This document shows, one piece after another, positions 1 through 64,000 of a stretch of 64,000 bases of DNA. Each line of letters starts with the position of its first letter. The first letter of the stretch is position 1. This DNA is from Vibrio crassostreae (GTDB lineage: Bacteria; Pseudomonadota; Gammaproteobacteria; Enterobacterales; Vibrionaceae), in assembly GCF_024347415.1 (NCBI RefSeq), contig NZ_AP025476.1, forward strand, positions 1,550,001 to 1,614,000, written 5' to 3'. The notes under the pieces were generated by a model, which was not told the DNA's origin, made no database searches, and was given only the letters and a program-made list of their open reading frames with translations. Made by a program: the position numbers and the translations under genes.

Positions 1-1461
1 TTTATTGATGCGGTTTTAGAACACGAGAGTGCCGATGTTGCAGGCCAACGCTTCGCGATTGAGAGCTCACGTAAATTAGCAAGCAGCCGACTCAGTGTTG
101 CTGAAGAGCAGTTGTTAGCGGCTATGAAGGTTGATGGCCGTGATGGGTGGGGGCGTTTATACGACAACCTAACCGGTTCTTTAAAGCTGTCACTAAAGCT
201 GGACGGTGAAGAGGAAGCTCTGGGCTTTTCTCAAGCGGCGAGCTTGTTGTATGGCAGCGAATTCGACAAACAAGAACCGGCATGGCGCGCCGTTCAAGGT
301 GCGATGAAAACGCATCAAGAGTCTTTTGCTTCGATCCTAAATGCATTGGCGGGTTGGCGACTGACTGAAAACAAAAAGCGCTCGAAGATTAGCGATGTGC
401 ATTTCTTAGATCCAAGCCTACACGGCAGCCGCATCGTACCTGAAACGTTAGACACCATGATGTCTGTTGCGAAAGCTAATCGAACGGTTGGCCAGAAAGC
501 GGGTTTGTTGATGGCAAGAGTTCACGGTTTAGATGAAATGAAGCCTTGGAATCATTTAGCAGCAATGCTACCACTCGGTGACGCTGAATCTAAGATCTAC
601 CCATTTGATGAAGCGATCGAAGTGATCAAAACTGCGTTCGCTGAAGTAAATCCAGAGATGGCTGATTTCGTCGCTTTGATGGTTGAGAACGGTTGGATTG
701 ATGCAGCTCCAGCTGCGAACAAACGTCTAGGTGCGTACTGCACCAAGTTTGCAGCGACACGCACACCACTTGTGTTCATGACATGGAGTGGCAGCCGCTC
801 AAACTTAATGACATTGGCGCACGAACTAGGCCACGCGTTCCACAACTGGGTGATGAAAGACATGCCGTTGTGTCAAACACGCTACCCAATGACGCTAGCA
901 GAAACGGCTTCGATCTTTGCTGAAAACATCGTTCGTGACCATCTATTGAAGCAAGCAAAAACACGCAATGAGAAACTTGAAATGCTATGGGAAGAGCTTT
1001 CTTCTTCTTTGGCATTAATGGTGAACATTCCTGTGCGTTTTGAGTTTGAAAAAGCTTTCTACGAGCAGCGTGAAAAAGGTGAGCTAACGGCTCAGCAGCT
1101 GTGTGACTTGATGGAAACGACTTGGAAAGAGTGGTACGGCGATGCAATGACAGAAGCCGACCCTTACTTCTGGGCGAGCAAGCTGCACTTCAGCATCTCT
1201 CAAGTAAGCTTCTACAACTACCCATACTTGTTTGGTTACCTATTCAGTAAAGGTGTTTATGCTCAGCGAGATGCGAAAGGCGAGCAATTTTACGGCGATT
1301 ACGTGTCGTTGCTTCGTGATACAGGCAGCATGATGGCGGAAGAAGTCGTTCAAAAGCACCTTGGTATGGATCTGACTCAAGCGGATTTTTGGCAACAAAG
1401 CATCGACATGGTCAAAGTTCAAATCGATGAATTTGAAAGATTACTCGATCAGGAAGATTAA
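1..1461 (+). CDS. M3 family oligoendopeptidase (PepF type), 3' part
   Basis: A zinc oligopeptidase that cleaves short cytoplasmic peptides. The reading frame is already open at base 1, so the 5' end lies outside the window; 486 codons are visible of a family length near 600. The zinc site HELGH (820-834, inside LAHELGHAFHNWV) is followed about 25 residues later by the TLAETASIF stretch that supplies the third ligand in M3 enzymes. The C-terminal part is helical with FWASKLHF and FYNYPYLFGYLFSKG blocks, as in PepF-like M3B proteins. It stands alone; a weak hairpin follows. Family assignment is firm; the physiological substrate is unknown. Confidence 0.93.
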   Translation, partial: FIDAVLEHESADVAGQRFAIESSRKLASSRLSVAEEQLLAAMKVDGRDGWGRLYDNLTGSLKLSLKLDGEEEALGFSQAASLLYGSEFDKQEPAWRAVQGAMKTHQESFASILNALAGWRLTENKKRSKISDVHFLDPSLHGSRIVPETLDTMMSVAKANRTVGQKAGLLMARVHGLDEMKPWNHLAAMLPLGDAESKIYPFDEAIEVIKTAFAEVNPEMADFVALMVENGWIDAAPAANKRLGAYCTKFAATRTPLVFMTWSGSRSNLMTLAHELGHAFHNWVMKDMPLCQTRYPMTLAETASIFAENIVRDHLLKQAKTRNEKLEMLWEELSSSLALMVNIPVRFEFEKAFYEQREKGELTAQQLCDLMETTWKEWYGDAMTEADPYFWASKLHFSISQVSFYNYPYLFGYLFSKGVYAQRDAKGEQFYGDYVSLLRDTGSMMAEEVVQKHLGMDLTQADFWQQSIDMVKVQIDEFERLLDQED

Positions 1462-1486
1462 TTGATCTCAATCTGTTCATGGCAGG

Positions 1487-1520
1487 TAAGAGCTGTGTTA
1501 GCTTACGTGGCTCTTATCTT
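1487..1520 (+). terminator. possible terminator after the M3 peptidase
   Basis: Inverted repeat TAAGAGC (1487-1493) and GCTCTTA (1510-1516), then TCTT. The U-tract is weak, so the call is tentative. Confidence 0.35.
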
Positions 1521-1729
1521 GCTGAGATGACCTGAGACAACCAAAAGCTGCTCTAAATAGCGAAAGTTATTTGGAACAGATGTCGGTTAGTAAAATCAGC
1601 AGGTAATACAAAAATATATGGGTAGTATTTGTGAGTGATAACGGAGTTTCTATTGATAAGTGCGATCCTAGCAACACAATTTCTATGTACAATTTATTAA
1701 CATACGGCCGTGCAATTAAGGAGTAGCGC

Positions 1730-2758
1730 ATGACGAAGACCCTCTTTCGCCAATCATTTCTTTTTGACAGCCTAGATCTTGAGCAAGAAGTGGTTGCAGG
1801 ACAGACCGTACTGAGTAACGGTGTTCAAATTAAGCTTCATCAACGCGGTGTATTGGAAGTGATTCCCGCAGAGTACAATTCTGAAACCAAGAATATCATC
1901 TTTTCAACAGGTGTTCATGGCGACGAAACTTCACCAATGGAGCTGATTGATAAGCTCATTGAGGATATTGAAACAGGCTTCCAAGTAGTGACAGCAAGAT
2001 GTTTATTCATCATTGCTCACCCGGAAGCAACCAATGCGCATACTCGTTTTCTTGATGTGAATATGAACCGTCTGTTTGATGAAAAACAGCACGAAAGCAA
2101 CCGAGAAGTGGATATCGCGAAGAACCTTAAGTACTTGGTGACTGAGTTTTACAAAGAAACGGTACCTGCCACTCGTTGGCACTTAGATCTGCACTGTGCG
2201 ATCCGTTTGTCTAAGCATTACTCTTTCGCCGTAAGCCCTAAGGTTCGCCACGAAGTTCGCAGCAAAGCTTTGTTCGACTTCATCAACAGTGCTCACGTTG
2301 AAGCTGTGTTGTTATCGAATGCGCCAACGAGCACTTTCAGTTGGTACAGTGCTGAAAACTTCGAAGCCCAAGCACTGACAATGGAGCTAGGGCAGGTAGC
2401 AAGAATTGGTGAGAACCAACTTGATAAGCTAACTGCTTTCGATTTGGCAATGCGCAATCTGATTGCTGAAATAGAACCAGAGCATTTGCCGAAGAAAACC
2501 ATTACATATCGCGTAAGCCGAACGATTGTTCGTTTGCACGATGACTTTGATTTCATGTTCTCTGATGACGTGGAGAACTTTACCGCGTTCAAGCACGGAG
2601 AAGTGTTTGGTCATGATGGTGATAAGCCATTGATGGCGAAGAATGAAAACGAAGCAGTGGTATTCCCAAATCGTAACGTGGCTATCGGTCAACGAGCGGC
2701 CTTAATGGTGTGTGAAGTTGAAACACGATTCGACCACGGTCAGCTTGTGTACGATTAA
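1730..2758 (+). CDS. astE: succinylglutamate desuccinylase
   Basis: Last step of the arginine succinyltransferase pathway: N-succinylglutamate is hydrolysed to glutamate and succinate in the cytoplasm. It is an M14-like zinc amidohydrolase. The likely metal ligands are H63 and E66 in VHGDETSPME and H155 in HLDLHCAIR, and the likely catalytic glutamate is E219 in TMELGQV. The length of 342 aa is normal for AstE. The ATG follows a strong AAGGAG ribosome site. The gene is separate from any astCADB cluster here and is followed by btuCD, with which it has no obvious functional link. Confidence 0.93.
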   Translation: MTKTLFRQSFLFDSLDLEQEVVAGQTVLSNGVQIKLHQRGVLEVIPAEYNSETKNIIFSTGVHGDETSPMELIDKLIEDIETGFQVVTARCLFIIAHPEATNAHTRFLDVNMNRLFDEKQHESNREVDIAKNLKYLVTEFYKETVPATRWHLDLHCAIRLSKHYSFAVSPKVRHEVRSKALFDFINSAHVEAVLLSNAPTSTFSWYSAENFEAQALTMELGQVARIGENQLDKLTAFDLAMRNLIAEIEPEHLPKKTITYRVSRTIVRLHDDFDFMFSDDVENFTAFKHGEVFGHDGDKPLMAKNENEAVVFPNRNVAIGQRAALMVCEVETRFDHGQLVYD

Positions 2759-2810
2759 TACCGAGTCGAGTTATAGCAACGAAAACAACCTCTCAACTGG
2801 TTGAAATATC

Positions 2811-2845
2811 AAGGTTCACATTACGGTGTGAGCCTTGAGTTTATT
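2811..2845 (+). terminator. terminator between astE and btuC
   Basis: Stem AAGGTTCACA (2811-2820) with TGTGAGCCTT (2827-2836), one G-U pair, then a T-rich run. It suggests btuC is transcribed separately from astE. Confidence 0.55.
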
Positions 2846-2891
2846 TAGGGATACAGGTAAGGTTACGCGAACAATTTCAAAGTAGCTTGAT

Positions 2892-3887
2892 ATGGATTTC
2901 CAACAACTTCTTCACCAAAAACAGCGCAAATGGAACAGAGCCATTTATCTGATGACAGCACTGCTTGTCACGCTGAGTGCGATTTACCTAATGGTTGGCG
3001 ATCTCTTCATTTCCCCTCTGGACACCTTATCCACGTTAGAACAAAAACTACTGATTGATTTACGCTTACCTCGATTATTAGCAGCGATTGCGATCGGGGC
3101 AGGGCTAGCTGTATCTGGCGCTAGCTTGCAAGTCTTATTAGGCAACGTATTAGCAGAGCCAGGAGTGCTCGGCATTTCTGGGGGCGCAAGCCTCGCCATG
3201 GTGATTGTGCTGTTCTTCTTGCCGTTTGCGCCGACCCCAGAACTGTTCATGATTGCTGCGGTTTTAGGCTCGCTCTGTTTCACCGTGATACTGGTGAGCA
3301 TGGTAAAAACGATGCGACTCACCACGGCTAAATTACTGCTGGTGGGTGTTGCATTAGGCATTCTTTCTGGCGCGATGGTGACATGGGCGTTCTATTTTAG
3401 TGATGACTTAAGTCTACGCTTGTTGATGTATTGGCTGATGGGTAGCTTGGGTGGTGTAACTTGGTACCAACACTCGCTCACGTTAGTGATGATCCCCGTT
3501 ATTATCTGGTTGTGTTTGCAAGGCAGCAAACTAGACAAACTGATGATAGGCGAAACGCATGCCGCACAGTTAGGCGTGAATGTTCCGAGATTACGTTGGC
3601 GTTTAATCTTTGCTGTCTCAATTTTAGTCGGTTGTGCCGTGGCATTAGGCGGCGTGATCAGCTTTGTTGGCTTGGTTGTGCCACACTTATTGCGTTTAGC
3701 GATTGGTACTGATAACAAATATCTGCTTCCTTTGTCTGCCGTTGCTGGTGCTGCATTGCTTGTATTTGCTGATATCTGTGCAAGAACCTTATTAGATTCC
3801 GCAGAGCTGCCTTTGGGTGTGATGACCACCAGTATTGGTGCGCCTATCTTCATTTGGATGTTAATTAAAAATCATGATTCAAATTAA
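2892..3887 (+). CDS. btuC: vitamin B12 ABC transporter permease
   Basis: Inner-membrane permease of the BtuCDF cobalamin importer, FecCD family. The 331 aa have about ten hydrophobic helices. Family blocks are visible: [17 protein letters not shown] after TM1, the [19 protein letters not shown] loop, and [15 protein letters not shown] near the end. The gene overlaps btuD by 14 bases, so the two are translationally coupled. No gene for the periplasmic binding protein or the BtuB receptor is nearby. Other FecCD substrates (iron siderophores) cannot be fully excluded, but the partner ATPase is also of BtuD type. Confidence 0.9.
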
Positions 3888-4632
3888 GAGCCTGAGCGTC
3901 GGCGCTCGTTTATTACCACTATCATTTGAGCTCAAGCAAGGGCAGGTGACTCATGTTATCGGCCCGAATGGCAGCGGTAAAAGTACCTTACTCGAAGCGA
4001 TATCTGGCATTGGTGATGGCTATAAAGGTGATATAAAGTTCGACGGGCAGGATTTGTCACAACTGTCGCTACAAGATTTATCATTACATCGTGCTTATTT
4101 ATGCCAAAGCGCAAGGCCAGCCTTCAACTTGGAAGTATTCCAATACCTTGCGTTGTCATTGCCAAGTTCATCGCATGGCCTTGAGGCTGAAATCAACGCA
4201 GCTTTGGAAGAAATCAGCCATATGTTAGACATTGCAGACAAACTTCATCGTTCAATTCAGACACTGTCTGGTGGTGAATGGCAACGCGTTCGCTTGGCGG
4301 GCATGTGTCTGCAAATCTGGCCGACACTTAACCCCTACGCGAAGCTGCTGATCCTCGACGAACCTGCCGCTCCGTTGGATATTGCACAAGAAGCCTTGTT
4401 GTACAAGCTCATTGAACGAGTAGCAGAGAAGGGGATCGCAGTTATCATGGCTAACCATGATTTGAACAGAACCCTAAGACACGCAGACCAAGTGTTGCTG
4501 CTCGATAAGGGCGTACTGCAAGCATCAGGTACCGCTACAGCAGTGCTTATTCCAGAACAACTAGAGTCCGTGTTCAACACTGAAGTCAAAAGTATCTCAG
4601 TCGATAATCAAACCTATCTGCTGTTTGGTTAG
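3874..4632 (+). CDS. btuD: vitamin B12 ABC transporter ATPase
   Basis: Cytoplasmic ATPase subunit that powers cobalamin import with BtuC. Walker A is GPNGSGKST (residues 30-38), the ABC signature is [13 protein letters not shown], Walker B is [12 protein letters not shown], and the switch histidine is in [14 protein letters not shown]. The length of 252 aa is that of BtuD. The start lies inside the 3' end of btuC. No terminator follows before the next small gene, so some readthrough into it is possible. Confidence 0.92.
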
Positions 4633-4723
4633 ATAGGGCGTTTGTCTAGAAAGAGTATTTGCTAAAAGGTTATTTGGTTAAGCGGATTCTTGGGTTCAAG
4701 ACGAGTTAGTAAAGGAAGCGAAT

Positions 4724-5083
4724 ATGTTTAGATACATCCAAAGAAGAAGAATCAAAAAGGTGATTAAGTCATTGTCTGCAAAGATGGTGAAGAGCTACGG
4801 AAGCCGTGATTTCTTCTCGATTGGACAGGTTGAGACGAGCTCTAATGAACTGAGCAAGCGCCAACAACAGATTGCTTTAGCCTTGTTTGCGGATCCAAAA
4901 GACCTTGCTGTTGAATTGGCTCCCACTATCTAGCTGTTACGTAATGATGTGTCGAATGACTTCTTCGGTGGAGAAGAGTACACAGCGCGAGATGTACTCA
5001 ATCTATTGGGTGGCGGCGGTTGGAAGGGCGGTCGTATGGACGATGACATGTCGCATCGTATGGGCATGAATAGCCGTTATTAA
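4724..5083 (+). pseudogene. small conserved-type protein interrupted by an in-frame amber codon
   Basis: A good ribosome site (AAAGGAAGCGAAT) precedes an ATG that opens a 120-codon frame broken once, by TAG at 4931-4933. The same frame continues without shift through 49 codons ending GMNSRY at the TAA of 5081-5083. The first part is basic and helical (MFRYIQRRRIKKVIKSL). The second part ends in a glycine-rich segment (LLGGGGWKGGRM). It resembles small Vibrio proteins that I recall as DUF6559; that name is from memory. CAG to TAG is the simplest explanation for the stop. The product is probably a 69-aa truncated protein. A strong terminator closes the unit. Confidence 0.7.
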
Positions 5084-5143
5084 TTGCCTTATCATTACTC
5101 AACTTGTGTACAACTCGTGCAGCATACTTAATGTATATATTGG

Positions 5144-5172
5144 AAGCGGCTTAATCATTAAGCCGCTTTTTT
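5144..5172 (+). terminator. intrinsic terminator
   Basis: Perfect stem AAGCGGCTTA (5144-5153) and TAAGCCGCTT (5159-5168), followed by TTTT. Ends the btuCD/small-gene unit. Confidence 0.85.
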
Positions 5173-5434
5173 ATTCACTTTGAATAATGTTGCGTCAATC
5201 AAGACGGAATACTGAGATCCGATAATTCGAAGCAACATCATCTATCGACAACGCATTTCTTTGAGTTGTGTGACTCTGATTCCTATCAATATAAAACCCG
5301 CTGTTATTGATAAAATTGACGTATATATTTTTCGTTGTTCTTCAAATAAAAACTATAAACCCTCGAAGTGCAATTTTGATTGGTAAGTGACCAATTGATG
5401 TGATGTGCAGGGTAAAATAATAGAGAGTGGGAAA

Positions 5435-6937
5435 GTGACAACAATAAATAATAATATTCTAAAAGTAGCAGTAGGTATGGCTATGCTATCGAGTGTGCCT
5501 TCAGTGGCAAATGCTCATGGTTGGTCTGAATTTCCAAGTGCGCGTCAGAACACGTGTTACGAGCAAGGCGGAATCTGGTCGGGTACACCACCTAATGCTG
5601 CGTGTGCTCAAGCAAAAGACATTTCTGGTTCATATCCGTTTGTTCAACGTAACGAATACGCTAAAAATGTTCAGGATTTCAATAATATCAATGCTGTAAA
5701 AGCGGCGATTCCTGACGGCACGTTATGTTACGCCAATGATTCGCAAAAACGCGGTATGGGTGCGCCTCATACTGGTTGGACTCGTACTGAACTAAATACT
5801 GGTACGTTTGAATATGTATTCAATGCGACTGCGCCACACAACCCTTCTTTTTGGGAGTTCTACCTAACGAAACCAAACGCAGACCTAAGCAAAGGCTTAG
5901 CGTGGGGAGACTTAGAGCTTATCCAAGAAGAGGGTAACGTTCCGGTTAATGGTGGTAAGTACCGCATTAACGTCACTATCCCTTCAGACCGTTCTGGCGA
6001 TGCGATTCTATTCGTTCGCTGGCAACGTGATGATGCTGCGGGCGAAGGCTTCTACAACTGTTCAGACATCACTATCGCGGGTGGCACAACCCCTCCACCA
6101 GAGCCGGGTCCAGAGCCCGATCTAGTGCGTGGTGATCTGTTTGTTTCAGACCAATTTGGAACGCCAGAAGTTGGTGATACAGTTAAGTACGACATCATCA
6201 ACAAGTATGGTGAAGTAGCGCGTAGCTTCGACATCGTCATCGATGCTTCAAACATTAACGATTGGGCTCGTTTGTTGGCTTCAGAAATCAATGGTTGGCA
6301 TGAAGAGTTTAAAGATGGCGCGATCTTCATTGGTGACTGGCACGCTGAAATGCAGCACTACATGTACTTCCAAAACGATCCTTCACGTAACTTCTTCAAC
6401 TCAAAAGATAGCCGTGCTTCTGGTCAGTTAACGCTGATTGATGGTGGCGACGGTGGTGTTGAACCACTGAAAGGTGACATCTACGAGCTAGTGAAGAGTG
6501 ACAATGTTGTGAATGCTGGCGATAAAGTTGTGATTGCAACAAGCGAAGCGGCGACATTGACTCAAACTCAAGGTTCTTCAGTAAGTATCCAGAATAACGG
6601 CACGGCTTCTATCGTAGTTGATACCGCTAGCATCACTGCAAACGAAACTTTATCGTTTATGGCTAGCTCAATTGAAAACGACAGTGTTGAAACCTTCACG
6701 TTCGAAGTGATTGCTGATGACGGTGGTGTAACACCAGACCCCGATCCAACGCCGGATCCTGATCCGACTCCTGACCCAGACAATGGCACTTGGGACTCAT
6801 CAGCGACTTACCTTGGTGGCGAAGTCGTGACTTACTCGAACCAGTCATGGAAAGCGCAATGGTGGGTTCAAGGTGGTACAAACCCTAAAGCGACCTACGA
6901 AAATGAAAAATGGGGCGTTTGGCGTCCAGCTCAATAA
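5435..6937 (+). CDS. secreted AA10 lytic polysaccharide monooxygenase with C-terminal chitin-binding module
   Basis: A copper enzyme that oxidatively cleaves crystalline chitin (or cellulose) outside the cell. A signal peptide (residues 1-27, cut after SVANA) exposes His28, the first residue of the copper histidine brace. The second brace histidine is in GAPHTGWTR, and the axial phenylalanine is probably in AILFVRWQRDD. After the AA10 domain come a proline-rich linker, two middle domains that begin alike (LVRGDLF and LKGDIYE), a DPDPTP linker, and a CBM5/12-type module with WDSSATYLGG and the tryptophans of QSWKAQWWVQGG. I chose the GTG at 5435 because the signal peptide starts cleanly there; a GTG at 5405 would add ten residues. 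GbpA-like in plan, but shorter domains make orthology uncertain. Confidence 0.9.
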   Translation: MTTINNNILKVAVGMAMLSSVPSVANAHGWSEFPSARQNTCYEQGGIWSGTPPNAACAQAKDISGSYPFVQRNEYAKNVQDFNNINAVKAAIPDGTLCYANDSQKRGMGAPHTGWTRTELNTGTFEYVFNATAPHNPSFWEFYLTKPNADLSKGLAWGDLELIQEEGNVPVNGGKYRINVTIPSDRSGDAILFVRWQRDDAAGEGFYNCSDITIAGGTTPPPEPGPEPDLVRGDLFVSDQFGTPEVGDTVKYDIINKYGEVARSFDIVIDASNINDWARLLASEINGWHEEFKDGAIFIGDWHAEMQHYMYFQNDPSRNFFNSKDSRASGQLTLIDGGDGGVEPLKGDIYELVKSDNVVNAGDKVVIATSEAATLTQTQGSSVSIQNNGTASIVVDTASITANETLSFMASSIENDSVETFTFEVIADDGGVTPDPDPTPDPDPTPDPDNGTWDSSATYLGGEVVTYSNQSWKAQWWVQGGTNPKATYENEKWGVWRPAQ

Positions 6938-6952
6938 CTCCATAGGTTTCAC

Positions 6953-6981
6953 GATATGGGCACACCTGAGGTGCCCATATC
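6953..6981 (+). terminator. hairpin after the LPMO gene
   Basis: Perfect 11-bp stem GATATGGGCAC (6953-6963) and GTGCCCATATC (6971-6981), without a U-tract. It could stabilise the mRNA 3' end or terminate weakly. Confidence 0.5.
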
Positions 6982-7122
6982 TAATGACCTCGAGTTTAAC
7001 TAACCTTGATTCCACGAATTTATTTCTTCAGAACATCCAGATACATTCCTCACGTCAGCCCCAATAAAAACAATTTCATCTAACCTATTGTTAAATATTT
7101 ACTATTTGGTAATGTGTCTAGT

Positions 7123-7141
7123 TGCACATTGAGGATGTGCA
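7123..7141. promoter_or_regulatory. palindrome upstream of the acetyltransferase gene
   Basis: TGCACAT-TGAGG-ATGTGCA, perfect 7-bp arms, 35 bases before the start codon at 7176. It may be an operator; the cognate protein is unknown. Confidence 0.3.
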
Positions 7142-7175
7142 TCACATTTAGCGAAGAATAATAGTAGGAGTTGCG

Positions 7176-7664
7176 ATGAGTATTATAGTGAGACGGTCTG
7201 AACCGTCAGATGCAAAGGGAATAAAAGAAGTTTACGAATGCACTAATGCTTATACCGGTACGCTGCAACTCCCAAATCCATCTCTGGAAAGCTGGCAGAA
7301 ACGAATCTCTAATATTCCCGACAACGTATACTCGTATGTCGCAATGATTGACGATGAGATTGTTGGCAACTTGGGAATGGAAGTGTGTGTGAACCCAAGG
7401 AGACGACATGTCGCTTCATTTGGTATGGGTGTTAAAGATGATGTACTAGGCAAAGGTGTTGGTAGCCAACTGCTCGCAACAGCAATCGATTTGTGTGATA
7501 ACTGGATTAACATCAAGCGAATGGAACTCACCGTCTATACCGATAACGAAAGAGCCATCAGCCTGTATAAGAAGTTTGGATTCGTGATTGAAGGAGAGTC
7601 TGCAGGGTTCGCTTTCAGAAATGGCGAATATGTGGCGGCTTACCACATGGCGCGACTGGTATAG
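7176..7664 (+). CDS. GNAT N-acetyltransferase, AaaT/YhhY-like
   Basis: Transfers an acetyl group from acetyl-CoA to an amino group. The 162 aa align by eye with E. coli YhhY (AaaT, an amino-acid acetyltransferase) along the whole length: NTLQLPNP-like start, PRRRHVASFGMGV, the acetyl-CoA loop GKGVGSQLL, LCDNWINIKRMELTVYTDN, YKKFGFVIEGE and RNGEYVAAYHMAR. A GGAG ribosome site precedes the ATG. Monocistronic, with a palindrome in its leader and a strong terminator behind. Substrate preference for amino acids is inferred from the relative. Confidence 0.85.
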   Translation: MSIIVRRSEPSDAKGIKEVYECTNAYTGTLQLPNPSLESWQKRISNIPDNVYSYVAMIDDEIVGNLGMEVCVNPRRRHVASFGMGVKDDVLGKGVGSQLLATAIDLCDNWINIKRMELTVYTDNERAISLYKKFGFVIEGESAGFAFRNGEYVAAYHMARLV

Positions 7665-7665
7665 C

Positions 7666-7697
7666 ACTCGGCTACAACTGACACTCGGCTACAATTA
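7666..7697. repeat. short direct repeat after a stop codon
   Basis: CACTCGGCTACAA occurs twice about 17 bases apart, directly behind the acetyltransferase stop at 7664. One of several tandem duplications at 3' gene ends in this window. Confidence 0.5.
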
Positions 7698-7743
7698 ATA
7701 CACAGCTGCAATTTACACAGTTACAAATCATTGACAGATAATA

Positions 7744-7772
7744 AAACGCCACGTTATTTAAACGTGGCGTTT
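7744..7772. terminator. bidirectional terminator
   Basis: Perfect 12-bp stem AAACGCCACGTT/AACGTGGCGTTT with T-rich flanks on both sides. It lies between convergent genes and can serve both. Confidence 0.8.
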
Positions 7773-7837
7773 GCTATTTTGGTTCGCTAGTACTTCAAAC
7801 CGCTACAGCCATAACCTAAGTTCAGCCGTAAACTTAG

Positions 7838-8413
7838 TTAAGCCGTTAGTGGCTCAAGGTTCGCAGGGCGGTAGTGTACCGATTTTAGTACTTTACCTTG
7901 GCGAACTGTCTTGCCTTCAGATACGAAATCTTCCGCACACTTCGCGATGATGTATTCGCCTTTTTGAACCGCCATCAGTTTGATGCTCTGCTCAGCATAG
8001 AAAGCTTCCGTTTCTGCGTATTCTGTTTCGTTACGACACACTTTGCTCATGTTGCTTGAGTGTACTTCGTCCCAACAAGGTAGAAAGTCGATTGAACGGT
8101 TTTTAGAAACATTCAACAGTAGGTCGATCAGGTAGCTGATTGCTAGGTTGTCTTCTACTTTCGACTGACCAAGGTGGACTAAACGTCCCATCAAAACATA
8201 AACGCTGTCTACAATAGCGTCCGCTTGTTCGATTTTAGAGTCAGCTTCTGCAAGTTCTGTTAGTTCTTCGATCGCTAGAGAGGTATGTAGCGTATCGCCT
8301 TTTTCGTCCATTGTTTCAGGAGCAGCAACAGGCAGATCAAAAGTACTGCGGAACTCTTCAATGTCGCGGTAAAGGTGATCGTAGATTTCTTGGCTTAGTT
8401 GAGAAAGGTTCAT
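7838..8413 (-). CDS. MazG-fold nucleoside triphosphate pyrophosphohydrolase family protein
   Basis: All-alpha NTP pyrophosphohydrolase-type protein. The metal-binding pattern is EELTELAEA followed by EQADAIVDSVYVL (ExxE, then ExxD), as in MazG, dUTPase-like and PRA-PH proteins. The C-terminal half (from about residue 110) has SSNMSKVCRNE and a K/G-rich tail and binds no motif I can name. I chose the ATG at 8413 because TAGGAAA sits directly before it; an in-frame ATG at 8425 is possible. Likely removes pyrophosphate from a non-canonical or excess nucleotide; the substrate is not shown. Confidence 0.75.
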   Translation of the reverse strand: MNLSQLSQEIYDHLYRDIEEFRSTFDLPVAAPETMDEKGDTLHTSLAIEELTELAEADSKIEQADAIVDSVYVLMGRLVHLGQSKVEDNLAISYLIDLLLNVSKNRSIDFLPCWDEVHSSNMSKVCRNETEYAETEAFYAEQSIKLMAVQKGEYIIAKCAEDFVSEGKTVRQGKVLKSVHYRPANLEPLTA

Positions 8414-8622
8414 TTTCCTATCCATTCTGTTTCGTTAATGGATTATTTTATCAAAGCTCGGAATAGGGTGCTAACGCAAAGTCGAAGAAGTCGACTTTTA
8501 TTCATTGGACCAATGAGGTATTTTGCATACAAACCGATTGATTATTATGTTTTCTGCCCTTTATTAGTAATAAACTCAATATTGGTGTTGTCATTTATCT
8601 CGTCAGCAGTGGGATCTCCGTT

Positions 8623-9693
8623 ATGTACCAAGCCAGTGAAAGCGAAATTGTTATACGCCGTTTGTATCAAATCACCAATGATTATCGAAAGGGCTTCGAT
8701 ATTCAGATCGCTCAGCTGCTTATTATGGGGCTTGAACGCTTCAACCTTGATATTGGTATCTTATCGAAAGTCGATGGTAATTCTTATTTAGTTGAGCACT
8801 GCGTTACACCTGAAGGGGTAGCACTCAATAGCGGTGACACCTTCGATTATCGTTCGACTTATTGCGAAATTACTTGTAAATCGATTGGTCCTATCTGCAT
8901 TGAGCATTGTGGTAAGCACGATAAGTATGCGACTCATCCTGCCTATCAGTCTTTTGGTTTGGAGTCATACATTGGTATTCCCATTTTCGTTAATGATGAG
9001 CTTTATGGCACCTTAAACTTTTCAAGCCCAGAGCCTTATCATCGTGAGTTCAAAGAGTTCGATATCGACGTGATGAGGCTAATGGCCTCATGGATCGAAG
9101 TAGAGCTGGTTAGAAGACAACAAGAACGAAAACTCAAAGAGCTCAATGAGAAGTTAGAGTACCAAGCTATGTACGATCCTTTGACACATTTACCAAATAG
9201 ACGTTGCTTGTTCAAAACGTTGAATGCGGAAGTCGAGCAGTTAAAAGGCTCTTTAGGAAAAGGAACCTTGGCAATTGTCGACATCGATTTCTTTAAACAG
9301 GTCAATGACACTTATGGCCACCAAATGGGTGATGTTGTCTTAAAGAAAGTGGCGAACGTGCTAAGTAATAACACTCAAGAGGGTGAGTTTGTGGCGCGTT
9401 TTGGTGGTGAAGAGTTTATTCTTTGGTACCCAAATAAAACACCAAGTTGTGTAGAAGATAAGTTCATGACTCTTTTGCAAGAGATGAAGAAAATCACGCT
9501 GGATAGAAAGCCTGTTACTATATCAATCGGTGCGTGTCATTTTGAGTTGAGTACAGGGGATACCAAAGGGGAAAGGATGTCGGCGTTAGATAAGCTAATC
9601 AAAGTTGCCGATGAATGTCTGTACATTGCGAAACAAAATGGACGAGATCAGTTCATTTCTCGTCCATATCATCAAGAGCGCTCAGGAATATGA
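8623..9693 (+). CDS. GAF-domain diguanylate cyclase
   Basis: Synthesises cyclic di-GMP from two GTP. A GAF-like sensor occupies about residues 10-160 (ESYIGIPIFVNDELYGTLNFSS is the typical core). A short coiled coil (ERKLKELNEKLEYQA) follows, and then the GGDEF domain with DPLTHLPNRR, DIDFFKQVNDTYGH and the active site RFGGEEF (GGEEF at 261-265). The inhibitory RxxD site is absent (QEGE at that place), so product feedback there is unlikely. No transmembrane segment: a cytoplasmic signal receptor. Ligand unknown. Monocistronic; convergent with the DUF1415 gene. Confidence 0.9.
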   Translation: MYQASESEIVIRRLYQITNDYRKGFDIQIAQLLIMGLERFNLDIGILSKVDGNSYLVEHCVTPEGVALNSGDTFDYRSTYCEITCKSIGPICIEHCGKHDKYATHPAYQSFGLESYIGIPIFVNDELYGTLNFSSPEPYHREFKEFDIDVMRLMASWIEVELVRRQQERKLKELNEKLEYQAMYDPLTHLPNRRCLFKTLNAEVEQLKGSLGKGTLAIVDIDFFKQVNDTYGHQMGDVVLKKVANVLSNNTQEGEFVARFGGEEFILWYPNKTPSCVEDKFMTLLQEMKKITLDRKPVTISIGACHFELSTGDTKGERMSALDKLIKVADECLYIAKQNGRDQFISRPYHQERSGI

Positions 9694-9709
9694 GCCAGCA
9701 TGTTAGCGA

Positions 9710-10276
9710 TTAACTGAACAGGTAAGGGAATAATTTACGGCGTTCTTCAGGTGTTAACGACTCAACTCTTGCGATGTTGGTATCAGGAATCGCTTCAGGG
9801 TTAGGGTAGTGCTTCAGCACCTTTTCCATACTCGCTTCACGAATTAAATGATAAACCGGATACGGAGAGCGGTTGGTTAGGTTTTCATCGTCTTCTGGAG
9901 CTGCACCACCAAAGCAATAGTCTGGGTGGAAGGTTGCAACTTGGTAAACACCTTCCCAATCTTCTTGCTTGATCAGCGCTTCAATCCAATCAATGAACAT
10001 GTTGTAGTCGAAAAAATCTTGCAGCATGTTAGGTACAACCACCAAAGTCGTCTCTAATTCCGCGACTGGTGTGTTATCTAACTCTACGAAATGCGTCATG
10101 ATGTCTTGCAACAACACTTCTTCCGTATTTGCTTCACTCACAAAGATCTTAATCTGTTTATTACGTTGTGGCTTGGCTGCGAATGGACACAGGTTTAGGC
10201 CAATAACGACATCGTCTAACCACTGCTTTACTTGGTCGTGGATGATTTGAAGATCTGTGCTTTGAGTGTTCGACAT
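9710..10276 (-). CDS. DUF1415 family protein
   Basis: Conserved cytoplasmic protein of 188 aa. The N-terminal signature VIGLNLCPFA and the later FHPDYCFGG, NLTNRSPYPVYHLIRE and NPEAIPDTN blocks are those of the DUF1415 family. It carries two conserved cysteines (in LCPF and DYCFGG). No catalytic role is established for the family as far as I know. It lies downstream of the MFS gene on the same strand with an 85-base gap and may be cotranscribed. Confidence 0.8.
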   Translation of the reverse strand: MSNTQSTDLQIIHDQVKQWLDDVVIGLNLCPFAAKPQRNKQIKIFVSEANTEEVLLQDIMTHFVELDNTPVAELETTLVVVPNMLQDFFDYNMFIDWIEALIKQEDWEGVYQVATFHPDYCFGGAAPEDDENLTNRSPYPVYHLIREASMEKVLKHYPNPEAIPDTNIARVESLTPEERRKLFPYLFS

Positions 10277-10361
10277 AACAGGTTCCGAAATGAAATTTTT
10301 CGTAGGATATCAGAACGGTCGTTAATCAAAAGCAATAATTGAGTTACAACCTCAGTCGTAC

Positions 10362-11561
10362 TTATGCTTGTGCGAGTTTGGACGCCGATACTTGCTGCTG
10401 TTTTAACTGGTAGACCCAAGCAAATATTGCGACATAGAAGATCGAGCCGCCTGCAATCACGCCATTCCAACCGAACAGTTGCCAGCAATATAGGAGTAAG
10501 AAGCCTCCTAAACTGCCACCTATGTAGTAGTGTACTAAGTAAAGTGCCGTTGCTGTCGCTTTGGCGCTCGGTGCTTTTTGGCTCACCCAAGAGTAGGCAA
10601 GAGTGTGGGCGAAGAATGCACCGCCACTAATCAATAACAAGCCAGCTAACATGAACGGGACTTTATCGACGGCAGAAATTAGCATCCCAATCAGGCTAAT
10701 ACACACGCCCATTAATATACCGTTTAACGGATCAAAGCGAAGTGTCCATTTGTTGGAGAGCTTAGAGCTTACCGTTCCGGCCAAGTAACATAGGAATATA
10801 AGCGAAGCTAAACCCACTGGCACAGAGTGAGGCGCAGATACTAGCCTAAAGCCCATTACCGAATACAGGTTAACGAACAACGCGAAGTTAGCACCACCAA
10901 TCAACATCGCGAGCCACAAGGTACGGTTTCTTAAGTGCATCACAACCGAGCGGTTATGATGAAAGAACAACCCTTTCTGTGGTTTGAAGTTTTGTTGATC
11001 AGGCAATCTAAAGGCGATATAGAGCGCGCCAAGCAAAGATCCGACAACGAAAAACAAAACCGTTGCGTGCCAGTCGAAATAATCCGTAATCAAGCCACCC
11101 AATACACGCCCGAAGATGCCACCTAAAGAATTAGCCGCAATATATCCTCCAATCGCGACTGCGAATGCTTTGGGTGATAACTCTTCGACCATATAGGCAA
11201 CCGCCACGCCCGCAAAAGCAGCGACTGCGATTCCCATGAATGCTCGGGCAATAACAAGTTGCAGTAGAGTGGTTGTGAACACCATGCTCAGCCCGATTAG
11301 CGGGATAGCAAATAAGCTGAACAGAATGATGGGTTTTCGACCGAAGGTTTCAGAAGCGATCGCCCAAGGCACCAAGCTGATGGAAAGCCCAAGTGTTGTC
11401 GCGGCAAACAGCCAGTTGATTTGAGTTTCAGATACTTGGAAGTGCTCCGCCATGTGCGGCAAGATTGGCTGAAAGAGGTAAAGGTTACAGAAAATGATAA
11501 ACGAGCCAATCGCCAATGATTGGGTGATGCGTTTGTATTGAGGACTGCCTTTATCAAACAT
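10362..11561 (-). CDS. MFS transporter, YnfM-like
   Basis: Inner-membrane drug:proton-antiporter-type carrier of 399 aa with about twelve helices. The A-motif region reads SETFGRKPIILF after TM2, and SPKAFAVAIGGYIAANSLGGIFGRVLGG matches YnfM-type transporters. It is divergent from a LysR regulator 110 bases away, the same arrangement as ynfM/ynfL in enterobacteria. Substrate unknown. Expression is likely controlled by that regulator through the dyad at 11631-11667. Confidence 0.85.
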   Translation of the reverse strand: MFDKGSPQYKRITQSLAIGSFIIFCNLYLFQPILPHMAEHFQVSETQINWLFAATTLGLSISLVPWAIASETFGRKPIILFSLFAIPLIGLSMVFTTTLLQLVIARAFMGIAVAAFAGVAVAYMVEELSPKAFAVAIGGYIAANSLGGIFGRVLGGLITDYFDWHATVLFFVVGSLLGALYIAFRLPDQQNFKPQKGLFFHHNRSVVMHLRNRTLWLAMLIGGANFALFVNLYSVMGFRLVSAPHSVPVGLASLIFLCYLAGTVSSKLSNKWTLRFDPLNGILMGVCISLIGMLISAVDKVPFMLAGLLLISGGAFFAHTLAYSWVSQKAPSAKATATALYLVHYYIGGSLGGFLLLYCWQLFGWNGVIAGGSIFYVAIFAWVYQLKQQQVSASKLAQA

Positions 11562-11630
11562 TTACGTTGTGCCTGCACGAGTTAGTAAGCTATTTGTGAA
11601 CAAGTTATCAGTACAAGTGTAATTAAAGAA

Positions 11631-11667
11631 ATATATTAAAAATATCACCTCTATATATTTAATATAT
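11631..11667. promoter_or_regulatory. dyad in the MFS/LysR divergent promoter
   Basis: Perfect arms ATATATTAAA (11631-11640) and TTTAATATAT (11658-11667), ending four bases before the LysR start codon. The position fits autorepression by the LysR protein and control of the MFS gene. AT-rich composition weakens the case. Confidence 0.35.
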
Positions 11668-11671
11668 CGCC

Positions 11672-12544
11672 ATGCTTGAATCAAAACCACTTCGACATTT
11701 TCTGGCTGTTGCGCAGTTTGGTAACTTCACCCAGGCCGCCAAAGCGCTGCATATCGCACAGCCTGCATTGAGTATTTCTATTAAAAAACTCGAACAGACG
11801 CTTGAGTTGATTCTCTTCCGTCGAGGAGATAAATACGTAACATTAACGGAAGAGGGAAAAGTATTGTTCGAACACGCCAAGAGGATTGCTCAACAGTTCG
11901 ATGATGCTCAACTCGCAATGAACGAGTTAAAGGGGTTGGAGAAAGGAGAAGTGCGGTTAGGCGCTCCAAGCATGATGGGCAGTTACTTTTTCCCGCAAGT
12001 CGTGATGGCATTTAAAAGCCAATACCCAAACCTAAAGTTGACCTTGATTGATGCTGGCACCGCATCTATTCGAGAAATGTTGTTAAACGGCGAACTGGAT
12101 ATTGGTGTAATCAACCATGAAAATGTGCCAGATGACCTTGAAACTGACCACCTGTTAAGCTCAGAAATGTTAGCGGTCGTTGGCAAAGATCACCCACTGG
12201 CAACGCAACCATCCATCACCTTTGAAGAGTTTTTTGCTCAAGAGCTGATCATGTTCAAATCAGGCTACTTCCACCGTGATTTTATCGATGCGACTTGTAA
12301 GAAGTACAACCTCGATATGACCATCGCGTTCGAAACCAATTTATTGCCGATGATCCTTTCTATCGTGAAGCGAGAGTTTGCCATTACTGCGCTGCTTAGC
12401 TTAGTTACAGAATATGAGTCAGATGTGGTGGGGCTACCATTTAAAGATCCGGTTAAATTGAATTTGTCTCTAGCTTGGAGAAAAGAAGGTTACTTATCAA
12501 AAGCAGATAGAACCTTTATTGATTTCGTGAAGCAGTATGTGTGA
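11672..12544 (+). CDS. LysR-type regulator of the divergent MFS gene
   Basis: DNA-binding transcription factor with an N-terminal winged helix (residues 1-60; FGNFTQAAKALHIAQPALSISIKKLE) and a periplasmic-binding-protein-like effector domain (from about 90; GEVRLGAPSMMGSYF). The length of 290 aa is standard. The C-terminal half resembles CynR/YnfL-type regulators. No clear ribosome site precedes the ATG, which lies within the dyad region. Target and effector are inferred only from the neighbour. Confidence 0.88.
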   Translation: MLESKPLRHFLAVAQFGNFTQAAKALHIAQPALSISIKKLEQTLELILFRRGDKYVTLTEEGKVLFEHAKRIAQQFDDAQLAMNELKGLEKGEVRLGAPSMMGSYFFPQVVMAFKSQYPNLKLTLIDAGTASIREMLLNGELDIGVINHENVPDDLETDHLLSSEMLAVVGKDHPLATQPSITFEEFFAQELIMFKSGYFHRDFIDATCKKYNLDMTIAFETNLLPMILSIVKREFAITALLSLVTEYESDVVGLPFKDPVKLNLSLAWRKEGYLSKADRTFIDFVKQYV

Positions 12545-12561
12545 TTAAGTCAGATATAAAT

Positions 12562-12606
12562 AAACAAAGCCCGAACATCCTTGGTTGGACATTCGGGCTT
12601 TGTTTG
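12562..12606. terminator. strong bidirectional terminator
   Basis: AAACAAAGCCCGAA and TTCGGGCTTTGTTT form a perfect 14-bp stem with an inner ATCC/GGAC extension. It lies between the convergent LysR and glutaredoxin-like genes. Confidence 0.85.
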
Positions 12607-12631
12607 TAGAAATATAAGTCTCTAGAGCACG

Positions 12632-12868
12632 TTAAGTGTTCTTAGAGTTATACATCTTATCGAAGTTCTTCTGATTCCAGCCGACCATCACCTGATCGCC
12701 GATCTTAAGCACGGGGATAGAACGAGCACCCATCGCTTGCAATTCTTTACGGCCACGCTGCATCTTTGCATTCGTCAGGCGGTAAACAATTTTCTTAGAG
12801 TCTAAATACCTTTGGGCATCTTTACAGTGCGGGCATTTGTCTGCGACGTACAATACAACACGTTTCAT
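12632..12868 (-). CDS. glutaredoxin-like thiol protein
   Basis: Small (78 aa) thioredoxin-fold protein. The active site is CPHC (residues 13-16) in YVADKCPHCKDAQRYL, and the cis-proline loop is ARSIPVLKIGD. The last block, GWNQKNFDKMY, is like NrdH/YruB-type glutaredoxins, in which a G-W or G-F motif ends the sheet. Probably reduces disulfides in the cytoplasm; partner unknown. Monocistronic, convergent with the LysR gene. Confidence 0.85.
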   Translation of the reverse strand: MKRVVLYVADKCPHCKDAQRYLDSKKIVYRLTNAKMQRGRKELQAMGARSIPVLKIGDQVMVGWNQKNFDKMYNSKNT

Positions 12869-13005
12869 TTTTTCATTCTCTTGGTGAATCTCGTTAAAGT
12901 GTAACGAATCCTAGGTGATTAGAAAAGTGTGATCAGTTACACTATGCGGCTCAATTTTCAAGACCACAACGTATTGTCGTGGTGTAACTTGTACGGTCTT
13001 TCAGC

Positions 13006-13503
13006 ATGCATCCTTCTTTACGCTATATTCAAGGCTATCCTAAGCACATTCTTGATCCTGTGACTCAACTTGTCGAGTCGGGTAAATTGGTGCCTTGGTT
13101 TGAAGCTCGCTACCCAAAGAATCATGAAATAAAAAGCGAGAAAGCCCTGTTTGACTATGCGATTGAGATAAAAAATCGCTACATGAAAAAAACACCACCG
13201 ATCAGCAAAGTGATTTACGACGGCAAGATACACCTAATCAATAATGCGTTAGGTCTTCATTCTTACGTTGCGAAGAATCACGGTGGAAAGATCAAATCAA
13301 AGAATGAAATTCGTATTGCCAGTGTTTTTAAAAATGCACCAGAACCTTTACTTAGAATGCTGGTGGTACACGAACTGGCGCATATCAAAGAGAAAGAGCA
13401 CGACAAAGCCTTTTACCAACTATGCTGTCACATGGAACCGGAATATCATCAACTTGAGTTGGATGCCCGTTTATTCATGATGTATTTAGATTTAAAGAAG
13501 TAG
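13006..13503 (+). CDS. YgjP-like (DUF45) zinc metallopeptidase
   Basis: 165 aa ending in a helical zinc site [21 protein letters not shown] plus a third histidine, in the pattern HExxH-x5-H of YgjP/WSS1-like proteins. The upstream [21 protein letters not shown] strand-helix unit is typical of the family. Four bases separate its stop from the rlmF start, so the two are surely cotranscribed. Family members are putative proteases; no substrate is known to me. Confidence 0.8.
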
Positions 13504-13507
13504 CCCA

Positions 13508-14830
13508 ATGAGCCAATCACAAAATAGAAAGACGCTAAGCCTGTCGAAAAACAGTACTTCATCAGCAAAAACAAAAGACAATCAAGCTGATGTTAAGCCA
13601 AGTACAGCTAAGCCAAGCAGCGACAAGCGTATTTCTACAAAGAACACATCAGATAAAAGCCGCAAGAGTAGTGCACCGAAAGGTACGGGCAATAACAAAG
13701 CAAAGCGACCTTTTGCAAAAGATAGCAAAGGGAAGCAGGGCGCGAATAAAGGATCATCAAATAAGGGTTCTTTTAATAAAACGGCTTTTAACAAGAACGC
13801 AGCTCAGAAAAGACGTTCTTCTGAAAAACCTCAAGGTGGATTACACCCAAGAAACCAGCACACTGGTCGTTATGACTTTGAGTTGTTGGTTGCCTCGTTG
13901 CCTGAGCTAAAAGAGCACCTGATCAAGAACCCAGTAGGAGAAGACACCATTAACTTCTCTGATCCATTGGCCGTTAAGCTACTCAACAAAGCTTTGTTAG
14001 CACACCACTACGGCGTTAAACATTGGGATATTCCTGCTGGTTACTTGTGCCCGCCAATTCCTGGCCGTGCAGACTACATTCACAGAGTGGCCGACATCCT
14101 TAATAGCGATGGCCAAGGCGAACCATATAACCACGCGTCTGTGAAAGCATTAGATATTGGGGTTGGTGCAAACTGTATCTACCCGATCATTGGCACCACG
14201 GAATACAAATGGCGTTGCACAGGTACAGATGTTGATCCTGTTTCCATCAAAACAGCGAACTTCATTGCGGAAAGCAACGTTAATCTAAAAGGTAAGATCC
14301 GAGTTCGCCTACAAGCTGACTCTGAATCTATCTTTAAGGGCGTGATTAAGGGTAATGAACGTTACGATGTCACTATTTGTAACCCTCCATTCCATAGCTC
14401 CCTTGAAGAAGCGGAAAAGGGGTCACAACGTAAACTGGATAACCTAGCGGCGAACCGTGCTAAGAAGGCAGGTCAGTCATTTAAGCCAGAAATGAACAAG
14501 AAGCCAGCCAAGCAAAATAAATCAACTAAGCAAGATAAACCAACCTTAAACTTTGGTGGTCAAAAAGCCGAGCTTTGGTGCCCGGGTGGCGAAGCTGCTT
14601 TCATCATGAAAATGGCGAGAGAGAGCCAGCTTTTTGCTACTCAAGTTTTGTGGTTTACGACATTGATCTCTAAGAAAGATAACGTCGATATGGTTCGTTC
14701 AGAGCTGGGTAAGCTACGAGCTAAACAAGTGAAAGTTGTCGAGATGTCGCAAGGCCAGAAGGTGAGTCGTTTTATCGCATGGACCTTTATGGACGATGAA
14801 CAAAGACAAGAGTGGATCGCGCTTAAGTAA
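13508..14830 (+). CDS. rlmF: 23S rRNA (adenine(1618)-N6)-methyltransferase
   Basis: Methylates A1618 of 23S rRNA using S-adenosylmethionine. The SAM-binding motif is [13 protein letters not shown] and the catalytic NPPF motif is in [13 protein letters not shown]. The [15 protein letters not shown] segment that opens RlmF proteins begins only near residue 115. Before it lies a Ser/Lys/Asn-rich, disordered basic region, and a second Lys-rich insert follows NPPF (about residues 318-340). The protein is 440 aa against roughly 310 in E. coli, because of these additions. Coupled to the YgjP-like gene. Confidence 0.93.
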
Positions 14831-14868
14831 CGACTGCACTTAATTAAGATATTAAGTCGAAATTATGA

Positions 14869-14903
14869 ACGGGCTTGTTGTTAACGCAACAAGCCCGTTT
14901 TTT
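14869..14903. terminator. intrinsic terminator after rlmF
   Basis: Perfect 12-bp stem ACGGGCTTGTTG/CAACAAGCCCGT, then TTTTT. Confidence 0.9.
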
Positions 14904-14919
14904 GTGTTTTGCATATTCG

Positions 14920-15687
14920 CTAAGCAGAAAGCAACTCATCTAACTTACTCTGATATTTCTGCTCTAGGGCTTTGTTCCCGGCTTTGTTTTCGAGATCGAC
15001 CAAGATTTGAAGTGATGGAATTTGATAGCCATAACGCTGGTGGAATTTGAATAAACGAAGTCGAGCTTCATTGTAATCGGCTTCACTTACTTCGATTTTA
15101 GAAAGCTGTAATATCGACTTTACTCGATTTGGGTCATGGTCAATGGCGCGAGTGAAGTAGTACTTCGCTTGGTCAGTATTGCCAGCCTTAAATGCGCAAA
15201 ATGCCGCGTTTTCATAACTTGCAGACACCAAGTAGTAGTAGGGTTGGTCGATGGCTCGATTGAAGTACTTGTCGGCTTGTTCGTATTCGCCCTGTTTACA
15301 CAAAAATGTACCGTAGTTGTTCAATACATTACCGTTTCTAGAATCGAGACTGAGTGCTTTGCGGTAAGTGGTTCTCGCTTCGTCTACTTCGCCCACTTGT
15401 TCGTAGTAATGCGCCATTGAAAGTCGAGCACGGTAGTAGCTAGGTGCGTGCTTGATAGCCAGCTCAAGATTTTCACGCGCTCTTACCATATTGCCTTGTC
15501 CCATATAGCCCAAACCTAATTCGATTCGAGATTCAGACATCGCAATAGGATCGCTTTCAATTTTTGGTGGTCCTTCAGTGACAGAGACGCAACCGACCAA
15601 CGAAAGCGAGGTGAGTAGTACCAAACTTGATAACGAAAGGGGGCGGTGCAACGAAATCGGATTTGAGAATGACGGCTTGGCAGGCAT
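14920..15687 (-). CDS. PilF/PilW-like TPR lipoprotein
   Basis: Outer-membrane lipoprotein of the pilotin type that helps assemble type IV pilus secretins. A lipobox LVGC ends the signal peptide, and about four to five TPR units follow. The block NNYGTFLCKQGEYEQADKYF is characteristic of PilF/PilW. AAGGAG precedes the ATG with good spacing. In Vibrio the usual copy sits with rlmN and ispG; here the gene stands alone between rlmF and metA, so it may be a second copy or simply relocated. Not part of the Tad locus 10 kb away. Confidence 0.75.
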   Translation of the reverse strand: MPAKPSFSNPISLHRPLSLSSLVLLTSLSLVGCVSVTEGPPKIESDPIAMSESRIELGLGYMGQGNMVRARENLELAIKHAPSYYRARLSMAHYYEQVGEVDEARTTYRKALSLDSRNGNVLNNYGTFLCKQGEYEQADKYFNRAIDQPYYYLVSASYENAAFCAFKAGNTDQAKYYFTRAIDHDPNRVKSILQLSKIEVSEADYNEARLRLFKFHQRYGYQIPSLQILVDLENKAGNKALEQKYQSKLDELLSA

Positions 15688-15856
15688 GTGAAGCTCCTTA
15701 TGAACACCAACCCATCATATGAAATCAAACCCATTGAAGTGGTAAATCTATTATGGAATGCGACTCAACCACCATAAAAAAACCGCGTCCAATTTGGAGT
15801 CTTATCAACAACCTATTGAACACGGCTTTATGTGTTTGTGAATCGGAAGAGAGAAC

Positions 15857-16798
15857 TTAATCGTCTTTGGTAAAGTTGTCTTCGCTGAAATGCTCCAGAT
15901 CGTAAGGCGTTTGTTGGTAAACGCAGTAGTTTAGCCAGTTAGAGAATAACAAGTGGCCATGACTACGCCAGCTTGCAACAGGCTTGTTGTCTGGATTGTT
16001 GTTCGGGTAATAGTTGATTGGAATAACAGGCTCCATGCCTTCACCTAAATCACGAATGTATTCATTGTGAAGTGTATGGGAGTCGTATTCAGGGTGACCC
16101 GTTACAAACACGTTTCGCTTATCTTTGGTTGCTGCTAGATATACACCCGCAACATCAGAAGTCGCAAGAACATCAAGGTCGGTATGTTCAGCTAAGTACT
16201 CTTGAGAGAAGTCCGCATAGCGAGAGTGCGGTGCCAAAAATGTATCGTCGAAGCCACGCAGAATAGGATGGTATGGGTTATGTATCTCGTGGTTATAAAC
16301 ACCAGACAGCTTCTCTTTACGAGTGCGTTTTGGCAAATCATACAATAACTTCAAACCAGCCTGAGCCGCCCAACATACGTATAGCGTTGAAGTAACGTGC
16401 TTGTTTGCCCATTCCATGATGGTTTTCAGGTGATCCCAGTAGATAACATCTTCAAATTGAACCAAGCCAAGCGGCGCGCCAGTGATGATCAATCCATCAA
16501 AGTTTCTTCCTTTGACCATTTCAAATTGGCGGTAGAAGTTATCAAGGTGTTCAGTCGGTGTGTTTTTGCTCGGTCGGTCATCAATGCGCAGCAGCTCTAC
16601 GTCCACTTGCAATGGGCTGTTTGATAGTAGGCGTAAGAATTGAGTTTCGGTTTCAATCTTCTTCGGCATTAGGTTGAGGATCAAGACTCGAAGTGGACGA
16701 ATTTCCTGTGTCGATGCTCTTGATAACGGCATAACGAAGATGTTTTCTTCACGAAGAACATCGGATGCTGGCAATTGGTCTGGAATGCGAATAGGCAC
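15857..16798 (-). CDS. metA: homoserine O-succinyltransferase
   Basis: First committed step of methionine synthesis: transfers a succinyl (or acetyl) group to homoserine. 313 aa, the usual length. The catalytic cysteine is in [12 protein letters not shown], the histidine in [12 protein letters not shown], and the glutamate two residues later (HPEYD) completes the triad. [18 protein letters not shown] is the N-terminal signature. Acyl choice depends on the residue at the substrate pocket, and I do not assign it. Controlled by MetJ, as shown by the operator array upstream. Confidence 0.95.
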
Positions 16799-16815
16799 AG
16801 CTTTCTCCCTAAGCT

Positions 16816-16847
16816 AGATATGTAGACGTCTATACATCTAAATCTAT
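16816..16847 (-). promoter_or_regulatory. MetJ operator: four tandem met boxes
   Basis: Four contiguous 8-mers, AGATATGT, AGACGTCT, ATACATCT and AAATCTAT. The second is the exact MetJ consensus AGACGTCT. They lie 18-49 bases upstream of the metA start, so MetJ with S-adenosylmethionine should repress metA. Confidence 0.85.
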
Positions 16848-17073
16848 AGTAGTTTGATACGCTTGTCGATATGCAAAATGGATAGATGTAAATTATTTGT
16901 GTTTTCTATCAGAAGCAATCCACGGGCATAGAGGGGAGTCTCATAGCATTCAGTGATTGTCTGAGTCGAGTGTAAGTACTTGGTTTTCGGATATTGAGCA
17001 AAGGCAGTTATCAGAGAAACTCGTTAGTATTTGAGATAAACTTGAGCTTTCGAATTAGCCTGTAAAGTGACAG

Positions 17074-17442
17074 ATGAAGTTAATACTCATTCGAGGGTTG
17101 CCTGGTTCGGGCAAGTCAACAAAAGCCAAAACCTACGATGCGTTACACGTTGAAGCCGATATGTATTATGTGAATGAGCAAGGTGAATATCACTTTGACC
17201 CTAGACAGCTGCAACAGGCACATGAGTGGTGCCAAAACACGGCTGAAAATGGTCTAAAGCAAGGTCTTGATGTCGTGGTCTCAAATACCTTTATTAAGCA
17301 CTGGGAAATGAAGGCTTACCGCCAACTAGCACGCAAATATAAAGCAGAATTGATTATCGAAGTCTGCCGAGAGCAATATGGCACTATTCACGACATCGAA
17401 CCGTCTGTGATTAAGCGTATGTCGAAAGATTGGCAAGAATAG
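17074..17442 (+). CDS. small P-loop kinase/ATPase-like protein
   Basis: A single-domain P-loop protein of 122 aa. Walker A is GLPGSGKST (residues 8-16). HVEADMYYV and VVVSNTFIKHWEM resemble the nucleotide-kinase-like domain of the NEDD4BP2/polynucleotide-kinase group. The usual lid arginines are replaced by KRMSKDW near the end. It is about as short as that fold permits. Substrate unknown. Followed at 78 bases by the DUF3859 gene on the same strand. Confidence 0.75.
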   Translation: MKLILIRGLPGSGKSTKAKTYDALHVEADMYYVNEQGEYHFDPRQLQQAHEWCQNTAENGLKQGLDVVVSNTFIKHWEMKAYRQLARKYKAELIIEVCREQYGTIHDIEPSVIKRMSKDWQE

Positions 17443-17520
17443 CCTCGTTCTTCCTCTGCTTGCATGGCTGTATGGTAAATAGAATTAAATTAATAGAACA
17501 ACTCCAAGGTAACGATTGAA

Positions 17521-17943
17521 ATGGCAAAGCGCTCTGTTGTGGTCGACATGACTTCTTATGGTATCTATTCTACATGGGATTCCAAATCTAAAGATCTTCC
17601 AAAAATCCAAGAGTTCACCACCATCGTTGATGCTGAAATCGACGTGGAGTTTGGCTATATCCTGAATATAAAAAAAGCCAAAGGTGAGAAGATTCGTTAC
17701 TGCATTTATCACCCGAACATCACCACAGACAAAGGTGAAGTGCTCGAACCGTTCGATGGTGAAGAGTATGTCGGCAACAATGATTGGGATTTCTACTTAG
17801 GTGACACTATCTGGGCACCTGTCTCGAACAAACTAGGAAAATGGCGTATGACGGTTGAGCTAAAAGGCAACATCATCGCCGACAAGACATTCGACCTAGT
17901 AGCAAAAGACGAAGGCCAATTCTGGAAGCGTAGGGGGTTTTAG
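17521..17943 (+). CDS. DUF3859-type hypothetical protein
   Basis: 140 aa, all-beta in appearance, no signal peptide or membrane segment. The start SVVVDMTSYGIYSTWDSK and the later DNDWDFYLGDTIWAP-like block fit what I recall as DUF3859; function unknown. A terminator follows directly, so it may share a transcript with the P-loop gene. Confidence 0.65.
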   Translation: MAKRSVVVDMTSYGIYSTWDSKSKDLPKIQEFTTIVDAEIDVEFGYILNIKKAKGEKIRYCIYHPNITTDKGEVLEPFDGEEYVGNNDWDFYLGDTIWAPVSNKLGKWRMTVELKGNIIADKTFDLVAKDEGQFWKRRGF

Positions 17944-17972
17944 GTTCGACCTTCCATGTTCACCTAAACAGC

Positions 17973-18010
17973 AAAAAGCCGAGCATCGTGATGATGTCTC
18001 GGCTTTTTTC
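17973..18010. terminator. bidirectional terminator
   Basis: AAAAAGCCGAG paired with CTCGGCTTTTTT around a CATC/GATG inner stem, between convergent genes. Confidence 0.85.
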
Positions 18011-18051
18011 ATTGTGCTAGATAGAAGTGACTACCTAACTAATGGATTCGA

Positions 18052-19158
18052 TTATTGCGTTACATAAGCCACAACAAACTCAGTTATAGCGACCATGTCT
18101 TTCACTGCAATGTACTCTTCAGTGGTGTGAACTTTCGCCATACCAGTAGAAAGGTTAACTGTTGTTAGGCCTTTCGCGTTGAAGTTGTTTGCATCACTAC
18201 CGCCGCCAGTGCGTTTAGTGTTCGCTGTTACGCCAAGCTTCTCAAACGCTGATTTGATAGAAAGAATGTGCGGGTGATCGTCTGCAATAACGAATGCATC
18301 GTAAGCGCGCGTTGATTCGATTTCTACTTCAGCGCCGAACTGTTTTGCACTCTCTTGGAATGTCGAGATCATGTGTTCAACTTGTGCTGTTAGTTTTTCA
18401 CCGTTTAGAGAGCGAGCCTCAGCCACGACTTTAAGCTCTGGCATTACGATGTTAGTTGCTTGACCGCCTTCAACAATACCCACGTTTGCTGTTGTTTCTT
18501 CATCGATACGAAGCAGGTTCATCTTAGTGATAGCGTCTGCTGCCACTTGAATCGCACTGATGCCTTCTTCTGGTGCTAAACCAGCGTGAGCAGGGCGACC
18601 TTTGATCTTCGCAACGACTTTTTGTTGGCCAGGTGCTGCATTTACGATAGTACCGATCGGACCGCCTGTATCTAGCACAATAGCGTGCTCAGATTGGATG
18701 TAAGACATATCGAAGTTCAGAGAACCGAATAGACCGCCTTCTTCGAATACGGTGAATGCGATTTCAATCGTTTTGTGTGCTTGGCCTTCAGCTTGGATTA
18801 CGCGAACCGCTTCCATGATAGCCGCAATACCAGACTTATCGTCACCGCCTAGGATCGTGTTGCCTTTTGAACGGATGATACCGTCTTCGATGATTGGCTC
18901 AATGCCGATACCTGGCGTTACTGTGTCCATGTGGCAGCTGAATACTGTGCTACCTGGAAGTGTGCCATCTAAACGTGCGTAGATGTTGAAACCGTTCGAT
19001 ACTTCTTCCGGAACTGCCAGTTTGTGTACGTCAAAGCCTAGTTCGCCTAGCTGCTCAGCCAGCGCTTCAGCGATAGCTTTTTCGTTGCGTGATTCACTAT
19101 CGATTTTCACAAGATCACAGAAATGGTTGACTAGACGTTGTTCATTAATTTGGGTCAT
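18052..19158 (-). CDS. M20 family peptidase (PepT-like)
   Basis: A dizinc aminopeptidase of the M20 family, 368 aa. Metal and catalytic motifs: FSCHMDTVTPG (first His and catalytic Asp), ILGGDDKSGIA (bridging Asp), FEEGGLFGS (catalytic and ligand Glu), VLDTGG, and KVHTTEEYI (last His). The GRPAHAGLAPEEG stretch lies in the dimerisation domain. It matches the shorter PepT-like group rather than classical PepT. Cytoplasmic; probably cleaves di- or tripeptides. Monocistronic. Confidence 0.87.
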   Translation of the reverse strand: MTQINEQRLVNHFCDLVKIDSESRNEKAIAEALAEQLGELGFDVHKLAVPEEVSNGFNIYARLDGTLPGSTVFSCHMDTVTPGIGIEPIIEDGIIRSKGNTILGGDDKSGIAAIMEAVRVIQAEGQAHKTIEIAFTVFEEGGLFGSLNFDMSYIQSEHAIVLDTGGPIGTIVNAAPGQQKVVAKIKGRPAHAGLAPEEGISAIQVAADAITKMNLLRIDEETTANVGIVEGGQATNIVMPELKVVAEARSLNGEKLTAQVEHMISTFQESAKQFGAEVEIESTRAYDAFVIADDHPHILSIKSAFEKLGVTANTKRTGGGSDANNFNAKGLTTVNLSTGMAKVHTTEEYIAVKDMVAITEFVVAYVTQ

Positions 19159-19418
19159 TGTTAATTCTCATTATGCTTCCGCTTGTTCGAAAAGAAGCCG
19201 CGGAGGTAGGAACAGGAAAATCACTATAACGCCAATGAGATAGATGATTGTCTGAGTTAAATCAAGAAAGTCGCCTGATTATTCTAATTAATGAGAAAAA
19301 CCCAACTCAGATCCACCGATGCGCAGGATTTTAATCTGTATATCTGTCGGGTATAATGTTTAACCGCTTTGAAAACCCGTCGATAAAATTGGAATGCAAT
19401 CAATAATGGCACTTATAA

Positions 19419-21383
19419 ATGAATAGAAACAATGTGTTAGGTTCATTCCTTCTAGTCGTGCTTATGAGCGTTGTACTTGGGTTGTATTTGCTCTACCCAA
19501 CTTATGATGACGATTTAAAGCATATTCGCCCTGAAAATCCGAGTGTGTATAGTCCCGAGAAAGAGTTATTACTCTCTCAGTATGGATCTACATTGATTGA
19601 TATTCTCGATGTATCTCGTGGTGACCCTAATTTAGCTTCCCAACAACTTGAGGCTCTCCAAGCCAAGTTTCCAGACCAAGATAAAGCCATCTATCGTGCT
19701 TACGAATTGATGATTCTGTCAAACCTCGCGCAACATAAGTTGGATACCGAAGCGGTTTCAGAATACGTCAGACAGATTAAAGCACTCGCACAACACGAAC
19801 ACATGGGTTGGCTAAAGGCCCAATCATTGGTTGAATTGGCGATCGAATACATCAGTAAAGGGGAGCTAGCGGAATCTGAAATCCAAATCAGAGCAGCGAT
19901 AGATATCGCGGAATCGCTCCACTATGAAGAGTTGTTGATTAAGGCCTATAATACGGCTGGTGTCATCAACAATATCCGCAATGACTTTCCTGAGGCTCAA
20001 TACTTTTTCCATAAAGGCTTAGATCTGGGCAAGAAGTACCCTCATCACATCTACAACAGCAAGTTAGTGTCTAACATGGCATTACTTTATATCTATTTGG
20101 AAGATTGGCCTAAAGCGCTCGAGCTGATTCAAAAAGCCAAAAAACTCTATTACAACAGCGGGCTCCTCGAAGCTTCTACCATCGGTGTGTTACATGTGAA
20201 TGAGTCTTTTGCCTATCTGCGAAGTGGTGAGTTAGTTAAAGGCCGAGAGGCGTATCAAAGTGCCGCCAAACTCAATGGCGATAACGTCAGCGAGCGATAC
20301 AAAATTATCTTGTTAAAAGCAGAGAGTGATGTGTTGTTGGCGGAAAAGAACTTTGAGTCAGCACGGCAAGTCGCAAACCTGTGCCTTAGATATCCGGGAG
20401 TGGACAAATACACACTTCAACTGGGTCAGTGTTATTTAAACAGAGCCTTAGCTAACATTGGTTTGAATCGAGACAATTTTGTCTTTGCTGATCTTAAGCG
20501 GTCGCATGCAATGTTCGATATTGTTGGCTCTCGCAGCTGGAAAGTCCTCGGTTTAAGAACACTCGCAGAATATTATGACTCGAGAGGCGACAGCGAGAAC
20601 GCGCTTCGCTACTTTAAGCTCTACTACAAGGGTAACAAGGCACTGTTGTTTGACAAGCGACAGAGCGATATTTTCTTGCTCGAACAAGATTTTGCAACGG
20701 CATCTTTAGCTAAAGAGAATGAACTGCTAAATGCAGAGAAGGAGCTTGGTGAGCTGACATTAGATAAGCAGCAGCTACGGAATCGAATTGTTGTCGCCTT
20801 GGGTATCATGGTGATGATAAGTGCCACATTACTTTTGATAAGGTTGCGCTCGATCCAGAAGACCAACAAAGAGTTACTCAAGCAATCTACAAGATGCGAA
20901 CTGACAGGCTTATATAACCGACGTTACTTGGAACAACTTCTAACACAACCAATGTCATTTAATACTTCACAGTTTGGAATCAGTCTGGTTATTCTAGATC
21001 TTGACCATTTTAAACGCGTTAATGACACTTTTGGCCATGATATTGGTGATGAGGTTTTAGTGGAAGTAGCAAGGCGAGTAAAACAACATTTATCCCCGAA
21101 TGACGTCGTGGCTCGCTGGGGTGGTGAAGAATTTGTAATGCTGTTGTCTGGTTCCATTGAGCCTGAGCAACAGTTGAACGTTATCCGTTTAGCTATTTCT
21201 GAAACGCCAATTGATACACACTCCGGCTTTTTAAACCTCACCACATCGATAGGGGCGTCGATTGGTATTACTCAAGAGCAACTCAACCATGATACTTGCA
21301 AGAAGTACCTCAAAGCCGCGGATGATGCATTATATCAAGCGAAGGAGTCGGGTAGGAACCAAGTTATCATCGTTGAAAATTAA
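19419..21383 (+). CDS. membrane TPR-sensor diguanylate cyclase
   Basis: Makes cyclic di-GMP. An N-terminal membrane anchor (residues 7-27) precedes a periplasmic region of about 420 residues built of TPR-like helix pairs (for example AYNTAGVINNIRNDFPEAQYFFHKGLDL). A coiled coil, a second transmembrane helix (VVALGIMVMISATLLLI), and a C-terminal GGDEF domain with CELTGLYNRRY, DLDHFKRVNDTFGHD and RWGGEEF follow. The RxxD inhibitory site is missing (SPND). 654 aa. The TPR region probably senses a peptide or protein; ligand unknown. Monocistronic. Confidence 0.9.
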   Translation: MNRNNVLGSFLLVVLMSVVLGLYLLYPTYDDDLKHIRPENPSVYSPEKELLLSQYGSTLIDILDVSRGDPNLASQQLEALQAKFPDQDKAIYRAYELMILSNLAQHKLDTEAVSEYVRQIKALAQHEHMGWLKAQSLVELAIEYISKGELAESEIQIRAAIDIAESLHYEELLIKAYNTAGVINNIRNDFPEAQYFFHKGLDLGKKYPHHIYNSKLVSNMALLYIYLEDWPKALELIQKAKKLYYNSGLLEASTIGVLHVNESFAYLRSGELVKGREAYQSAAKLNGDNVSERYKIILLKAESDVLLAEKNFESARQVANLCLRYPGVDKYTLQLGQCYLNRALANIGLNRDNFVFADLKRSHAMFDIVGSRSWKVLGLRTLAEYYDSRGDSENALRYFKLYYKGNKALLFDKRQSDIFLLEQDFATASLAKENELLNAEKELGELTLDKQQLRNRIVVALGIMVMISATLLLIRLRSIQKTNKELLKQSTRCELTGLYNRRYLEQLLTQPMSFNTSQFGISLVILDLDHFKRVNDTFGHDIGDEVLVEVARRVKQHLSPNDVVARWGGEEFVMLLSGSIEPEQQLNVIRLAISETPIDTHSGFLNLTTSIGASIGITQEQLNHDTCKKYLKAADDALYQAKESGRNQVIIVEN

Positions 21384-21398
21384 TCGCTCATCAGGAAA

Positions 21399-21434
21399 CA
21401 AAAAACCATTCTGATCTTCGAGAGATAAGAATGG
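21399..21434 (-). terminator. terminator of the FNR-box gene
   Basis: Hairpin 21406-21434 (CCATTCT... paired with ...AGAATGG). On the minus strand it is followed by TTTTTTG, so it serves the small gene at 21522-21707. Confidence 0.6.
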
Positions 21435-21521
21435 CTTCTGGGATACTCTGAAAACGCTAATATCAAAGTTTGAGTTAAAGGTGTGGTTTACTTAGCGGTA
21501 TATCGAGTTTATCTATATGAG

Positions 21522-21707
21522 TTATTTAGCGACGCCTTGCAGCATTTCAACCAGTTCGCCCTCTGTAGAAGGTTCTCTTGCTAGTTCAATAACAGCGGAA
21601 GCGCCACCTTTTAACATGTAAGCTCGAGTTCCGCAGTGGTCATAGTGGAACCACTTACCGTCTACACATACATCGGTATAACATCTTGGGTCTTGTTTGA
21701 GTTCCAT
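21522..21707 (-). CDS. small cysteine/histidine-containing protein, probably FNR-controlled
   Basis: 61 aa, function unrecognised. The ATG is preceded by AAGGAAATTGAT, and a terminator follows, so the gene looks real. Cys9, Cys14 and Cys25 with His21 and His24 (KWFHYDHCGTR) could bind a metal; that is inference. The second half is a plain helix. A perfect FNR palindrome lies 65-78 bases upstream of the start codon, with a TAGTCT -10-like element at the spacing of a class II activator site. This predicts induction without oxygen. Confidence 0.65.
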   Translation of the reverse strand: MELKQDPRCYTDVCVDGKWFHYDHCGTRAYMLKGGASAVIELAREPSTEGELVEMLQGVAK

Positions 21708-21771
21708 ATCAATTTCCTTATTAACATTTGCCTAACGTTTTTCAGACTAGTTGATCACAAGTTAAGGTAAA

Positions 21772-21785
21772 TTGATCTAAATCAA
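21772..21785 (-). promoter_or_regulatory. FNR box
   Basis: TTGAT-CTAA-ATCAA, an exact match to the FNR consensus TTGATNNNNATCAA. Its centre lies about 71 bases from the start codon at 21707. A -41.5 placement would put transcription start near 21737. Confidence 0.7.
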
Positions 21786-21979
21786 TCTAGAGTGTAATTG
21801 ATGATTTGAATATCAAATAGGAGAGATGTGTCTAGCGTGGGAGCGAGCTCTCGGTGATTGCAGCGCTCAAAGGTCGTGATTCTGGTTGGTAACTCTCGCT
21901 CTTTTGCTTGCCAGGTGATGCTTTTCTACATACGCTAGCCAATCTCTTAATCCCTATGCAGACTTGATTGTGTTGGAAA

Positions 21980-22642
21980 ATGACTAATATCTTTATCGTT
22001 GTAATTGTTCTGGTTGTATTCTTTTACTTTATTCAAAAGTATGTGGTGAAACATGATGACACCAAAGACCATGCTTATCAGAAGAAAGGGGCGTTGATGT
22101 CGGCGCAACAGGCGACATTCTATAATGCGCTTAAATCCGCTGTGGGTAACCATGGGGAAGTGTTTGCCAAAGTCAGCATGTCGAACGTACTTGTTCCTGC
22201 TAAGACGAACAACAAGAAGAATTGGTTTATCGCCAACAACAAGATCTCTCGTAGTTACTTTGATTTTGTCGTCTGCGACCCACGAACGTTAGAACCCCGT
22301 GTGATCATCGAACTCGATAACGGTAAAGAGCTCAATAAAGGGAAGGTCGACCGCGAAAAGCTACTGATTCACGTCTGTAAATCGGCAGGTTTACCTTTGA
22401 TTGGTGCTTCGATTAAACACAGCTACCAAGTAAGCCGTTTGAAGAGGTTACTGGCAGCGCACATTGATTTAATCGAACCATCCAAAGAAGTTCGATTTTG
22501 TAAGAAATGTGGTAGCCCGATGATCATCAAACTGGCAAGCCAAGGCGATTACAAAGGTCGACGATTCTTCACTTGTAGCCGCCAGCCCAACTGTACCTAT
22601 ACCGAAAACTACAACGTTGTATTCGATGTAGATGAGGAATAA
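21980..22642 (+). CDS. DUF2726 protein with topoisomerase-type zinc finger
   Basis: An N-terminal membrane helix (IFIVVIVLVVFFYFIQ) is followed by a DUF2726 nuclease-like domain: FDFVVCDPRTLEPRVIIELD with a later KVDREK, the D-x(n)-ExK-like pattern of restriction-fold proteins. A C4 zinc finger closes the protein (CKKCGSPM...FFTCSRQPNC), as in topoisomerase I tails. I chose the ATG at 21980 over an upstream TTG. Membrane-tethered nucleic-acid processing is a reasonable guess; no experimental role is known to me. Confidence 0.8.
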   Translation: MTNIFIVVIVLVVFFYFIQKYVVKHDDTKDHAYQKKGALMSAQQATFYNALKSAVGNHGEVFAKVSMSNVLVPAKTNNKKNWFIANNKISRSYFDFVVCDPRTLEPRVIIELDNGKELNKGKVDREKLLIHVCKSAGLPLIGASIKHSYQVSRLKRLLAAHIDLIEPSKEVRFCKKCGSPMIIKLASQGDYKGRRFFTCSRQPNCTYTENYNVVFDVDEE

Positions 22643-22761
22643 CGTAAAGCAACACTCAATACTTAGTGTGATGTAACTCAACTTTATTTACGTTTCACGT
22701 CTAAAAATTCAACGTATTGGTGCGAATAAGAGCAAACGGTTGATTCAAGTGTAATTTCTAC

Positions 22762-22790
22762 TTGCGCCGCAATAAATCAGTCGTTAATAT
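22762..22790 (+). promoter_or_regulatory. sigma-70 promoter of the tRNA operon
   Basis: -35 TTGCGC (22762-22767), 17-base spacer, -10 TAATAT (22785-22790), about 20 bases before the first tRNA. Confidence 0.6.
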
Positions 22791-22810
22791 CTTCCTCGTT
22801 CTAAAGGAAT

Positions 22811-22887
22811 GCGTCCGTAGCTCAGTTGGTTAGAGTACCGCCTTGACATGGCGGGGGTCGGTGATTCGAGTTCACTCGGACGCACCA
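22811..22887 (+). tRNA. tRNA-Val (anticodon GAC)
   Basis: 77 nt. The acceptor stem GCGTCCG/CGGACGC, the D arm with AGCTCAGTTGGTTAGAG, the anticodon loop TTGACAT on a CCGCC/GGCGG stem, the T loop TTCGAGT and an encoded CCA are all present. It is nearly identical to E. coli tRNA-Val2. Confidence 0.97.
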
Positions 22888-22957
22888 TTCCTTCTTTAGT
22901 TTTTATTGCATAACTATTGAGTTTGTCACAATGGTAGTAATAAAAAATTAGAACATC

Positions 22958-23034
22958 GCCCGCTTAGCTCAGTTGGTTAGAGTACTTGCATGACATGCAA
23001 GGTGTCACTGGTTCGAGTCCAGTAGCGGGCACCA
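22958..23034 (+). tRNA. tRNA-Val (anticodon GAC), second copy
   Basis: 77 nt. Acceptor stem GCCCGC/GCGGGC, loop ATGACAT with GAC at 34-36, T loop TTCGAGT, encoded CCA. It has different stems from the first copy and A32 in place of T32, so it is a distinct isoacceptor rather than a duplicate. Cotranscribed 70 bases after the first. Confidence 0.93.
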
Positions 23035-23056
23035 AATTCGTTCTTTATGAACAAGC

Positions 23057-23085
23057 AAAAAGCCCACCTAGTGTGGGCTTTTTTG
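23057..23085 (+). terminator. terminator of the tRNA operon
   Basis: AAAAAGCCCAC-CTAGT-GTGGGCTTTTTT, a strong intrinsic terminator. Confidence 0.9.
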
Positions 23086-23633
23086 TGCCTATAATTCCTC
23101 TCATATTTCATATACAGGCTTCCAGTTCTTGTGATTCCCTGTGTCTCTTGCTAGCTGGCGTTGTAGACCTAATTAGGCTTGTATCTAGGGGAGTGTAGTC
23201 TCTTTCATCAACCTATCTTTTGCCTGTCTAAATCGCTTGTATGAGGTTAAGCGAAAGCTAAGTCGCCCCAGAGTGGCAAGATGCGGGTATTATCCTAAAT
23301 AACCCCGTAGTGAGCTTGTAGACGACCAATCGACAATCACTCTCGTAGATTTACTACCAAGCACTTAAATCTAGATTTCGCGATCAACAAATGACGAGTA
23401 AAGCGATAAATACTCTGAAGTTGTTTCTATCAATTAAATCGAAGCAATGAAAGGTTATAGCTGTCGTTAAGTTTTGATTGATGAGCTATAGAATAAACAA
23501 AATATAACGACGCCAATCATATTTATTATCTATGGATCGTTTCGGAACTATATCAAGATGTATAGCTTTACTTGTATTAACCCCGAAGCTGGCTAATGTA
23601 CACAGAATGTAATTGCCAGATTTTACGAGAACG
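23086..23633. other. intergenic region, no gene seen
   Basis: About 550 bases between the tRNA terminator and the 3' end of a LysR gene. I find no open frame with a ribosome site, no repeat and no strong hairpin. Confidence 0.5.
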
Positions 23634-24527
23634 TTATTGAGCTAAATCAGCAACAAATGTTTGTTTATATTGAGTACTGGTTTGTAGCTCCTTTTTGATC
23701 CACTGATTAAACAAGCTAAAGTCAGAATGTATTTGCCAGAAAAGGGAAGCAATAACTCGTTTACCAAAAAAGTCAGGGTGATCGGTAATAACCTTAAGTT
23801 TATGTTCTTTGATATTACCTTCAATAAGAAACCCCGGTACAAAAGCAATGCCTTTTTGAGCTTTACATAAATCGATGATGGTTCCTAAATCATCGAGCCG
23901 CCATAGGTTATATGCTGCGATGTTAGACAAGTTAAGCAGCTCTTCACAACCGTCCATTAATAGCACTCGCTGTGACGGTGCGTGAGACTTTAAGGTGACT
24001 AAGTCTTCATGAGCCACCCACCAGCAGTTAACGTGGAATAGCTCCTCGATGTTGAAGTCGTAATTGGTCTTGTGGTAAGGATTACCCAACGCTAGGTCTA
24101 TCTTCCCTTCGTTTATATAGTTACCTAACACGAAGCTGGGTTTCGTCACTACAAGTAAGTCTACATTCGGGAATGCTTCCGAGAATGCTAGTAGTGTCTT
24201 CTTTACGTTTTTATTGAACACCAATGGATCGATACCCACGCGGTAAACTATCTGGTCAGATATATTCATCTGCTGGGCAACGGTGATTAATTCCCGATAT
24301 TTTGATACCACAGGTAAAGATAATTGGAATAGGCGTTCCCCTTTCTTTGTTAACCAGACTTTAGAGTGCTCTCTATTAAATACGTTGAAACCTAAGTCTG
24401 ACTCAAGATTTTGAACAGCTGTGCTAACTGTTGACTGTGATTTTCCAAGCTTGCGTGCAGCAGAGCTAAATGAACCTTCTTCAACTACTGCTATGAACGA
24501 AACAATATTTTCGAAATGTAGTTTCAT
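23634..24527 (-). CDS. LysR-type regulator divergent from the Tad locus
   Basis: 297 aa from the ATG at 24527, where the DNA-binding domain begins as usual (MKLHFENIVSFIAVVEEGSFSSAARKLGKS). An upstream in-frame ATG at 24590 would add 21 uncharacteristic residues. The effector domain starts near residue 90. The divergent position before flp suggests it regulates pilus expression; this is inferred from position only. The 415-base spacer is AT-rich and holds one dyad (24673-24693). Confidence 0.85.
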   Translation of the reverse strand: MKLHFENIVSFIAVVEEGSFSSAARKLGKSQSTVSTAVQNLESDLGFNVFNREHSKVWLTKKGERLFQLSLPVVSKYRELITVAQQMNISDQIVYRVGIDPLVFNKNVKKTLLAFSEAFPNVDLLVVTKPSFVLGNYINEGKIDLALGNPYHKTNYDFNIEELFHVNCWWVAHEDLVTLKSHAPSQRVLLMDGCEELLNLSNIAAYNLWRLDDLGTIIDLCKAQKGIAFVPGFLIEGNIKEHKLKVITDHPDFFGKRVIASLFWQIHSDFSLFNQWIKKELQTSTQYKQTFVADLAQ

Positions 24528-24672
24528 GATTCGACTAACCTTTGACACAAAGAAATTATATTTATTATTGTTTGTTGATTCGAAGAACAATAGCGTGATG
24601 ATACTTGTATTTCAACAGGTTTTATAATGAATAATAAAGCCTAATAAATTATCAATTGGGTTATGTCTAAAG

Positions 24673-24693
24673 GTTATATAAGTTGTATATAAC
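24673..24693. promoter_or_regulatory. dyad between the LysR gene and flp
   Basis: GTTATAT-N7-ATATAAC, perfect 7-bp arms, in an otherwise featureless AT-rich stretch (24591-24942). Possible LysR binding site. Confidence 0.3.
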
Positions 24694-24942
24694 AAAAAAG
24701 ATTGAGCTACATCTTACTTTTTCAAGTTTATAAATTTAAATTAATATAGATTTCTGACAGTGATTTTAACTGTAACTCATTGTTGATAAAAGATTTGTTA
24801 CGTTTTCTTTTAATTTTAGTGTTTTTATTTTGATCAATTTTCGCTCTACCTATTGATAAAGTCGATAGGGGGTATTTTCCCCAGAGTGGGTGGGCTAATT
24901 ATAATGGCGACGAATTTTCAACAGCCCTTATAGGAACAAATA

Positions 24943-25149
24943 ATGATTACTAAGCTATACGTGAAAACAAGCATGTTTTTATCACAATTCAAGAACGATG
25001 AGCGCGGCGTAACTGCGATTGAATATGGTCTTATTGCTGTTGCAATGGCTGTGCTAGTAACTACAGCGGTAGGTGCTGATGGCTTCATTGGTAAGCTAGA
25101 AGGTGCTTTTGAAGATGTAGCTACGGCTATTGATACTGCTAGCAGCTAA
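24943..25149 (+). CDS. flp: Flp-type IVb pilin
   Basis: Major pilin subunit of the Tad pilus, 68 aa. A short basic leader is followed by the processing site in RGVTAIEYGLIAVAMAVL; cleavage occurs before or near the glycine, and E27 and Y28 are the conserved residues. The hydrophobic helix is followed by a short polar tail ending in serines. TATAGGAAC precedes the ATG. An 8-bp hairpin follows the stop, as is common for highly expressed pilin messages. Confidence 0.93.
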   Translation: MITKLYVKTSMFLSQFKNDERGVTAIEYGLIAVAMAVLVTTAVGADGFIGKLEGAFEDVATAIDTASS

Positions 25150-25195
25150 CATCAAGCCTTATTGGCTAATGTAGAAGATATCGAGAGATATTCAT

Positions 25196-25223
25196 GCCAG
25201 ACCTGTGTTTACATTGGTCTGGC
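25196..25223 (+). terminator. hairpin after flp (partial terminator or mRNA stabiliser)
   Basis: Perfect stem GCCAGACC/GGTCTGGC with a 12-base loop and no U-tract. It would allow pilin mRNA to exceed that of the downstream assembly genes. Confidence 0.5.
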
Positions 25224-25270
25224 TTGGTTAATTTACGGTGTAAAATAAGATTTGTTTTAACCAAACTTAG

Positions 25271-25723
25271 GTGGTATTTCCAATTTTTAGTCATGAATTG
25301 TATTTAGTGACTTTGGCAATATTGAGTATATATGCGTCGGCTACTGATTTTCTCTATCGTAAGATACAAAATTACGCCTTGCTCGTACTACTCTTCTTGC
25401 AGTGTTTCATATCCCCATTAGATATCCAAATTATGAGTTTTTTACTGATGTTAGGTGGAGGACTTATTCTTTATAAGCTGATTTGGATTGGAGCGGGTGA
25501 TATTAAATACGTCGTTATTTTGTCTCTTGCCATCCCTGTTGATGACTTATTATTGGCGTATATTCTGACGGCTTTTGCTGGTGGTATTTTAGCGCTTACT
25601 TATCTAATAAGTAAAAAATTAATAAGAGGAAATGCCCATAACCAAGAGGGTATTCCATATGGAATAGCAATTAGCATTGGATTTTACTTAGTAATTTTAA
25701 CTCAATCTACGCCACATATATGA
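25271..25723 (+). CDS. cpaA: prepilin peptidase (CpaA/TadV)
   Basis: Inner-membrane aspartyl protease that cleaves the Flp leader. 150 aa, several hydrophobic helices. The catalytic aspartates are in SATDFLYRKIQNY and in GAGDIKYV (GxGDxK). Only the peptidase domain is present, without the methylase domain of PilD, as expected for TadV. The start is GTG at 25271 with a poor ribosome site, so the exact start is uncertain. Followed by cpaB with a 22-base gap. Confidence 0.88.
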   Translation: MVFPIFSHELYLVTLAILSIYASATDFLYRKIQNYALLVLLFLQCFISPLDIQIMSFLLMLGGGLILYKLIWIGAGDIKYVVILSLAIPVDDLLLAYILTAFAGGILALTYLISKKLIRGNAHNQEGIPYGIAISIGFYLVILTQSTPHI

Positions 25724-25745
25724 ACCTCCAAAAAATGAGCACATT

Positions 25746-26570
25746 ATGAGATCCCGACTGGTATTACTTGTGGCCATTGCTGCCTTAATCGTGGGTGCGC
25801 TAGGCGTTATCGACCTGTTCAAGAGTGAGCCCCAACCGAAAGTAGCGGCTGAAACGATCATTGAAAAAAATGAAAAACATGTTGCCGTTTGGATGACCAC
25901 CAAAGCCTACGAAAAAGGGCGTGCAATCGACGCACAAGGTGTCGTCAAACAACAGCTTCCTTTAAGTGAAGCTTTAACGCTGGGTGTTAGAGAAGACGCT
26001 CAAATCAGCTTTGCTCCTTCCACTTTGTTAAATCGCGACCTTAACGCCAGTGAGGTGGTACTGCCTGAATATCAAGTGACACCAGGACAGCCAGGATATG
26101 TAGATCTTTTGATAACAGAAGGCATGACGTTATACCCACTTAAAGTCAGTGATAAAAACCTAATCAACGATTACATCCGACCAGGTTCGTACATCGATAT
26201 TCTCACAGTGAGTTCTCCTAATGCCAACTTGGCTGGAAATATCGATAAGCCAAAGCGCTTTCGAGGGGTGAAGGCCTCGATGTTTCTTAAAAATGTCAAA
26301 GTCCTCAACATCGGAAATGACGAAACTGGCGACAGTTCAATTACCGCTCGCGCTCCGAGTAAAGAGGATGGACTGACTACGGTGGTCATCGAAGTTAGCC
26401 CCGACGAGTTACCAAAACTTGCATTAGCGCAACGAACAATGCACATCGAAATTTACCGAAGCCAAACCTACACGCAACCTGAGTATGCAGAGGTGCGCAA
26501 TATTATCGATAACTATACCGGGATTGCTGAGTTACGTGGTAACGAGAGCAACCCGAGAGAGGCTTTGTGA
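25746..26570 (+). CDS. cpaB: Flp pilus assembly protein CpaB/RcpC
   Basis: Periplasmic, membrane-anchored assembly factor of the Tad secretion channel. N-terminal anchor LVLLVAIAALIVGALGVIDLF; an SAF-like domain (AVWMTTKAYEKGRAI) and a C-terminal region with PGSYIDILTVS and a valine-rich VVIEVSPDELPKLALAQ strand-helix follow. 274 aa. The stop overlaps the cpaC start (TGATG). Confidence 0.88.
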   Translation: MRSRLVLLVAIAALIVGALGVIDLFKSEPQPKVAAETIIEKNEKHVAVWMTTKAYEKGRAIDAQGVVKQQLPLSEALTLGVREDAQISFAPSTLLNRDLNASEVVLPEYQVTPGQPGYVDLLITEGMTLYPLKVSDKNLINDYIRPGSYIDILTVSSPNANLAGNIDKPKRFRGVKASMFLKNVKVLNIGNDETGDSSITARAPSKEDGLTTVVIEVSPDELPKLALAQRTMHIEIYRSQTYTQPEYAEVRNIIDNYTGIAELRGNESNPREAL

Positions 26571-27940
26571 TGATGATTCACCATCGAATCAAGCAAGTAC
26601 TGTTTGCTTCCATTCTAGTGCCGCTGATTGGCTTACTTTCTATAACAAACGCTTTTGCCGCTGATCGCTCAATCACGCTCAACGATGGTCAGCACATCAA
26701 ATTCAAAAGCCCGATTGGTCAAGTGTTCATCAATAACCCTGATATCGTTGACTACAAAGTGATCAACGACAACACCTTGGTAGTCTTCGCCAATAGCATT
26801 GGGCAATCACGTTTAATTGTCTATGGAATTGACGATGAGGTGTTGCTGTCCGATCGTATTATTGTCGATTTGGATCTGACGGATATTAGACGCCAACTCA
26901 AATTTCATTTCCCTGACGCTAAGGTCAAGGTTCAGTCTGTAGGAGAGCAAGTCGCTGTCAGTGGCCTTGTTGATTCCGAAGCGACTCGTGACGACATCTA
27001 TCGTTTGGTAGCGACTCTATTGGGACGAGAAAAAACCGAGAAATGGGAAAAAACTCAGAAGCTAGAATTTAAATCTGACAGCTCAAATTACGAAGAACCC
27101 GAAAGCATGGTATTTGCCCGCAATATGACGTGGGAAGGGATCATCGAACGTATTGAAGTTGCGACCACTCAACAGGTGAACGTCAAAATCTCAGTTGCTC
27201 AGGTAACGGAATCGTTTGGACAAACCGTTGGTGTTGATTGGAGTTCTGTGGGCTCAAGTGTTGGTGAATTTGTTTTCGACCAGTTCGATGCGGCAAACCT
27301 GAGCACGTTAATCACAGCGTTAGGCAATGATCAGATTGCAGAGGTATTGGCTGAGCCTAACTTAACCGTGTTATCTGGTGAATCTGCAAGCTTTCTTGTG
27401 GGTGGCGAAGTGCCCGTTATCGTTTCTACCAGCAGCAACGTCAACATTTCATTCAAAGAGTTCGGCATCAAACTCGACCTAACGGCGAAAGTGCTTAGTC
27501 AAGACAAGATCCGCATGCAATTAGCGCCTGAAGTGAGCGAAGTCGAAGGTTATGTTGAAGCGGCAGGAATCAAAGTCCCACAATTGGCTTCACGACGTGC
27601 CATGACAACCGTTGAACTGGCCGATGGCGACAGCTTCGTTCTTGGTGGCTTGATGAGCAGTGCTGATTTGGAAAAAATGCAAAAAATCCCTTTCGTTGGC
27701 GATATTCCTGTACTTGGTGCTGCATTCAGAAAAGCAACCACAGAAAGAAAGCGAACTGAGCTGATCATCGTTGCTACCGTGAATCTCGTCGAGCCAATTA
27801 AGCCGAAAGACATTCAGCTGCCTTACATCAAAAAGACCTCTACATTGGCGCGTTGGCTTAACGTCGAATGGGATGGCAAGTCGGTGACGTCATCTGATGC
27901 AACGATTCGCCTGTTGTCGCAAGGAGGGTTTATCCAATGA
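26567..27940 (+). CDS. cpaC: Flp pilus secretin (CpaC/RcpA)
   Basis: Outer-membrane secretin that forms the exit channel. A signal peptide (to about residue 32), an N-terminal BON/POTRA-like region (INNPDIVDYKVINDNTLVVFA, then VSGLVDS) and a C-terminal secretin domain with ALGNDQIAEVLAEPNLTVLSGESASFLVGGEVPV and VPQLASRRAMTTVELADGDSF-type blocks are present. 457 aa. Its lipoprotein partner is the next gene, overlapping by four bases. Confidence 0.92.
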   Translation: MMMIHHRIKQVLFASILVPLIGLLSITNAFAADRSITLNDGQHIKFKSPIGQVFINNPDIVDYKVINDNTLVVFANSIGQSRLIVYGIDDEVLLSDRIIVDLDLTDIRRQLKFHFPDAKVKVQSVGEQVAVSGLVDSEATRDDIYRLVATLLGREKTEKWEKTQKLEFKSDSSNYEEPESMVFARNMTWEGIIERIEVATTQQVNVKISVAQVTESFGQTVGVDWSSVGSSVGEFVFDQFDAANLSTLITALGNDQIAEVLAEPNLTVLSGESASFLVGGEVPVIVSTSSNVNISFKEFGIKLDLTAKVLSQDKIRMQLAPEVSEVEGYVEAAGIKVPQLASRRAMTTVELADGDSFVLGGLMSSADLEKMQKIPFVGDIPVLGAAFRKATTERKRTELIIVATVNLVEPIKPKDIQLPYIKKTSTLARWLNVEWDGKSVTSSDATIRLLSQGGFIQ

Positions 27941-28416
27941 AGAAATTATTATTGATGGCGTTATTTACCACGTCACTTTTCGGCTGCGCCTCTGAGCAAT
28001 ACTTTGTCGGACAGGGTTCTGAAGCCTTGGTGTACAAAGAGCACCACAGTTTTGAGTTTGCGATGAAAAACCGCGCTGAAACGACCAAACAGATTACTGC
28101 TTTAATTCAAGATATTGAGTCGATGGACAAAGAAGCGACCTATGTCGTGGATTACAAATCTCCCCGCACCAAACAGATGTTGCAGGCGATCTTTAAACAA
28201 TATCCTTCACACCTTATCGCGCCACAAAGAGTGACGTATCGAAGCGCTCAATTGTTGCCTACTGATCTCAATATTCAGGTGACGTTAACGCGTTTGAAGA
28301 CTCAAGAATGCAAACCAGCGCAGATTCACGTTCGGTTGAGGCAGCAAGATTGCTTTGCTGAATCGATGCGTTTGAAGCAAGTGGCTTACAAGTCTCGTTT
28401 GGTAGGAGAGCAATAA
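27937..28416 (+). CDS. Tad-locus lipoprotein in the RcpB/CpaD position
   Basis: 159 aa with a lipoprotein signal (LFTTSLFGC). A single CpaD-like or OmpA-like domain is hard to recognise by eye; VVDYKSPRTKQMLQAIF could be a helix of a peptidoglycan- or secretin-binding fold. Two late cysteines (QECKPAQ and QQDCFAE) could form a disulfide. Position between secretin and tadZ, with a stop that shares one base with the tadZ start, points to the secretin-stabilising lipoprotein. Confidence 0.7.
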   Translation: MKKLLLMALFTTSLFGCASEQYFVGQGSEALVYKEHHSFEFAMKNRAETTKQITALIQDIESMDKEATYVVDYKSPRTKQMLQAIFKQYPSHLIAPQRVTYRSAQLLPTDLNIQVTLTRLKTQECKPAQIHVRLRQQDCFAESMRLKQVAYKSRLVGEQ

Positions 28417-29657
28417 TGTTTGACCTAACGAAAGCATTAACAACCAAGGCCAAGCCAGTTCAGACCGGAGCGACAGGTGTTGCCGGATGTACATTGTTCT
28501 ATCAATCTCAAGAGTGTTTAGACCTTGTTCAAGAAGTCTTTCGATTTGAAGGATGGAATGATCCTGCTTGTGTCAAAGCCAAAGCCGGTTTAACCAAACT
28601 GACAGAGCAACAAAGCAGCCACATTGTGATTCTAGAGCTAAACGAATCAACCAATGTTGTTGAAGATGCTAAATCCTTTGCTAGCAAACTGCCTACACAC
28701 AAAGGGGTCGTGGTGATTGGCAAAGAGGACGCCATTTCTACGCTGCGTTCGCTCAAAGACATGGGTTTTTACTACGTTTTCTGGCCGGTGAACAAGCAGG
28801 AGTTTGCGGACTTCTTAACTCACGTGAGCAAGAACCTTAAGACTTTCTCTGGTGTGAGCCAAAAACGTAAAGCTAAGCGAGTAGCGATTGTCGGCGCTAA
28901 AGGTGGCGTAGGTGCGTCGTTTATCACTACTGAGTTGGGTTCACTGTTGTCGACTCAAGGCTCGGACACGATTCTTGTCGACCATCAATATGCCGATACC
29001 AATATTGACGTTTTGCTTGGGCTAAAAGACTTTAAGCCGAGAACCATTGATGAGTTTACTGCGCCATTGCATGAAATGGATGAAGAAGGAGCGCTGAGTT
29101 ACTTAATTAACGCTCGCAAGAATTTACGTCTGTTGGCGATTGATGGCGACATGAGTCAAACCGATGTTCTTAATTACAACCAAACTTTGTGTGAGTTGTT
29201 AGCGCGTAACGCTAACTTCATTATTGAAGACTTTTCAGGTGGTGTGGATTTCAAAGTTGAACCTCAACTCTTGGTAGAAAACTTTGATGTGGTGGTACTG
29301 GTTTTAGATGCGTCGGTGTCTTCGGTAAGAAGTGCGAAGCGATTGTTTGAGAAAGTGTCCAACTTACAGCTTTCGTTATCTTCCCGCACGCGCGTGATAA
29401 CAGTGGTGAACTATCACCGCCCGGAAAATGCTTACGTTTTACAAAAGCCCGACCTTACCAAGTATTTGGGCGCCAATGTCGATCTAGAAGTGGATTACTG
29501 CAAAGCGTTAGCGCACATCATTATTGATGGTAAACGCGGGCACAAGCACGACCGCCATATCAGTCGTTCTATGGAGCAGCTGGTGAAGCTGATTAATGGT
29601 CAACCTATGGATCAGAAGGGCATGAATTCTTGGCTGAAAAAGGTGCGTGCTAAATGA
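28416..29657 (+). CDS. tadZ: Tad localisation ATPase TadZ/CpaE
   Basis: A MinD/ParA-like protein that places the Tad machine. An atypical receiver-like domain (residues 1-145) precedes the deviant Walker A VGAKGGVGASFITTELGSL, in which the final Lys-Ser/Thr is GAS. A DHQYADTNIDVLLGL switch and late NYHRPENAY follow. 413 aa. The stop overlaps the tadA start by four bases. Confidence 0.88.
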   Translation: MFDLTKALTTKAKPVQTGATGVAGCTLFYQSQECLDLVQEVFRFEGWNDPACVKAKAGLTKLTEQQSSHIVILELNESTNVVEDAKSFASKLPTHKGVVVIGKEDAISTLRSLKDMGFYYVFWPVNKQEFADFLTHVSKNLKTFSGVSQKRKAKRVAIVGAKGGVGASFITTELGSLLSTQGSDTILVDHQYADTNIDVLLGLKDFKPRTIDEFTAPLHEMDEEGALSYLINARKNLRLLAIDGDMSQTDVLNYNQTLCELLARNANFIIEDFSGGVDFKVEPQLLVENFDVVVLVLDASVSSVRSAKRLFEKVSNLQLSLSSRTRVITVVNYHRPENAYVLQKPDLTKYLGANVDLEVDYCKALAHIIIDGKRGHKHDRHISRSMEQLVKLINGQPMDQKGMNSWLKKVRAK

Positions 29658-30925
29658 GTTCTAATAAAGACTTATACCTCGCGTTTCGTGGCCAAATCTT
29701 TGAAGCCCTAGATGCAGAAGCGGTTCAGAAAATGAGCCGCCGAGACCTCGAATCCCAGATACAAGCAGCGGTAGATTTGCTCGCGAACAGCTACCAAAGG
29801 CCGATCACTTCGATGATGAAGTCAGGCTTGGTGAAAAGCTTAATCGATGAACTGTTTGGTTTGGGGCCTTTGCAGCCTTTGGTCGAAGATCAGTCCATTT
29901 CCGACATCATGGTGAATGGGCCAAACAACATCTTTTTCGAACGACACGGCAAGGTCAAAAAATCCGAAGTTTCGTTTGTGAATGAAGAGCAGTTGTTAGC
30001 CATAGCAAAACGTATTGCTTCACGTGTTGGAAGACGAGTGGATGAGCTTTCTCCAACAGTCGATGCCAGGCTTGAAGATGGCAGCCGTGTGAATATTGTG
30101 ATTCCGCCTATTTCATTGGATGGCACATCTATCTCTATTCGTAAGTTCAGAGAGCAGAAGATTGGCTTTGAAGATTTGATTGGTTTCGGGTCTATGTCTC
30201 CAGACATGGCGCGAGTGCTGATGATCGCTTCTCGCTGCCGCATCAATGTACTGATATCTGGCGGTACTGGCTCAGGTAAAACGACATTGCTTAACGCGTT
30301 ATCTCAATACATTGCCGAAGATGAACGTATTGTCACCATTGAAGATGCGGCTGAACTGCGTCTGCAACAACCTAACTTGGTTCGACTCGAAACACGTACA
30401 TCGAGTGTTGAACAAACTGGAGCGGTGACTCAGCGTGAGCTAGTGATCAATGCACTTCGTATGCGTCCAGACCGCATTATTCTTGGTGAGTGTCGTGGCT
30501 CTGAAGCGTTCGAAATGCTGCAAGCCATGAACACCGGGCACGATGGTTCGATGTCTACGTTGCACGCCAACACGCCGCGCGATGCGATTGCTCGTGTTGA
30601 ATCGATGGTGATGATGGCTAACCTAAATCAGCCTCTTGATGCGATCAGAAGAACGATCGTCAGTGCCGTGCAAATGATTGTTCAGGTTAACAGGCTGCGC
30701 GATGGGTCTCGCAAGATCACGAGCATCTCTGAAATCGTGGGTCTTGAAGGTGAGAGCGTAGTGATGGAAGAGATTTATCGCTTTCGTTATGACGATGCGC
30801 ATTACGGAGAAACTGTTAAAGGCGAATTCGTCACCGACGGCATTATGCAACGATCTGAGCTTGTGAAAAAAGCGCAATTTTTCGGGCTCTATGATGAGCT
30901 CATCGCCGCGTTTAAGGGGGCATAG
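29654..30925 (+). CDS. tadA: Tad pilus ATPase TadA/CpaF
   Basis: Hexameric secretion ATPase that drives pilus assembly and perhaps retraction. Motifs: [21 protein letters not shown] in the N-terminal domain, Walker [18 protein letters not shown], the Asp box EDAAELRL, Walker [34 protein letters not shown], with the His box at the end. 423 aa, normal length. Tight operon with tadB. Confidence 0.95.
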
Positions 30926-30926
30926 C

Positions 30927-31829
30927 ATGCTTTGGATTTCATTAATCCTATTTGCGTTTGTGCTGCTTTTGATCCGAGATTCAAAGGTCAAAAAGGTCTA
31001 CCAATTTTTCAATATCGAAGAAGCGGAAGCTGAAAACTTTAATGCGATTAACGTGAAGTCATTGGTACGCAAGCAAGGCTGGCAAAAATTCAAAGATTCC
31101 ATCTCACCAACATTAATGGTGTTGGGCCCGAGATCGTCGTTGTACATCGCCTTATATATAACGGGCAGTCTTATCGCGTCTTGGTACATCGTTACTGATC
31201 TACTATCCATCACCAATTCTTGGCTGGTACTGGGTTCATCTTTGATGTTTACCTTTTTCGGCTATCGTTTTCTGGTCACAAGAAGGCGTCGAGACTTTGA
31301 GAATACGTTCCCTGATGCGTTGAATATCCTAATGAGTGCGGTTACTGCGGGTGACAGTTTAATGCAAGCCATTAGTTATGTGGGTGATGTGATGCACAAC
31401 CCCATTGGGCGCGAGTTCAAGCTAATGGGAGAGCGACTGAAGCTAGGTGAGTCTCCAGAAGTGGTGCTTCAACGCTCATGCAAAAACTACCCGTACCCAG
31501 AGTTTCTGTTCTTTACCGTGACGATCAGGGCAAACATCGCTCGCGGGGGGCAACTAAAGGGCGTGTTAGCTCGTCTGATTAGGGTTTTGGTTGACTCTCG
31601 AACACTTGAGAAAAAGAAGATGGCGATGACGTCGGAAGCCCGAATTTCAGCCAAAATCGTTGCAGCCATTCCTTTGATTTTTATGATTATTCTCAACTAC
31701 GTTAATCCCGCTAATGTGGATTTTGTTCTCTATGACCCAGAGGGAAGAATCATATTGTTTTACGTGTTGGGTAGTGAGCTTTTTGGTTTGTTCATTGTTT
31801 GGTTATTAGTAAGAGGAGTACGCGCATGA
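30927..31829 (+). CDS. tadB: Tad inner-membrane platform protein TadB
   Basis: GspF-like platform protein with TadC. I place the start at ATG 30927, directly after the tadA stop and behind AAGGGGG. The 300 aa have an N-terminal helix, two central helices, the cytoplasmic GspF domain (FPDALNILMSAVTAGDSLMQAIS) and C-terminal helices. The stop overlaps the tadC start. Confidence 0.9.
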   Translation: MLWISLILFAFVLLLIRDSKVKKVYQFFNIEEAEAENFNAINVKSLVRKQGWQKFKDSISPTLMVLGPRSSLYIALYITGSLIASWYIVTDLLSITNSWLVLGSSLMFTFFGYRFLVTRRRRDFENTFPDALNILMSAVTAGDSLMQAISYVGDVMHNPIGREFKLMGERLKLGESPEVVLQRSCKNYPYPEFLFFTVTIRANIARGGQLKGVLARLIRVLVDSRTLEKKKMAMTSEARISAKIVAAIPLIFMIILNYVNPANVDFVLYDPEGRIILFYVLGSELFGLFIVWLLVRGVRA

Positions 31830-32668
31830 TGTTACTGGCCTCCCTTATTGTGCTGTTCTTTTCGTTACTCTTTTTAATTGTCGATTCGATTCGTAAAGAG
31901 CAACGACATAAGAAAGTTGCGCTCTATATTGGAGACGATGCTGTTCGTGCACCTTCGCGTGTAAACCGATTTTTTGTTCGTTTTGGTAAAGAGCATCGAC
32001 ACGAGCTCGAGCAAAAGATGATTGAGGCGGGCTATTACAACACCGAATGGGCGAAATTTTATTTCCCTGCCAAGTTATTGGTATTGGCGTTGATTTCAGG
32101 GTTGGTGCTGTTGGGGGATATGACATCAACTAACAAGTTGCTCGTCGTTATTTTCTCGCTGATTGCCGTCATCGTCGTGCCAGATACCTTGCTGCAAATG
32201 CGACGCAAGATGTTGATCAGTAGAACCTCAGCTCAACTGCCGTATTTACTCGACATGATGTCGGTATGTGTGCAAACCGGTATGACGATTGAAGCCGCAT
32301 TGGTCTATTTGGGAAAAGAGCTTGCTGAGTTTGACTCAGACCTTTGTTACCAAATCAAGCGTACATCCGATTCGGCGAAAATACACGGACTTGAGAAAGC
32401 GCTCAATGATCTGAGTGAACGCATCCCAACGCCACCAGTACGAAGCTTTGTGTTGACGATTATCCAAAACCTGCAATACGGAACATCTGTGGCGAGTGTG
32501 TTAAGTGATCTCGCTGAAGACATGCGAAAAGTGCAAATTCTTACTGTTGAGGAGAAGGTGGGTAAGCTCTCTGCGAAGATGAGTGTGCCTTTGATCCTCT
32601 TCATCATGTTCCCGATCGTTATCCTGATTCTCGCGCCGAGCATCATGCAAATGACATTGAGCATCTAG
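31826..32668 (+). CDS. tadC: Tad inner-membrane platform protein TadC
   Basis: Second GspF-like platform protein, 280 aa. The start is ATG 31826 with AAGAGGAG seven bases before it. Helices flank the GspF domain (LPYLLDMMSVCVQTGMTIEAALVYLGKEL). The C-terminus VPLILFIMFPIVILILAPSI is a typical TadC ending. Confidence 0.9.
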   Translation: MMLLASLIVLFFSLLFLIVDSIRKEQRHKKVALYIGDDAVRAPSRVNRFFVRFGKEHRHELEQKMIEAGYYNTEWAKFYFPAKLLVLALISGLVLLGDMTSTNKLLVVIFSLIAVIVVPDTLLQMRRKMLISRTSAQLPYLLDMMSVCVQTGMTIEAALVYLGKELAEFDSDLCYQIKRTSDSAKIHGLEKALNDLSERIPTPPVRSFVLTIIQNLQYGTSVASVLSDLAEDMRKVQILTVEEKVGKLSAKMSVPLILFIMFPIVILILAPSIMQMTLSI

Positions 32669-32680
32669 GGAGAATTAAGA

Positions 32681-33418
32681 ATGATTGGAAAACGTATCGG
32701 CTTCATTTTGCTCACGTTGAGTGTGTTGACGGGGTGTCAATCGGCACCGTCACAACAAGACTTACAGCTTGCCGATGTCACTAGTATGGAAAAAGTGAAG
32801 AACTATGATGGCTTGATTAGTTATTACAAATCCCAGCTAGAGCAAGGCTTCGAAGATCCAGAGGTGAAAGAAAAACTGGCTTGGGCATATTTTCACAAAG
32901 GAGATATCGAATCGGCTGACTTCTATGTTCAACACTTGCAAAAAGAGGGGGTTAAAAATCCCAACTTGTACCAGTTAGAAGGGCAAGTGTTTGATGCAAA
33001 AAATGACATTGAAAGTGCGATTGCTGCATATGTAACTTCTATCGAGGCAGGAAATAGAGCAGGGCAAATTCACGTCTTGCTTGGTGTGTCTTACACCAAA
33101 GTTGGGAAATACGATGAAGCACAACAAGAGCTCAACCAAGCACGTTTACGCGGTTATGACGATGTCGTCGTTAAGAACAACATCGCAATGATTCAAATGG
33201 CTAATGGCGAGTACCAACAAGCGATTCAAACATTGGCTCCGGTTTTAAAAGAAGACCCAGCGAATAAAACCGTTAAAGCTAATCTGGCTATTGCTCTGAT
33301 GAAAACTCAGCAAATTGACTCGGCCAAAAAGTTGCTCAAAGGTGACTTCTCAGCAGAAGAGATTCAGAACATCGCTGCTGAATTGACTCAATTGGGAGTT
33401 AATGATGAAGCGTCTTAA
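32681..33418 (+). CDS. tadD: Tad TPR lipoprotein TadD
   Basis: Lipoprotein (lipobox LTGC, Cys19) with about four TPR units (QLEGQVFDAKNDIESAIAAYVTSI; LLGVSYTKVGKYDEAQQELNQA). 245 aa. Thought to help secretin assembly like a pilotin. The stop lies inside tadE. Confidence 0.88.
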   Translation: MIGKRIGFILLTLSVLTGCQSAPSQQDLQLADVTSMEKVKNYDGLISYYKSQLEQGFEDPEVKEKLAWAYFHKGDIESADFYVQHLQKEGVKNPNLYQLEGQVFDAKNDIESAIAAYVTSIEAGNRAGQIHVLLGVSYTKVGKYDEAQQELNQARLRGYDDVVVKNNIAMIQMANGEYQQAIQTLAPVLKEDPANKTVKANLAIALMKTQQIDSAKKLLKGDFSAEEIQNIAAELTQLGVNDEAS

Positions 33419-33887
33419 CAAGCAGAAGGGCGTGACGGCGATTGAGTTTGTATTAGGTGCGCTTGTTCTGTTTTTTGCCACCTTTGCGATCTTCGAATCG
33501 AGTTACCAAATCTACGTTGTGAACATGACCGAGTATTCGCTGAGAGAAACTATCAGGAATACCAAAATCTATGAAGGTAAAGGGATCAACGAACAGTACG
33601 AGAATAAGTTTAGGTCGTTAATTGAAGACGATGACAACCTGTGGAGTTTCTTAATTGATAGCTCTCGTTTTTCTATCGCGGGTCAGTACTTCAAAACCTA
33701 TGACGACTTTATCGCGAACAGGGGACACTCAGATCAAGGCTTGAACTTCAACTATGACTTGGCAGAAATTACAGTGACTTACCGCTACACACCCGTAATT
33801 AAACTGACCGGTGCCGTTGACAGAGATATCTCACGCACCATGGTTTTGAACTTAGAGCACGAGGGGTGGAAAGATGATGCTCCGTAA
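33402..33887 (+). CDS. tadE: minor pseudopilin TadE
   Basis: 161 aa with the TadE signature KGVTAIEFVLGALVLFFATFAIFE (type IVb prepilin-like processing site and helix), then a polar periplasmic part. Processed by CpaA/TadV in the paradigm system. Overlaps tadD and tadF. Confidence 0.87.
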   Translation: MMKRLNKQKGVTAIEFVLGALVLFFATFAIFESSYQIYVVNMTEYSLRETIRNTKIYEGKGINEQYENKFRSLIEDDDNLWSFLIDSSRFSIAGQYFKTYDDFIANRGHSDQGLNFNYDLAEITVTYRYTPVIKLTGAVDRDISRTMVLNLEHEGWKDDAP

Positions 33888-34434
33888 GCAATGCGTGCTT
33901 TCCAAAAGACGCCAGCAAGGCTCGTACACCATTGAGTTAGTTTTCATTCTTGTGGCCTTATGGGGCGTTTATCTGTTTGGGGCTGACTTGAGCTATCAAT
34001 TGCTCGCACGTGCCAAGCTTGATCGATCCAGCTTTGCCTTAGTCAATGTTATCAAAGAGCGTACTCGTTATTTTGAAGCCGATGTGTTGGCAGGAACGAA
34101 CCTATCTGTGACCAACGCAGAGTTAGAAGACATGACGAAAGTAGCAAGCCGAATGCTCAATACACCAGTAGACAATGTGGCCATCAAGATTGAAGCGTTG
34201 ACCAATAAAACGAATGTCGCTGAATTCTCAACCAGCAAGTATCGAAGCTTAAATTGCCAAACCGATTCGATTCTCGATCATGCGGATCTAGCGCCTGTAG
34301 AGAAGGGGGTTGTGTATCCATTGTACCGAATCAGTCTTTGTGAAGAGGAAAGCTCTTGGTTCAAACCCTTCTTCAACGGTGGCACGAGTACCACCGTTAA
34401 GATTGGCTCTTCTTCAATAATGCCAGGGAGATAA
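33874..34434 (+). CDS. tadF: minor pseudopilin TadF
   Basis: 186 aa with a basic start, QQGSYTIELVFILVALWGVYLFG helix, and LLARAKLDRSSFALVNVIKERTRYF, the usual TadF continuation. Two pairs of cysteines occur in the distal half. Overlaps tadE by 14 bases and is four bases from the next gene. Confidence 0.85.
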   Translation: MMLRKQCVLSKRRQQGSYTIELVFILVALWGVYLFGADLSYQLLARAKLDRSSFALVNVIKERTRYFEADVLAGTNLSVTNAELEDMTKVASRMLNTPVDNVAIKIEALTNKTNVAEFSTSKYRSLNCQTDSILDHADLAPVEKGVVYPLYRISLCEEESSWFKPFFNGGTSTTVKIGSSSIMPGR

Positions 34435-34438
34435 TGAA

Positions 34439-36001
34439 ATGAAAAGGCAGTATGGGCGTCATATCAATCGCCAGCATATCAGGCTCCAAAGACAACAAGG
34501 GGTTGCCGCGGTGTGGATGGGCTTATTGCTTGTTCCAATCATGGGCATGACCTTTTGGGCGGTTGAAGGCACACGTTATGTTCAAGAGACCAGTCGATTA
34601 CGAGATTCCGCAGAGGCTGCAGCCATAGCAGTGACTATTGAAGATCAACCGGATCAGGCCCGTGGATTGGCGACCAAGTATGTCGAAAACTATGTTCGAG
34701 ACATCAAATCAACCAACCTTTCTGCAGACCGTTTCCACCAAGCGGAAGACGAGGGTGCTGGGGTTCTTGAATACATCCAATACACAGTGAATGCCAAGAC
34801 GACACACGACTCTTGGTTTGCGAGTAGCTTTATCCCGTCTTTTGATGAGCAGCAAGACCTGGCGGGCCGTTCGTTAGCGAGAAAGTACCCGGTGTATCTT
34901 GGTGATAACAACATCGACATTGTTTTTGTGTCGGACTTTTCCGGTTCAATGAACGACAGATGGGGTTCAAATCGAAACAGAAAAATCGACGATTTGAAAA
35001 CCGCCATCGATGAAATATCCAGCAAAATTCTTTGCACATCGATTAAACAGGACTATGTCGATGGAGAGTGGAAATACGTTTGTGATGAGCCCGGAGAAGA
35101 TACCACCGGAGACAAGCTGCTTAACCGAGTTGGCTTTGTGCCATTTAACGTTCGAACGAGGGAAATTGTCTCGGGTAATAGAGCCAACGCGACAAGCCAA
35201 TTGAGCTACAAAGATAACTATAAAACCAACGTATCGCCTTATTCTTACAACGATGTTAACTGGGATTACTGGCGTACCTATTCGCAAGATTATGTGCTTG
35301 ATTGTGCGTACTGGAAATCATATTGCCCAAACCCAAAATCGGACAATCAAAAGTACGCCAAACGTATCAAGGATGTGATTAATCAAGATAATTACCGAGT
35401 TGCTGACGTATACAACTATGTAGATTTATCGACATCAGTGTCGACGATGTTTACTGATAAGTCGGGGTTACAGCCTGATTTCTATGGTGTGAGTGGAACT
35501 CGTCTATTTAACGCGCATGGTTCTTCCGATTCATCGCAGTTTTCCAACATTCGCCTATCGAACAAGCTTTCAGACTTGAATCCGATTAATTCGATGTGGG
35601 CAGATGGTGGTACGGCTGCTTTTCAAGGCATTTTGAGAGGTTCTCAAGTTCTCCATGACGGTGACCCGAACAGTTCCGATCAAGAAGAACAACAGGCTTA
35701 CAACAAAAAAATCAAGATGCTGCTCATTTTAAGTGATGGGCAGGAAAGTCCTGATAACGGCATCCTCAGAGGGTTAGTCGACAGAGGTATGTGTGACAAA
35801 GCAAGAGAAGAGATACCGGGCTTATACATAGGTGTTATTGGTATCGATTTTCGAGCGTCCCAACAGAGTGGATTTCAAGACTGTGTTGTCGATCCAAATG
35901 AAGACATTATCGATGTATCTAACCTAGATGAATTGATTGAAAAGATAGAAGAACTCATCCGTAAAGGCTCAAAAACAAGCGGAATCACTAAGTTGTACTA
36001 G
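34439..36001 (+). CDS. tadG: TadG-like protein with von Willebrand A domain
   Basis: 520 aa. The N-terminus has a TadE/G-type anchor (QQGVAAVWMGLLLVPIMGMTFWAVEGTRYVQ). A VWA domain follows, with the MIDAS motif DFSGS (residues 166-170) and a later TAAFQGILRGSQ and LILSDGQESPD. An insert rich in Tyr, Asn and Asp (about 225-330) separates the MIDAS from the rest. It probably acts at the pilus base or tip as an adhesin. Mature-end CDKAREEIPGLYIGVIGIDFR fits a closing VWA strand. Confidence 0.85.
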   Translation: MKRQYGRHINRQHIRLQRQQGVAAVWMGLLLVPIMGMTFWAVEGTRYVQETSRLRDSAEAAAIAVTIEDQPDQARGLATKYVENYVRDIKSTNLSADRFHQAEDEGAGVLEYIQYTVNAKTTHDSWFASSFIPSFDEQQDLAGRSLARKYPVYLGDNNIDIVFVSDFSGSMNDRWGSNRNRKIDDLKTAIDEISSKILCTSIKQDYVDGEWKYVCDEPGEDTTGDKLLNRVGFVPFNVRTREIVSGNRANATSQLSYKDNYKTNVSPYSYNDVNWDYWRTYSQDYVLDCAYWKSYCPNPKSDNQKYAKRIKDVINQDNYRVADVYNYVDLSTSVSTMFTDKSGLQPDFYGVSGTRLFNAHGSSDSSQFSNIRLSNKLSDLNPINSMWADGGTAAFQGILRGSQVLHDGDPNSSDQEEQQAYNKKIKMLLILSDGQESPDNGILRGLVDRGMCDKAREEIPGLYIGVIGIDFRASQQSGFQDCVVDPNEDIIDVSNLDELIEKIEELIRKGSKTSGITKLY

Positions 36002-36009
36002 AGGAAAAT

Positions 36010-36648
36010 ATGAAAAAGTTAATGATCAGTTCAATCGTCCTATCGACATTGCAACTTAGTTTTATCGCTAATGCGGAAGAAGGTATCAACGTTTATTGCG
36101 ACACGGCATCCAGTGAATATCAGCATAGTGTAAGAGTTGATGATGTCGTCGGCATCGCACAGCATAGACAGAGCTTTCTACAAATAGAGCAGCCTTCTGA
36201 TAGCAACGAGTTGAAGCAAACTTTGGCCAGTCAATCTAATCTGGGGATGAATCAATCGGGATGTAAGACTTGGATCAGTAATCAAGAGCGTCAAGGGTTG
36301 TTGGCCCGTCTTCATTTTGGTTTTGATCAACACAACTTAACGCCGATGGGCAGCAAAGCATTGAGTCAATTAGCTGGTGAGTTAAAGACTAACGGCAGTT
36401 CAATTACGGTGGATGGCCACACCGACAGCACAGGCGAAGAAGGTTATAACCAAGCTCTAGGCCTACAAAGAGCGCTGACTACGTCGGATGGCTTAATTGC
36501 CGATGGTGTCGAGAAAAACCGTCTTGTTATTCGTTCATTTGGTGAAAGTGAACCTATCGCCTCTAACTCAACCGCAGAGGGTAGAGCCAAGAATCGACGC
36601 TCAGAAATTTGGGCCTCTGTGAACGATGCCGCTGACTTAGAAAATTAG
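36010..36648 (+). CDS. OmpA-family protein of the Tad locus
   Basis: 212 aa with a signal peptide (cut after IANA) and a C-terminal OmpA/MotB peptidoglycan-binding domain (LLARLHFGFDQHNLTPMGSKAL; ITVDGHTDSTGEEGYNQALGLQRA; SFGESEPIASNSTAEGRAKNRR). The region between has two cysteines. Nine bases behind the TadG-like gene, so it belongs to the operon. It probably anchors the secretin complex to the cell wall. Confidence 0.88.
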   Translation: MKKLMISSIVLSTLQLSFIANAEEGINVYCDTASSEYQHSVRVDDVVGIAQHRQSFLQIEQPSDSNELKQTLASQSNLGMNQSGCKTWISNQERQGLLARLHFGFDQHNLTPMGSKALSQLAGELKTNGSSITVDGHTDSTGEEGYNQALGLQRALTTSDGLIADGVEKNRLVIRSFGESEPIASNSTAEGRAKNRRSEIWASVNDAADLEN

Positions 36649-36803
36649 GATGTAGGGCTTGGTTGTTGCTTAGTGCTTAGTGCTTGGTTGCTGCTTAGTA
36701 CTAGGTAATAACCGGCCTAGATTGTCGCTCTTGGGATTTTTGTTACAACGTATACTAATGAATATTCGATTAAGTTTAACCGTCTGATACTAAAGAAATA
36801 TTA

Positions 36804-37745
36804 ATGCTTTTTGATAAGTTCTCTTCTGAAGGGATGCAAAGAAATATCGATGTCGATACTTGGGTATCTATATTGGATAACATACGAGACATAATGGACG
36901 CATCGAATGCGGGCATCATCATGATCTCTGATTTGAGTTGCTCTGGTTCTGAGAGTGTGTGGAGCTCCTCAAACATATCGTGTAACCAACATAAGAGCAG
37001 AATTAGCTGTTTTTGTGAGTATGTGCATAACGAAAATCGCACGGTCTATTTGAGTGGTTATGCTGGTGGCGAATCCGCCTCTGCAACAGGAATAGATGCC
37101 TATAAGTCTTTTTGCGGCGTTCCTGTTAGGGATATAGATGAAGAAGTGTTTGCGGTGCTCTTAGTGTTTGATTTAAGCCCAACAACATATACCGAAAGCC
37201 AAGTTAACTTGATTGAGAACATATCGACTCTATTGCGTTCTGAAATCCTATTAAAAGAAGAGAGCAGGATTTTATACAAAAACAGTCATTTTGATATCAT
37301 GACTACGCTTCTCAATAGAAGGGGATTCTTCCATGAATTCAACAAAGCAAACATCAGTGATGGCGAGATCGTTTGTTTATATTTTGATTTGGATAATTTG
37401 AAATATATCAATGACACCTATGGTCACTTCAAAGGCGATGACTATATCTCTGGCTTTGCGTCATGCATAAAAAATAATTCAAAGTACAACATTATATCGG
37501 CTAGGGTCGGCGGTGATGAGTTCATTGTCGTCATACATTCAGAAGAGACGGGTTATGCTTCTAAGTTGGTCAATAAAATTCACGCTGAATTCGATGACTT
37601 CATTGAAGGTTTTCGCTGCGATGATGAGGTTTCTCTAGGTTTTTCATATGGTTTCGGTACGGCGGATTCTCGAAGTTTCAACATTATTAATTTAATAAAG
37701 TCGTCCGATGAAAATATGTATCTCAATAAGAAGAATAAGACGTAG
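36804..37745 (+). CDS. GAF-like diguanylate cyclase behind the Tad locus
   Basis: 313 aa, no membrane helix. The N-terminal half looks like a GAF domain (GIIMISDLSCSGSESVWSSSN; FCGVPVRDIDEEVFAVLLVFDL). The GGDEF half has FDIMTTLLNRRGFF, DLDNLKYINDTYGHFKGDD and RVGGDEFIVV. No RxxD site. It is same-strand, 155 bases after the OmpA gene, and could supply c-di-GMP for pilus control; proximity is the only evidence. Confidence 0.87.
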   Translation: MLFDKFSSEGMQRNIDVDTWVSILDNIRDIMDASNAGIIMISDLSCSGSESVWSSSNISCNQHKSRISCFCEYVHNENRTVYLSGYAGGESASATGIDAYKSFCGVPVRDIDEEVFAVLLVFDLSPTTYTESQVNLIENISTLLRSEILLKEESRILYKNSHFDIMTTLLNRRGFFHEFNKANISDGEIVCLYFDLDNLKYINDTYGHFKGDDYISGFASCIKNNSKYNIISARVGGDEFIVVIHSEETGYASKLVNKIHAEFDDFIEGFRCDDEVSLGFSYGFGTADSRSFNIINLIKSSDENMYLNKKNKT

Positions 37746-37791
37746 TCTATTTTTCGAATTATCTATTTTCTATACGTCTTCTACATTTAAC

Positions 37792-37830
37792 GCCTCTACC
37801 GGATGTGAATAACGGCCGAAATGTAGAGGC
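37792..37830. terminator. hairpin between convergent genes
   Basis: GCCTCTAC (37792-37799) and GTAGAGGC (37823-37830), with an imperfect inner stem. No clean U-tract. Confidence 0.4.
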
Positions 37831-37850
37831 CAAGTGCCCGTTATATCTAG

Positions 37851-37910
37851 ATGCTGGTCTATATAGCTAGATATTGGTCTATATAGTTAAATATTGGTCT
37901 ATATAGCTAT
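37851..37910. repeat. 20-bp tandem repeat, three copies
   Basis: Unit ATATTGGTCTATATAGCTAG with small differences, at 37851, 37871 and 37891. It lies between the 3' ends of convergent genes. Confidence 0.8.
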
Positions 37911-37954
37911 AGAGTAGTCAAAGTAACTAGAGCGTCGTCAAAGCCACGCACCTG

Positions 37955-38245
37955 CTACCCGCTTTCTACGGCTATGTTGTCAAGCCAGTATATATCAGCA
38001 AGAAGATGAAGATCTTCAATCAATGCTTGGCCATTGTCTTCAGTAACTTCTGAAATATCACTAGGGAAGTCATCACTGAGATCGACAATTATTACTCGTT
38101 CGTGCTTTTTTAGCTTCCGTTTTACAATATCTTCCAAATCGGCCATGCTTTTCTCTCGATGGAAAATAATCATCACACTTTGCCCCTCTCCGATATCGTA
38201 GATTTTATAACGTCGATCATTGAGGTAAATAATATTGAATTTCAT
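37955..38245 (-). CDS. small hypothetical protein
   Basis: 96 aa, unrecognised. GAGGAA lies eight bases before the ATG, so it looks translated. A beta-rich first half (KFNIIYLNDRRYKIYDIGEG) is followed by a basic helix and VIIVDLSDDFPSD. No signal or membrane segment. It is divergent from the secretory operon at 38554. Confidence 0.55.
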   Translation of the reverse strand: MKFNIIYLNDRRYKIYDIGEGQSVMIIFHREKSMADLEDIVKRKLKKHERVIIVDLSDDFPSDISEVTEDNGQALIEDLHLLADIYWLDNIAVESG

Positions 38246-38368
38246 GTTATCGATTCCTCGGGATTTAAATAATCCGCCAAAATAAAAATGTTGAGTTGGG
38301 ATTAGACGTTAATTTTTAACTCAATGTCGTTTGAATTGAGTTTGCTCTACTTGACTGAATGACTCAAA

Positions 38369-38383
38369 GAATTAGAGAAATTC
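38369..38383. promoter_or_regulatory. shared palindrome, site 1 (secD2 operon)
   Basis: GAATTAGAGAAATTC: perfect GAATT/AATTC arms, 171 bases before the first gene of the secD2 operon. A half site, GAATTTCTGTAAACC, follows at 38410-38424, about four helical turns away. Part of the six-copy set. Confidence 0.6.
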
Positions 38384-38553
38384 AAATGTGGACCTCTCAA
38401 GTCATATTTGAATTTCTGTAAACCGTATTCAGAATACTGTTGGCTATTTATGATCACCGCATTCATGGTTTTCTAGGAAAGGAAACCTAATGCAGCAAAG
38501 GAGATAGGTTCAAATAAGAGCCTAATTAGCATCAAGTCACAGTTGTTAACCTA

Positions 38554-38991
38554 ATGAAAAAATTCAGAACAAACCTTTTGCCATTCACTCTTCTAGTCAG
38601 CGGTTTCTTCTCAAGCCTTGCATGGTCTTCGAGCGTAATGTTGGATGATATTTCGGCAATAGCGAAGCTTATTTATGACAGTGACCCTCAAGTTCAAGCA
38701 ACGAGCGACGTTAAACAAATCAAGAATAATCAATCTCTGACGTACCGAATTACAAAGGAAGAAGCGGAAAGCGATTTGTGGTCGATCGTTATTATTGATG
38801 GACAAAGTGATGAGATGGCAGACGGTGGTCAGAAATTACTTACCAATATCGACAACATGAATTTTCATCGAGAACTTGACGGCAGCTTACTCATCAAAAT
38901 ATCGAAGCACCGACCAGGCGATGTAAATACGACGAACTGGTTAAAGGCACCAGAAGGCAGTTTTTACCTTGTGAAGTATGTGTACTTATAG
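38554..38991 (+). CDS. exported protein upstream of secD2 (DUF1214-like C-terminus)
   Basis: 145 aa with a signal peptide (LPFTLLVSGFFSSLAWSSS). The last 35 residues, DGSLLIKISKHRP then NWLKAPEGSFYLVKYVYL, look like the end of DUF1214 domains, which usually read NWLPAP-x-G-x-F. It ends nine bases before secD2. In V. alginolyticus this place is held by VemP, a secretion-monitoring arrest peptide; the VemP arrest motif as I remember it (HRI-x-GWKETNAMYVALN) is absent. Whether this protein also stalls, or is simply an exported enzyme fragment, is open. Confidence 0.7.
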   Translation: MKKFRTNLLPFTLLVSGFFSSLAWSSSVMLDDISAIAKLIYDSDPQVQATSDVKQIKNNQSLTYRITKEEAESDLWSIVIIDGQSDEMADGGQKLLTNIDNMNFHRELDGSLLIKISKHRPGDVNTTNWLKAPEGSFYLVKYVYL

Positions 38992-39000
38992 GATAGAGAA

Positions 39001-40761
39001 ATGAAAAGAATATTTGCTTATTTCTTGCTGATTCTCTTACTGATTAGCGCAATACCGAGCTTTTTTGGCGAAAAGCCTGCTTTGGTTCTAAATCACGCTG
39101 ACAGCACCTTATCCATTGAGCCTTTACTAAGCACGTTAGTTGAAAATCAGATAACTCCGTTAGGTATTGATAATCGACAAGACGAAACTACGTTAATCTT
39201 TGAAAGCAAAGCAGAACAACGAGAAGCGCAACAGGCATTGTCATTGGCGTTTCCTTTGGCTCATTCTCATTTTTCATTCGTCAGTGCCGCTCCTCAACTC
39301 TTCAGTCACATAGGGCTAACGCCGATCAATCTTGGGTTGGATCTGCGTGGTGGCGTGCAGTTTATGTTGCAAGTAGAAGTCAATGAAAGTGCGAGAAGTT
39401 TGGTCGAAGCGACGTCTACCAATGTCCGACATTTGGCTAGTGCACAAGGAATACGTAGTCGAATTACTGATATCGATAACAATGGATTTTCGGTAATTCT
39501 TACCAACTCGAATAGAAAGGATTCCAACAATACTCAAAGCTTAACCGATCAAATGCGTTCGCAGTTTCCCGAATGGAAAGTCAGCGTAAATGAGAATGTA
39601 TTGCGTTTTACGCTTGAAGAAAGTGTCCAGGAGGAGCAAGCAAGCCTCGCTATGCAGCAAACCTTAAATATCATGCGTCAGCGTATTGAAAGTTTAGGCA
39701 TCACTGAAGCTGTAACCCAACGTCAGGGCGCTGACCGTATATTGATTGAGCTTCCTGGAGTTCAAGACCCGCAAATTGCAAAGCGTGTTATTGGTGCGAC
39801 GGCGACAATCTCTTTTCATACGGTTGTAGATTCAAGCCAAGCTGCACAGGTTCATGACACGCGTGATGGAGAACCTGTACGTCTGTCTAGGCAGCCGGTG
39901 TTAACGGGAGAGTACATTATTGGTGCATCCGCATCGGTTGGCGAGTTTGGACAACCTGAAGTGAACCTAGTGTTGAGCAGTGCGGGAGGCAGCAAAATGT
40001 CTGACTTCTCACGGAGCAACATCGGTAAACCTATGGTGACCTTATACAGCGAATATCATCAAGATCACAACAACCAACTTGTTCAACGGCATGAAGTGAT
40101 CAACATCGCTACCATCCAAAGCCAATTAGGAAGTCGTTTTAGAATTACGGGGATCGGGCAGATTTCTGACGCTCAAGACTTGGCGCTAATTTTACGTTCT
40201 GGCTCATTGACCGTACCTGTAACCATTATTGATGAGCAAGTGATTGGTCCAAGCCTAGGTGAAGAAAACATTCAAAAAGGTCTACTTGCTGTATTGGTTG
40301 GTTTAGCTCTGACATTTTTGTCGATGCTTGTTTTGTACCGAAGATTTGGCGTTATTGCTTGTGCCGCGCTTATCACCAATATTGTCATGATTGTGGGTTT
40401 CTTATCATTGATACCGGGAGCAACGCTTACTTTGCCGGGTATTGCGGGCCTTGTACTCACCATGGGCATGGCGGTTGATACTAACGTTCTGGTGTTTGAA
40501 CGAATCAAAGAAGAAATGCGTTCAGGAAGATCGCTATCGAGTGCGATACCGAGAGGTTATAAAGAGGCTAGAAGTACGATTATTGACGCAAACCTTACGT
40601 CGTTGATCACTGCGATTATTCTGTTTGCGATTGGTTATGGTGCCGTGAAGGGCTTTGCCATAACACTCGGGATTGGACTGTTGACCAGTATGTTTACGGG
40701 ATTATTTTATAGCCAAATGTGGATGACAAAACTTTGGGGGTATGAGAATGACAAAGTTTGA
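39001..40761 (+). CDS. secD: SecD paralogue (SecD2)
   Basis: Inner-membrane part of the SecDF motor, which pulls proteins across the membrane using an ion gradient. 586 aa, with the P1 head (GLDLRGGVQFMLQVEV; RIESLGITEAVTQRQGADRILIELPGV) and six helices. The proton/sodium-path aspartate is in GMAVDTNVLVFERIKEE. Separate from any yajC-secD-secF cluster, so this is the second copy that Vibrio carry. In V. alginolyticus SecDF2 works at low sodium. The stop overlaps secF by 20 bases. Confidence 0.92.
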   Translation: MKRIFAYFLLILLLISAIPSFFGEKPALVLNHADSTLSIEPLLSTLVENQITPLGIDNRQDETTLIFESKAEQREAQQALSLAFPLAHSHFSFVSAAPQLFSHIGLTPINLGLDLRGGVQFMLQVEVNESARSLVEATSTNVRHLASAQGIRSRITDIDNNGFSVILTNSNRKDSNNTQSLTDQMRSQFPEWKVSVNENVLRFTLEESVQEEQASLAMQQTLNIMRQRIESLGITEAVTQRQGADRILIELPGVQDPQIAKRVIGATATISFHTVVDSSQAAQVHDTRDGEPVRLSRQPVLTGEYIIGASASVGEFGQPEVNLVLSSAGGSKMSDFSRSNIGKPMVTLYSEYHQDHNNQLVQRHEVINIATIQSQLGSRFRITGIGQISDAQDLALILRSGSLTVPVTIIDEQVIGPSLGEENIQKGLLAVLVGLALTFLSMLVLYRRFGVIACAALITNIVMIVGFLSLIPGATLTLPGIAGLVLTMGMAVDTNVLVFERIKEEMRSGRSLSSAIPRGYKEARSTIIDANLTSLITAIILFAIGYGAVKGFAITLGIGLLTSMFTGLFYSQMWMTKLWGYENDKV

Positions 40762-41692
40762 CCAGTTGGTCGCTGATATTCAGTGGTCAAAAGTAAGGTG
40801 GAACGGTTTATTGGTTTCACTTGGGTTGATGTTTATATCAATTGTCCTGATATCGACCAAAAGTTTCACGCTTGGGCTTGAGTTTACCGGTGGTATCTCT
40901 CATGTTGTCAATACAGATATTCCAGTGACTTTGGAAGCGATGCAGTCAGCTTTGAATACGGTATTTGATGAATTACCCAATCTAGTGCCCGATGTTACCT
41001 ACCAAACTTGGCAGTTACAGTTTCCTATCGGCGGAACGGGTGAGTTGGAGTTGTTGCAGTGGTTGAGAGCCGTGGAATTGGAACTAGGTCATCCCCTTAA
41101 TCTAGTGTCTAGCTCGGTTGTTGGTGCGCAAGTCGGTGAGCAATTATTTGAACAAGGTGGTTTGGCTCTGCTCGTTGCATCTATCGCTATTATGTTTTAT
41201 TTAACCGTGCGGTTTGAATGGCGATTAGCCTTGGGAGCGATTGTTGCTCTGTTACATGATGTGCTGGTGGTTTTAGCGTTGTTTGTCTTGTTTTCGATTG
41301 AATTTAATCTGACGGCACTGGCGGCATTGCTTGCGGTCGTGGGGTATTCACTCAATGACTCTATTGTGATCGGAGATCGAATCCGTGAGTACCTGACCCG
41401 TAGACCGAATCAAAGTACCAGTGAGTCAACGGATCAGGCGATAAGGGCGTCGTTGTTTAGGACTTTAGTGACATCTGGAACGACGTTATTGACAGTAAGC
41501 AGTATCGGCCTTATCGCAGGTGGCACATTAAGTGGCTTTGCGTTTGCATTGTTTGCCGGGATTATTGTGGGTACTTGGTCTTCGCTGGTGATTGGAACCG
41601 CAATACCGGAAAGGATTGGTTTGTCAGCTGATCATTATAAGCCCAAAGCTCCTTTGTTAGATGAAGGCGGTCACCCTATTCATAGCCAATAA
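40742..41692 (+). CDS. secF: SecF paralogue (SecF2)
   Basis: Partner of SecD2, 316 aa. The signature LGLEFTGGISHVVNT follows TM1, and the ion-path block VVGYSLNDSIVIGDRIREYL is in the C-terminal helices. Its start lies within secD, so the pair is coupled. The stop is directly followed by short repeats (41693-41720) and no clear terminator. Confidence 0.92.
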   Translation: MRMTKFDQLVADIQWSKVRWNGLLVSLGLMFISIVLISTKSFTLGLEFTGGISHVVNTDIPVTLEAMQSALNTVFDELPNLVPDVTYQTWQLQFPIGGTGELELLQWLRAVELELGHPLNLVSSSVVGAQVGEQLFEQGGLALLVASIAIMFYLTVRFEWRLALGAIVALLHDVLVVLALFVLFSIEFNLTALAALLAVVGYSLNDSIVIGDRIREYLTRRPNQSTSESTDQAIRASLFRTLVTSGTTLLTVSSIGLIAGGTLSGFAFALFAGIIVGTWSSLVIGTAIPERIGLSADHYKPKAPLLDEGGHPIHSQ

Positions 41693-41721
41693 CTAATAGT
41701 CAATAACTAATAACTAATAGC
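41693..41721. repeat. short degenerate repeat after secF2
   Basis: CAATAACTAATAGT-like units, two to three copies, beginning at the secF2 stop codon. Confidence 0.45.
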
Positions 41722-41919
41722 AAATTTAAGCTTTATGGCTCCTATATTGGAGCCTTTCTTTTGCCTAAGAAAATTTAATCAGTGTCTAAATGTTATTGTC
41801 GTCATTACATTTAATATTATCTAATAATAATGCTGTTGGATTTAAATATAAAGTAAAGATAATAGTATGTCTCTATCATTAATTTTGTATTAGTAATGAT
41901 TTACAGTGACCTCTATTTT

Positions 41920-41934
41920 GAATTTCTGTAATTC
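41920..41934. promoter_or_regulatory. shared palindrome, site 2 (outer-membrane barrel gene)
   Basis: GAATTTCTGTAATTC, perfect arms, 61 bases before the GTG at 41995. Confidence 0.6.
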
Positions 41935-41994
41935 GTCGTAAACAAGATGCGATTGAGTACAATTACCTCGACATTAAATATTAAGGAATACATT

Positions 41995-42678
41995 GTGAAA
42001 AAAATCGTATTAACTATCTCTGCTATTTTACCTTTAACTCTTTCAGTTGCTGCAAATGCAAATCAGGACATCGATTTTTCAAACCCAGTGTCGACGTATT
42101 CTTATGCAAACCTAGGTTATGATAGTGATGGGTTTACCGCAGGTATTGCTGCAAGTCAGGATTTTAGCAATGGTTCAGCCATGCTTGAGTACATTGGAGC
42201 GAATGATTTTTATCAACATAACTTTATTGCGACATTAGCGAATAGCAATCGTGATGCAGCATTGCAACTGGATTATCTTTGGGATACGGATTATCGCGAT
42301 ACAAGCAAAAATTCACGTACGGTTTTTATTAATGCGATAAATACAACATCGATTGACTCTAATTTCAGCATCTCTCCAAAATTAGGTTTAGGTTTAAATA
42401 ACAATGACCTATCAAAAAATACAAGTTATCTAGCGAGTGCGGCACTGACCATGACCTACGCATTTAATCGTGTCGTTTGGCTTGATATTACACCAGAATA
42501 TACTTACAGCTTTAATGATCAAAAACAGAAAGTCGGCGGTAAAGATAGTTACCGAGATTCATCCATTGAAACCAATCTAGGCTTCAAAGTGACACCGAAT
42601 CAGTTTGTTGAAACAACATACCGCTACGATGAAAATAATGATCATTATACAGGTATCCGCTACAACATGAGATTTTAA
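41995..42678 (+). CDS. small outer-membrane beta-barrel protein
   Basis: 227 aa from GTG 41995, chosen for the AAGGA eight bases upstream and the clean signal peptide (cut near ANANQ). The mature part is made of alternating polar/aromatic strands and ends YTGIRYNMRF, the terminal phenylalanine of barrel proteins. About eight to ten strands are likely. No named family recognised. Preceded by the shared palindrome, so it belongs to the putative regulon. Confidence 0.75.
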   Translation: MKKIVLTISAILPLTLSVAANANQDIDFSNPVSTYSYANLGYDSDGFTAGIAASQDFSNGSAMLEYIGANDFYQHNFIATLANSNRDAALQLDYLWDTDYRDTSKNSRTVFINAINTTSIDSNFSISPKLGLGLNNNDLSKNTSYLASAALTMTYAFNRVVWLDITPEYTYSFNDQKQKVGGKDSYRDSSIETNLGFKVTPNQFVETTYRYDENNDHYTGIRYNMRF

Positions 42679-42742
42679 CAGACAAGCCTCCATTGTTAAG
42701 TTGCTGTATTTATTTCATTGATGAAGTGTACAGTCTCTTAAC

Positions 42743-42826
42743 TAGTCGCTGTTTAATAGTCGCTGTTTAATAGTTAATAGTTAATAGTTAATAGTTAATA
42801 GTTAATAGTTAATAGTTAATAGTTAA
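42743..42826. repeat. nested tandem repeats
   Basis: TAGTCGCTGTTTAA twice (42743-42770), then TAGTTAA eight times (42771-42826). Located 65-150 bases after the barrel gene. Copy number is probably variable. Confidence 0.85.
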
Positions 42827-42886
42827 CGCGAATTCTGTCCATCAATGAATTTTTATTAAATATTTAAAGAATAAAGGTTTTCATGC

Positions 42887-43015
42887 ATGAAAATAATAAC
42901 CGATCAACCATTAATTCTCTACGGGAAAGTACCCTTTAAATACATCTACTTTTGGTTGTCTTCTTATGTGGTGGTTATGTGTGGGTTCTTGTTTGTGATA
43001 GGGGGAATGAGTTGA
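42887..43015 (+). CDS. candidate 42-aa membrane protein
   Basis: Open frame starting MKIITDQPLILYGKVPF, with a hydrophobic segment (YFWLSSYVVVMCGFLFVIGG) before the stop. AAAGG lies nine bases upstream of the ATG. Its size and single helix are typical of bacterial small membrane proteins. Conservation is untested. Confidence 0.45.
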   Translation: MKIITDQPLILYGKVPFKYIYFWLSSYVVVMCGFLFVIGGMS

Positions 43016-43113
43016 AACGATTTGTACCAAATAGAGACGTTGAATCGTACTGTGACGTTTAATCGCATAGTGAAGTAAGCCACTATGCGAAGGTTAATTA
43101 AATCTATTTATGA

Positions 43114-43188
43114 TTATATCCGTAACGTTAAAAATGACATGAAAATCAAATAACCAAGAATAATGGCAATAAGTGGAAAGTATTTCAT
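43114..43188 (-). CDS. candidate 24-aa membrane peptide
   Basis: Frame MKYFPLIAIILGYLIFMSFL plus TLRI, one hydrophobic helix. GGAGA stands seven bases before the ATG, as good a ribosome site as any in the window. The shared palindrome at 43249-43263 lies 61 bases upstream, in the same place as in the other regulon members. It is the divergent partner of mscS. Confidence 0.55.
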   Translation of the reverse strand: MKYFPLIAIILGYLIFMSFLTLRI

Positions 43189-43248
43189 GGATTATCTCCA
43201 TCAATTTTCTGATGACTATTTATCGCATGATTTCTTCGAGTGAAACAT

Positions 43249-43263
43249 GAATTAGAGAAATTC
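43249..43263. promoter_or_regulatory. shared palindrome, site 3 (mscS / 24-aa peptide)
   Basis: GAATTAGAGAAATTC, perfect arms, between divergent start codons at 43188 (minus) and 43377 (plus). Confidence 0.6.
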
Positions 43264-43376
43264 ATTATTACTCAAGTCGCAAAGAACCGTTCTTGATTTA
43301 TGTTAATTATTATTGGCGCCATCAGTGAAACTGTATGAACCCAGATAGAGCCTCTCTACTAAATCAAAGGTCAATT

Positions 43377-45176
43377 ATGGTCACTCGACTTGTAACTCTT
43401 TTCTTTTCAACCCAAATTCTTTTGCTTAGTTCATTGGTTCACGGTCAAGACAAGCTCGGCTTTGTAGATACCTCAACGCCCAATAGCACCTTGTCTGGTT
43501 TTATTACGTATTCTGAGCACGTGCTCCATTATTGGCAGCTTGAACAACTCCATTTACCTGAAGCCCAACATGCTTATGCTCAAGTAATTCGTACCATGGA
43601 TCTGTCACATCTTCCTAATCGCAGTAGAACCGTAGTCGTGATGGAAAGAATCATTTTGCTCCACGAAATTCTAAATAGGTTAGGGCAAGACGTTCAATTA
43701 CACCCTTCAGAAACTACGTCGACAGAAGGTGAGTCTGGGAGCCAGTGGCGTCTTGCGAACACCGACATCTTAATCGCTAAGCAGATGAGTGGTGAGAAAG
43801 TCGGCCAATATCTATTTACGGCCACATCCGTTAACAGCTTATCTAAATGGTATCGTTTGATATCAATGTCCACTGAGAAAAATGAACATGACATTGATCT
43901 ATACCATGAGTTTCTAATTCTCCCTGGCCCGCTGTTTTCAATCTCAGTGATTCAGTCTTTACCAGAAAGCTTTAATACCTTGTACGCATCGATTCCTCTT
44001 TGGCAGTGGTTCGCTTTAGTAAGCGTATTTTTACTATGTCGATTTATGATTAAGTTAAGTTTTTCTTTTGGTGAACGCTGGAACTTACATTGGTATCGAA
44101 ATGGGTTGAAATGGCAAATTGGCCGCCAGTTATCTCTCGTTGGGGTTGTCTTTATACTGTTTATTACCCGAAAAGTGATTGATGACGGAATCTGGATCAC
44201 TGGAGGTATCTACCAGTTTTTGTCTACCTCTTTTCTAATTGGGCAGTTTTTCTTCGTTTCGTGGTTGATTATGACCATCTTCAATTACTTTGCTGAGCTG
44301 TATGTATTTAATAAACACGAAGGCAAGTATGTTGATTCCTCTTTAATTACGGTACTCGCGCGTATTTTTGGTGGCCTTACGATTGCCATTTTGGGCATTT
44401 ACGTGGTCGATTTCATGGGCTTTTCAATTTCTCCAATTGTTACGGGCTTAGGCGTTGGTGGTTTAGCGGTGGCGCTCGCTATTCGCCCGGTATTGGAAAA
44501 CGTGATTAATGGACTGACTTTGTATGCTGACGGTGGAATTAAAATTGGTGAGCTGTGTCGCTATGGTGACAATTTAGGAACGATTGAGAGCATAGGGCTA
44601 CGTTCTACGCGAATCAGAACATTAGAACGCTCTTTAATCACTATTCCCAATTCCGAGTTTGCCAACATGGAAATTGATAATCTAGAACGCCGTGACAAGC
44701 GCCGGATGAATCACCGTTTGAGGTTACGTTCTGAGCTGACTCAAGATCAACTGAAACTCCTTGTTGTTGGTATAAGGCGGCTGCTATTACAACATCCTAA
44801 ACTCGATGAAGATCCGGTGAGGGCAAGGTTTGTAGGTGTCGGTGAGTTTGCGATACATATCGATTTACTCGCTTATATTATATGCAAAGACCATGACGAG
44901 TTTCTTGCTGTTCAAGAGGACGTGATGTTTTCGGTGATGCAGCAAATTGAAGCCGTCGGTGCCCAGTTGGCGTTCTCCAATCAATACCAACTTACGCAGG
45001 GACTTAAACCCATTGATGAGGAACTAAAAGAGAAAGCGAGCGAAACAGTTAAGCAATGGCAAGATAATAATAACTATCCGTTTCCTGACTTTAGTTATGA
45101 ATTTAAAGATGGGATTAAAGACAGCATTATGTATCCAGCCAAGAGTTCAGCAGTTCGAGCAAATGCTAATGGCTAG
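43377..45176 (+). CDS. MscS-family mechanosensitive channel with periplasmic domain
   Basis: Opens under membrane tension to release solutes after hypo-osmotic shock. I chose ATG 43377 (AAAGG six bases upstream, followed by a signal peptide ending VHGQ); ATG 43335 is an alternative. A periplasmic region of about 180 residues precedes four or five membrane helices. The pore helix is MGFSISPIVTGLGVGGLAVALAIRPVLENVINGL, and the beta domain follows (IKIGELCRYGDNLGTIESIGLRSTRIRTLERSLITIPNSEF). Longer than MscS (599 aa), like the YnaI/YbiO group. Confidence 0.9.
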   Translation: MVTRLVTLFFSTQILLLSSLVHGQDKLGFVDTSTPNSTLSGFITYSEHVLHYWQLEQLHLPEAQHAYAQVIRTMDLSHLPNRSRTVVVMERIILLHEILNRLGQDVQLHPSETTSTEGESGSQWRLANTDILIAKQMSGEKVGQYLFTATSVNSLSKWYRLISMSTEKNEHDIDLYHEFLILPGPLFSISVIQSLPESFNTLYASIPLWQWFALVSVFLLCRFMIKLSFSFGERWNLHWYRNGLKWQIGRQLSLVGVVFILFITRKVIDDGIWITGGIYQFLSTSFLIGQFFFVSWLIMTIFNYFAELYVFNKHEGKYVDSSLITVLARIFGGLTIAILGIYVVDFMGFSISPIVTGLGVGGLAVALAIRPVLENVINGLTLYADGGIKIGELCRYGDNLGTIESIGLRSTRIRTLERSLITIPNSEFANMEIDNLERRDKRRMNHRLRLRSELTQDQLKLLVVGIRRLLLQHPKLDEDPVRARFVGVGEFAIHIDLLAYIICKDHDEFLAVQEDVMFSVMQQIEAVGAQLAFSNQYQLTQGLKPIDEELKEKASETVKQWQDNNNYPFPDFSYEFKDGIKDSIMYPAKSSAVRANANG

Positions 45177-45204
45177 AAGAACACGCTAATGGCTAGAAAA
45201 ACAC
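45165..45204. repeat. 20-bp tandem duplication across the mscS stop
   Basis: GCTAATGGCTAGAAGAACAC and GCTAATGGCTAGAAAAACAC. The first copy contains the last two sense codons and the TAG of the mscS-like gene. Confidence 0.8.
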
Positions 45205-45233
45205 GCTTTACCTAAGGCTATTATCGCTAATTT

Positions 45234-45248
45234 GAATTTCTCTAATTC
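45234..45248. promoter_or_regulatory. shared palindrome, site 4 (RND operon)
   Basis: GAATTTCTCTAATTC, perfect arms, 65 bases before the ATG at 45313. Confidence 0.6.
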
Positions 45249-45269
45249 ATCGTGTTTACCTTCTATTTA

Positions 45270-45306
45270 CTCCAAAGTAGCGTCAAATATTTAAGCTACT
45301 TTGGAG
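45270..45306 (+). promoter_or_regulatory. perfect 12-bp hairpin that covers the ribosome site of the RND operon
   Basis: CTCCAAAGTAGC (45270-45281) is exactly complementary to GCTACTTTGGAG (45295-45306); the loop is 13 bases. The last four bases, GGAG, are the ribosome site of the ATG at 45313. No U-tract, so not a terminator. Either an RNA switch or a DNA operator dyad. Confidence 0.75.
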
Positions 45307-45312
45307 ATATCT

Positions 45313-46404
45313 ATGCCTCGTGTTCGTCCTTCGCGCATACTTCTTTCTTTATCTGTTTTACTTATGTCAACAGGATGTTCGACCGAAGATTCACCACTCA
45401 TAGGCGATACTCCTCGCCCTGTTCGTTTGACTGAAGTCCAAACCGTGGGTCATCAAGAAATAAGACGTTTTCCAGCCCAAGTCTCTGCGTCTAAGGAAGT
45501 TGAGCTTGCTTTCCGAGTGGGTGGTGAAGTGGTGGAATTTAACTTAAAGCCATCTCAACGAGTAACAAAAGGAGAGATCATTGCTCGACTTGATCAGCGA
45601 GATTTTAAAACGGAAGTTGCGTTAAAAAAGTCGGAGTTTGATTTAGTCAAAAGAGAATTAGATCGCGCAACGCAAATGATGAATAAAAATCTATTGGCTC
45701 AAGCTGAATTTGATGGCATTCATGCTCGCCTTCAAGTTGCACAAGGTTCTCTACAACTAGCTGAAGATAGGCTGAAAGATACTGTCATTACTGCACCTTA
45801 CAGTGGTCGAATAGCAACGACTCACATTGAAAATCATCAACAAGTGCAAGCTCACCAAGGTATCGTTCTTTTGCAAGATCATGAAATGATTGATCTTACT
45901 ATCCAGTTACCGGAGAACGTACTCAGCCAGATGGATGCAAAGAGAATCGACCCATCTTACAAGCCATTAGCGACCTTTAATGGATCGGCGGTTTCCTATC
46001 CTGTCGCTTATAAGCAGCACAAAACGCAAGCAACAGCAGGCACACAAAGCTATGAGGTGACCTTTACACTGGACACACCAAAAGATAATCACACAGTGTA
46101 CCCAGGTATGGGAGCGACGCTTCATCTTGATATCGATAAAATCATTGCCGATAAGCAAGGTACGCAACGTTTTGTCATTCCTGCCAGTGCCATTTTGGAT
46201 AATGACCTTTTGGGGCAATCGCAAGTTTGGGTATACAAGGATGGACAAGTCTTTCCGTTAGATATCAAAATTCAAGGCGTGTCGTCGCGTGGTGCAGTGG
46301 TTTCTGGAGATTTATCTCAGAACAGTTATGTGGTGAGTGCCGGTGTGAGTCAATTGTCACAGGGTATGAGAGTTACGCCTATTGTTCGTGAGCGAGGTTT
46401 ATAA
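45313..46404 (+). CDS. RND efflux periplasmic adaptor
   Basis: Membrane-fusion lipoprotein (lipobox STGC) that bridges an RND pump and the outer membrane. 363 aa: beta-barrel and lipoyl parts (FPAQVSASKEVELAFRVGGEVVEFNLKPSQRVTKGEIIARLDQRDF), a helical hairpin (TEVALKKSEFDLVKRELDRA), the second lipoyl half (LKDTVITAPYSGRIATTHIENHQQV). ATG 45313 is chosen for its GGAG. The stop overlaps the pump gene by one base. Confidence 0.9.
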   Translation: MPRVRPSRILLSLSVLLMSTGCSTEDSPLIGDTPRPVRLTEVQTVGHQEIRRFPAQVSASKEVELAFRVGGEVVEFNLKPSQRVTKGEIIARLDQRDFKTEVALKKSEFDLVKRELDRATQMMNKNLLAQAEFDGIHARLQVAQGSLQLAEDRLKDTVITAPYSGRIATTHIENHQQVQAHQGIVLLQDHEMIDLTIQLPENVLSQMDAKRIDPSYKPLATFNGSAVSYPVAYKQHKTQATAGTQSYEVTFTLDTPKDNHTVYPGMGATLHLDIDKIIADKQGTQRFVIPASAILDNDLLGQSQVWVYKDGQVFPLDIKIQGVSSRGAVVSGDLSQNSYVVSAGVSQLSQGMRVTPIVRERGL

Positions 46405-49400
46405 TGAACCTGACTAATTACGCAATTAAAAACAAAGTCATAAGTTGGCTAGTGGTTGTCATCCTATTAGTGGGCGGTGTACTTTCTTTTCGTGGTTTAG
46501 GGCAATTGGAATTTCCAGCATTCCCTATTCCACAAGCCATGGTCAACACCACGTACCCTGGTGCCTCTGCAATGCAAGTTGAGGAGGAAGTCACCTTACC
46601 GCTTGAACGTGCGATTTCTCAGCTTGAATACGTTAGAGATGTTGAATCTTTTACGACTGCGGGACTTTCTCAGATTGCGGTGATATTAAAAGAGACCATA
46701 CAAGCAGAACAACAACCTCAGGTATGGGATGAATTGCGCCGTAAGGTGAATGATATTCAGCCTAGAATGTCCCCGGGAGTGAATCCATCGCAAGTCATTG
46801 ATGATTTTAGCGATGTGTATGGCATTCTCTACAACATTACGAGTAATGAATACACTTATCGCGAGCTGCAAAATTACGGTGAATACCTTCAACGTGAGCT
46901 TCTTGCCATTAAAGGGGTAAAGAAAGTTAACTTGGCCGGGCTAGTCTCTGAACATATTGTGATTGAGATTGCCCAGCAAGATCTTAATACGTTGAATCTC
47001 GATCCTGCTTGGCTTTCTCGTTTGATTCAAAATCAGAACATGGTGTCCAATGGTGGTGATTTACTACTTGATGGACAATCGATCCGAATCCATTCCTCTG
47101 GTGAGTTTAATGAAGTTGAAGCGTTAAAGTCATTTAAATTTAGCCCGCCGGGAAGCAATGATCTGATCCAATTAGGTGATATCGCAGAGGTAAGCCGTCA
47201 GTTTCAGGATAAAGCTTATACCTTGTATCGTAACAATGGTGAACAAGCCATTTCTCTTGGGATCTCGTTTGCGAACAGCGTCAATGTGGTTGATGTGAGT
47301 GAACGTGTCAGTAATAAATTGTCTGAACTCGACTTTGCTCGCCCAATCGGCATTGAATTGAACAAAGTGTACGACCAAGGCGATGCGGTTGATAAATCGG
47401 TGTCTGACTTTGTGATGAGCTTAGTGGAAGCGGTATTGATTGTTATTGTCGTGTTGTTATTTGCAATGGGTTTGCGTTCAGGGATTTTAATGGGGGCTAT
47501 TTTATTACTGACTATCCTCGGTACCTTCATTGGAATGAGTATTCTAGGCGTTGAGATTCAAATCATTTCGCTTGGTGCTTTGATCATTGCACTCGGAATG
47601 CTCGTTGATAATGCAATAGTGATAACGGAAGGCGTATTGATTGGTCTTAAGCGTGGGCTTACCAAACGTCAAGCAATTGAATCTGTAGTTAAACAAACGC
47701 AGTGGCCACTGCTTGGCGCGACACTGATCGGTATTATCGCGTTTGCTCCGATTGGATTGTCTGCCGACGCAACGGGAGATTTCTTAGGGTCTTTATTCCA
47801 AGTATTAGCGATCTCGTTGGTGTTAAGTTGGGTACTGGCGATCACGTTAACGCCTTTCTTCTGCGAGCTGATGTTTAAAGAAGAAATAGCCAAAGGGGAC
47901 TCAGAGCAGGTCGACCCTTATCGAGGATTGATATTTACCTTGTATCGCACGGTTCTCAATACCGCATTGAAAAACCGTATTGCGACTATGCTCATCACTC
48001 TGACATTGCTCATCTCCGCTGTGATTGGTTTTGGCTCTGTAAAACAAGCTTTTTTCCCACCATCGAATACCCCCATTTTTTATGTAGATGTGTGGCTGCA
48101 ACAAGGCACTGACATTCGTGAAACCGAACAACGCCTAGAACAGATTGAACATACCGTGAGTGAGTTTAATGATGTTCATAATGTCACGACCGTCATAGGA
48201 ACCGGTGCACAGCGATTCATTCTGACTTATGCACCTGAAAAGTCATACAGCAGTTACGGGCAATTGATTGTTGAAGCTAAAGATTTAGCCGCGATCGAAA
48301 GTATGTTGCCCCAGATGAGATCAAAACTTGAAAGTCTACATCCAGACAGTGATTTTAAGTTTAAGTTAATGGACTTAGGGCCAGCCCCCGCCGCTAAGGT
48401 TGAAGCGCGTTTTTATGGTTCAGATCCACAAGTATTGAGAAAACTTGCTGCCCAAGCGAATGAGATTATGCGCAATGAGCCAAAAGCAACCGCAGTTCGT
48501 CACTCGTGGCGAGAAAAGACTCAGGTGCTTGAACCGCAACTTGATGGTGCCGCGGCAAGGCGGGTAGGGATAACCAAGAGTGATCTTGATAGAACCTTGT
48601 TACGCAATTTAGATGGAGAGCAAATAGGGCTGTTCAGAGATGGTAGCCATATCATGCCGATTGTTATGCGTGCGCCAGATGGAGAACGTTTTGATATTGA
48701 CAGATTACCTGAGCTACAAGTTTGGAGCCAAGACCAAAGCCGTTATATCCCAATAACACAGGTGGTTTCCGACTTTAACCTGACGACGGAAGACTCATTA
48801 ATTGTTCGCCGAAACTTTAAACGCGTGATTTCTGTTATGGCAGATGTGACACCATTTGGTGATGATACGGCTGAGTCTTTACGCCGTTTGGTCGCACCAA
48901 AGATCGAAGCGATTAAACTCCCTCAAGGTTATCATTTTGAGTGGGGCGGTGAATACGAAAGTCAGCAAAAGGCCACCAATAACCTAATGGGTTCATTGCC
49001 AATGGGCTATCTGATCATGTTCTTGATTACGGTATTATTGTTTAACACCATTCGCCAGCCTTTGGCGATTTGGCTAACCGTACCGTTAGCATTGATTGGT
49101 GTGAGTGCGGGCTTACTGTTAATGAATATCCCGTTCTCGTTCACGGCATTACTAGGGTTGTTAAGTTTATCAGGCATGATTGTGAAGAATGGCATTGTGT
49201 TGGTAGAGCAAATCAATATCGAAACCGACCAAGGTTCGAACCTTAGCCATGCGATTGTGGATGCCAGTGTAAGTCGTGTTCGACCTGTCTGTATGGCAGC
49301 AATTACCACCATGCTTGGTATGGTTCCATTGGTTTTTGATGCCTTCTTCCAGTCGATGGCGGTGACCATTATATTTGGGCTAGGGTTTGCTACTTTATTA

Positions 49401-49457
49401 ACATTAATCGTATTGCCTGTGATTTACGCCTTGCTGTACCGAGTAAGCTATCGTTAA
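46404..49457 (+). CDS. RND efflux pump, AcrB-type permease
   Basis: Inner-membrane proton-driven exporter, 1017 aa, with twelve helices and two large periplasmic loops. Marks: FPAFPIPQAMVNTTYPGASAMQVEEEV near the start, TM4 IIALGMLVDNAIVITEGVL, and TM10 LSGMIVKNGIVLVEQIN. TM4 has Asp-Asn where AcrB has Asp407-Asp408, whereas the lysine matching Lys940 is kept. Substrate unknown. No outer-membrane channel gene follows, so it must use a distant TolC. Confidence 0.92.
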   Translation: MNLTNYAIKNKVISWLVVVILLVGGVLSFRGLGQLEFPAFPIPQAMVNTTYPGASAMQVEEEVTLPLERAISQLEYVRDVESFTTAGLSQIAVILKETIQAEQQPQVWDELRRKVNDIQPRMSPGVNPSQVIDDFSDVYGILYNITSNEYTYRELQNYGEYLQRELLAIKGVKKVNLAGLVSEHIVIEIAQQDLNTLNLDPAWLSRLIQNQNMVSNGGDLLLDGQSIRIHSSGEFNEVEALKSFKFSPPGSNDLIQLGDIAEVSRQFQDKAYTLYRNNGEQAISLGISFANSVNVVDVSERVSNKLSELDFARPIGIELNKVYDQGDAVDKSVSDFVMSLVEAVLIVIVVLLFAMGLRSGILMGAILLLTILGTFIGMSILGVEIQIISLGALIIALGMLVDNAIVITEGVLIGLKRGLTKRQAIESVVKQTQWPLLGATLIGIIAFAPIGLSADATGDFLGSLFQVLAISLVLSWVLAITLTPFFCELMFKEEIAKGDSEQVDPYRGLIFTLYRTVLNTALKNRIATMLITLTLLISAVIGFGSVKQAFFPPSNTPIFYVDVWLQQGTDIRETEQRLEQIEHTVSEFNDVHNVTTVIGTGAQRFILTYAPEKSYSSYGQLIVEAKDLAAIESMLPQMRSKLESLHPDSDFKFKLMDLGPAPAAKVEARFYGSDPQVLRKLAAQANEIMRNEPKATAVRHSWREKTQVLEPQLDGAAARRVGITKSDLDRTLLRNLDGEQIGLFRDGSHIMPIVMRAPDGERFDIDRLPELQVWSQDQSRYIPITQVVSDFNLTTEDSLIVRRNFKRVISVMADVTPFGDDTAESLRRLVAPKIEAIKLPQGYHFEWGGEYESQQKATNNLMGSLPMGYLIMFLITVLLFNTIRQPLAIWLTVPLALIGVSAGLLLMNIPFSFTALLGLLSLSGMIVKNGIVLVEQINIETDQGSNLSHAIVDASVSRVRPVCMAAITTMLGMVPLVFDAFFQSMAVTIIFGLGFATLLTLIVLPVIYALLYRVSYR

Positions 49458-49512
49458 CACCTCAATGTTCAATACCTCTCATTAGGAAAGAACGTCCAGA
49501 GTTGTTCAATAT

Positions 49513-49547
49513 AAAGCTGATGCTAACAATGTTGGTATCAGCTTTTT
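49513..49547 (+). terminator. terminator of the RND operon
   Basis: AAAGCTGATGCTA and TGGTATCAGCTTT pair over 13 bases with two G-U pairs, then TTTTTC. Confidence 0.8.
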
Positions 49548-49862
49548 CGTTTGTATTAGCTAGGAAAAATGAACGATTTAGTATTCAAACTCGATTGAAG
49601 ATACATGCTGTCATCAATGTATCAACTGAATCAGTTAGAAAGCTACCTGTGTGACAGCCTTAAAACGTCCATACCTTGCTATCGAATCTTTGTGAGGAAA
49701 ACCTAGGCAGATTTCGTTGAAGGTGTAAGCCTTTACCGGGTAGACAGGGGCTTTAAATGTGAGAACAAAAAGTCATGGGGTGATTAGAAGATTGAGTGTG
49801 TATCTTGAGGGGATAGCATTGTGATCTGCTGGAGTGGAAACTGGATGCTTTTATTTAAACAG
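49548..49862. other. intergenic region, no gene seen
   Basis: About 310 bases between two terminators of convergent units. Only short frames without ribosome sites. Confidence 0.5.
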
Positions 49863-49898
49863 AAAACCCCACACAGATCGCTAACCTACAGTGTGGGG
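49863..49898 (-). terminator. terminator of marC
   Basis: On the minus strand CCCCACAC pairs with GTGTGGGG, followed by TTTTCTGTTT. Confidence 0.7.
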
Positions 49899-49908
49899 GA
49901 TACGAAAA

Positions 49909-50559
49909 TTACAGCAATACGCTGATGTCTTGTACGATTTCAGTGATACCGATAGTAAAGAACTGCACACCCATGCAGATAAGCAGAAAGCCCATAATAC
50001 GAGTAAAGGCGTTAATACCATTCTGTCCCAAAGCTTTAAGTAACGGGTAAGCCATACTCAGAATAAAAGCGGCGACTAAGCTAACGACACCAAACCCTCC
50101 AATTACCCCTGTATAAATACTTATCTTTTCTAACTCTTCCTCGCTAGACGCGATTTCAGCGGCAAGGCTAATGATCAGTGCCATTGTTCCGGGGCCACAC
50201 AACGATGGAATGGTAAGCGGCACCAATGCGATGGAATCTTGCCCGACACTGCCATCCATGCTTTCTGGTTTTGGAAACAGCATGTTAAAGCCAATAGCAC
50301 AAATGATAATCCCGCCACCTAAGCGTAAGCTCGGAATTGAAATACTAAACAGTTCTAAAACGGAAGCACCAATGAAGAAGGTGACACACATAGCAATGAA
50401 CAGGTAAATCCCAACAGTTTTCGCTTGTGAAACGATGTAACTTTTGTCTCGTCCTTTACTTAAACCAAGAAGAACAGTAGCGGCGGCTGGAGGGTTCATC
50501 ATCGGCAATAAGCCAAGAACGGTGAGAGTCAAATAAGTGAATAACGTTTCTAAATGCAT
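49909..50559 (-). CDS. MarC family membrane protein
   Basis: 216 aa with about six helices and the MarC signature GLLPMMNPPAAATVLLGLS, plus RLGGGIIICAIGFNMLFPK and PLTIPSLCGPGTMALIISLAAE. Once classed as amino-acid/neutral exporters; no transport role is proven for the family. Downstream of mgtE on the same strand across a 150-base gap filled with an octamer repeat. Confidence 0.88.
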   Translation of the reverse strand: MHLETLFTYLTLTVLGLLPMMNPPAAATVLLGLSKGRDKSYIVSQAKTVGIYLFIAMCVTFFIGASVLELFSISIPSLRLGGGIIICAIGFNMLFPKPESMDGSVGQDSIALVPLTIPSLCGPGTMALIISLAAEIASSEEELEKISIYTGVIGGFGVVSLVAAFILSMAYPLLKALGQNGINAFTRIMGFLLICMGVQFFTIGITEIVQDISVLL

Positions 50560-50644
50560 ACGGTTCCCTTTTATATTTTGGGGTTTATGTGTATTTGAGC
50601 GGCGGCTAAATAATTAGGTAATGACTTAATCTAGAATCAAAATA

Positions 50645-50708
50645 ATGACCAAATGACCAAATGACCAAATGACCAAATGACCAAATGACCAAATGACCAA
50701 ATGACCAA
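50645..50708. repeat. 8-bp tandem repeat, eight copies
   Basis: Unit ATGACCAA, eight exact copies, ending one base from the mgtE stop codon (50710-50712, minus strand). It forms the 3' untranslated region of mgtE and the spacer to marC. Prone to slippage. Confidence 0.92.
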
Positions 50709-50709
50709 G

Positions 50710-52101
50710 CTAGAGAAGCATTAGTTGAGCAAGATACAGAACACTAAAGAACGAAATTGCATCGGTTAATGTGGTGAGTAACGGACTCGATAACATAGCT
50801 GGATCGAGGTTTGCGCGTTTGAGGGCTAGGGGTAAAGCGCCACCGATCATTACTGCTAGCGTTGACGATACCGTATAGGCAATGGCGACAATAACTGGTA
50901 ACAAGTGACTTTGCTGGCCATGAGTGAGTAACATAAGAAGGGCGATGACCAAACCAATAGCGATGCCATTGAGTACACCTATCGGGAGCTCTTTTATGAC
51001 AACAAACAACCAATCTTTGGCCGAAATATGTTCTGTAGATAACTCTCGAATAGAAACTGCGACGGATTGATTCCCAGCAGCACCTGATAAGTTGGCGACT
51101 AAGGGTAAAATGGCTGCCAAAACCGCAATTTGTTCAATAATGTGTTCGAAAGAAGCTATGATCGATACGGCGGCATAGCTCAATATGACTGATGGCAACA
51201 AAAAGGTAAGGCGTCGGATATTACGCTGCAGTAGTGGCATGGTACGAAACTCGTCGCCACCAAATATACCGCTTGCTTCGCGTTGTTGTTGTTTGGATTT
51301 TTCGTATAACGCTTTATTCAATTGAGTGTAGCCAACAATGCCTATTTGAAACCCATGTTCGTTGATAACAGGCACAGTTGCGTGTGATGTGGAATCGAGA
51401 ATGCTTTTTAATGATCGAAGGTCAAAATCTGCACGCACTGTTGGGATGCTGTTATCGATATGGTCAACCACCTTTTCCCAAGATTGGGCGAGAAACAATT
51501 TACGAGTTTTGACCGTACCTAAGTAGTTACCACGTTTGTCGTGCAGGTAAATGTAGCGCCATTCAATTAGCTCAGAGCTTTGCTCACCTTCACGTAAAAT
51601 GGCCTCCAAGTCTGAAATGGTGGCCCAACTTTCTAATTTAATGATTTCATTCTTGCAAATACGCCCAACGGATCCGCTAGGAAAAGACATTGACGCTTTC
51701 TCTTCATTCTCCCAAGTCTCAGGCAGTGAAGCTTCGAGGGCTTGATGAAGCTGTTTAGGTAAGCCACGTAATAATGAGCGGCGAACGTCAGATCGCATGT
51801 GCAAAAGAATATCTTTTGCACTGTCGATAGGTAGTTTTGTAAATAACAGTTCACGTTCTGGTTCTGTTAAGTAATCCAGAAAGTCAGCAGCAAGTTTAGG
51901 CTTTTGAGAGCAGATTAATACCCAAAATTGTTCTCGCTGCTGGTCGCTGAATTTTCGAATAACGAATGGAAGATCGGTAAGGTTAGCATTGTCGATCTGC
52001 TTGATAATGTCAGTGCTATTGGTGGATTGTATCGCTGTGATCAACTTGGAATACAGTCGTTCGGCTTCAGTGTTAGGTAGTGGTACGGCTATCAAGGTCA
52101 T
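50710..52101 (-). CDS. mgtE: magnesium transporter MgtE
   Basis: Mg2+ channel gated by intracellular magnesium. N-terminal MgtE_N superhelix (to about 130), tandem CBS domains (PVINEHGFQIGIVGYTQLNKALYE is the second), and five C-terminal helices with ILPLVANLSGAAGNQSVAVSIREL and SPLLTTLTDAISFFSVLYLA. 463 aa, normal. Nine bases after dedA, so cotranscribed. Confidence 0.92.
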   Translation of the reverse strand: MTLIAVPLPNTEAERLYSKLITAIQSTNSTDIIKQIDNANLTDLPFVIRKFSDQQREQFWVLICSQKPKLAADFLDYLTEPERELLFTKLPIDSAKDILLHMRSDVRRSLLRGLPKQLHQALEASLPETWENEEKASMSFPSGSVGRICKNEIIKLESWATISDLEAILREGEQSSELIEWRYIYLHDKRGNYLGTVKTRKLFLAQSWEKVVDHIDNSIPTVRADFDLRSLKSILDSTSHATVPVINEHGFQIGIVGYTQLNKALYEKSKQQQREASGIFGGDEFRTMPLLQRNIRRLTFLLPSVILSYAAVSIIASFEHIIEQIAVLAAILPLVANLSGAAGNQSVAVSIRELSTEHISAKDWLFVVIKELPIGVLNGIAIGLVIALLMLLTHGQQSHLLPVIVAIAYTVSSTLAVMIGGALPLALKRANLDPAMLSSPLLTTLTDAISFFSVLYLAQLMLL

Positions 52102-52110
52102 AGTAATTGG

Positions 52111-52761
52111 CTACATTGCAATGTGGTTTCGTTTACGGATAAGTCGGATAAATAGGGTGATGAAAGCAATTGCCATCAGTGACAAGCTGGTGAAGAGAAA
52201 CCACCTAGTGATTAGCTCTTGATATTGGTTTAGAAATGGATGACGCATAATGGATTTTCCTGCATAAAGCAGTGTTAACGCCCACACGATTGAACTGGTC
52301 ATGCTGATCATGACTGTGCGGATAAAACTCAGGCGTGCAATGCCCATCAGCATAGGGGTTAACACACGAACGAATGGAACAAAGCGAGATACGAACAACG
52401 ATAGGAACCCAAATTTATTGAGAAGGTGCCTTGCTCTCGGTAATGATTCGTCGGGTAATACGACTTCAACTTTGTCCATCCAGCGTGAACCTTCTAACCA
52501 ACGCCCTTGTAGATAACCGACAATCGTACCTAAGCAAGCAGATAGGCTTAGAATAGTAAGGGCGGTATAGAAATCCACAGCACCTAATCCAACCAGCCCT
52601 CCAACAAATAACACGAGCCCATCACCTGGGAGAGGTAAAAATACAAAACTCGATTCTAGAAATAACACCATCGCAAGCAGTAGCAGCAAGATATGGAGTG
52701 AGTTGATCTCGAGTAGCGTGTCAAAATCTTGTACCCAAATGGCGGATAATATTTCATTCAT
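52111..52761 (-). CDS. DedA family membrane protein
   Basis: Integral membrane protein linked in the family to lipid-carrier flipping and to proton-motive-force and envelope-stress tolerance. 216 aa. FVFLPLPGDGLVLFVGGLVG in the first half and RFVPFVRVLTPMLMGIARLSF in the second are DedA blocks. It lies between the chaA-like gene and mgtE on one strand. Substrate unknown. Confidence 0.88.
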   Translation of the reverse strand: MNEILSAIWVQDFDTLLEINSLHILLLLLAMVLFLESSFVFLPLPGDGLVLFVGGLVGLGAVDFYTALTILSLSACLGTIVGYLQGRWLEGSRWMDKVEVVLPDESLPRARHLLNKFGFLSLFVSRFVPFVRVLTPMLMGIARLSFIRTVMISMTSSIVWALTLLYAGKSIMRHPFLNQYQELITRWFLFTSLSLMAIAFITLFIRLIRKRNHIAM

Positions 52762-52782
52762 ACTCTTTCCTTAGTGGCATAA

Positions 52783-52821
52783 AACAACGTACCAGCCAAA
52801 TCGAATGGTTTGGCTGGTACG
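52783..52821 (-). terminator. terminator/attenuator between chaA-like gene and dedA
   Basis: Perfect 13-bp stem CGTACCAGCCAAA/TTTGGCTGGTACG, followed on the minus strand by TTGTTTTATG. Sits in the 67-base gap, so dedA-mgtE may be reached by readthrough only. Confidence 0.7.
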
Positions 52822-52828
52822 TGTGGTA

Positions 52829-53986
52829 TTAATCGAACATCAAAATCAAATAGGCGAAAAAGAGAACAAGGTGGGTCGCGCCATTAAGTGAGTTTGTCCT
52901 GCCGCTACTAAAGCTAACGCTTGTCATGAGAAGTGTGGCGGCCAGTAACACCATTTCTGCAGGCTTTAGGCCTAATTTAATGGGTTGGTCCAATACTCCT
53001 GAGATGAGTAAAACGGCCGGTACGGTCAGCGCAATCGTTGCTAATACCGAACCAAAGAACAGGTTGATAGCACGCTGCAGTTGGTTTGTGAGGGCTGCTT
53101 TGACGGCTCCGACGGCCTCTGGTGCAAGAATAATAAGCGCAACGATAAGGCCGCCAAGCGCTGGCGGGGCGCCCATAACGCTAATGCTGTCGTTAATTGG
53201 TATGGCTAAGCTTTTTGCAAGAAGTATCACGATGATCAAGTAGCCAATCAACATCATGGTGTGAAATAGATTGCTACTTACCGGGCCGTGGTGGTCGTGT
53301 CCACTTTTATTGTCGGCATCAATGAAGAAGTGAATATGGCTACGTGTTTGTACGAACAGAAATACGCCATACAACGCAATGGATGCGAGAACCAGTGTGC
53401 CCATTAAGCTCAATGACATGTTTCCGTTCTCACTGCTGCTGGTAAAGTTTGGCAAGATCAAACAAAGCATTGCGAGTGGAATAATGGCAACCAAATACGC
53501 TTTAATGCCATCCAAATTATAGGACTGAGTGTGATACTTCATCCCACCCACTAATAAAGTAATACCGACAAATCCATTCAATACCGCCATGATCACAGCG
53601 AACATCGTATCTCGGGCAAGGACAGGATTTGGATCGCCAGTCAGCATCACGGAAGAGATCATAATCACTTCTAATGAGATTACCGACAATGTCAGAATGA
53701 GTGTACCAAATGGGTCTCCTAGCTTGATTGCTAGGGAGTCTGAGTGACGTACAACCGCGAAAATTGCGGTCATTGTGATATAAAAGAGTACGGCAGTAGT
53801 GATGACATAAGAGAAGATTGAGAGACTTGAGGTCAGCATGCTTTCACCAAAAGTCTTGAAAAATATAACAGTCAAAATACCGAGGAGCAGTGTTTTTTCT
53901 TGCTTCAAAGTCTTATACATTTTGAGCTTTTCGTTGGCACCAACATCGTCAGTTCCCATTGACTTTGTTAATTCGCGAATGTTCAC
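52829..53986 (-). CDS. ChaA-like Ca2+(Na+)/H+ antiporter
   Basis: Cation/proton exchanger of the CaCA superfamily, 385 aa with about eleven helices. The two repeat motifs are GDPFGTLILTLSVISLEVIMIS and ILAPEAVGAVKAALTNQLQRAINLFFGS, each with the acidic residue of the ion path. An acidic and His/Asp-rich loop (FFIDADNKSGHDHHG) lies in the middle. I place the start at GTG 53986, which has GGAGG five bases upstream, rather than at ATG 54064 or 53998. Ion selectivity is not readable from sequence. Confidence 0.85.
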   Translation of the reverse strand: MNIRELTKSMGTDDVGANEKLKMYKTLKQEKTLLLGILTVIFFKTFGESMLTSSLSIFSYVITTAVLFYITMTAIFAVVRHSDSLAIKLGDPFGTLILTLSVISLEVIMISSVMLTGDPNPVLARDTMFAVIMAVLNGFVGITLLVGGMKYHTQSYNLDGIKAYLVAIIPLAMLCLILPNFTSSSENGNMSLSLMGTLVLASIALYGVFLFVQTRSHIHFFIDADNKSGHDHHGPVSSNLFHTMMLIGYLIIVILLAKSLAIPINDSISVMGAPPALGGLIVALIILAPEAVGAVKAALTNQLQRAINLFFGSVLATIALTVPAVLLISGVLDQPIKLGLKPAEMVLLAATLLMTSVSFSSGRTNSLNGATHLVLFFAYLILMFD

Positions 53987-53991
53987 TACGT

Positions 53992-54029
53992 CCTCCATAA
54001 GGTAGTGATCGACTCGCAGTTTATGGTGG
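53992..54029 (-). promoter_or_regulatory. hairpin that covers the ribosome site of the chaA-like gene
   Basis: On the minus strand CCACCATAA (54029-54021) can pair with TTATGGAGG (54000-53992), eight of nine bases, loop 20. The GGAGG of the GTG start is in the 3' arm. Confidence 0.5.
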
Positions 54030-54047
54030 TTCGGAAAGCCTGAGTAT

Positions 54048-54062
54048 GAATTTGAGAAATTC
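54048..54062. promoter_or_regulatory. shared palindrome, site 5 (chaA-like gene)
   Basis: GAATTTGAGAAATTC, perfect arms, 62 bases upstream of the GTG at 53986. Confidence 0.6.
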
Positions 54063-54091
54063 ATAAATGCGTTTATATCTACCCCAACGCT

Positions 54092-54106
54092 GAATTTCTC
54101 TAATTC
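54092..54106. promoter_or_regulatory. shared palindrome, site 6 (chaA-like gene)
   Basis: GAATTTCTCTAATTC, perfect arms, 44 bases (about four turns) from site 5. The rest of 54107-54483 has no convincing gene. Confidence 0.6.
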
Positions 54107-54483
54107 GGCGAGTTCTAGTTTTTAGGTTTCAATATTGGCTTAAGGTCGTTGGCCATTCAGTTTGTTTTCAATATGTTTGATGTTGAATTTACGAAATCAG
54201 AAGTGGAACGTTTGACTTATATGCTGGTGGAGAACCGTTGGAATACAGTCTTTACCGCACAAGGCTGATGTAGGGGGAACCATCCTATGCAGATGGTCTG
54301 TGTCATGGAGGTTATATTAATGGATGTATAACGGGCACGCCTGAAAAACGACCGACAGCAGATGTGATGTCGAGTGACTCCGTAGTGATGGGGTCACTCT
54401 ATAGTCGCGCTATTATTCAATGGGTTAAGTTAGTCTATGAGCTAAGCTATTCCATAAACTAAATTACGCTATGGACTAAATTG

Positions 54484-55413
54484 TTATATCTCAGGCTGAA
54501 CAACGTTATCGAAAAAACTTTGCATGGTTTGGTGTAACAGTTGGTTCAATGGAAAACCACGTTTTGATTGTAAGTAACCACCATTGATTTGTATCGTTCT
54601 CATCTCTTTTGGAAGAGTAGGAAGAGGGTAACAGCTTAGTTCTGGGTCCCCCTTCGTCAGAAATGAACTACCAAATAAAATCGCATCAGAGTTCTTCAAC
54701 TTGTTGAGTAAAACTCGAATACTGTGGGTAGTCAAAACAATATTGGCCTTAAAACCTTTTGTTAAATAAAAGTCTTCAGCGGGAGCTCGTTTGGAGTTGA
54801 TTCCATCCGCGACTATACGAGTAATAGGGAGGTGATGGATATCTTCTAAGGCGCTACTCGTGCTAAGTATCGGATGGTTTTTACGAGCCACGATACTGAG
54901 TTTGATTTCTTTTAAACTGTGTTGATAAATTTCTTGTGGCAACGGAAACTCAGAAAAATGGAGCATGTAATCTATTTGACCACTCAGTATTTCACTCAAG
55001 CTTTGTTCTTGCCAGTAAACCAGTTTAAAGCTGGCAGTAGGTAGTGCTTCTCTTAATGCACTAAAAATGCCATCGCCGTATTGTTCGAGTAAATTAATGT
55101 TCATCGCAATAGTAATTTCGCCGGTAAATTGCAGTGGTTCAAAATTATTATACGACTCAACAACTTTTAATAATGGCGTGAACATTTGGTCGGCTGCTTC
55201 AGCTAGTTTTTCAGCAAGCTCAGAAGGCTCGACACCATGAGCTTTACGAATAAAAAGTTGATCACCAAACGTTTCTCTTAGCTTAGCCAGACCGCGGCTG
55301 ACACTGGTTTGAGATATCCCTAATTTGTCTGCGGCTAGGTGTGTATTGCGTGTCTCTACGACCGCTTGCAATAGTTTCAGTAGGTTTAAATCTAAATCGC
55401 GAAGTTCTTTCAT
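54484..55413 (-). CDS. LysR-type regulator at the end of the ion/envelope cluster
   Basis: 309 aa. Winged helix DLNLLKLLQAVVETRNTHLAADKLGISQTSVSRGLAKLRETFG, then an effector domain from about residue 95 (GEITIAMNINLLEQYG). It belongs to the NodD/LeuO-like group with the D-L-N-L-L start. It sits next to the two-operator promoter of the chaA-like gene and is the only regulator in 37-55 kb. That makes it the best local candidate for the GAATT-N5-AATTC protein, by position only. Confidence 0.88.
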   Translation of the reverse strand: MKELRDLDLNLLKLLQAVVETRNTHLAADKLGISQTSVSRGLAKLRETFGDQLFIRKAHGVEPSELAEKLAEAADQMFTPLLKVVESYNNFEPLQFTGEITIAMNINLLEQYGDGIFSALREALPTASFKLVYWQEQSLSEILSGQIDYMLHFSEFPLPQEIYQHSLKEIKLSIVARKNHPILSTSSALEDIHHLPITRIVADGINSKRAPAEDFYLTKGFKANIVLTTHSIRVLLNKLKNSDAILFGSSFLTKGDPELSCYPLPTLPKEMRTIQINGGYLQSKRGFPLNQLLHQTMQSFFDNVVQPEI

Positions 55414-55682
55414 CGTCAGCTCTTAACTATTGAGAGTCTTTCATTGTAGTGTTCAACGCGAATGACGCAAACTCATTTTTGCTCGAAAATGTGTCAGCAT
55501 GACGACCACTCGCTAGGTTTACTTTAATCTAACGTTACGACTGTTAATGTCTGATGATTTCATGAGGGATGTATGACCCCAAAAGTACAGAAACGACTCA
55601 ATGGTTTATGAGGTGGTGCATTCCTGTGCAATTAAGGCACTTATCTTCTTCAGTATTGGTGGTTCATTTGAAACGCTCGTAA
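55414..55682. other. intergenic region, no gene seen
   Basis: Leader of the LysR gene and the far side of the purA2 terminator. Short frames only. Confidence 0.45.
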
Positions 55683-55708
55683 AAAAGCCTCGCGTTTACG
55701 AGGCTTTT
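55683..55708 (-). terminator. terminator of purA2
   Basis: AAAAGCCTCG/CGAGGCTTTT, perfect 10-bp stem; on the minus strand it is followed by TTTAC. Confidence 0.8.
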
Positions 55709-55709
55709 G

Positions 55710-55752
55710 GGTGAGCTAAGTGACTGTCTTAGGTGAGCTAAAATACTGTCTA
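55710..55752. repeat. 22-bp imperfect tandem repeat after purA2
   Basis: GGTGAGCTAAGTGACTGTCTTA and GGTGAGCTAAAATACTGTCTA, between the purA2 stop and its terminator. Confidence 0.7.
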
Positions 55753-55777
55753 AAGAAGCTTTCTTTGGAAGTGAATC

Positions 55778-57037
55778 CTAGCCTCTAATGATCATTTGCT
55801 CACGCTCTGGACCGACTGATACCATTACAATTGGCACGCCCATCAGTTCTTCGATACGAGTAACGTAATCTTGTGCCGCTTGAGGAAGGCTTTCAAAGGT
55901 TCGACAGCCCGTGATGTCTTCATTCCAACCTGCCATATCTTCATACACAGGTTTTAGCTCAGCCGTTTGTGGCCAAATCGGGTTCTCAGTGTGCTCACCT
56001 GAGTAAGCAGTACAGATCTTAAGTTCAGACAAACCAGACAGGCAATCAATCTTAGTTAGTGCGATTTCCGTTGCAGCTTGCAGGTCAACGCCGTTACGAG
56101 TTGCCACTGCATCAAAGTAACCCATATCACGTGGGCGACCTGTTGTTGCGCCGTATTCGTTAGAGCTTTCGCGGAAGCTGTCTTGCTCTTCCATTGCAGT
56201 TACTAGCGTGCCAGTACCAACAGACGAACTGAACGATTTAGCAACGGCAATAACACGCTCAGGGCGAAGGGCAGGTAAACCACTACCAATGCCTGCATAA
56301 GCTGCGGTTACATTTGAAGATGTTGTCCAAGGATATTCACCGTAGACAAGATCGCGACCTGCGCCTAATTGAGCTTCAAACAGTAAGTTGGCGTCTTGAG
56401 ATTGCAGTGCTTTAAGCGGCTCAGTTACGTTGCAGATGAATGGGCGCCAAGCTTTAGTCACTTCAAGTAGCCATTCTGTCATTTCAGAAGCTGTCTGAGT
56501 GAAATCACATTGAGGGTATAGCGCTTTAAGTTGAGGCATCTTCCAATCAAGCAGGAATTGAATGCGCTGCTCTAAAATCTCAGGTTGATTTAACCAACCC
56601 ACAAGAATGCCTTTCTTCATCACGCGATCGCCGTACGCTGGTGCAATACCTTGACGTGTCGAGCCATAAGCACCATCGCCTAAACGCTCTTCTTCAAGCG
56701 TATCTTCAAGGGCGTGTAAAGGTAGACACAATGTCGCACGGTCTGAAATCGCCATTTTCACTTTGATGCCAGCCGCTTGTACTTCTGCGATCTCTTCAGT
56801 TAACGCAGCAGGGCTGATCACCATGCCCGGGCCAAGAACCGCCGTACAATCAGGATTAAAAATACCACTCGGTAGTTGATGCAGTTTGAATGTACCGAAG
56901 TCGTTTACTACGGTATGGCCAGCATTGTTTCCGCCTTGAAAGCGAATGCTAGCAGAAGCTTGGTCTGCTAAAAAATCAACGATACGGCCTTTGCCTTCGT
57001 CGCCCCAGTTTGCGCCTACAACAACAATAGATGGCAT
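55778..57037 (-). CDS. purA: adenylosuccinate synthetase, probable second copy
   Basis: Joins IMP and aspartate with GTP in AMP synthesis. The start is ATG 57037 with GGAGAAAAATT, giving 419 aa; a longer frame to 57241 adds residues unlike any PurA. The GTP loop is GANWGDEGKGR and the IMP site is GGNNAGHTV. The usual Vibrio PurA is longer (about 438 aa) and lies with nsrR/hfq-region genes, so this is probably an extra enzyme. Divergent from a LysR gene that likely regulates it. Confidence 0.88.
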   Translation of the reverse strand: MPSIVVVGANWGDEGKGRIVDFLADQASASIRFQGGNNAGHTVVNDFGTFKLHQLPSGIFNPDCTAVLGPGMVISPAALTEEIAEVQAAGIKVKMAISDRATLCLPLHALEDTLEEERLGDGAYGSTRQGIAPAYGDRVMKKGILVGWLNQPEILEQRIQFLLDWKMPQLKALYPQCDFTQTASEMTEWLLEVTKAWRPFICNVTEPLKALQSQDANLLFEAQLGAGRDLVYGEYPWTTSSNVTAAYAGIGSGLPALRPERVIAVAKSFSSSVGTGTLVTAMEEQDSFRESSNEYGATTGRPRDMGYFDAVATRNGVDLQAATEIALTKIDCLSGLSELKICTAYSGEHTENPIWPQTAELKPVYEDMAGWNEDITGCRTFESLPQAAQDYVTRIEELMGVPIVMVSVGPEREQMIIRG

Positions 57038-57252
57038 AATTTTTCTCCTGACTGATTGAGAAATCATGTTAGGCCTACAAAGTGGATAAGAGAAATTAAT
57101 TATCTTTATTATCTTGATAAGGATTCCATATAACCCTAAGATCTTAAACCACAAGCGAGATTCCCTATCACGTTCGTCCCTCACTGTAGGGAATGACGGG
57201 TTGGGGTAGTCCCTTATTTTGGGGATTGGTGTAAGTAACACGAGGGAGAGAC

Positions 57253-58125
57253 ATGATGCTCGATATTAATTTGTTGAAGACGTTTGTGACGCTTGCGGAG
57301 TACAAGCATTTTGGGAAAGCGGCCAATGCACTTCATATGACGCAACCCAACGTAAGTTTGCACCTAAAACAACTAGAACAACAAACACGTATAAAGTTGA
57401 TTGAGAGAAGCCCATTTCAATTGACTCAAGCGGGTGAGCGACTATTGGAAACAAGTCAAAGAACGTTACTTGAACTGCAAATTTGTCAGGCCGATCTCAA
57501 TGCCATTAACGACCTTAAAATCGGGACGTTAACTATTGCCGTGAGTGACATCATTTCTCGATTTTTGTTGATTCGCCCGTTCCAGAAGTTTAAAGCGCAG
57601 TATCCCGGTATTGATCTTACGCTATTGAATACCACGTCATCTCAAGCATCGAGTTTAGTTAAAAATGCTCAGGCGGATATTGGCTTTGTTATCGCCAAAG
57701 AACAGCACAACGAGTCATTATATTTCACTAAGCTTCAAGAGCTTTCTTGGTGTGCACTTGGCGATGGGTTTGATATCCAAGATTCTGATGCAGAGCTCAC
57801 TTTGATTCTACTAGGCCATGATACGAGAACACGTGACTTCATCGATGAAGGTTTACCAAGTTTAAACCTACCCAATCACAGAGTCATGGAAGTAGGGAGC
57901 GTAGACGCTCAAATCGATTGGGCAGAAGCCGGTTTTGGTGTGGCGATTGTCCCTGAATTTGCAATATCAACCAAGCAACATCTGAAATCAAAAGTCACAC
58001 CATTGGCGAACTTTTCTAGTACGAGCCTTGGCTATATTGTGAGGCAGAATCAAGTCTTGTCGAAAGCGACCAAGCAGTTGTTAGGATGGGTGAATGATGA
58101 GATTAACCTGTTGCAAAACCAATAA
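57253..58125 (+). CDS. LysR-type regulator divergent from purA2
   Basis: 290 aa. DNA-binding part INLLKTFVTLAEYKHFGKAANALHMTQPNVSLHLKQLEQ, effector part from about 90 (IGTLTIAVSDIISRFLLI). GGGAGAG precedes two adjacent ATGs. The 215-base gap to purA2 contains both promoters. The effector could be a purine-related metabolite; that is inference. Confidence 0.87.
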   Translation: MMLDINLLKTFVTLAEYKHFGKAANALHMTQPNVSLHLKQLEQQTRIKLIERSPFQLTQAGERLLETSQRTLLELQICQADLNAINDLKIGTLTIAVSDIISRFLLIRPFQKFKAQYPGIDLTLLNTTSSQASSLVKNAQADIGFVIAKEQHNESLYFTKLQELSWCALGDGFDIQDSDAELTLILLGHDTRTRDFIDEGLPSLNLPNHRVMEVGSVDAQIDWAEAGFGVAIVPEFAISTKQHLKSKVTPLANFSSTSLGYIVRQNQVLSKATKQLLGWVNDEINLLQNQ

Positions 58126-58150
58126 TTCCATCGCCAAGTCAGATCTATCT

Positions 58151-58175
58151 AAGCCTACCTAGCGTGGGCTTTTCT
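58151..58175 (+). terminator. terminator after the LysR gene
   Basis: AAGCCTAC/GTGGGCTT with one G-U pair, then TTC. Confidence 0.6.
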
Positions 58176-58286
58176 GTGTCGGTAAATCACCGTTCTTGCT
58201 CAAAGCAATAGGCTACAGAAATAACTTAAATCTCTCATCATCCATTCCTTCTGTAAATCAGAGCCTTAAAATTCATCGTTGACAAA

Positions 58287-58347
58287 GTTTGATTATCAAA
58301 CTAAATTTCAATCAATTGCTTTGATTGTCAAACTACTTGTCAATCAA
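58287..58347. promoter_or_regulatory. operator cluster before the metal exporter
   Basis: GTTTGATTATCAAAC (58287-58301, perfect dyad), CTTTGATTGTCAAAC (58319-58333) and TTGTCAATCAA (58337-58347). Two full sites are 32 bases apart. The downstream MarR protein is the likely ligand. Confidence 0.65.
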
Positions 58348-58402
58348 AGTTCTCTTATTGAGAAAGATCGTCTAACTACTAACACAATCTAAGGACGCCA
58401 TT

Positions 58403-59404
58403 TTGAGTTTTCCAACACGACATCAACACAACTTTTCTTCACATAATCAAAAAGGTGAAAAACGTACTTTCTATGTTCTCTTGTTAACTATCATCACCAT
58501 GGTTGTCGAGATCGTTGCAGGTACCATTTACGGTTCTATGGCGTTACTTGCCGATGGTTGGCACATGGGAACGCATGCTGCAGCGTTTGGTATCACCTTG
58601 TTCGCATACCGTTACGCCAAGAAGCATGCTGACAGTGAACGTTTCTCTTTCGGTACTGGCAAAGTCAGTGTGCTAGGGGGCTACACCAGCGCGATTGCAT
58701 TGGGTATTGTTGCGTTATTGATGCTGGTGGAGTCAGTACATCGCTTGTTTAACCCACAAGCGATTCAATTTAATGAAGCAATTATCGTTGCGTGTATTGG
58801 TTTGACGGTAAATGTCGTGAGTATGTTTTTGCTAGGGGATCATCATCATGACCACGGACACGATCATGGACACGACCACTCTCATTCTGAACATAAGGGA
58901 CACAGCCACGACCATAGCCATCAACATGGTGAACATCAAGAACACGCAGCTCACAAAGGACATCATCACGATCACAACTTGCGTGCGGCCTACATGCACG
59001 TCTTGGCCGATACATTGACTTCTCTGTTGGCGATTGTTGCTCTACTATTTGGTAAGTTTTACGGTTGGAACTGGTTGGATGCCGCAATGGGTATGGTTGG
59101 TGCGGTTGTGATTGCCAAATGGACAATGAACCTCATGAAACAGACAAGTCCAATCTTACTCGATCAGAATATTGACGATGAGTACCGCAACGGCATAACT
59201 GAAGCCTTAGCTCCTTATGCCGCCGTAACCGACTTACACATGTGGAAGGTGAGCGGGCATCACTACTCAGCGGCGATTACTCTTGAATCAAACAGTGATA
59301 AAAGCGTCTCTGAATATAAACAAATGCTCGCCAAGTTTGATAAGATTAACCATCTTACTCTTGAAGTGCACTCAAACGGCCATGCGAAATATAGAACAGC
59401 TTAA
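58403..59404 (+). CDS. dmeF: CDF metal cation exporter, DmeF type
   Basis: Cation diffusion facilitator that expels divalent metals such as cobalt or nickel across the inner membrane. 333 aa, six helices. The metal sites are in LLADGWHMGTHAAAF (TM2) and MHVLADTLTSLL (TM5). A His-rich loop (about residues 146-192, many HDH repeats) separates TM4 and TM5. The start is TTG 58403 with AAGGACGCCAT upstream. Cotranscribed with the MarR gene, which overlaps it. Confidence 0.9.
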   Translation: MSFPTRHQHNFSSHNQKGEKRTFYVLLLTIITMVVEIVAGTIYGSMALLADGWHMGTHAAAFGITLFAYRYAKKHADSERFSFGTGKVSVLGGYTSAIALGIVALLMLVESVHRLFNPQAIQFNEAIIVACIGLTVNVVSMFLLGDHHHDHGHDHGHDHSHSEHKGHSHDHSHQHGEHQEHAAHKGHHHDHNLRAAYMHVLADTLTSLLAIVALLFGKFYGWNWLDAAMGMVGAVVIAKWTMNLMKQTSPILLDQNIDDEYRNGITEALAPYAAVTDLHMWKVSGHHYSAAITLESNSDKSVSEYKQMLAKFDKINHLTLEVHSNGHAKYRTA

Positions 59405-59798
59405 TCAAATACTGACTGAGTTCTACGATAAAATGTCTTCGTGGGAGCAATCTGTTGTCAAAGAAACGGGTTACTCCCTAGCGCAAGTACATACCATCGA
59501 AGTGCTTGGTATGCATGGTGCGTTAAGAATGAAAGAATTGGCAGAAAAGCTTGGCATTACTACTGGCACACTTACTGTTCAAATTGAGAAGTTGGTTAAG
59601 GCAGAATTGATTGAACGCCATGAACACCCAACGGATCGTCGTGCGATTGTGGTGGCTTTGACCGATGAAGGTCAGAAGATCCATGTTCACCACAACCAAC
59701 TTCACTTGAATTTGGTTAATGAGCTGACGCAAGACATCGAAGAAGACGAGAAAGCGGTGTTATTGAAGTGCCTAACCAAGATGGTGAAAGCGTTTTAG
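59382..59798 (+). CDS. MarR-family regulator of the metal exporter
   Basis: 138 aa from ATG 59382, inside the 3' end of dmeF. The winged helix is ALRMKELAEKLGITTGTLTVQIEKLVKAELIERHEHPTDRRAI, with the DxR wing of MarR proteins. Several histidines in the C-terminal half (IHVHHNQLHLN) may sense metal. It probably represses its own operon through 58287-58347. Confidence 0.85.
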   Translation: MRNIEQLNQILTEFYDKMSSWEQSVVKETGYSLAQVHTIEVLGMHGALRMKELAEKLGITTGTLTVQIEKLVKAELIERHEHPTDRRAIVVALTDEGQKIHVHHNQLHLNLVNELTQDIEEDEKAVLLKCLTKMVKAF

Positions 59799-59855
59799 TC
59801 GGCCTTAAGTTCGCAGCATAACTTATTAGCCGCAAAGCGATTGATTAAGAAATCC

Positions 59856-59896
59856 AAAAATGGACCAGACTCGAATTGAGTAGGTCCATTTTTTTC
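59856..59896 (+). terminator. terminator of the dmeF-marR operon
   Basis: AAAAATGGACC paired with GGTCCATTTTTTT, inner stem ACTCGAATTGAGT. Confidence 0.9.
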
Positions 59897-60359
59897 GCCG
59901 TTTACGCTCAACGTTACAATCACCAATCGATGGGTTTCCCGTTTAAAAAAACAAGTCAAAACCTCTAATATTACTCTTCGCTCGTGCTCCTCTGGTGAGC
60001 CAAAAAATTGTCACTTCTAACCTCAAGGTCAATAATGGTACAAAGTGTTTTAATTCAAAGTCTTACATAGCAAGCCATTCAGGGCTTCACACTCCGTCAA
60101 ATAGCTGTCTCTCACTTTTATCATTCAACTAATGTACATGTAATCGATTTGTGTTATTGATAAAATTAACTTTAGTTGGCTATTTCATTTGCTGTTTAAA
60201 TGTAATTGAGAACGTCATCGCTAGTGGACTTAGAAGCCACAGTTTTAGACGCTCATTATCGATATAAAAACCATAACAATAACCAGATCGCACGAGTTGA
60301 ATATCCATTCTTTGATGCGACTCATTTAGATACTCATAGTTAATTAGTAAAGACGAGCC
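59897..60359. other. intergenic region, no gene seen
   Basis: 460 bases before the chemoreceptor gene. Low-complexity AT-rich stretches only; promoter of the receptor presumably within the last 150 bases. Confidence 0.45.
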
Positions 60360-62141
60360 ATGTATATGAATATAAAGAAAAAGCTTTATTCGTTGGGGAT
60401 GTTCTCCATCGTCGGTATGATTTCACTGCTGTTTACTACATCACAATTTGCAGACACCACCGCTCAAATGAGCGAAGCCAAACAACTCACCAAAGAACTT
60501 GAAGTACGACTGCTCAACCTTCGCCGTAACGAGAAAGATTTCTTACTGCGTAGCGATATGAAATACCTCGACAAGTTTGACGTAAACTACAACAAATTCT
60601 TAGCGTCTGAATCTGAGCTCGACGTCGTGCTGAAAGATTTGGGCTTAGCCAACAGTACACACCTACGTGAAGACATCGAAACCTACCACACCAGCTTTGT
60701 TAACCTAGTAAAAGCGAGCGAAGTTTATGGGCTAGCACGTGACAAAGGCCTGTTAGGGGAGTTTCATGTTTTGCTAGATAACATCAGTGCGACAGCCAGT
60801 GCTGAACAAAAAATCGAGCTTTACCTGTTCAATGACTTAATTGAAAAGGGTGAGTTCGATCCGAGTGTTCTTTCTATTACTTCTAACGCTGGAAGCTCAA
60901 GTGCTTTGATAGATGCTGCGCGTCAAGTGGTTGAACAGAAGCGAGTGATCGGTTTAAAACATAACGAAGGCCTGCTAGGTGAAGCCCGCTCTGGTTCACA
61001 CGCTATCGAAAGTCAGTTTAAAGAATTCTCGGCGGTGCTAGACCAACAAACGCAGCAAGAGATGGACAAACTATCGCTGATCAACAACATCCTTTGCGTC
61101 ACGTTGCTTGTGTCGATCATTCTGTTCAGCTGGTTAATTGTCCGTTCTATCATCGGTAAAATTGAGTCGCTGCTATCAGTGATTCGTAACATTGTTGACT
61201 CTAACGATGTGTCTATCCGTTCAACCGAAAATGGCAAAGATGAACTTGGTACACTAGGCGAGTACTTTAATCAACTGTTGGATCAACTTGAAGGCTTGAT
61301 TGCGGCGTCTCAGTCAAAATCTCTGCAGCTAACTCAAAGCACATCTAACATGCATGATGAGCTTGAATCGGTGATTAAACAGTTCGAAGTTCAAGCTAAT
61401 CACACCTCAACAATGACAACGTCAGTACAAGAGATGGTACTGACGATTGGTGAGATTTCTGAAAGCACATCGGTTGCTGCAGAAGGTGTTCATCAAGCAA
61501 AAGTGAATGCTGACAAGGGCCGCGAAGTGGTTGTCGCGACCATCGATAATATTACTCAGTTGTCTGAACGCCTTTCAAGCAGCCAAGATTCGATTAGCTC
61601 ACTGAACCATCATGTTGATCAAATTGGCGATGCAGTAAACATCATCCAAGGCATTGCAGAACAAACCAACCTATTGGCATTGAACGCGGCGATTGAAGCG
61701 GCACGTGCGGGTGAACAAGGCCGAGGCTTTGCCGTTGTAGCAGACGAAGTACGTGCACTAGCAAGCCGGACTCATCAATCAACCACTGAAATCACCAGCG
61801 TTGTTACCGCAATCCAAAGCCAAATGAACGCTTCTATGACTGAGATTGGCGAGTGTAACCAGCAAGGCCAATTGACTCTGAAAGATTCAGAAGAGCTTGA
61901 TGCAAGCCTACAGCTCATCCTAAGTGATATGGAGAGTATTCAAGGTAACTCTGAACGTATTGCTTCTGCAATTGAAGAGCAGGGCGCAGTGATGACACAA
62001 GTAAGCGACTCAATCACTGAGCTGAACACTATCTCGAATGATAATAACGCTTCGGCGCAGCACTGTTTAGTCGAAGTGGATAAAGTCGCTGAGCAAGCAA
62101 ACGATATGGACCAAGCGGTCGCGCAGTTTAAGACATCTTAG
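60360..62141 (+). CDS. methyl-accepting chemotaxis protein with helical (HBM-like) sensor
   Basis: Chemoreceptor of 593 aa that steers the flagellar motor through CheA. TM1 (about 12-30), an all-helical periplasmic sensor with [20 protein letters not shown] (the HBM-type start), TM2 ([20 protein letters not shown]), a HAMP domain, and the signalling tip region [40 protein letters not shown]. Ligand unknown. A second ATG is two codons inside. Monocistronic. Confidence 0.92.
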
Positions 62142-62184
62142 AATCAACCTAGTTGCATTAAAGAAGTGCAGCCAAACAACTCAA

Positions 62185-62215
62185 GCGAAAGGCGCGGATT
62201 ATCTGCGCTTTTTTG
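62185..62215 (+). terminator. terminator after the chemoreceptor gene
   Basis: AAAGGCGC and GCGCTTTT around an 8-9-base loop, one bulge, then TTTTTT. Confidence 0.65.
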
Positions 62216-62320
62216 TACCTAATGGATAGGCAAGTTCATGAACAGATAGAAATAAGAATAAGGCATTCCAAAATAGACTTAAGTATCTGTGATATATAAG
62301 TAAAATAATGACAGACTATC

Positions 62321-62348
62321 GAATGAATGAATGAATGAATGAACGAAC
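62321..62348. repeat. tetranucleotide repeat
   Basis: GAAT five times, then GAAC twice, 50 bases before a start codon. A microsatellite of a kind that may slip; the location is compatible with an effect on promoter spacing. Confidence 0.8.
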
Positions 62349-62398
62349 GTACTGGCGCGTTTCTGACAAACGGTTAAATCTATAGGAAGAGGGATAAC

Positions 62399-63394
62399 AT
62401 GCACTACGACGTATTCAACGGAGACGCAGACGGCATAATCGCGTTGTTACAACTGCGATTAAGTGAGCCAAGAGAGACCGTACTCATTACTGGTGTAAAG
62501 CGTGATATTAAGTTGGTCTCTCAAGTTGTTACTCAAATTATGGAACCGGGTAAGCAAGGTGACGTTTCTTCCGTTACCGTTTTAGATGTATCGATGGAAA
62601 AAAACCTACCTGCATTACACTCACTGCTAGACGCCAACATCAATGTATTTTATTGCGACCATCATCGAACTGGGGAAATACCGGACTCTAGCCATTTGGA
62701 TACTCTGATTGATACCGCGCCAGAGAGTTGCACGAGCTTACTGATTAACCAAAAGCTAAATGGTGCGTATGTGGCCTGGGCAATCGCGGCTGCCTTTGGT
62801 GATAATCTAAAAACTGTGGCCGTACAGCTAGCGAATGAAAGTGGATTCGATCAACCTCAAACAGAGTTCTTAGAAGAGTTAGGTATCTTGGTTAACTACA
62901 ACGGATATGGCTCGTCATTGAGTGATTTACACTTCACACCCATTGAGCTCTACCAAACTCTTTACCAATACCCGAATCCGTTTGATCTTTTTGATGATAA
63001 AAACTCTGTGTTTTACCGACTACGCGCTGCTTATCAAAATGATCGCCAGCAGCTATCAAACCTTGTTCCTGTTTATGAAAGTGAAGTCGCACGTGTGTTT
63101 GAATTGCCTGGTGAGACTTGGGCAAGGCGCATCAGTGGTGTATTTGGCAATGAAATTGTTAATCAAGATCCAAATCGAGCGCAAGCCGTATTAACGAAAA
63201 ACCAAGATGACGAATCTTATACCGTGAGTTTGCGAGCGCCGTTATCCAATAGGACGGGTGCTGACCAAATTTGCTCAAGCTTTGCAACTGGTGGAGGACG
63301 CAAAGCAGCGGCTGGTATTAATCAACTTAGTGAACTCGACAAGATGAATTTTATTTCTAAAATTGAGACTTATTATTCACCACCTGGCGAGTAA
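62399..63394 (+). CDS. DHH-family phosphoesterase
   Basis: 331 aa. The DHH motifs are FNGDADGI (residues 6-13), VLDVSM, and YCDHHRTG; the DHHA1 end is GGGRKAAAGI. NrnA- and GdpP-type proteins of this family cleave small nucleotides such as nanoRNA, pAp or cyclic di-AMP. GGAAGAGGG precedes the ATG. It lacks membrane and sensor parts, so a soluble phosphodiesterase. Substrate not assigned. Monocistronic. Confidence 0.82.
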   Translation: MHYDVFNGDADGIIALLQLRLSEPRETVLITGVKRDIKLVSQVVTQIMEPGKQGDVSSVTVLDVSMEKNLPALHSLLDANINVFYCDHHRTGEIPDSSHLDTLIDTAPESCTSLLINQKLNGAYVAWAIAAAFGDNLKTVAVQLANESGFDQPQTEFLEELGILVNYNGYGSSLSDLHFTPIELYQTLYQYPNPFDLFDDKNSVFYRLRAAYQNDRQQLSNLVPVYESEVARVFELPGETWARRISGVFGNEIVNQDPNRAQAVLTKNQDDESYTVSLRAPLSNRTGADQICSSFATGGGRKAAAGINQLSELDKMNFISKIETYYSPPGE

Positions 63395-63884
63395 ATAGAC
63401 TAAAAGTTTAAGATTTAACCCGCCAGAAAGCATGCATTATTATCTTAATTTTCAATTTCCGATTTAATTCACTAGCATATTTCTAGTTATTAGTTCTCAT
63501 TGTTTTTAGTGATATCACTCGCAATGTGAAACCTCATAGAGCCAATGGTAACGGAGTGTGCGAGGGTTAATGTTCATTAGTTAGCTAAACATTTTTTCTA
63601 ATTTTATTAATTTAGATATCACTTAATTACCTTGGTGAATTAAGTTGTTTTACTTATTCTCCAGGTAAATGTCTTTTGCTATAAATATCTGCTTTTAACA
63701 TTTTAATTTGAATGAAAAGTCAAAATCATATTGATTCTAATATTCAATCCGTGACTTAAAATCACAAGTTAAATCAAAGGTCATCTTTTCCTATAAATTC
63801 TATTACTTCTCTATAAATATTCATGATTACAATGAATTGGTTCGGTTGTGATTGGCACAGCTGTTAAGTAAGGAAGTGGGACTA
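63395..63884. other. intergenic region, no gene seen
   Basis: 490 bases, very AT-rich, between the DHH gene and the last gene. I see no frame and no strong hairpin. Confidence 0.45.
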
Positions 63885-64000
63885 ATGTTGAAACGTAAAG
63901 CTCTACAATTAGCAGTATCGGTCGGCATGGCGGCCATGTCTGGCGCTGTTTATGCGAATGGTTCAGATATGACGAATCCAGACTCTGGCGTCGTGGTTGG
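63885..64000 (+). CDS. exported protein, 5' end only
   Basis: ATG 63885 with AAGGAAGTGGG upstream. The first 38 codons encode a basic start (MLKRKAL), a hydrophobic helix and the cut site VYANG. The rest lies beyond the window, so no family can be given. Confidence 0.75.
   Translation, partial: MLKRKALQLAVSVGMAAMSGAVYANGSDMTNPDSGVVV

Follow-up and report, generated by a model that had tools for sequence, protein, structure and literature searches.

LysR-type regulators usually occupy a primary site centred near -65, and SdsB1-type members of the family control alkylsulfatase genes. Among the described systems, ThnR of Sphingopyxis granuli TFA is a LysR-type activator of tetralin operons (PMC4834489); in the available text of that work, a single LysR protein serves clustered operons with divergent promoters, its sites share a helix face and act cooperatively, and the co-activator ThnY is required. 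BsrA (PA2121) of Pseudomonas aeruginosa is described as having hundreds of sites that share a loose T-N11-A box (PMC8407307). In the VemP-SecDF2 system of Vibrio alginolyticus, as the accessible portions of two reports describe it, a secreted leader gene stands directly before secD-secF (PMC7793623, PMC10987492).

The stretch of DNA analyzed here, referred to as the window, comprises 64,000 nucleotides of the Vibrio crassostreae contig NZ_AP025476.1, and its features are collected in Table 1. Comparison of related genomes indicates that the palindromic sites in this window are very probably operators of the LysR-type protein encoded beside them, with the promoter geometry and target set proposed below. 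The likeness to ThnR lies in the use of one LysR protein, clustered operons and divergent promoters; whereas the primary sites of ThnR have their centres at -64 or about -75, with 55 bp between those of the divergent pair, according to the available text (PMC4834489), the present operators are predicted near -44 and are mostly 44 bp apart, and our comparison covers the regulator and its sites alone. The window LysR also falls far below the BsrA cut-off, although BsrA is its best-scoring named LysR model (82.7 bits versus 480), and it scores 73.5 against a cut-off of 262 bits for LeuO. In all, 39 NCBIfam models matched this protein, none of them over cut-off among the best 25 of the 39. As in VemP-SecDF2, a secreted leader gene directly precedes secD-secF in the window, but here the leader is a DUF1214 protein, in contrast to the system of the accessible reports (PMC7793623, PMC10987492). 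Searches by site letters and geometry, LysR, SecDF, MscS, esterase, alkylsulfatase, DUF2860, DedA and MarC in the literature outside subscription papers and preprints returned no description of the present regulon, which is apparently undescribed so far.

Table 1 Features of the window (positions in the window; offsets are those of the -10 candidate).
Feature	Position	Strand	Remarks
Operator 1	38368..38384	-	faces orf96; -10 candidate weak (3/6)
Operator 2, weak half site	38409..38425	+	faces DUF1214-secD-secF; TATGAT at offset 40; 41 bp from operator 1
Operator 3	41919..41935	+	faces outer-membrane barrel-like gene; TACAAT at offset 39
Operator 4	43248..43264	-	faces 24-aa peptide; GATAAA at offset 40
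Operator 5	45233..45249	+	faces membrane-fusion protein and RND pump; -10 candidate weak (3/6)
Operator 6	54047..54063	-	faces chaA-dedA-mgtE-marC; TAAACT at offset 40
Operator 7	54091..54107	+	faces esterase trace; 44 bp from operator 6
orf96, small protein	37955..38245	-	no Pfam family; model like N-terminal half of alpha/beta hydrolases
Secreted DUF1214 leader protein	38554..38991	+	PF06742
secD-secF, third genome pair	39001..41692 (39001-40761, 40742-41692)	+	one of three SecDF pairs
Outer-membrane barrel-like protein	41947..42678	+	recurrent family, site in 22/22 loci
24-aa putative membrane peptide	43114..43188, stop codon included	-	frame kept in L080, L084 and L085
MscS-type channel	43335..45176	+	not clearly driven by operator 4
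Membrane-fusion protein and RND permease	45301..49457 (45301-46404, 46404-49457)	+	domain search
chaA, dedA, mgtE, marC	49909..54064 (52829-54064, 52111-52761, 50710-52101, 49909-50559)	-	domain search
Weak trace of secreted esterase C-terminal end	54202..54345	+	tblastn 39.6% over 48 residues, E 8.6e-4, one query of cluster c1
LysR-type regulator, 309 aa, proposed operator reader	54484..55413	-	HTH_1 and LysR_substrate domains

An earlier note on this DNA had listed six exact copies of GAATT-N5-AATTC, and a scan of the window recovered these six (38369, 41920, 43249, 45234, 54048 and 54092) with no further exact copy in the 64 kb. The half site that it placed at 38410 is likewise present, with three mismatches to the 17-mer, and was also found in L080, L084 and L085. 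Its estimate that ten fixed bases should occur well below once by chance agrees with the shuffled window, which holds a mean of 0.19 copies and reached six in none of 100 shuffles. Across the whole genome the bare ten-base motif has 15 copies versus 14 for a reversed control; the ten bases therefore do not define the set of sites, and they were dropped as a definition of the regulon. The 17-bp operator TGAATTTCTSTAATTCA has seven genomic sites at zero or one mismatch, six in the window and a distal one at C1:1332652 (TAAGAT at offset 40), and at up to three mismatches it has 61 sites in total, equal to the 61 of the control when the latter is totalled over all mismatch classes. Among 148 genomes of the genus, 63 motif matches were found versus five control matches. 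Could the sites nevertheless represent a mobile repeat, a terminator or chance? The lack of a genome-wide excess of the ten-base motif speaks for such an origin, but the shuffles and the genus-wide control counts speak against it, as do the confinement of conservation beyond about 24 bp of the aligned sites to the -10 region, the start region and the paired partner, and the placement of the sites upstream of -10 boxes. On these grounds all three explanations were rejected, and we regard them as practically negligible. In viral contigs, at least 120 stretches carried a motif match, a single one in every one of the 80 listed, and the LysR protein had no match in the phage collection.

The geometry of the inferred promoters was derived from 206 aligned sites of related loci, drawn from those of 266 candidates that remained after 55 with an unclear spacer had been set aside. 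A TATAAT-like box is present at offset 40 in 63% of these sites and in at most 16% at any other offset from 20 to 69. Since this box stands at one fixed distance, the motif is predicted to be a promoter operator at about -52 to -36, and its predicted centre, judged by the -10 and CA positions from which the starts are inferred, is near -44 rather than near the -65 that is usual for a LysR primary site. A second inverted site was not found upstream of the 126 lone operators. A T-N11-A is formed by a T at position 0 (94%) and an A at position 12 (97%), off the dyad centre. The spacer TCTCT/AGAGA described in the earlier note is present, and the aligned related sites add that it is directional, with TCTST read towards the gene served. 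Moreover, the -35 element is poor (at least four of six bases in 9% at 17-bp spacing). A poor -35 element together with an operator at a fixed distance before the -10 suggests activation, and the LysR protein is probably an activator, a dimer of which would bind the 17-bp TGAATTTCTSTAATTCA beside this element.

Operators also occur in pairs, with spacings of 44 bp (22 pairs), 41 (7), 53-54 (4) and 64-65 (4) and single pairs at other values, and in a scan that permitted gaps of 26-30 the spacing was 43 or 44 in 11 of 11 genomes. These spacings place the paired promoter sites on the same helix face, as in the ThnR arrangement, and outward-facing operators 44 bp apart (41, 53-54 or 64-65 elsewhere) could enable a pair of dimers to act cooperatively at divergent promoters. 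The genes that would be controlled here are orf96, DUF1214-secD-secF, the outer-membrane barrel, the 24-aa peptide, the RND pump and chaA-dedA-mgtE-marC, in addition to whatever lies at the one distal site.

The earlier note had staked its reading on the motif being less frequent in coding DNA and conserved before orthologous genes, and both expectations hold. No site out of 174 lies inside a recurrent gene family, with a 30-base margin at gene ends, and a few fall in other ORFs, for example in L091. Operon heads keep the site (esterase in 31 of 31 loci, ChaA in 25 of 25, the outer-membrane barrel in 22 of 22) and second genes lack it. Less consistent are SecD, with a site in 12 of 16 loci, and MscS, with one in 5 of 28. 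Where one flanking gene belonged to a family, 27 of 116 sites face away from it and three are undecided; 14 of those 27 are directed at the small peptide, or 16 if second sites in L086 and L167 are included. The reported distance of 60-110 bases to a start codon holds roughly, with orf96 about 124 bases away and site 54092 without an intact gene. That all sites are intergenic holds apart from site 54048, which overlaps the ATG that opens the longest ChaA ORF; because ChaA has 363 residues in most relatives, versus 411 for that ORF, operator 6 probably lies upstream of the real chaA start.

A fundamental question is which protein reads these operators. The window LysR carries both domains of its type over cut-off (PF00126, E 7.4e-16; PF03466, E 1.6e-8). 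Genomes of the genus were assigned to its clade by one author reading a LysR tree that excluded rows under 240 residues and L092, and the motif was found in 19 of 19 genomes with the clade versus 3 of 129 others, those three all with single sites. One genome with an interrupted LysR copy (G038) was counted with the clade, and another with a broken clade copy and no exact site (G001) was put among the 126 genomes with neither, such that including it in the clade would make the count 19 of 20. Loci were also fetched by LysR sequence alone, and among the 45 matches listed a site with at most one mismatch occurs in 26 of 26 with at least 60% identity, in 3 of 10 with 50-59% and in none of 9 with no more than 40%. 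In those 26 loci among the matches listed, no other intergenic palindrome is as common as GAATT-N5-AATTC (64 copies, all 26 loci); the next unrelated one has six copies. Six duplicate genome copies (L138, L140, L144, L153, L156 and L166) were kept, once each, in the identity and palindrome counts and were removed from the family survey, the site alignment, the tree, the pair spacings and a 43-locus table, the last compiled without L091, L092, L095, L097, L073, L079 and the sister-clade loci. The genomes compared are related, and the sites in the comparison are thus not independent.

An alternative is that a different regulator encoded elsewhere binds the sites and that the LysR gene is merely a frequent target or neighbour. 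In 16 of the 43 loci LysR does have a site in the 350 bp upstream of it (there is none upstream of the window LysR gene), and the regulator survey covered 20-kb stretches. However, LysR is present in 43 of 43 loci, which were partly chosen by LysR, whereas every other family is absent from some; the operator varies with the LysR clade; and genomes that lack the clade have single, probably chance, sites only. We consider this alternative improbable. In minimal loci, LysR is the sole regulator family among the genes shown near sites. That the adjacent LysR reads the operators is thus strongly supported by sequence comparison, and the proposal of the earlier note, namely one regulator at several promoters with the neighbouring LysR gene encoding it, gains support from the co-occurrence of clade and motif and from the covariation of operator and HTH. 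In this way the comparison supports operator, promoter geometry and LysR link alike, and a circuit with a precise operator, regulator and target list becomes directly testable.

This covariation is seen in a sister LysR clade, which carries the sister operator TGAATA-N5-TATTCA; at HTH position 25, 44 of 44 members of one clade have His and 11 of 11 of the other have Ser. We tentatively propose, with slightly less than even confidence, that a patchy and undescribed marine regulon exists in two paralogous versions (TGAATT versus TGAATA arms), both of which are present in some genomes, with only a handful of residues separating them and HTH residue 25 (His or Ser) as the clearest candidate. In the same proposal, a LysR-type activator would act from a directional 17-bp operator centred near -44 rather than from the canonical -65 site, and divergent operons would be fired by operators paired in helical register. 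The activator would switch on a membrane peptide of 24-29 aa that has been overlooked so far and a small protein corresponding to half of an alpha/beta hydrolase, along with efflux, ion transport and secreted hydrolases. The two regulator/operator pairs would offer a natural experiment on how LysR DNA specificity changes. The LysR clade and motif occur in 19 of 148 Vibrio genomes sampled, a minority of species, and LysR-fetched loci among the matches listed also come from Photobacterium, Shewanella, Ferrimonas, Marinobacter and others.

What might such a regulon respond to? The earlier note named the window pair secD2F2 with its leader and read a low-salinity or envelope-stress response from the gene set. 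The pair is the third of three SecDF pairs in the genome; a DUF1214 protein (PF06742, E 2.4e-11) with no GWKE stretch serves as its leader, and a VemP identity of this leader was rejected; the leader of a separate SecDF on C2 is the one we take to be VemP-like. PDB searches with both leaders returned no matches. Since the low-salinity reading rested on SecDF2, it loses its basis, and the window SecDF is set apart from the VemP low-sodium system; the envelope-stress part of the earlier claim is plausible. In the available part of a Photobacterium low-salinity transcriptome a SecD gene is listed as changed; it need not be the counterpart of the window gene, and it carries no weight here. The same LysR and operators could still serve a repressor or dual regulator answering ion or salinity stress, given that MscS, ChaA, MgtE and SecDF recur near sites and that an operator touching the -35 region is able to repress too. 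We find this doubtful, as the poor -35 element suits activation, minimal loci retain esterase and DUF2860 while ion transporters are absent, and the SecDF pair has no VemP-like leader. For the activator that we prefer, conserved targets across loci are secreted esterases, alkylsulfatases, efflux, outer-membrane proteins and ion transport, and from these gene names we infer that membrane-active esters or amphiphiles may be hydrolysed outside and pumped out, with ion balance restored. Alkylsulfatase-type metallo-hydrolase genes stand beside LysR in 14 of the 43 loci and are absent from most loci and from the examined window stretch; the resemblance to SdsB1-type regulators is accordingly one of gene neighbourhood only.

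Two small proteins emerge as members of the proposed regulon. The earlier note set mscS behind site 43249, but this site points the opposite way, to the 24-aa peptide frame, and the mscS assignment is doubtful. The peptide family occurs in 17 of 148 genomes, all with the window-type LysR or its sister, and appears to be a conserved membrane peptide overlooked so far. The second, orf96, represents an uncharacterised family of which 20 members were searched; the window member had no sequence match, the family gave single stray weak matches to CART, DUF1959 and RRM_YTH1, and PDB matches were insignificant. One AF2 model with a Foldseek TM of about 0.6 provides a lead that it may be half of an alpha/beta hydrolase. 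The outer-membrane barrel-like protein had no Pfam or NCBIfam match, and its true start codon probably lies close to 41995. All that site 54092 now faces is the weak esterase trace, and the esterase gene is intact at the corresponding place in L080 and L084.

The palindrome GAATT-N5-AATTC occurs exactly six times in the window, at the positions claimed in the earlier note and nowhere else, and its estimate of well below one copy by chance agrees with shuffled versions of the window, which hold 0.19 copies on average and reached six in 0 of 100 shuffles. Across the whole genome the bare palindrome has 15 copies versus 14 for a reversed control motif, so the ten bases alone are insufficient to define the set. 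When arms, spacer and flanks are combined as TGAATTTCTSTAATTCA, seven sites are found in the genome at zero or one mismatch, six of them in a 16-kb cluster in the window and one at a distance on replicon C1. At three or fewer mismatches this motif and its control give 61 rows each, and 29 of the 61 places were examined for context. The seven best sites and the weak operator 2 are followed by a -10 box matching three to five of six bases at an offset of 39-40. All but one of the eight are outside any ORF of at least 40 codons; the exception, operator 6, falls within a 5′ extension of the ChaA reading frame, absent in most relatives. Among the remaining 21 places, 20 are inside ORFs of at least 135 codons.

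Operators, predicted targets and neighboring features (bare coordinates are window positions)
Feature	Position	Strand	Remark
Operators 1, 3, 4, 5, 6, 7	38368, 41919, 43248, 45233, 54047, 54091
Operator 2 (weak)	38409
LysR gene	54484-55413	-	Proposed reader of the operators
orf96	37955-38245	-	Predicted operator target
DUF1214-SecD-SecF			Predicted target via operator 2; TATGAT at offset 40
Outer-membrane barrel-like protein			Predicted operator target
RND operon			Predicted operator target
chaA-dedA-mgtE-marC			Predicted operator target
Small peptide, 24 aa	43114-43188	-	Predicted target of operator 4; belongs to a putative membrane peptide family, 24-29 aa
Same family, compared loci	L075, L077, L078, L080, L082, L084, L085, L086, L139, L142, L149, L151, L167, L169, L181
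Trace of secreted alpha/beta hydrolase gene			Faced by operator 7; weak (48 residues, E 8.6e-4)
Distal perfect operator	C1:1332652-1332668 (L073:10652)		Long intergenic stretch; TAAGAT at offset 40; 163-aa unknown gene downstream, 31-codon frame in between
Perfect 12-bp inverted repeat	45270-45306		CTCCAAAGTAGC/GCTACTTTGGAG; between operator 5 and membrane-fusion gene
Short tandem TTAATAG-like repeat	42766-42827		Between barrel gene and peptide gene

A central question is which protein reads these sites. The adjacent gene proposed in the earlier note encodes a LysR-type regulator by domain content, which passes no named LysR model among its best 25 NCBIfam matches. Across 148 genus genomes the exact 15-mer GAATTTCTSTAATTC is matched 63 times, in 22 genomes (5 matches for the control), with at least two copies in 14 of the 22, and relatives of the LysR protein at 50% identity or more occur in 25 of the 148, 20 of these being motif genomes. 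With a sister LysR clade set apart by tree before counting, the motif is present in 19/19 genomes carrying the window's clade versus 3/129 others (Fisher p 3.6e-21, kinship not taken into account). Each of those three has a single site, located inside an 823-aa ORF in G020 and with poor flanks in G039 and G095; five of the 19 clade genomes likewise have one exact site only. A motif-independent scan, in which named species genomes were searched with the LysR alignment, gave at least 45 loci, the matches listed including Vibrio, Photobacterium, Shewanella, Ferrimonas, Marinobacter, Moritella, Aliagarivorans, Alginatibacterium, Motilimonas and Undibacterium. Among the matches listed, an operator at no more than one mismatch lies within 10 kb in 26/26 loci at LysR identities of at least 60%, in 3/10 at 50-59% and in 0/9 at 40% or below. 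In 99 kb of intergenic DNA from those 26 loci, GAATT-N5-AATTC ranks first among gapped palindromes (64 copies, 26/26 loci), and, once the extended and nested forms of this palindrome are excluded, the runner-up has 6 copies.

The sister clade (11 tree rows, support 100/99) has a sister operator nearby in 8 of 11 rows. In ten sister-clade loci the window operator was not found at one mismatch, while GAATA-N5-TATTC occurs in seven and the exact TGAATA-N5-TATTCA in six. Residues 1, 5, 17 and 25 of the first 75 distinguish the two clades, residue 25 alone being invariant in both (His in 44/44 rows with a letter, Ser in 11/11 sister rows), and the ISQTSVSRG stretch is nearly invariant across both. 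In two Aliagarivorans rows His25 is retained, and the sites there, at two mismatches, are TGAATT-armed. Such covariation is as would be expected if the LysR family reads the sites and, with the co-occurrence across genomes, favors the adjacent gene; we consider the LysR-operator link very likely, and that the regulator acts by activation is probable.

The promoter geometry was derived by aligning 206 directional sites (arms with at most two mismatches; near-identical copies removed and sister-clade loci kept), which come from related genomes and are not independent. A TATAAT-like box stands 40 bases from the operator start, with at least four of six bases in 63% of sites; no other offset between 20 and 69 exceeds 16%. 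A CA step appears at offset 51-52, where the transcription start is expected. Because of this box and step, the operator would span about -52 to -36 of the start, a position that, judged from sequence, would be unusual for a LysR-type regulator. A -35 hexamer with at least four of six bases is seen in 9% at 17-bp spacing and in 33% at a spacing of 21, where the operator itself makes it. The inverted repeat behind operator 5 spans the -10 candidate and ribosome site and may be either an RNA hairpin or the site of a second regulator.

The operators mark operon heads. Across 43 loci, a site at three or fewer mismatches lies within 350 bp upstream of esterase (31/31), ChaA (25/25), outer-membrane barrel (22/22), orf96 (21/22), alkylsulfatase (13/14), membrane-fusion protein (7/7) and SecD (12/16) genes, with lower shares for LysR (16/43), MscS (5/28) and MgtE (2/22) and none for SecF (0/16), DedA (0/20), MarC (0/20) or RND (0/7). 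The earlier note had raised the prospect of a motif equally frequent in coding DNA or lost upstream of orthologous genes; 0/174 sites fall inside the recurrent families (30-base margin), and the esterase, ChaA and barrel heads keep theirs in every case. The majority of site pairs are inverted and outward-facing before differing gene pairs, with spacings of 44 bp (22 pairs), 41 (7), 53-54 (4), 64-65 (4) and single pairs at other values, stepping by roughly ten bases. The paired pattern with a free gap occurs in 11/247 family genomes from 3/13 genera (44 bp in nine, 43 in two), and its control had no match in the 247. A precedent is ThnR: at a pair of divergent promoters, its primary sites are described as lying on the same helix face and cooperating via a loop, 55 bp apart there versus mostly 44 bp here (PMC4834489). 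We infer that the paired operators may cooperate. In L081, L089, L145, L154 and L160, tandem pairs of LysR paralogues of this family lie between two operators and are flanked by the esterase and, on the opposite side, by DUF2860.

The spacer has a direction: where exactly one recurrent-family gene flanks a site (116 sites), 86 face that gene, 27 face away and 3 are undecided. Fourteen of the 27 (16 when second sites in L086 and L167 are counted) point to a small peptide gene. Operator 4 is such a case, directed away from mscS, the gene it was earlier thought to serve, and towards a 24-aa frame. This frame has a ribosome site and is kept in three relatives, which differ from the window by 5-8 synonymous and 2-5 other codons. 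In 15 loci the family, whose pattern is roughly MKYLPxxxIFxxYLxFFFxLVIRL, lies behind sites that would otherwise be orphans. Searching the compared loci with a profile gave 35 hits, duplicates included, of which 31 have a same-facing operator-like match (three at 3-4 mismatches), the distance from the start of this match to the ATG being 65-93 bases; two others lack a match and two are read from an earlier start. The family is found in 17/148 genus genomes, all within the 25 carrying the window-type LysR or its sister. In V. alfacsensis, the peptide (L181:18275) lies in a gap between the genes listed in the annotated record, whose gene table is incomplete.

A low-sodium role had been argued from SecDF2. 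Three SecD genes in the genome exceed the family cut-off (C1:668979, C2:1661590 and C1:1589331), and ahead of the C2 gene lies a secreted leader containing a GWKE stretch, which we take to be VemP-like. The argument is not transferable to the window pair, since the leader there is a DUF1214 protein and the VemP-like leader adjoins the C2 SecD.

What, then, is the regulon for? The genes behind sites across loci include a secreted esterase (PF07859), alkylsulfatase-type metallo-hydrolases, an enzyme of the tannase/feruloyl-esterase type, outer-membrane proteins (DUF2860 and DUF3943 among them), RND efflux, ChaA, SecDF and orf96, and in minimal loci such as L145, L152, L154 and L160 only LysR genes, the esterase and DUF2860 lie near sites. 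Based on these gene types and minimal loci, we tentatively suggest that it serves to withstand, or to use, membrane-active esters or amphiphiles, as one possibility somewhat short of even odds. The hydrolase gene of which operator 7 faces only a weak trace in the window is intact at the same place in L080 and L084. An AF2 model of orf96, with a pLDDT of 84.6, is similar to part of the alpha/beta-hydrolase fold (Foldseek, best E 3.4e-4, TMq 0.60), a lead that would agree in direction with this purpose. The 120 relatives of orf96 have no Pfam domains and, where named, are hypothetical or uncharacterized. The window copy stops early, at 96 aa versus 120 aa in L080, and over 99% of its length it matches a 120-aa Vibrio crassostreae relative at 100% identity. 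The open literature yielded no description of the operator sequence or of the gene set.

Plasmid-collection records of Vibrio fortis, Vibrio alfacsensis and a 2.1-Mb Photobacterium replicon also carry the LysR gene, and the V. alfacsensis cluster (L181, plasmid pYa108) has five operators, which suggests movement between genomes. Acyl-CoA dehydrogenases, an amidase, an SDR oxidoreductase and an acetyl-CoA acetyltransferase lie beside the cluster in L181, which hints at a catabolic role.
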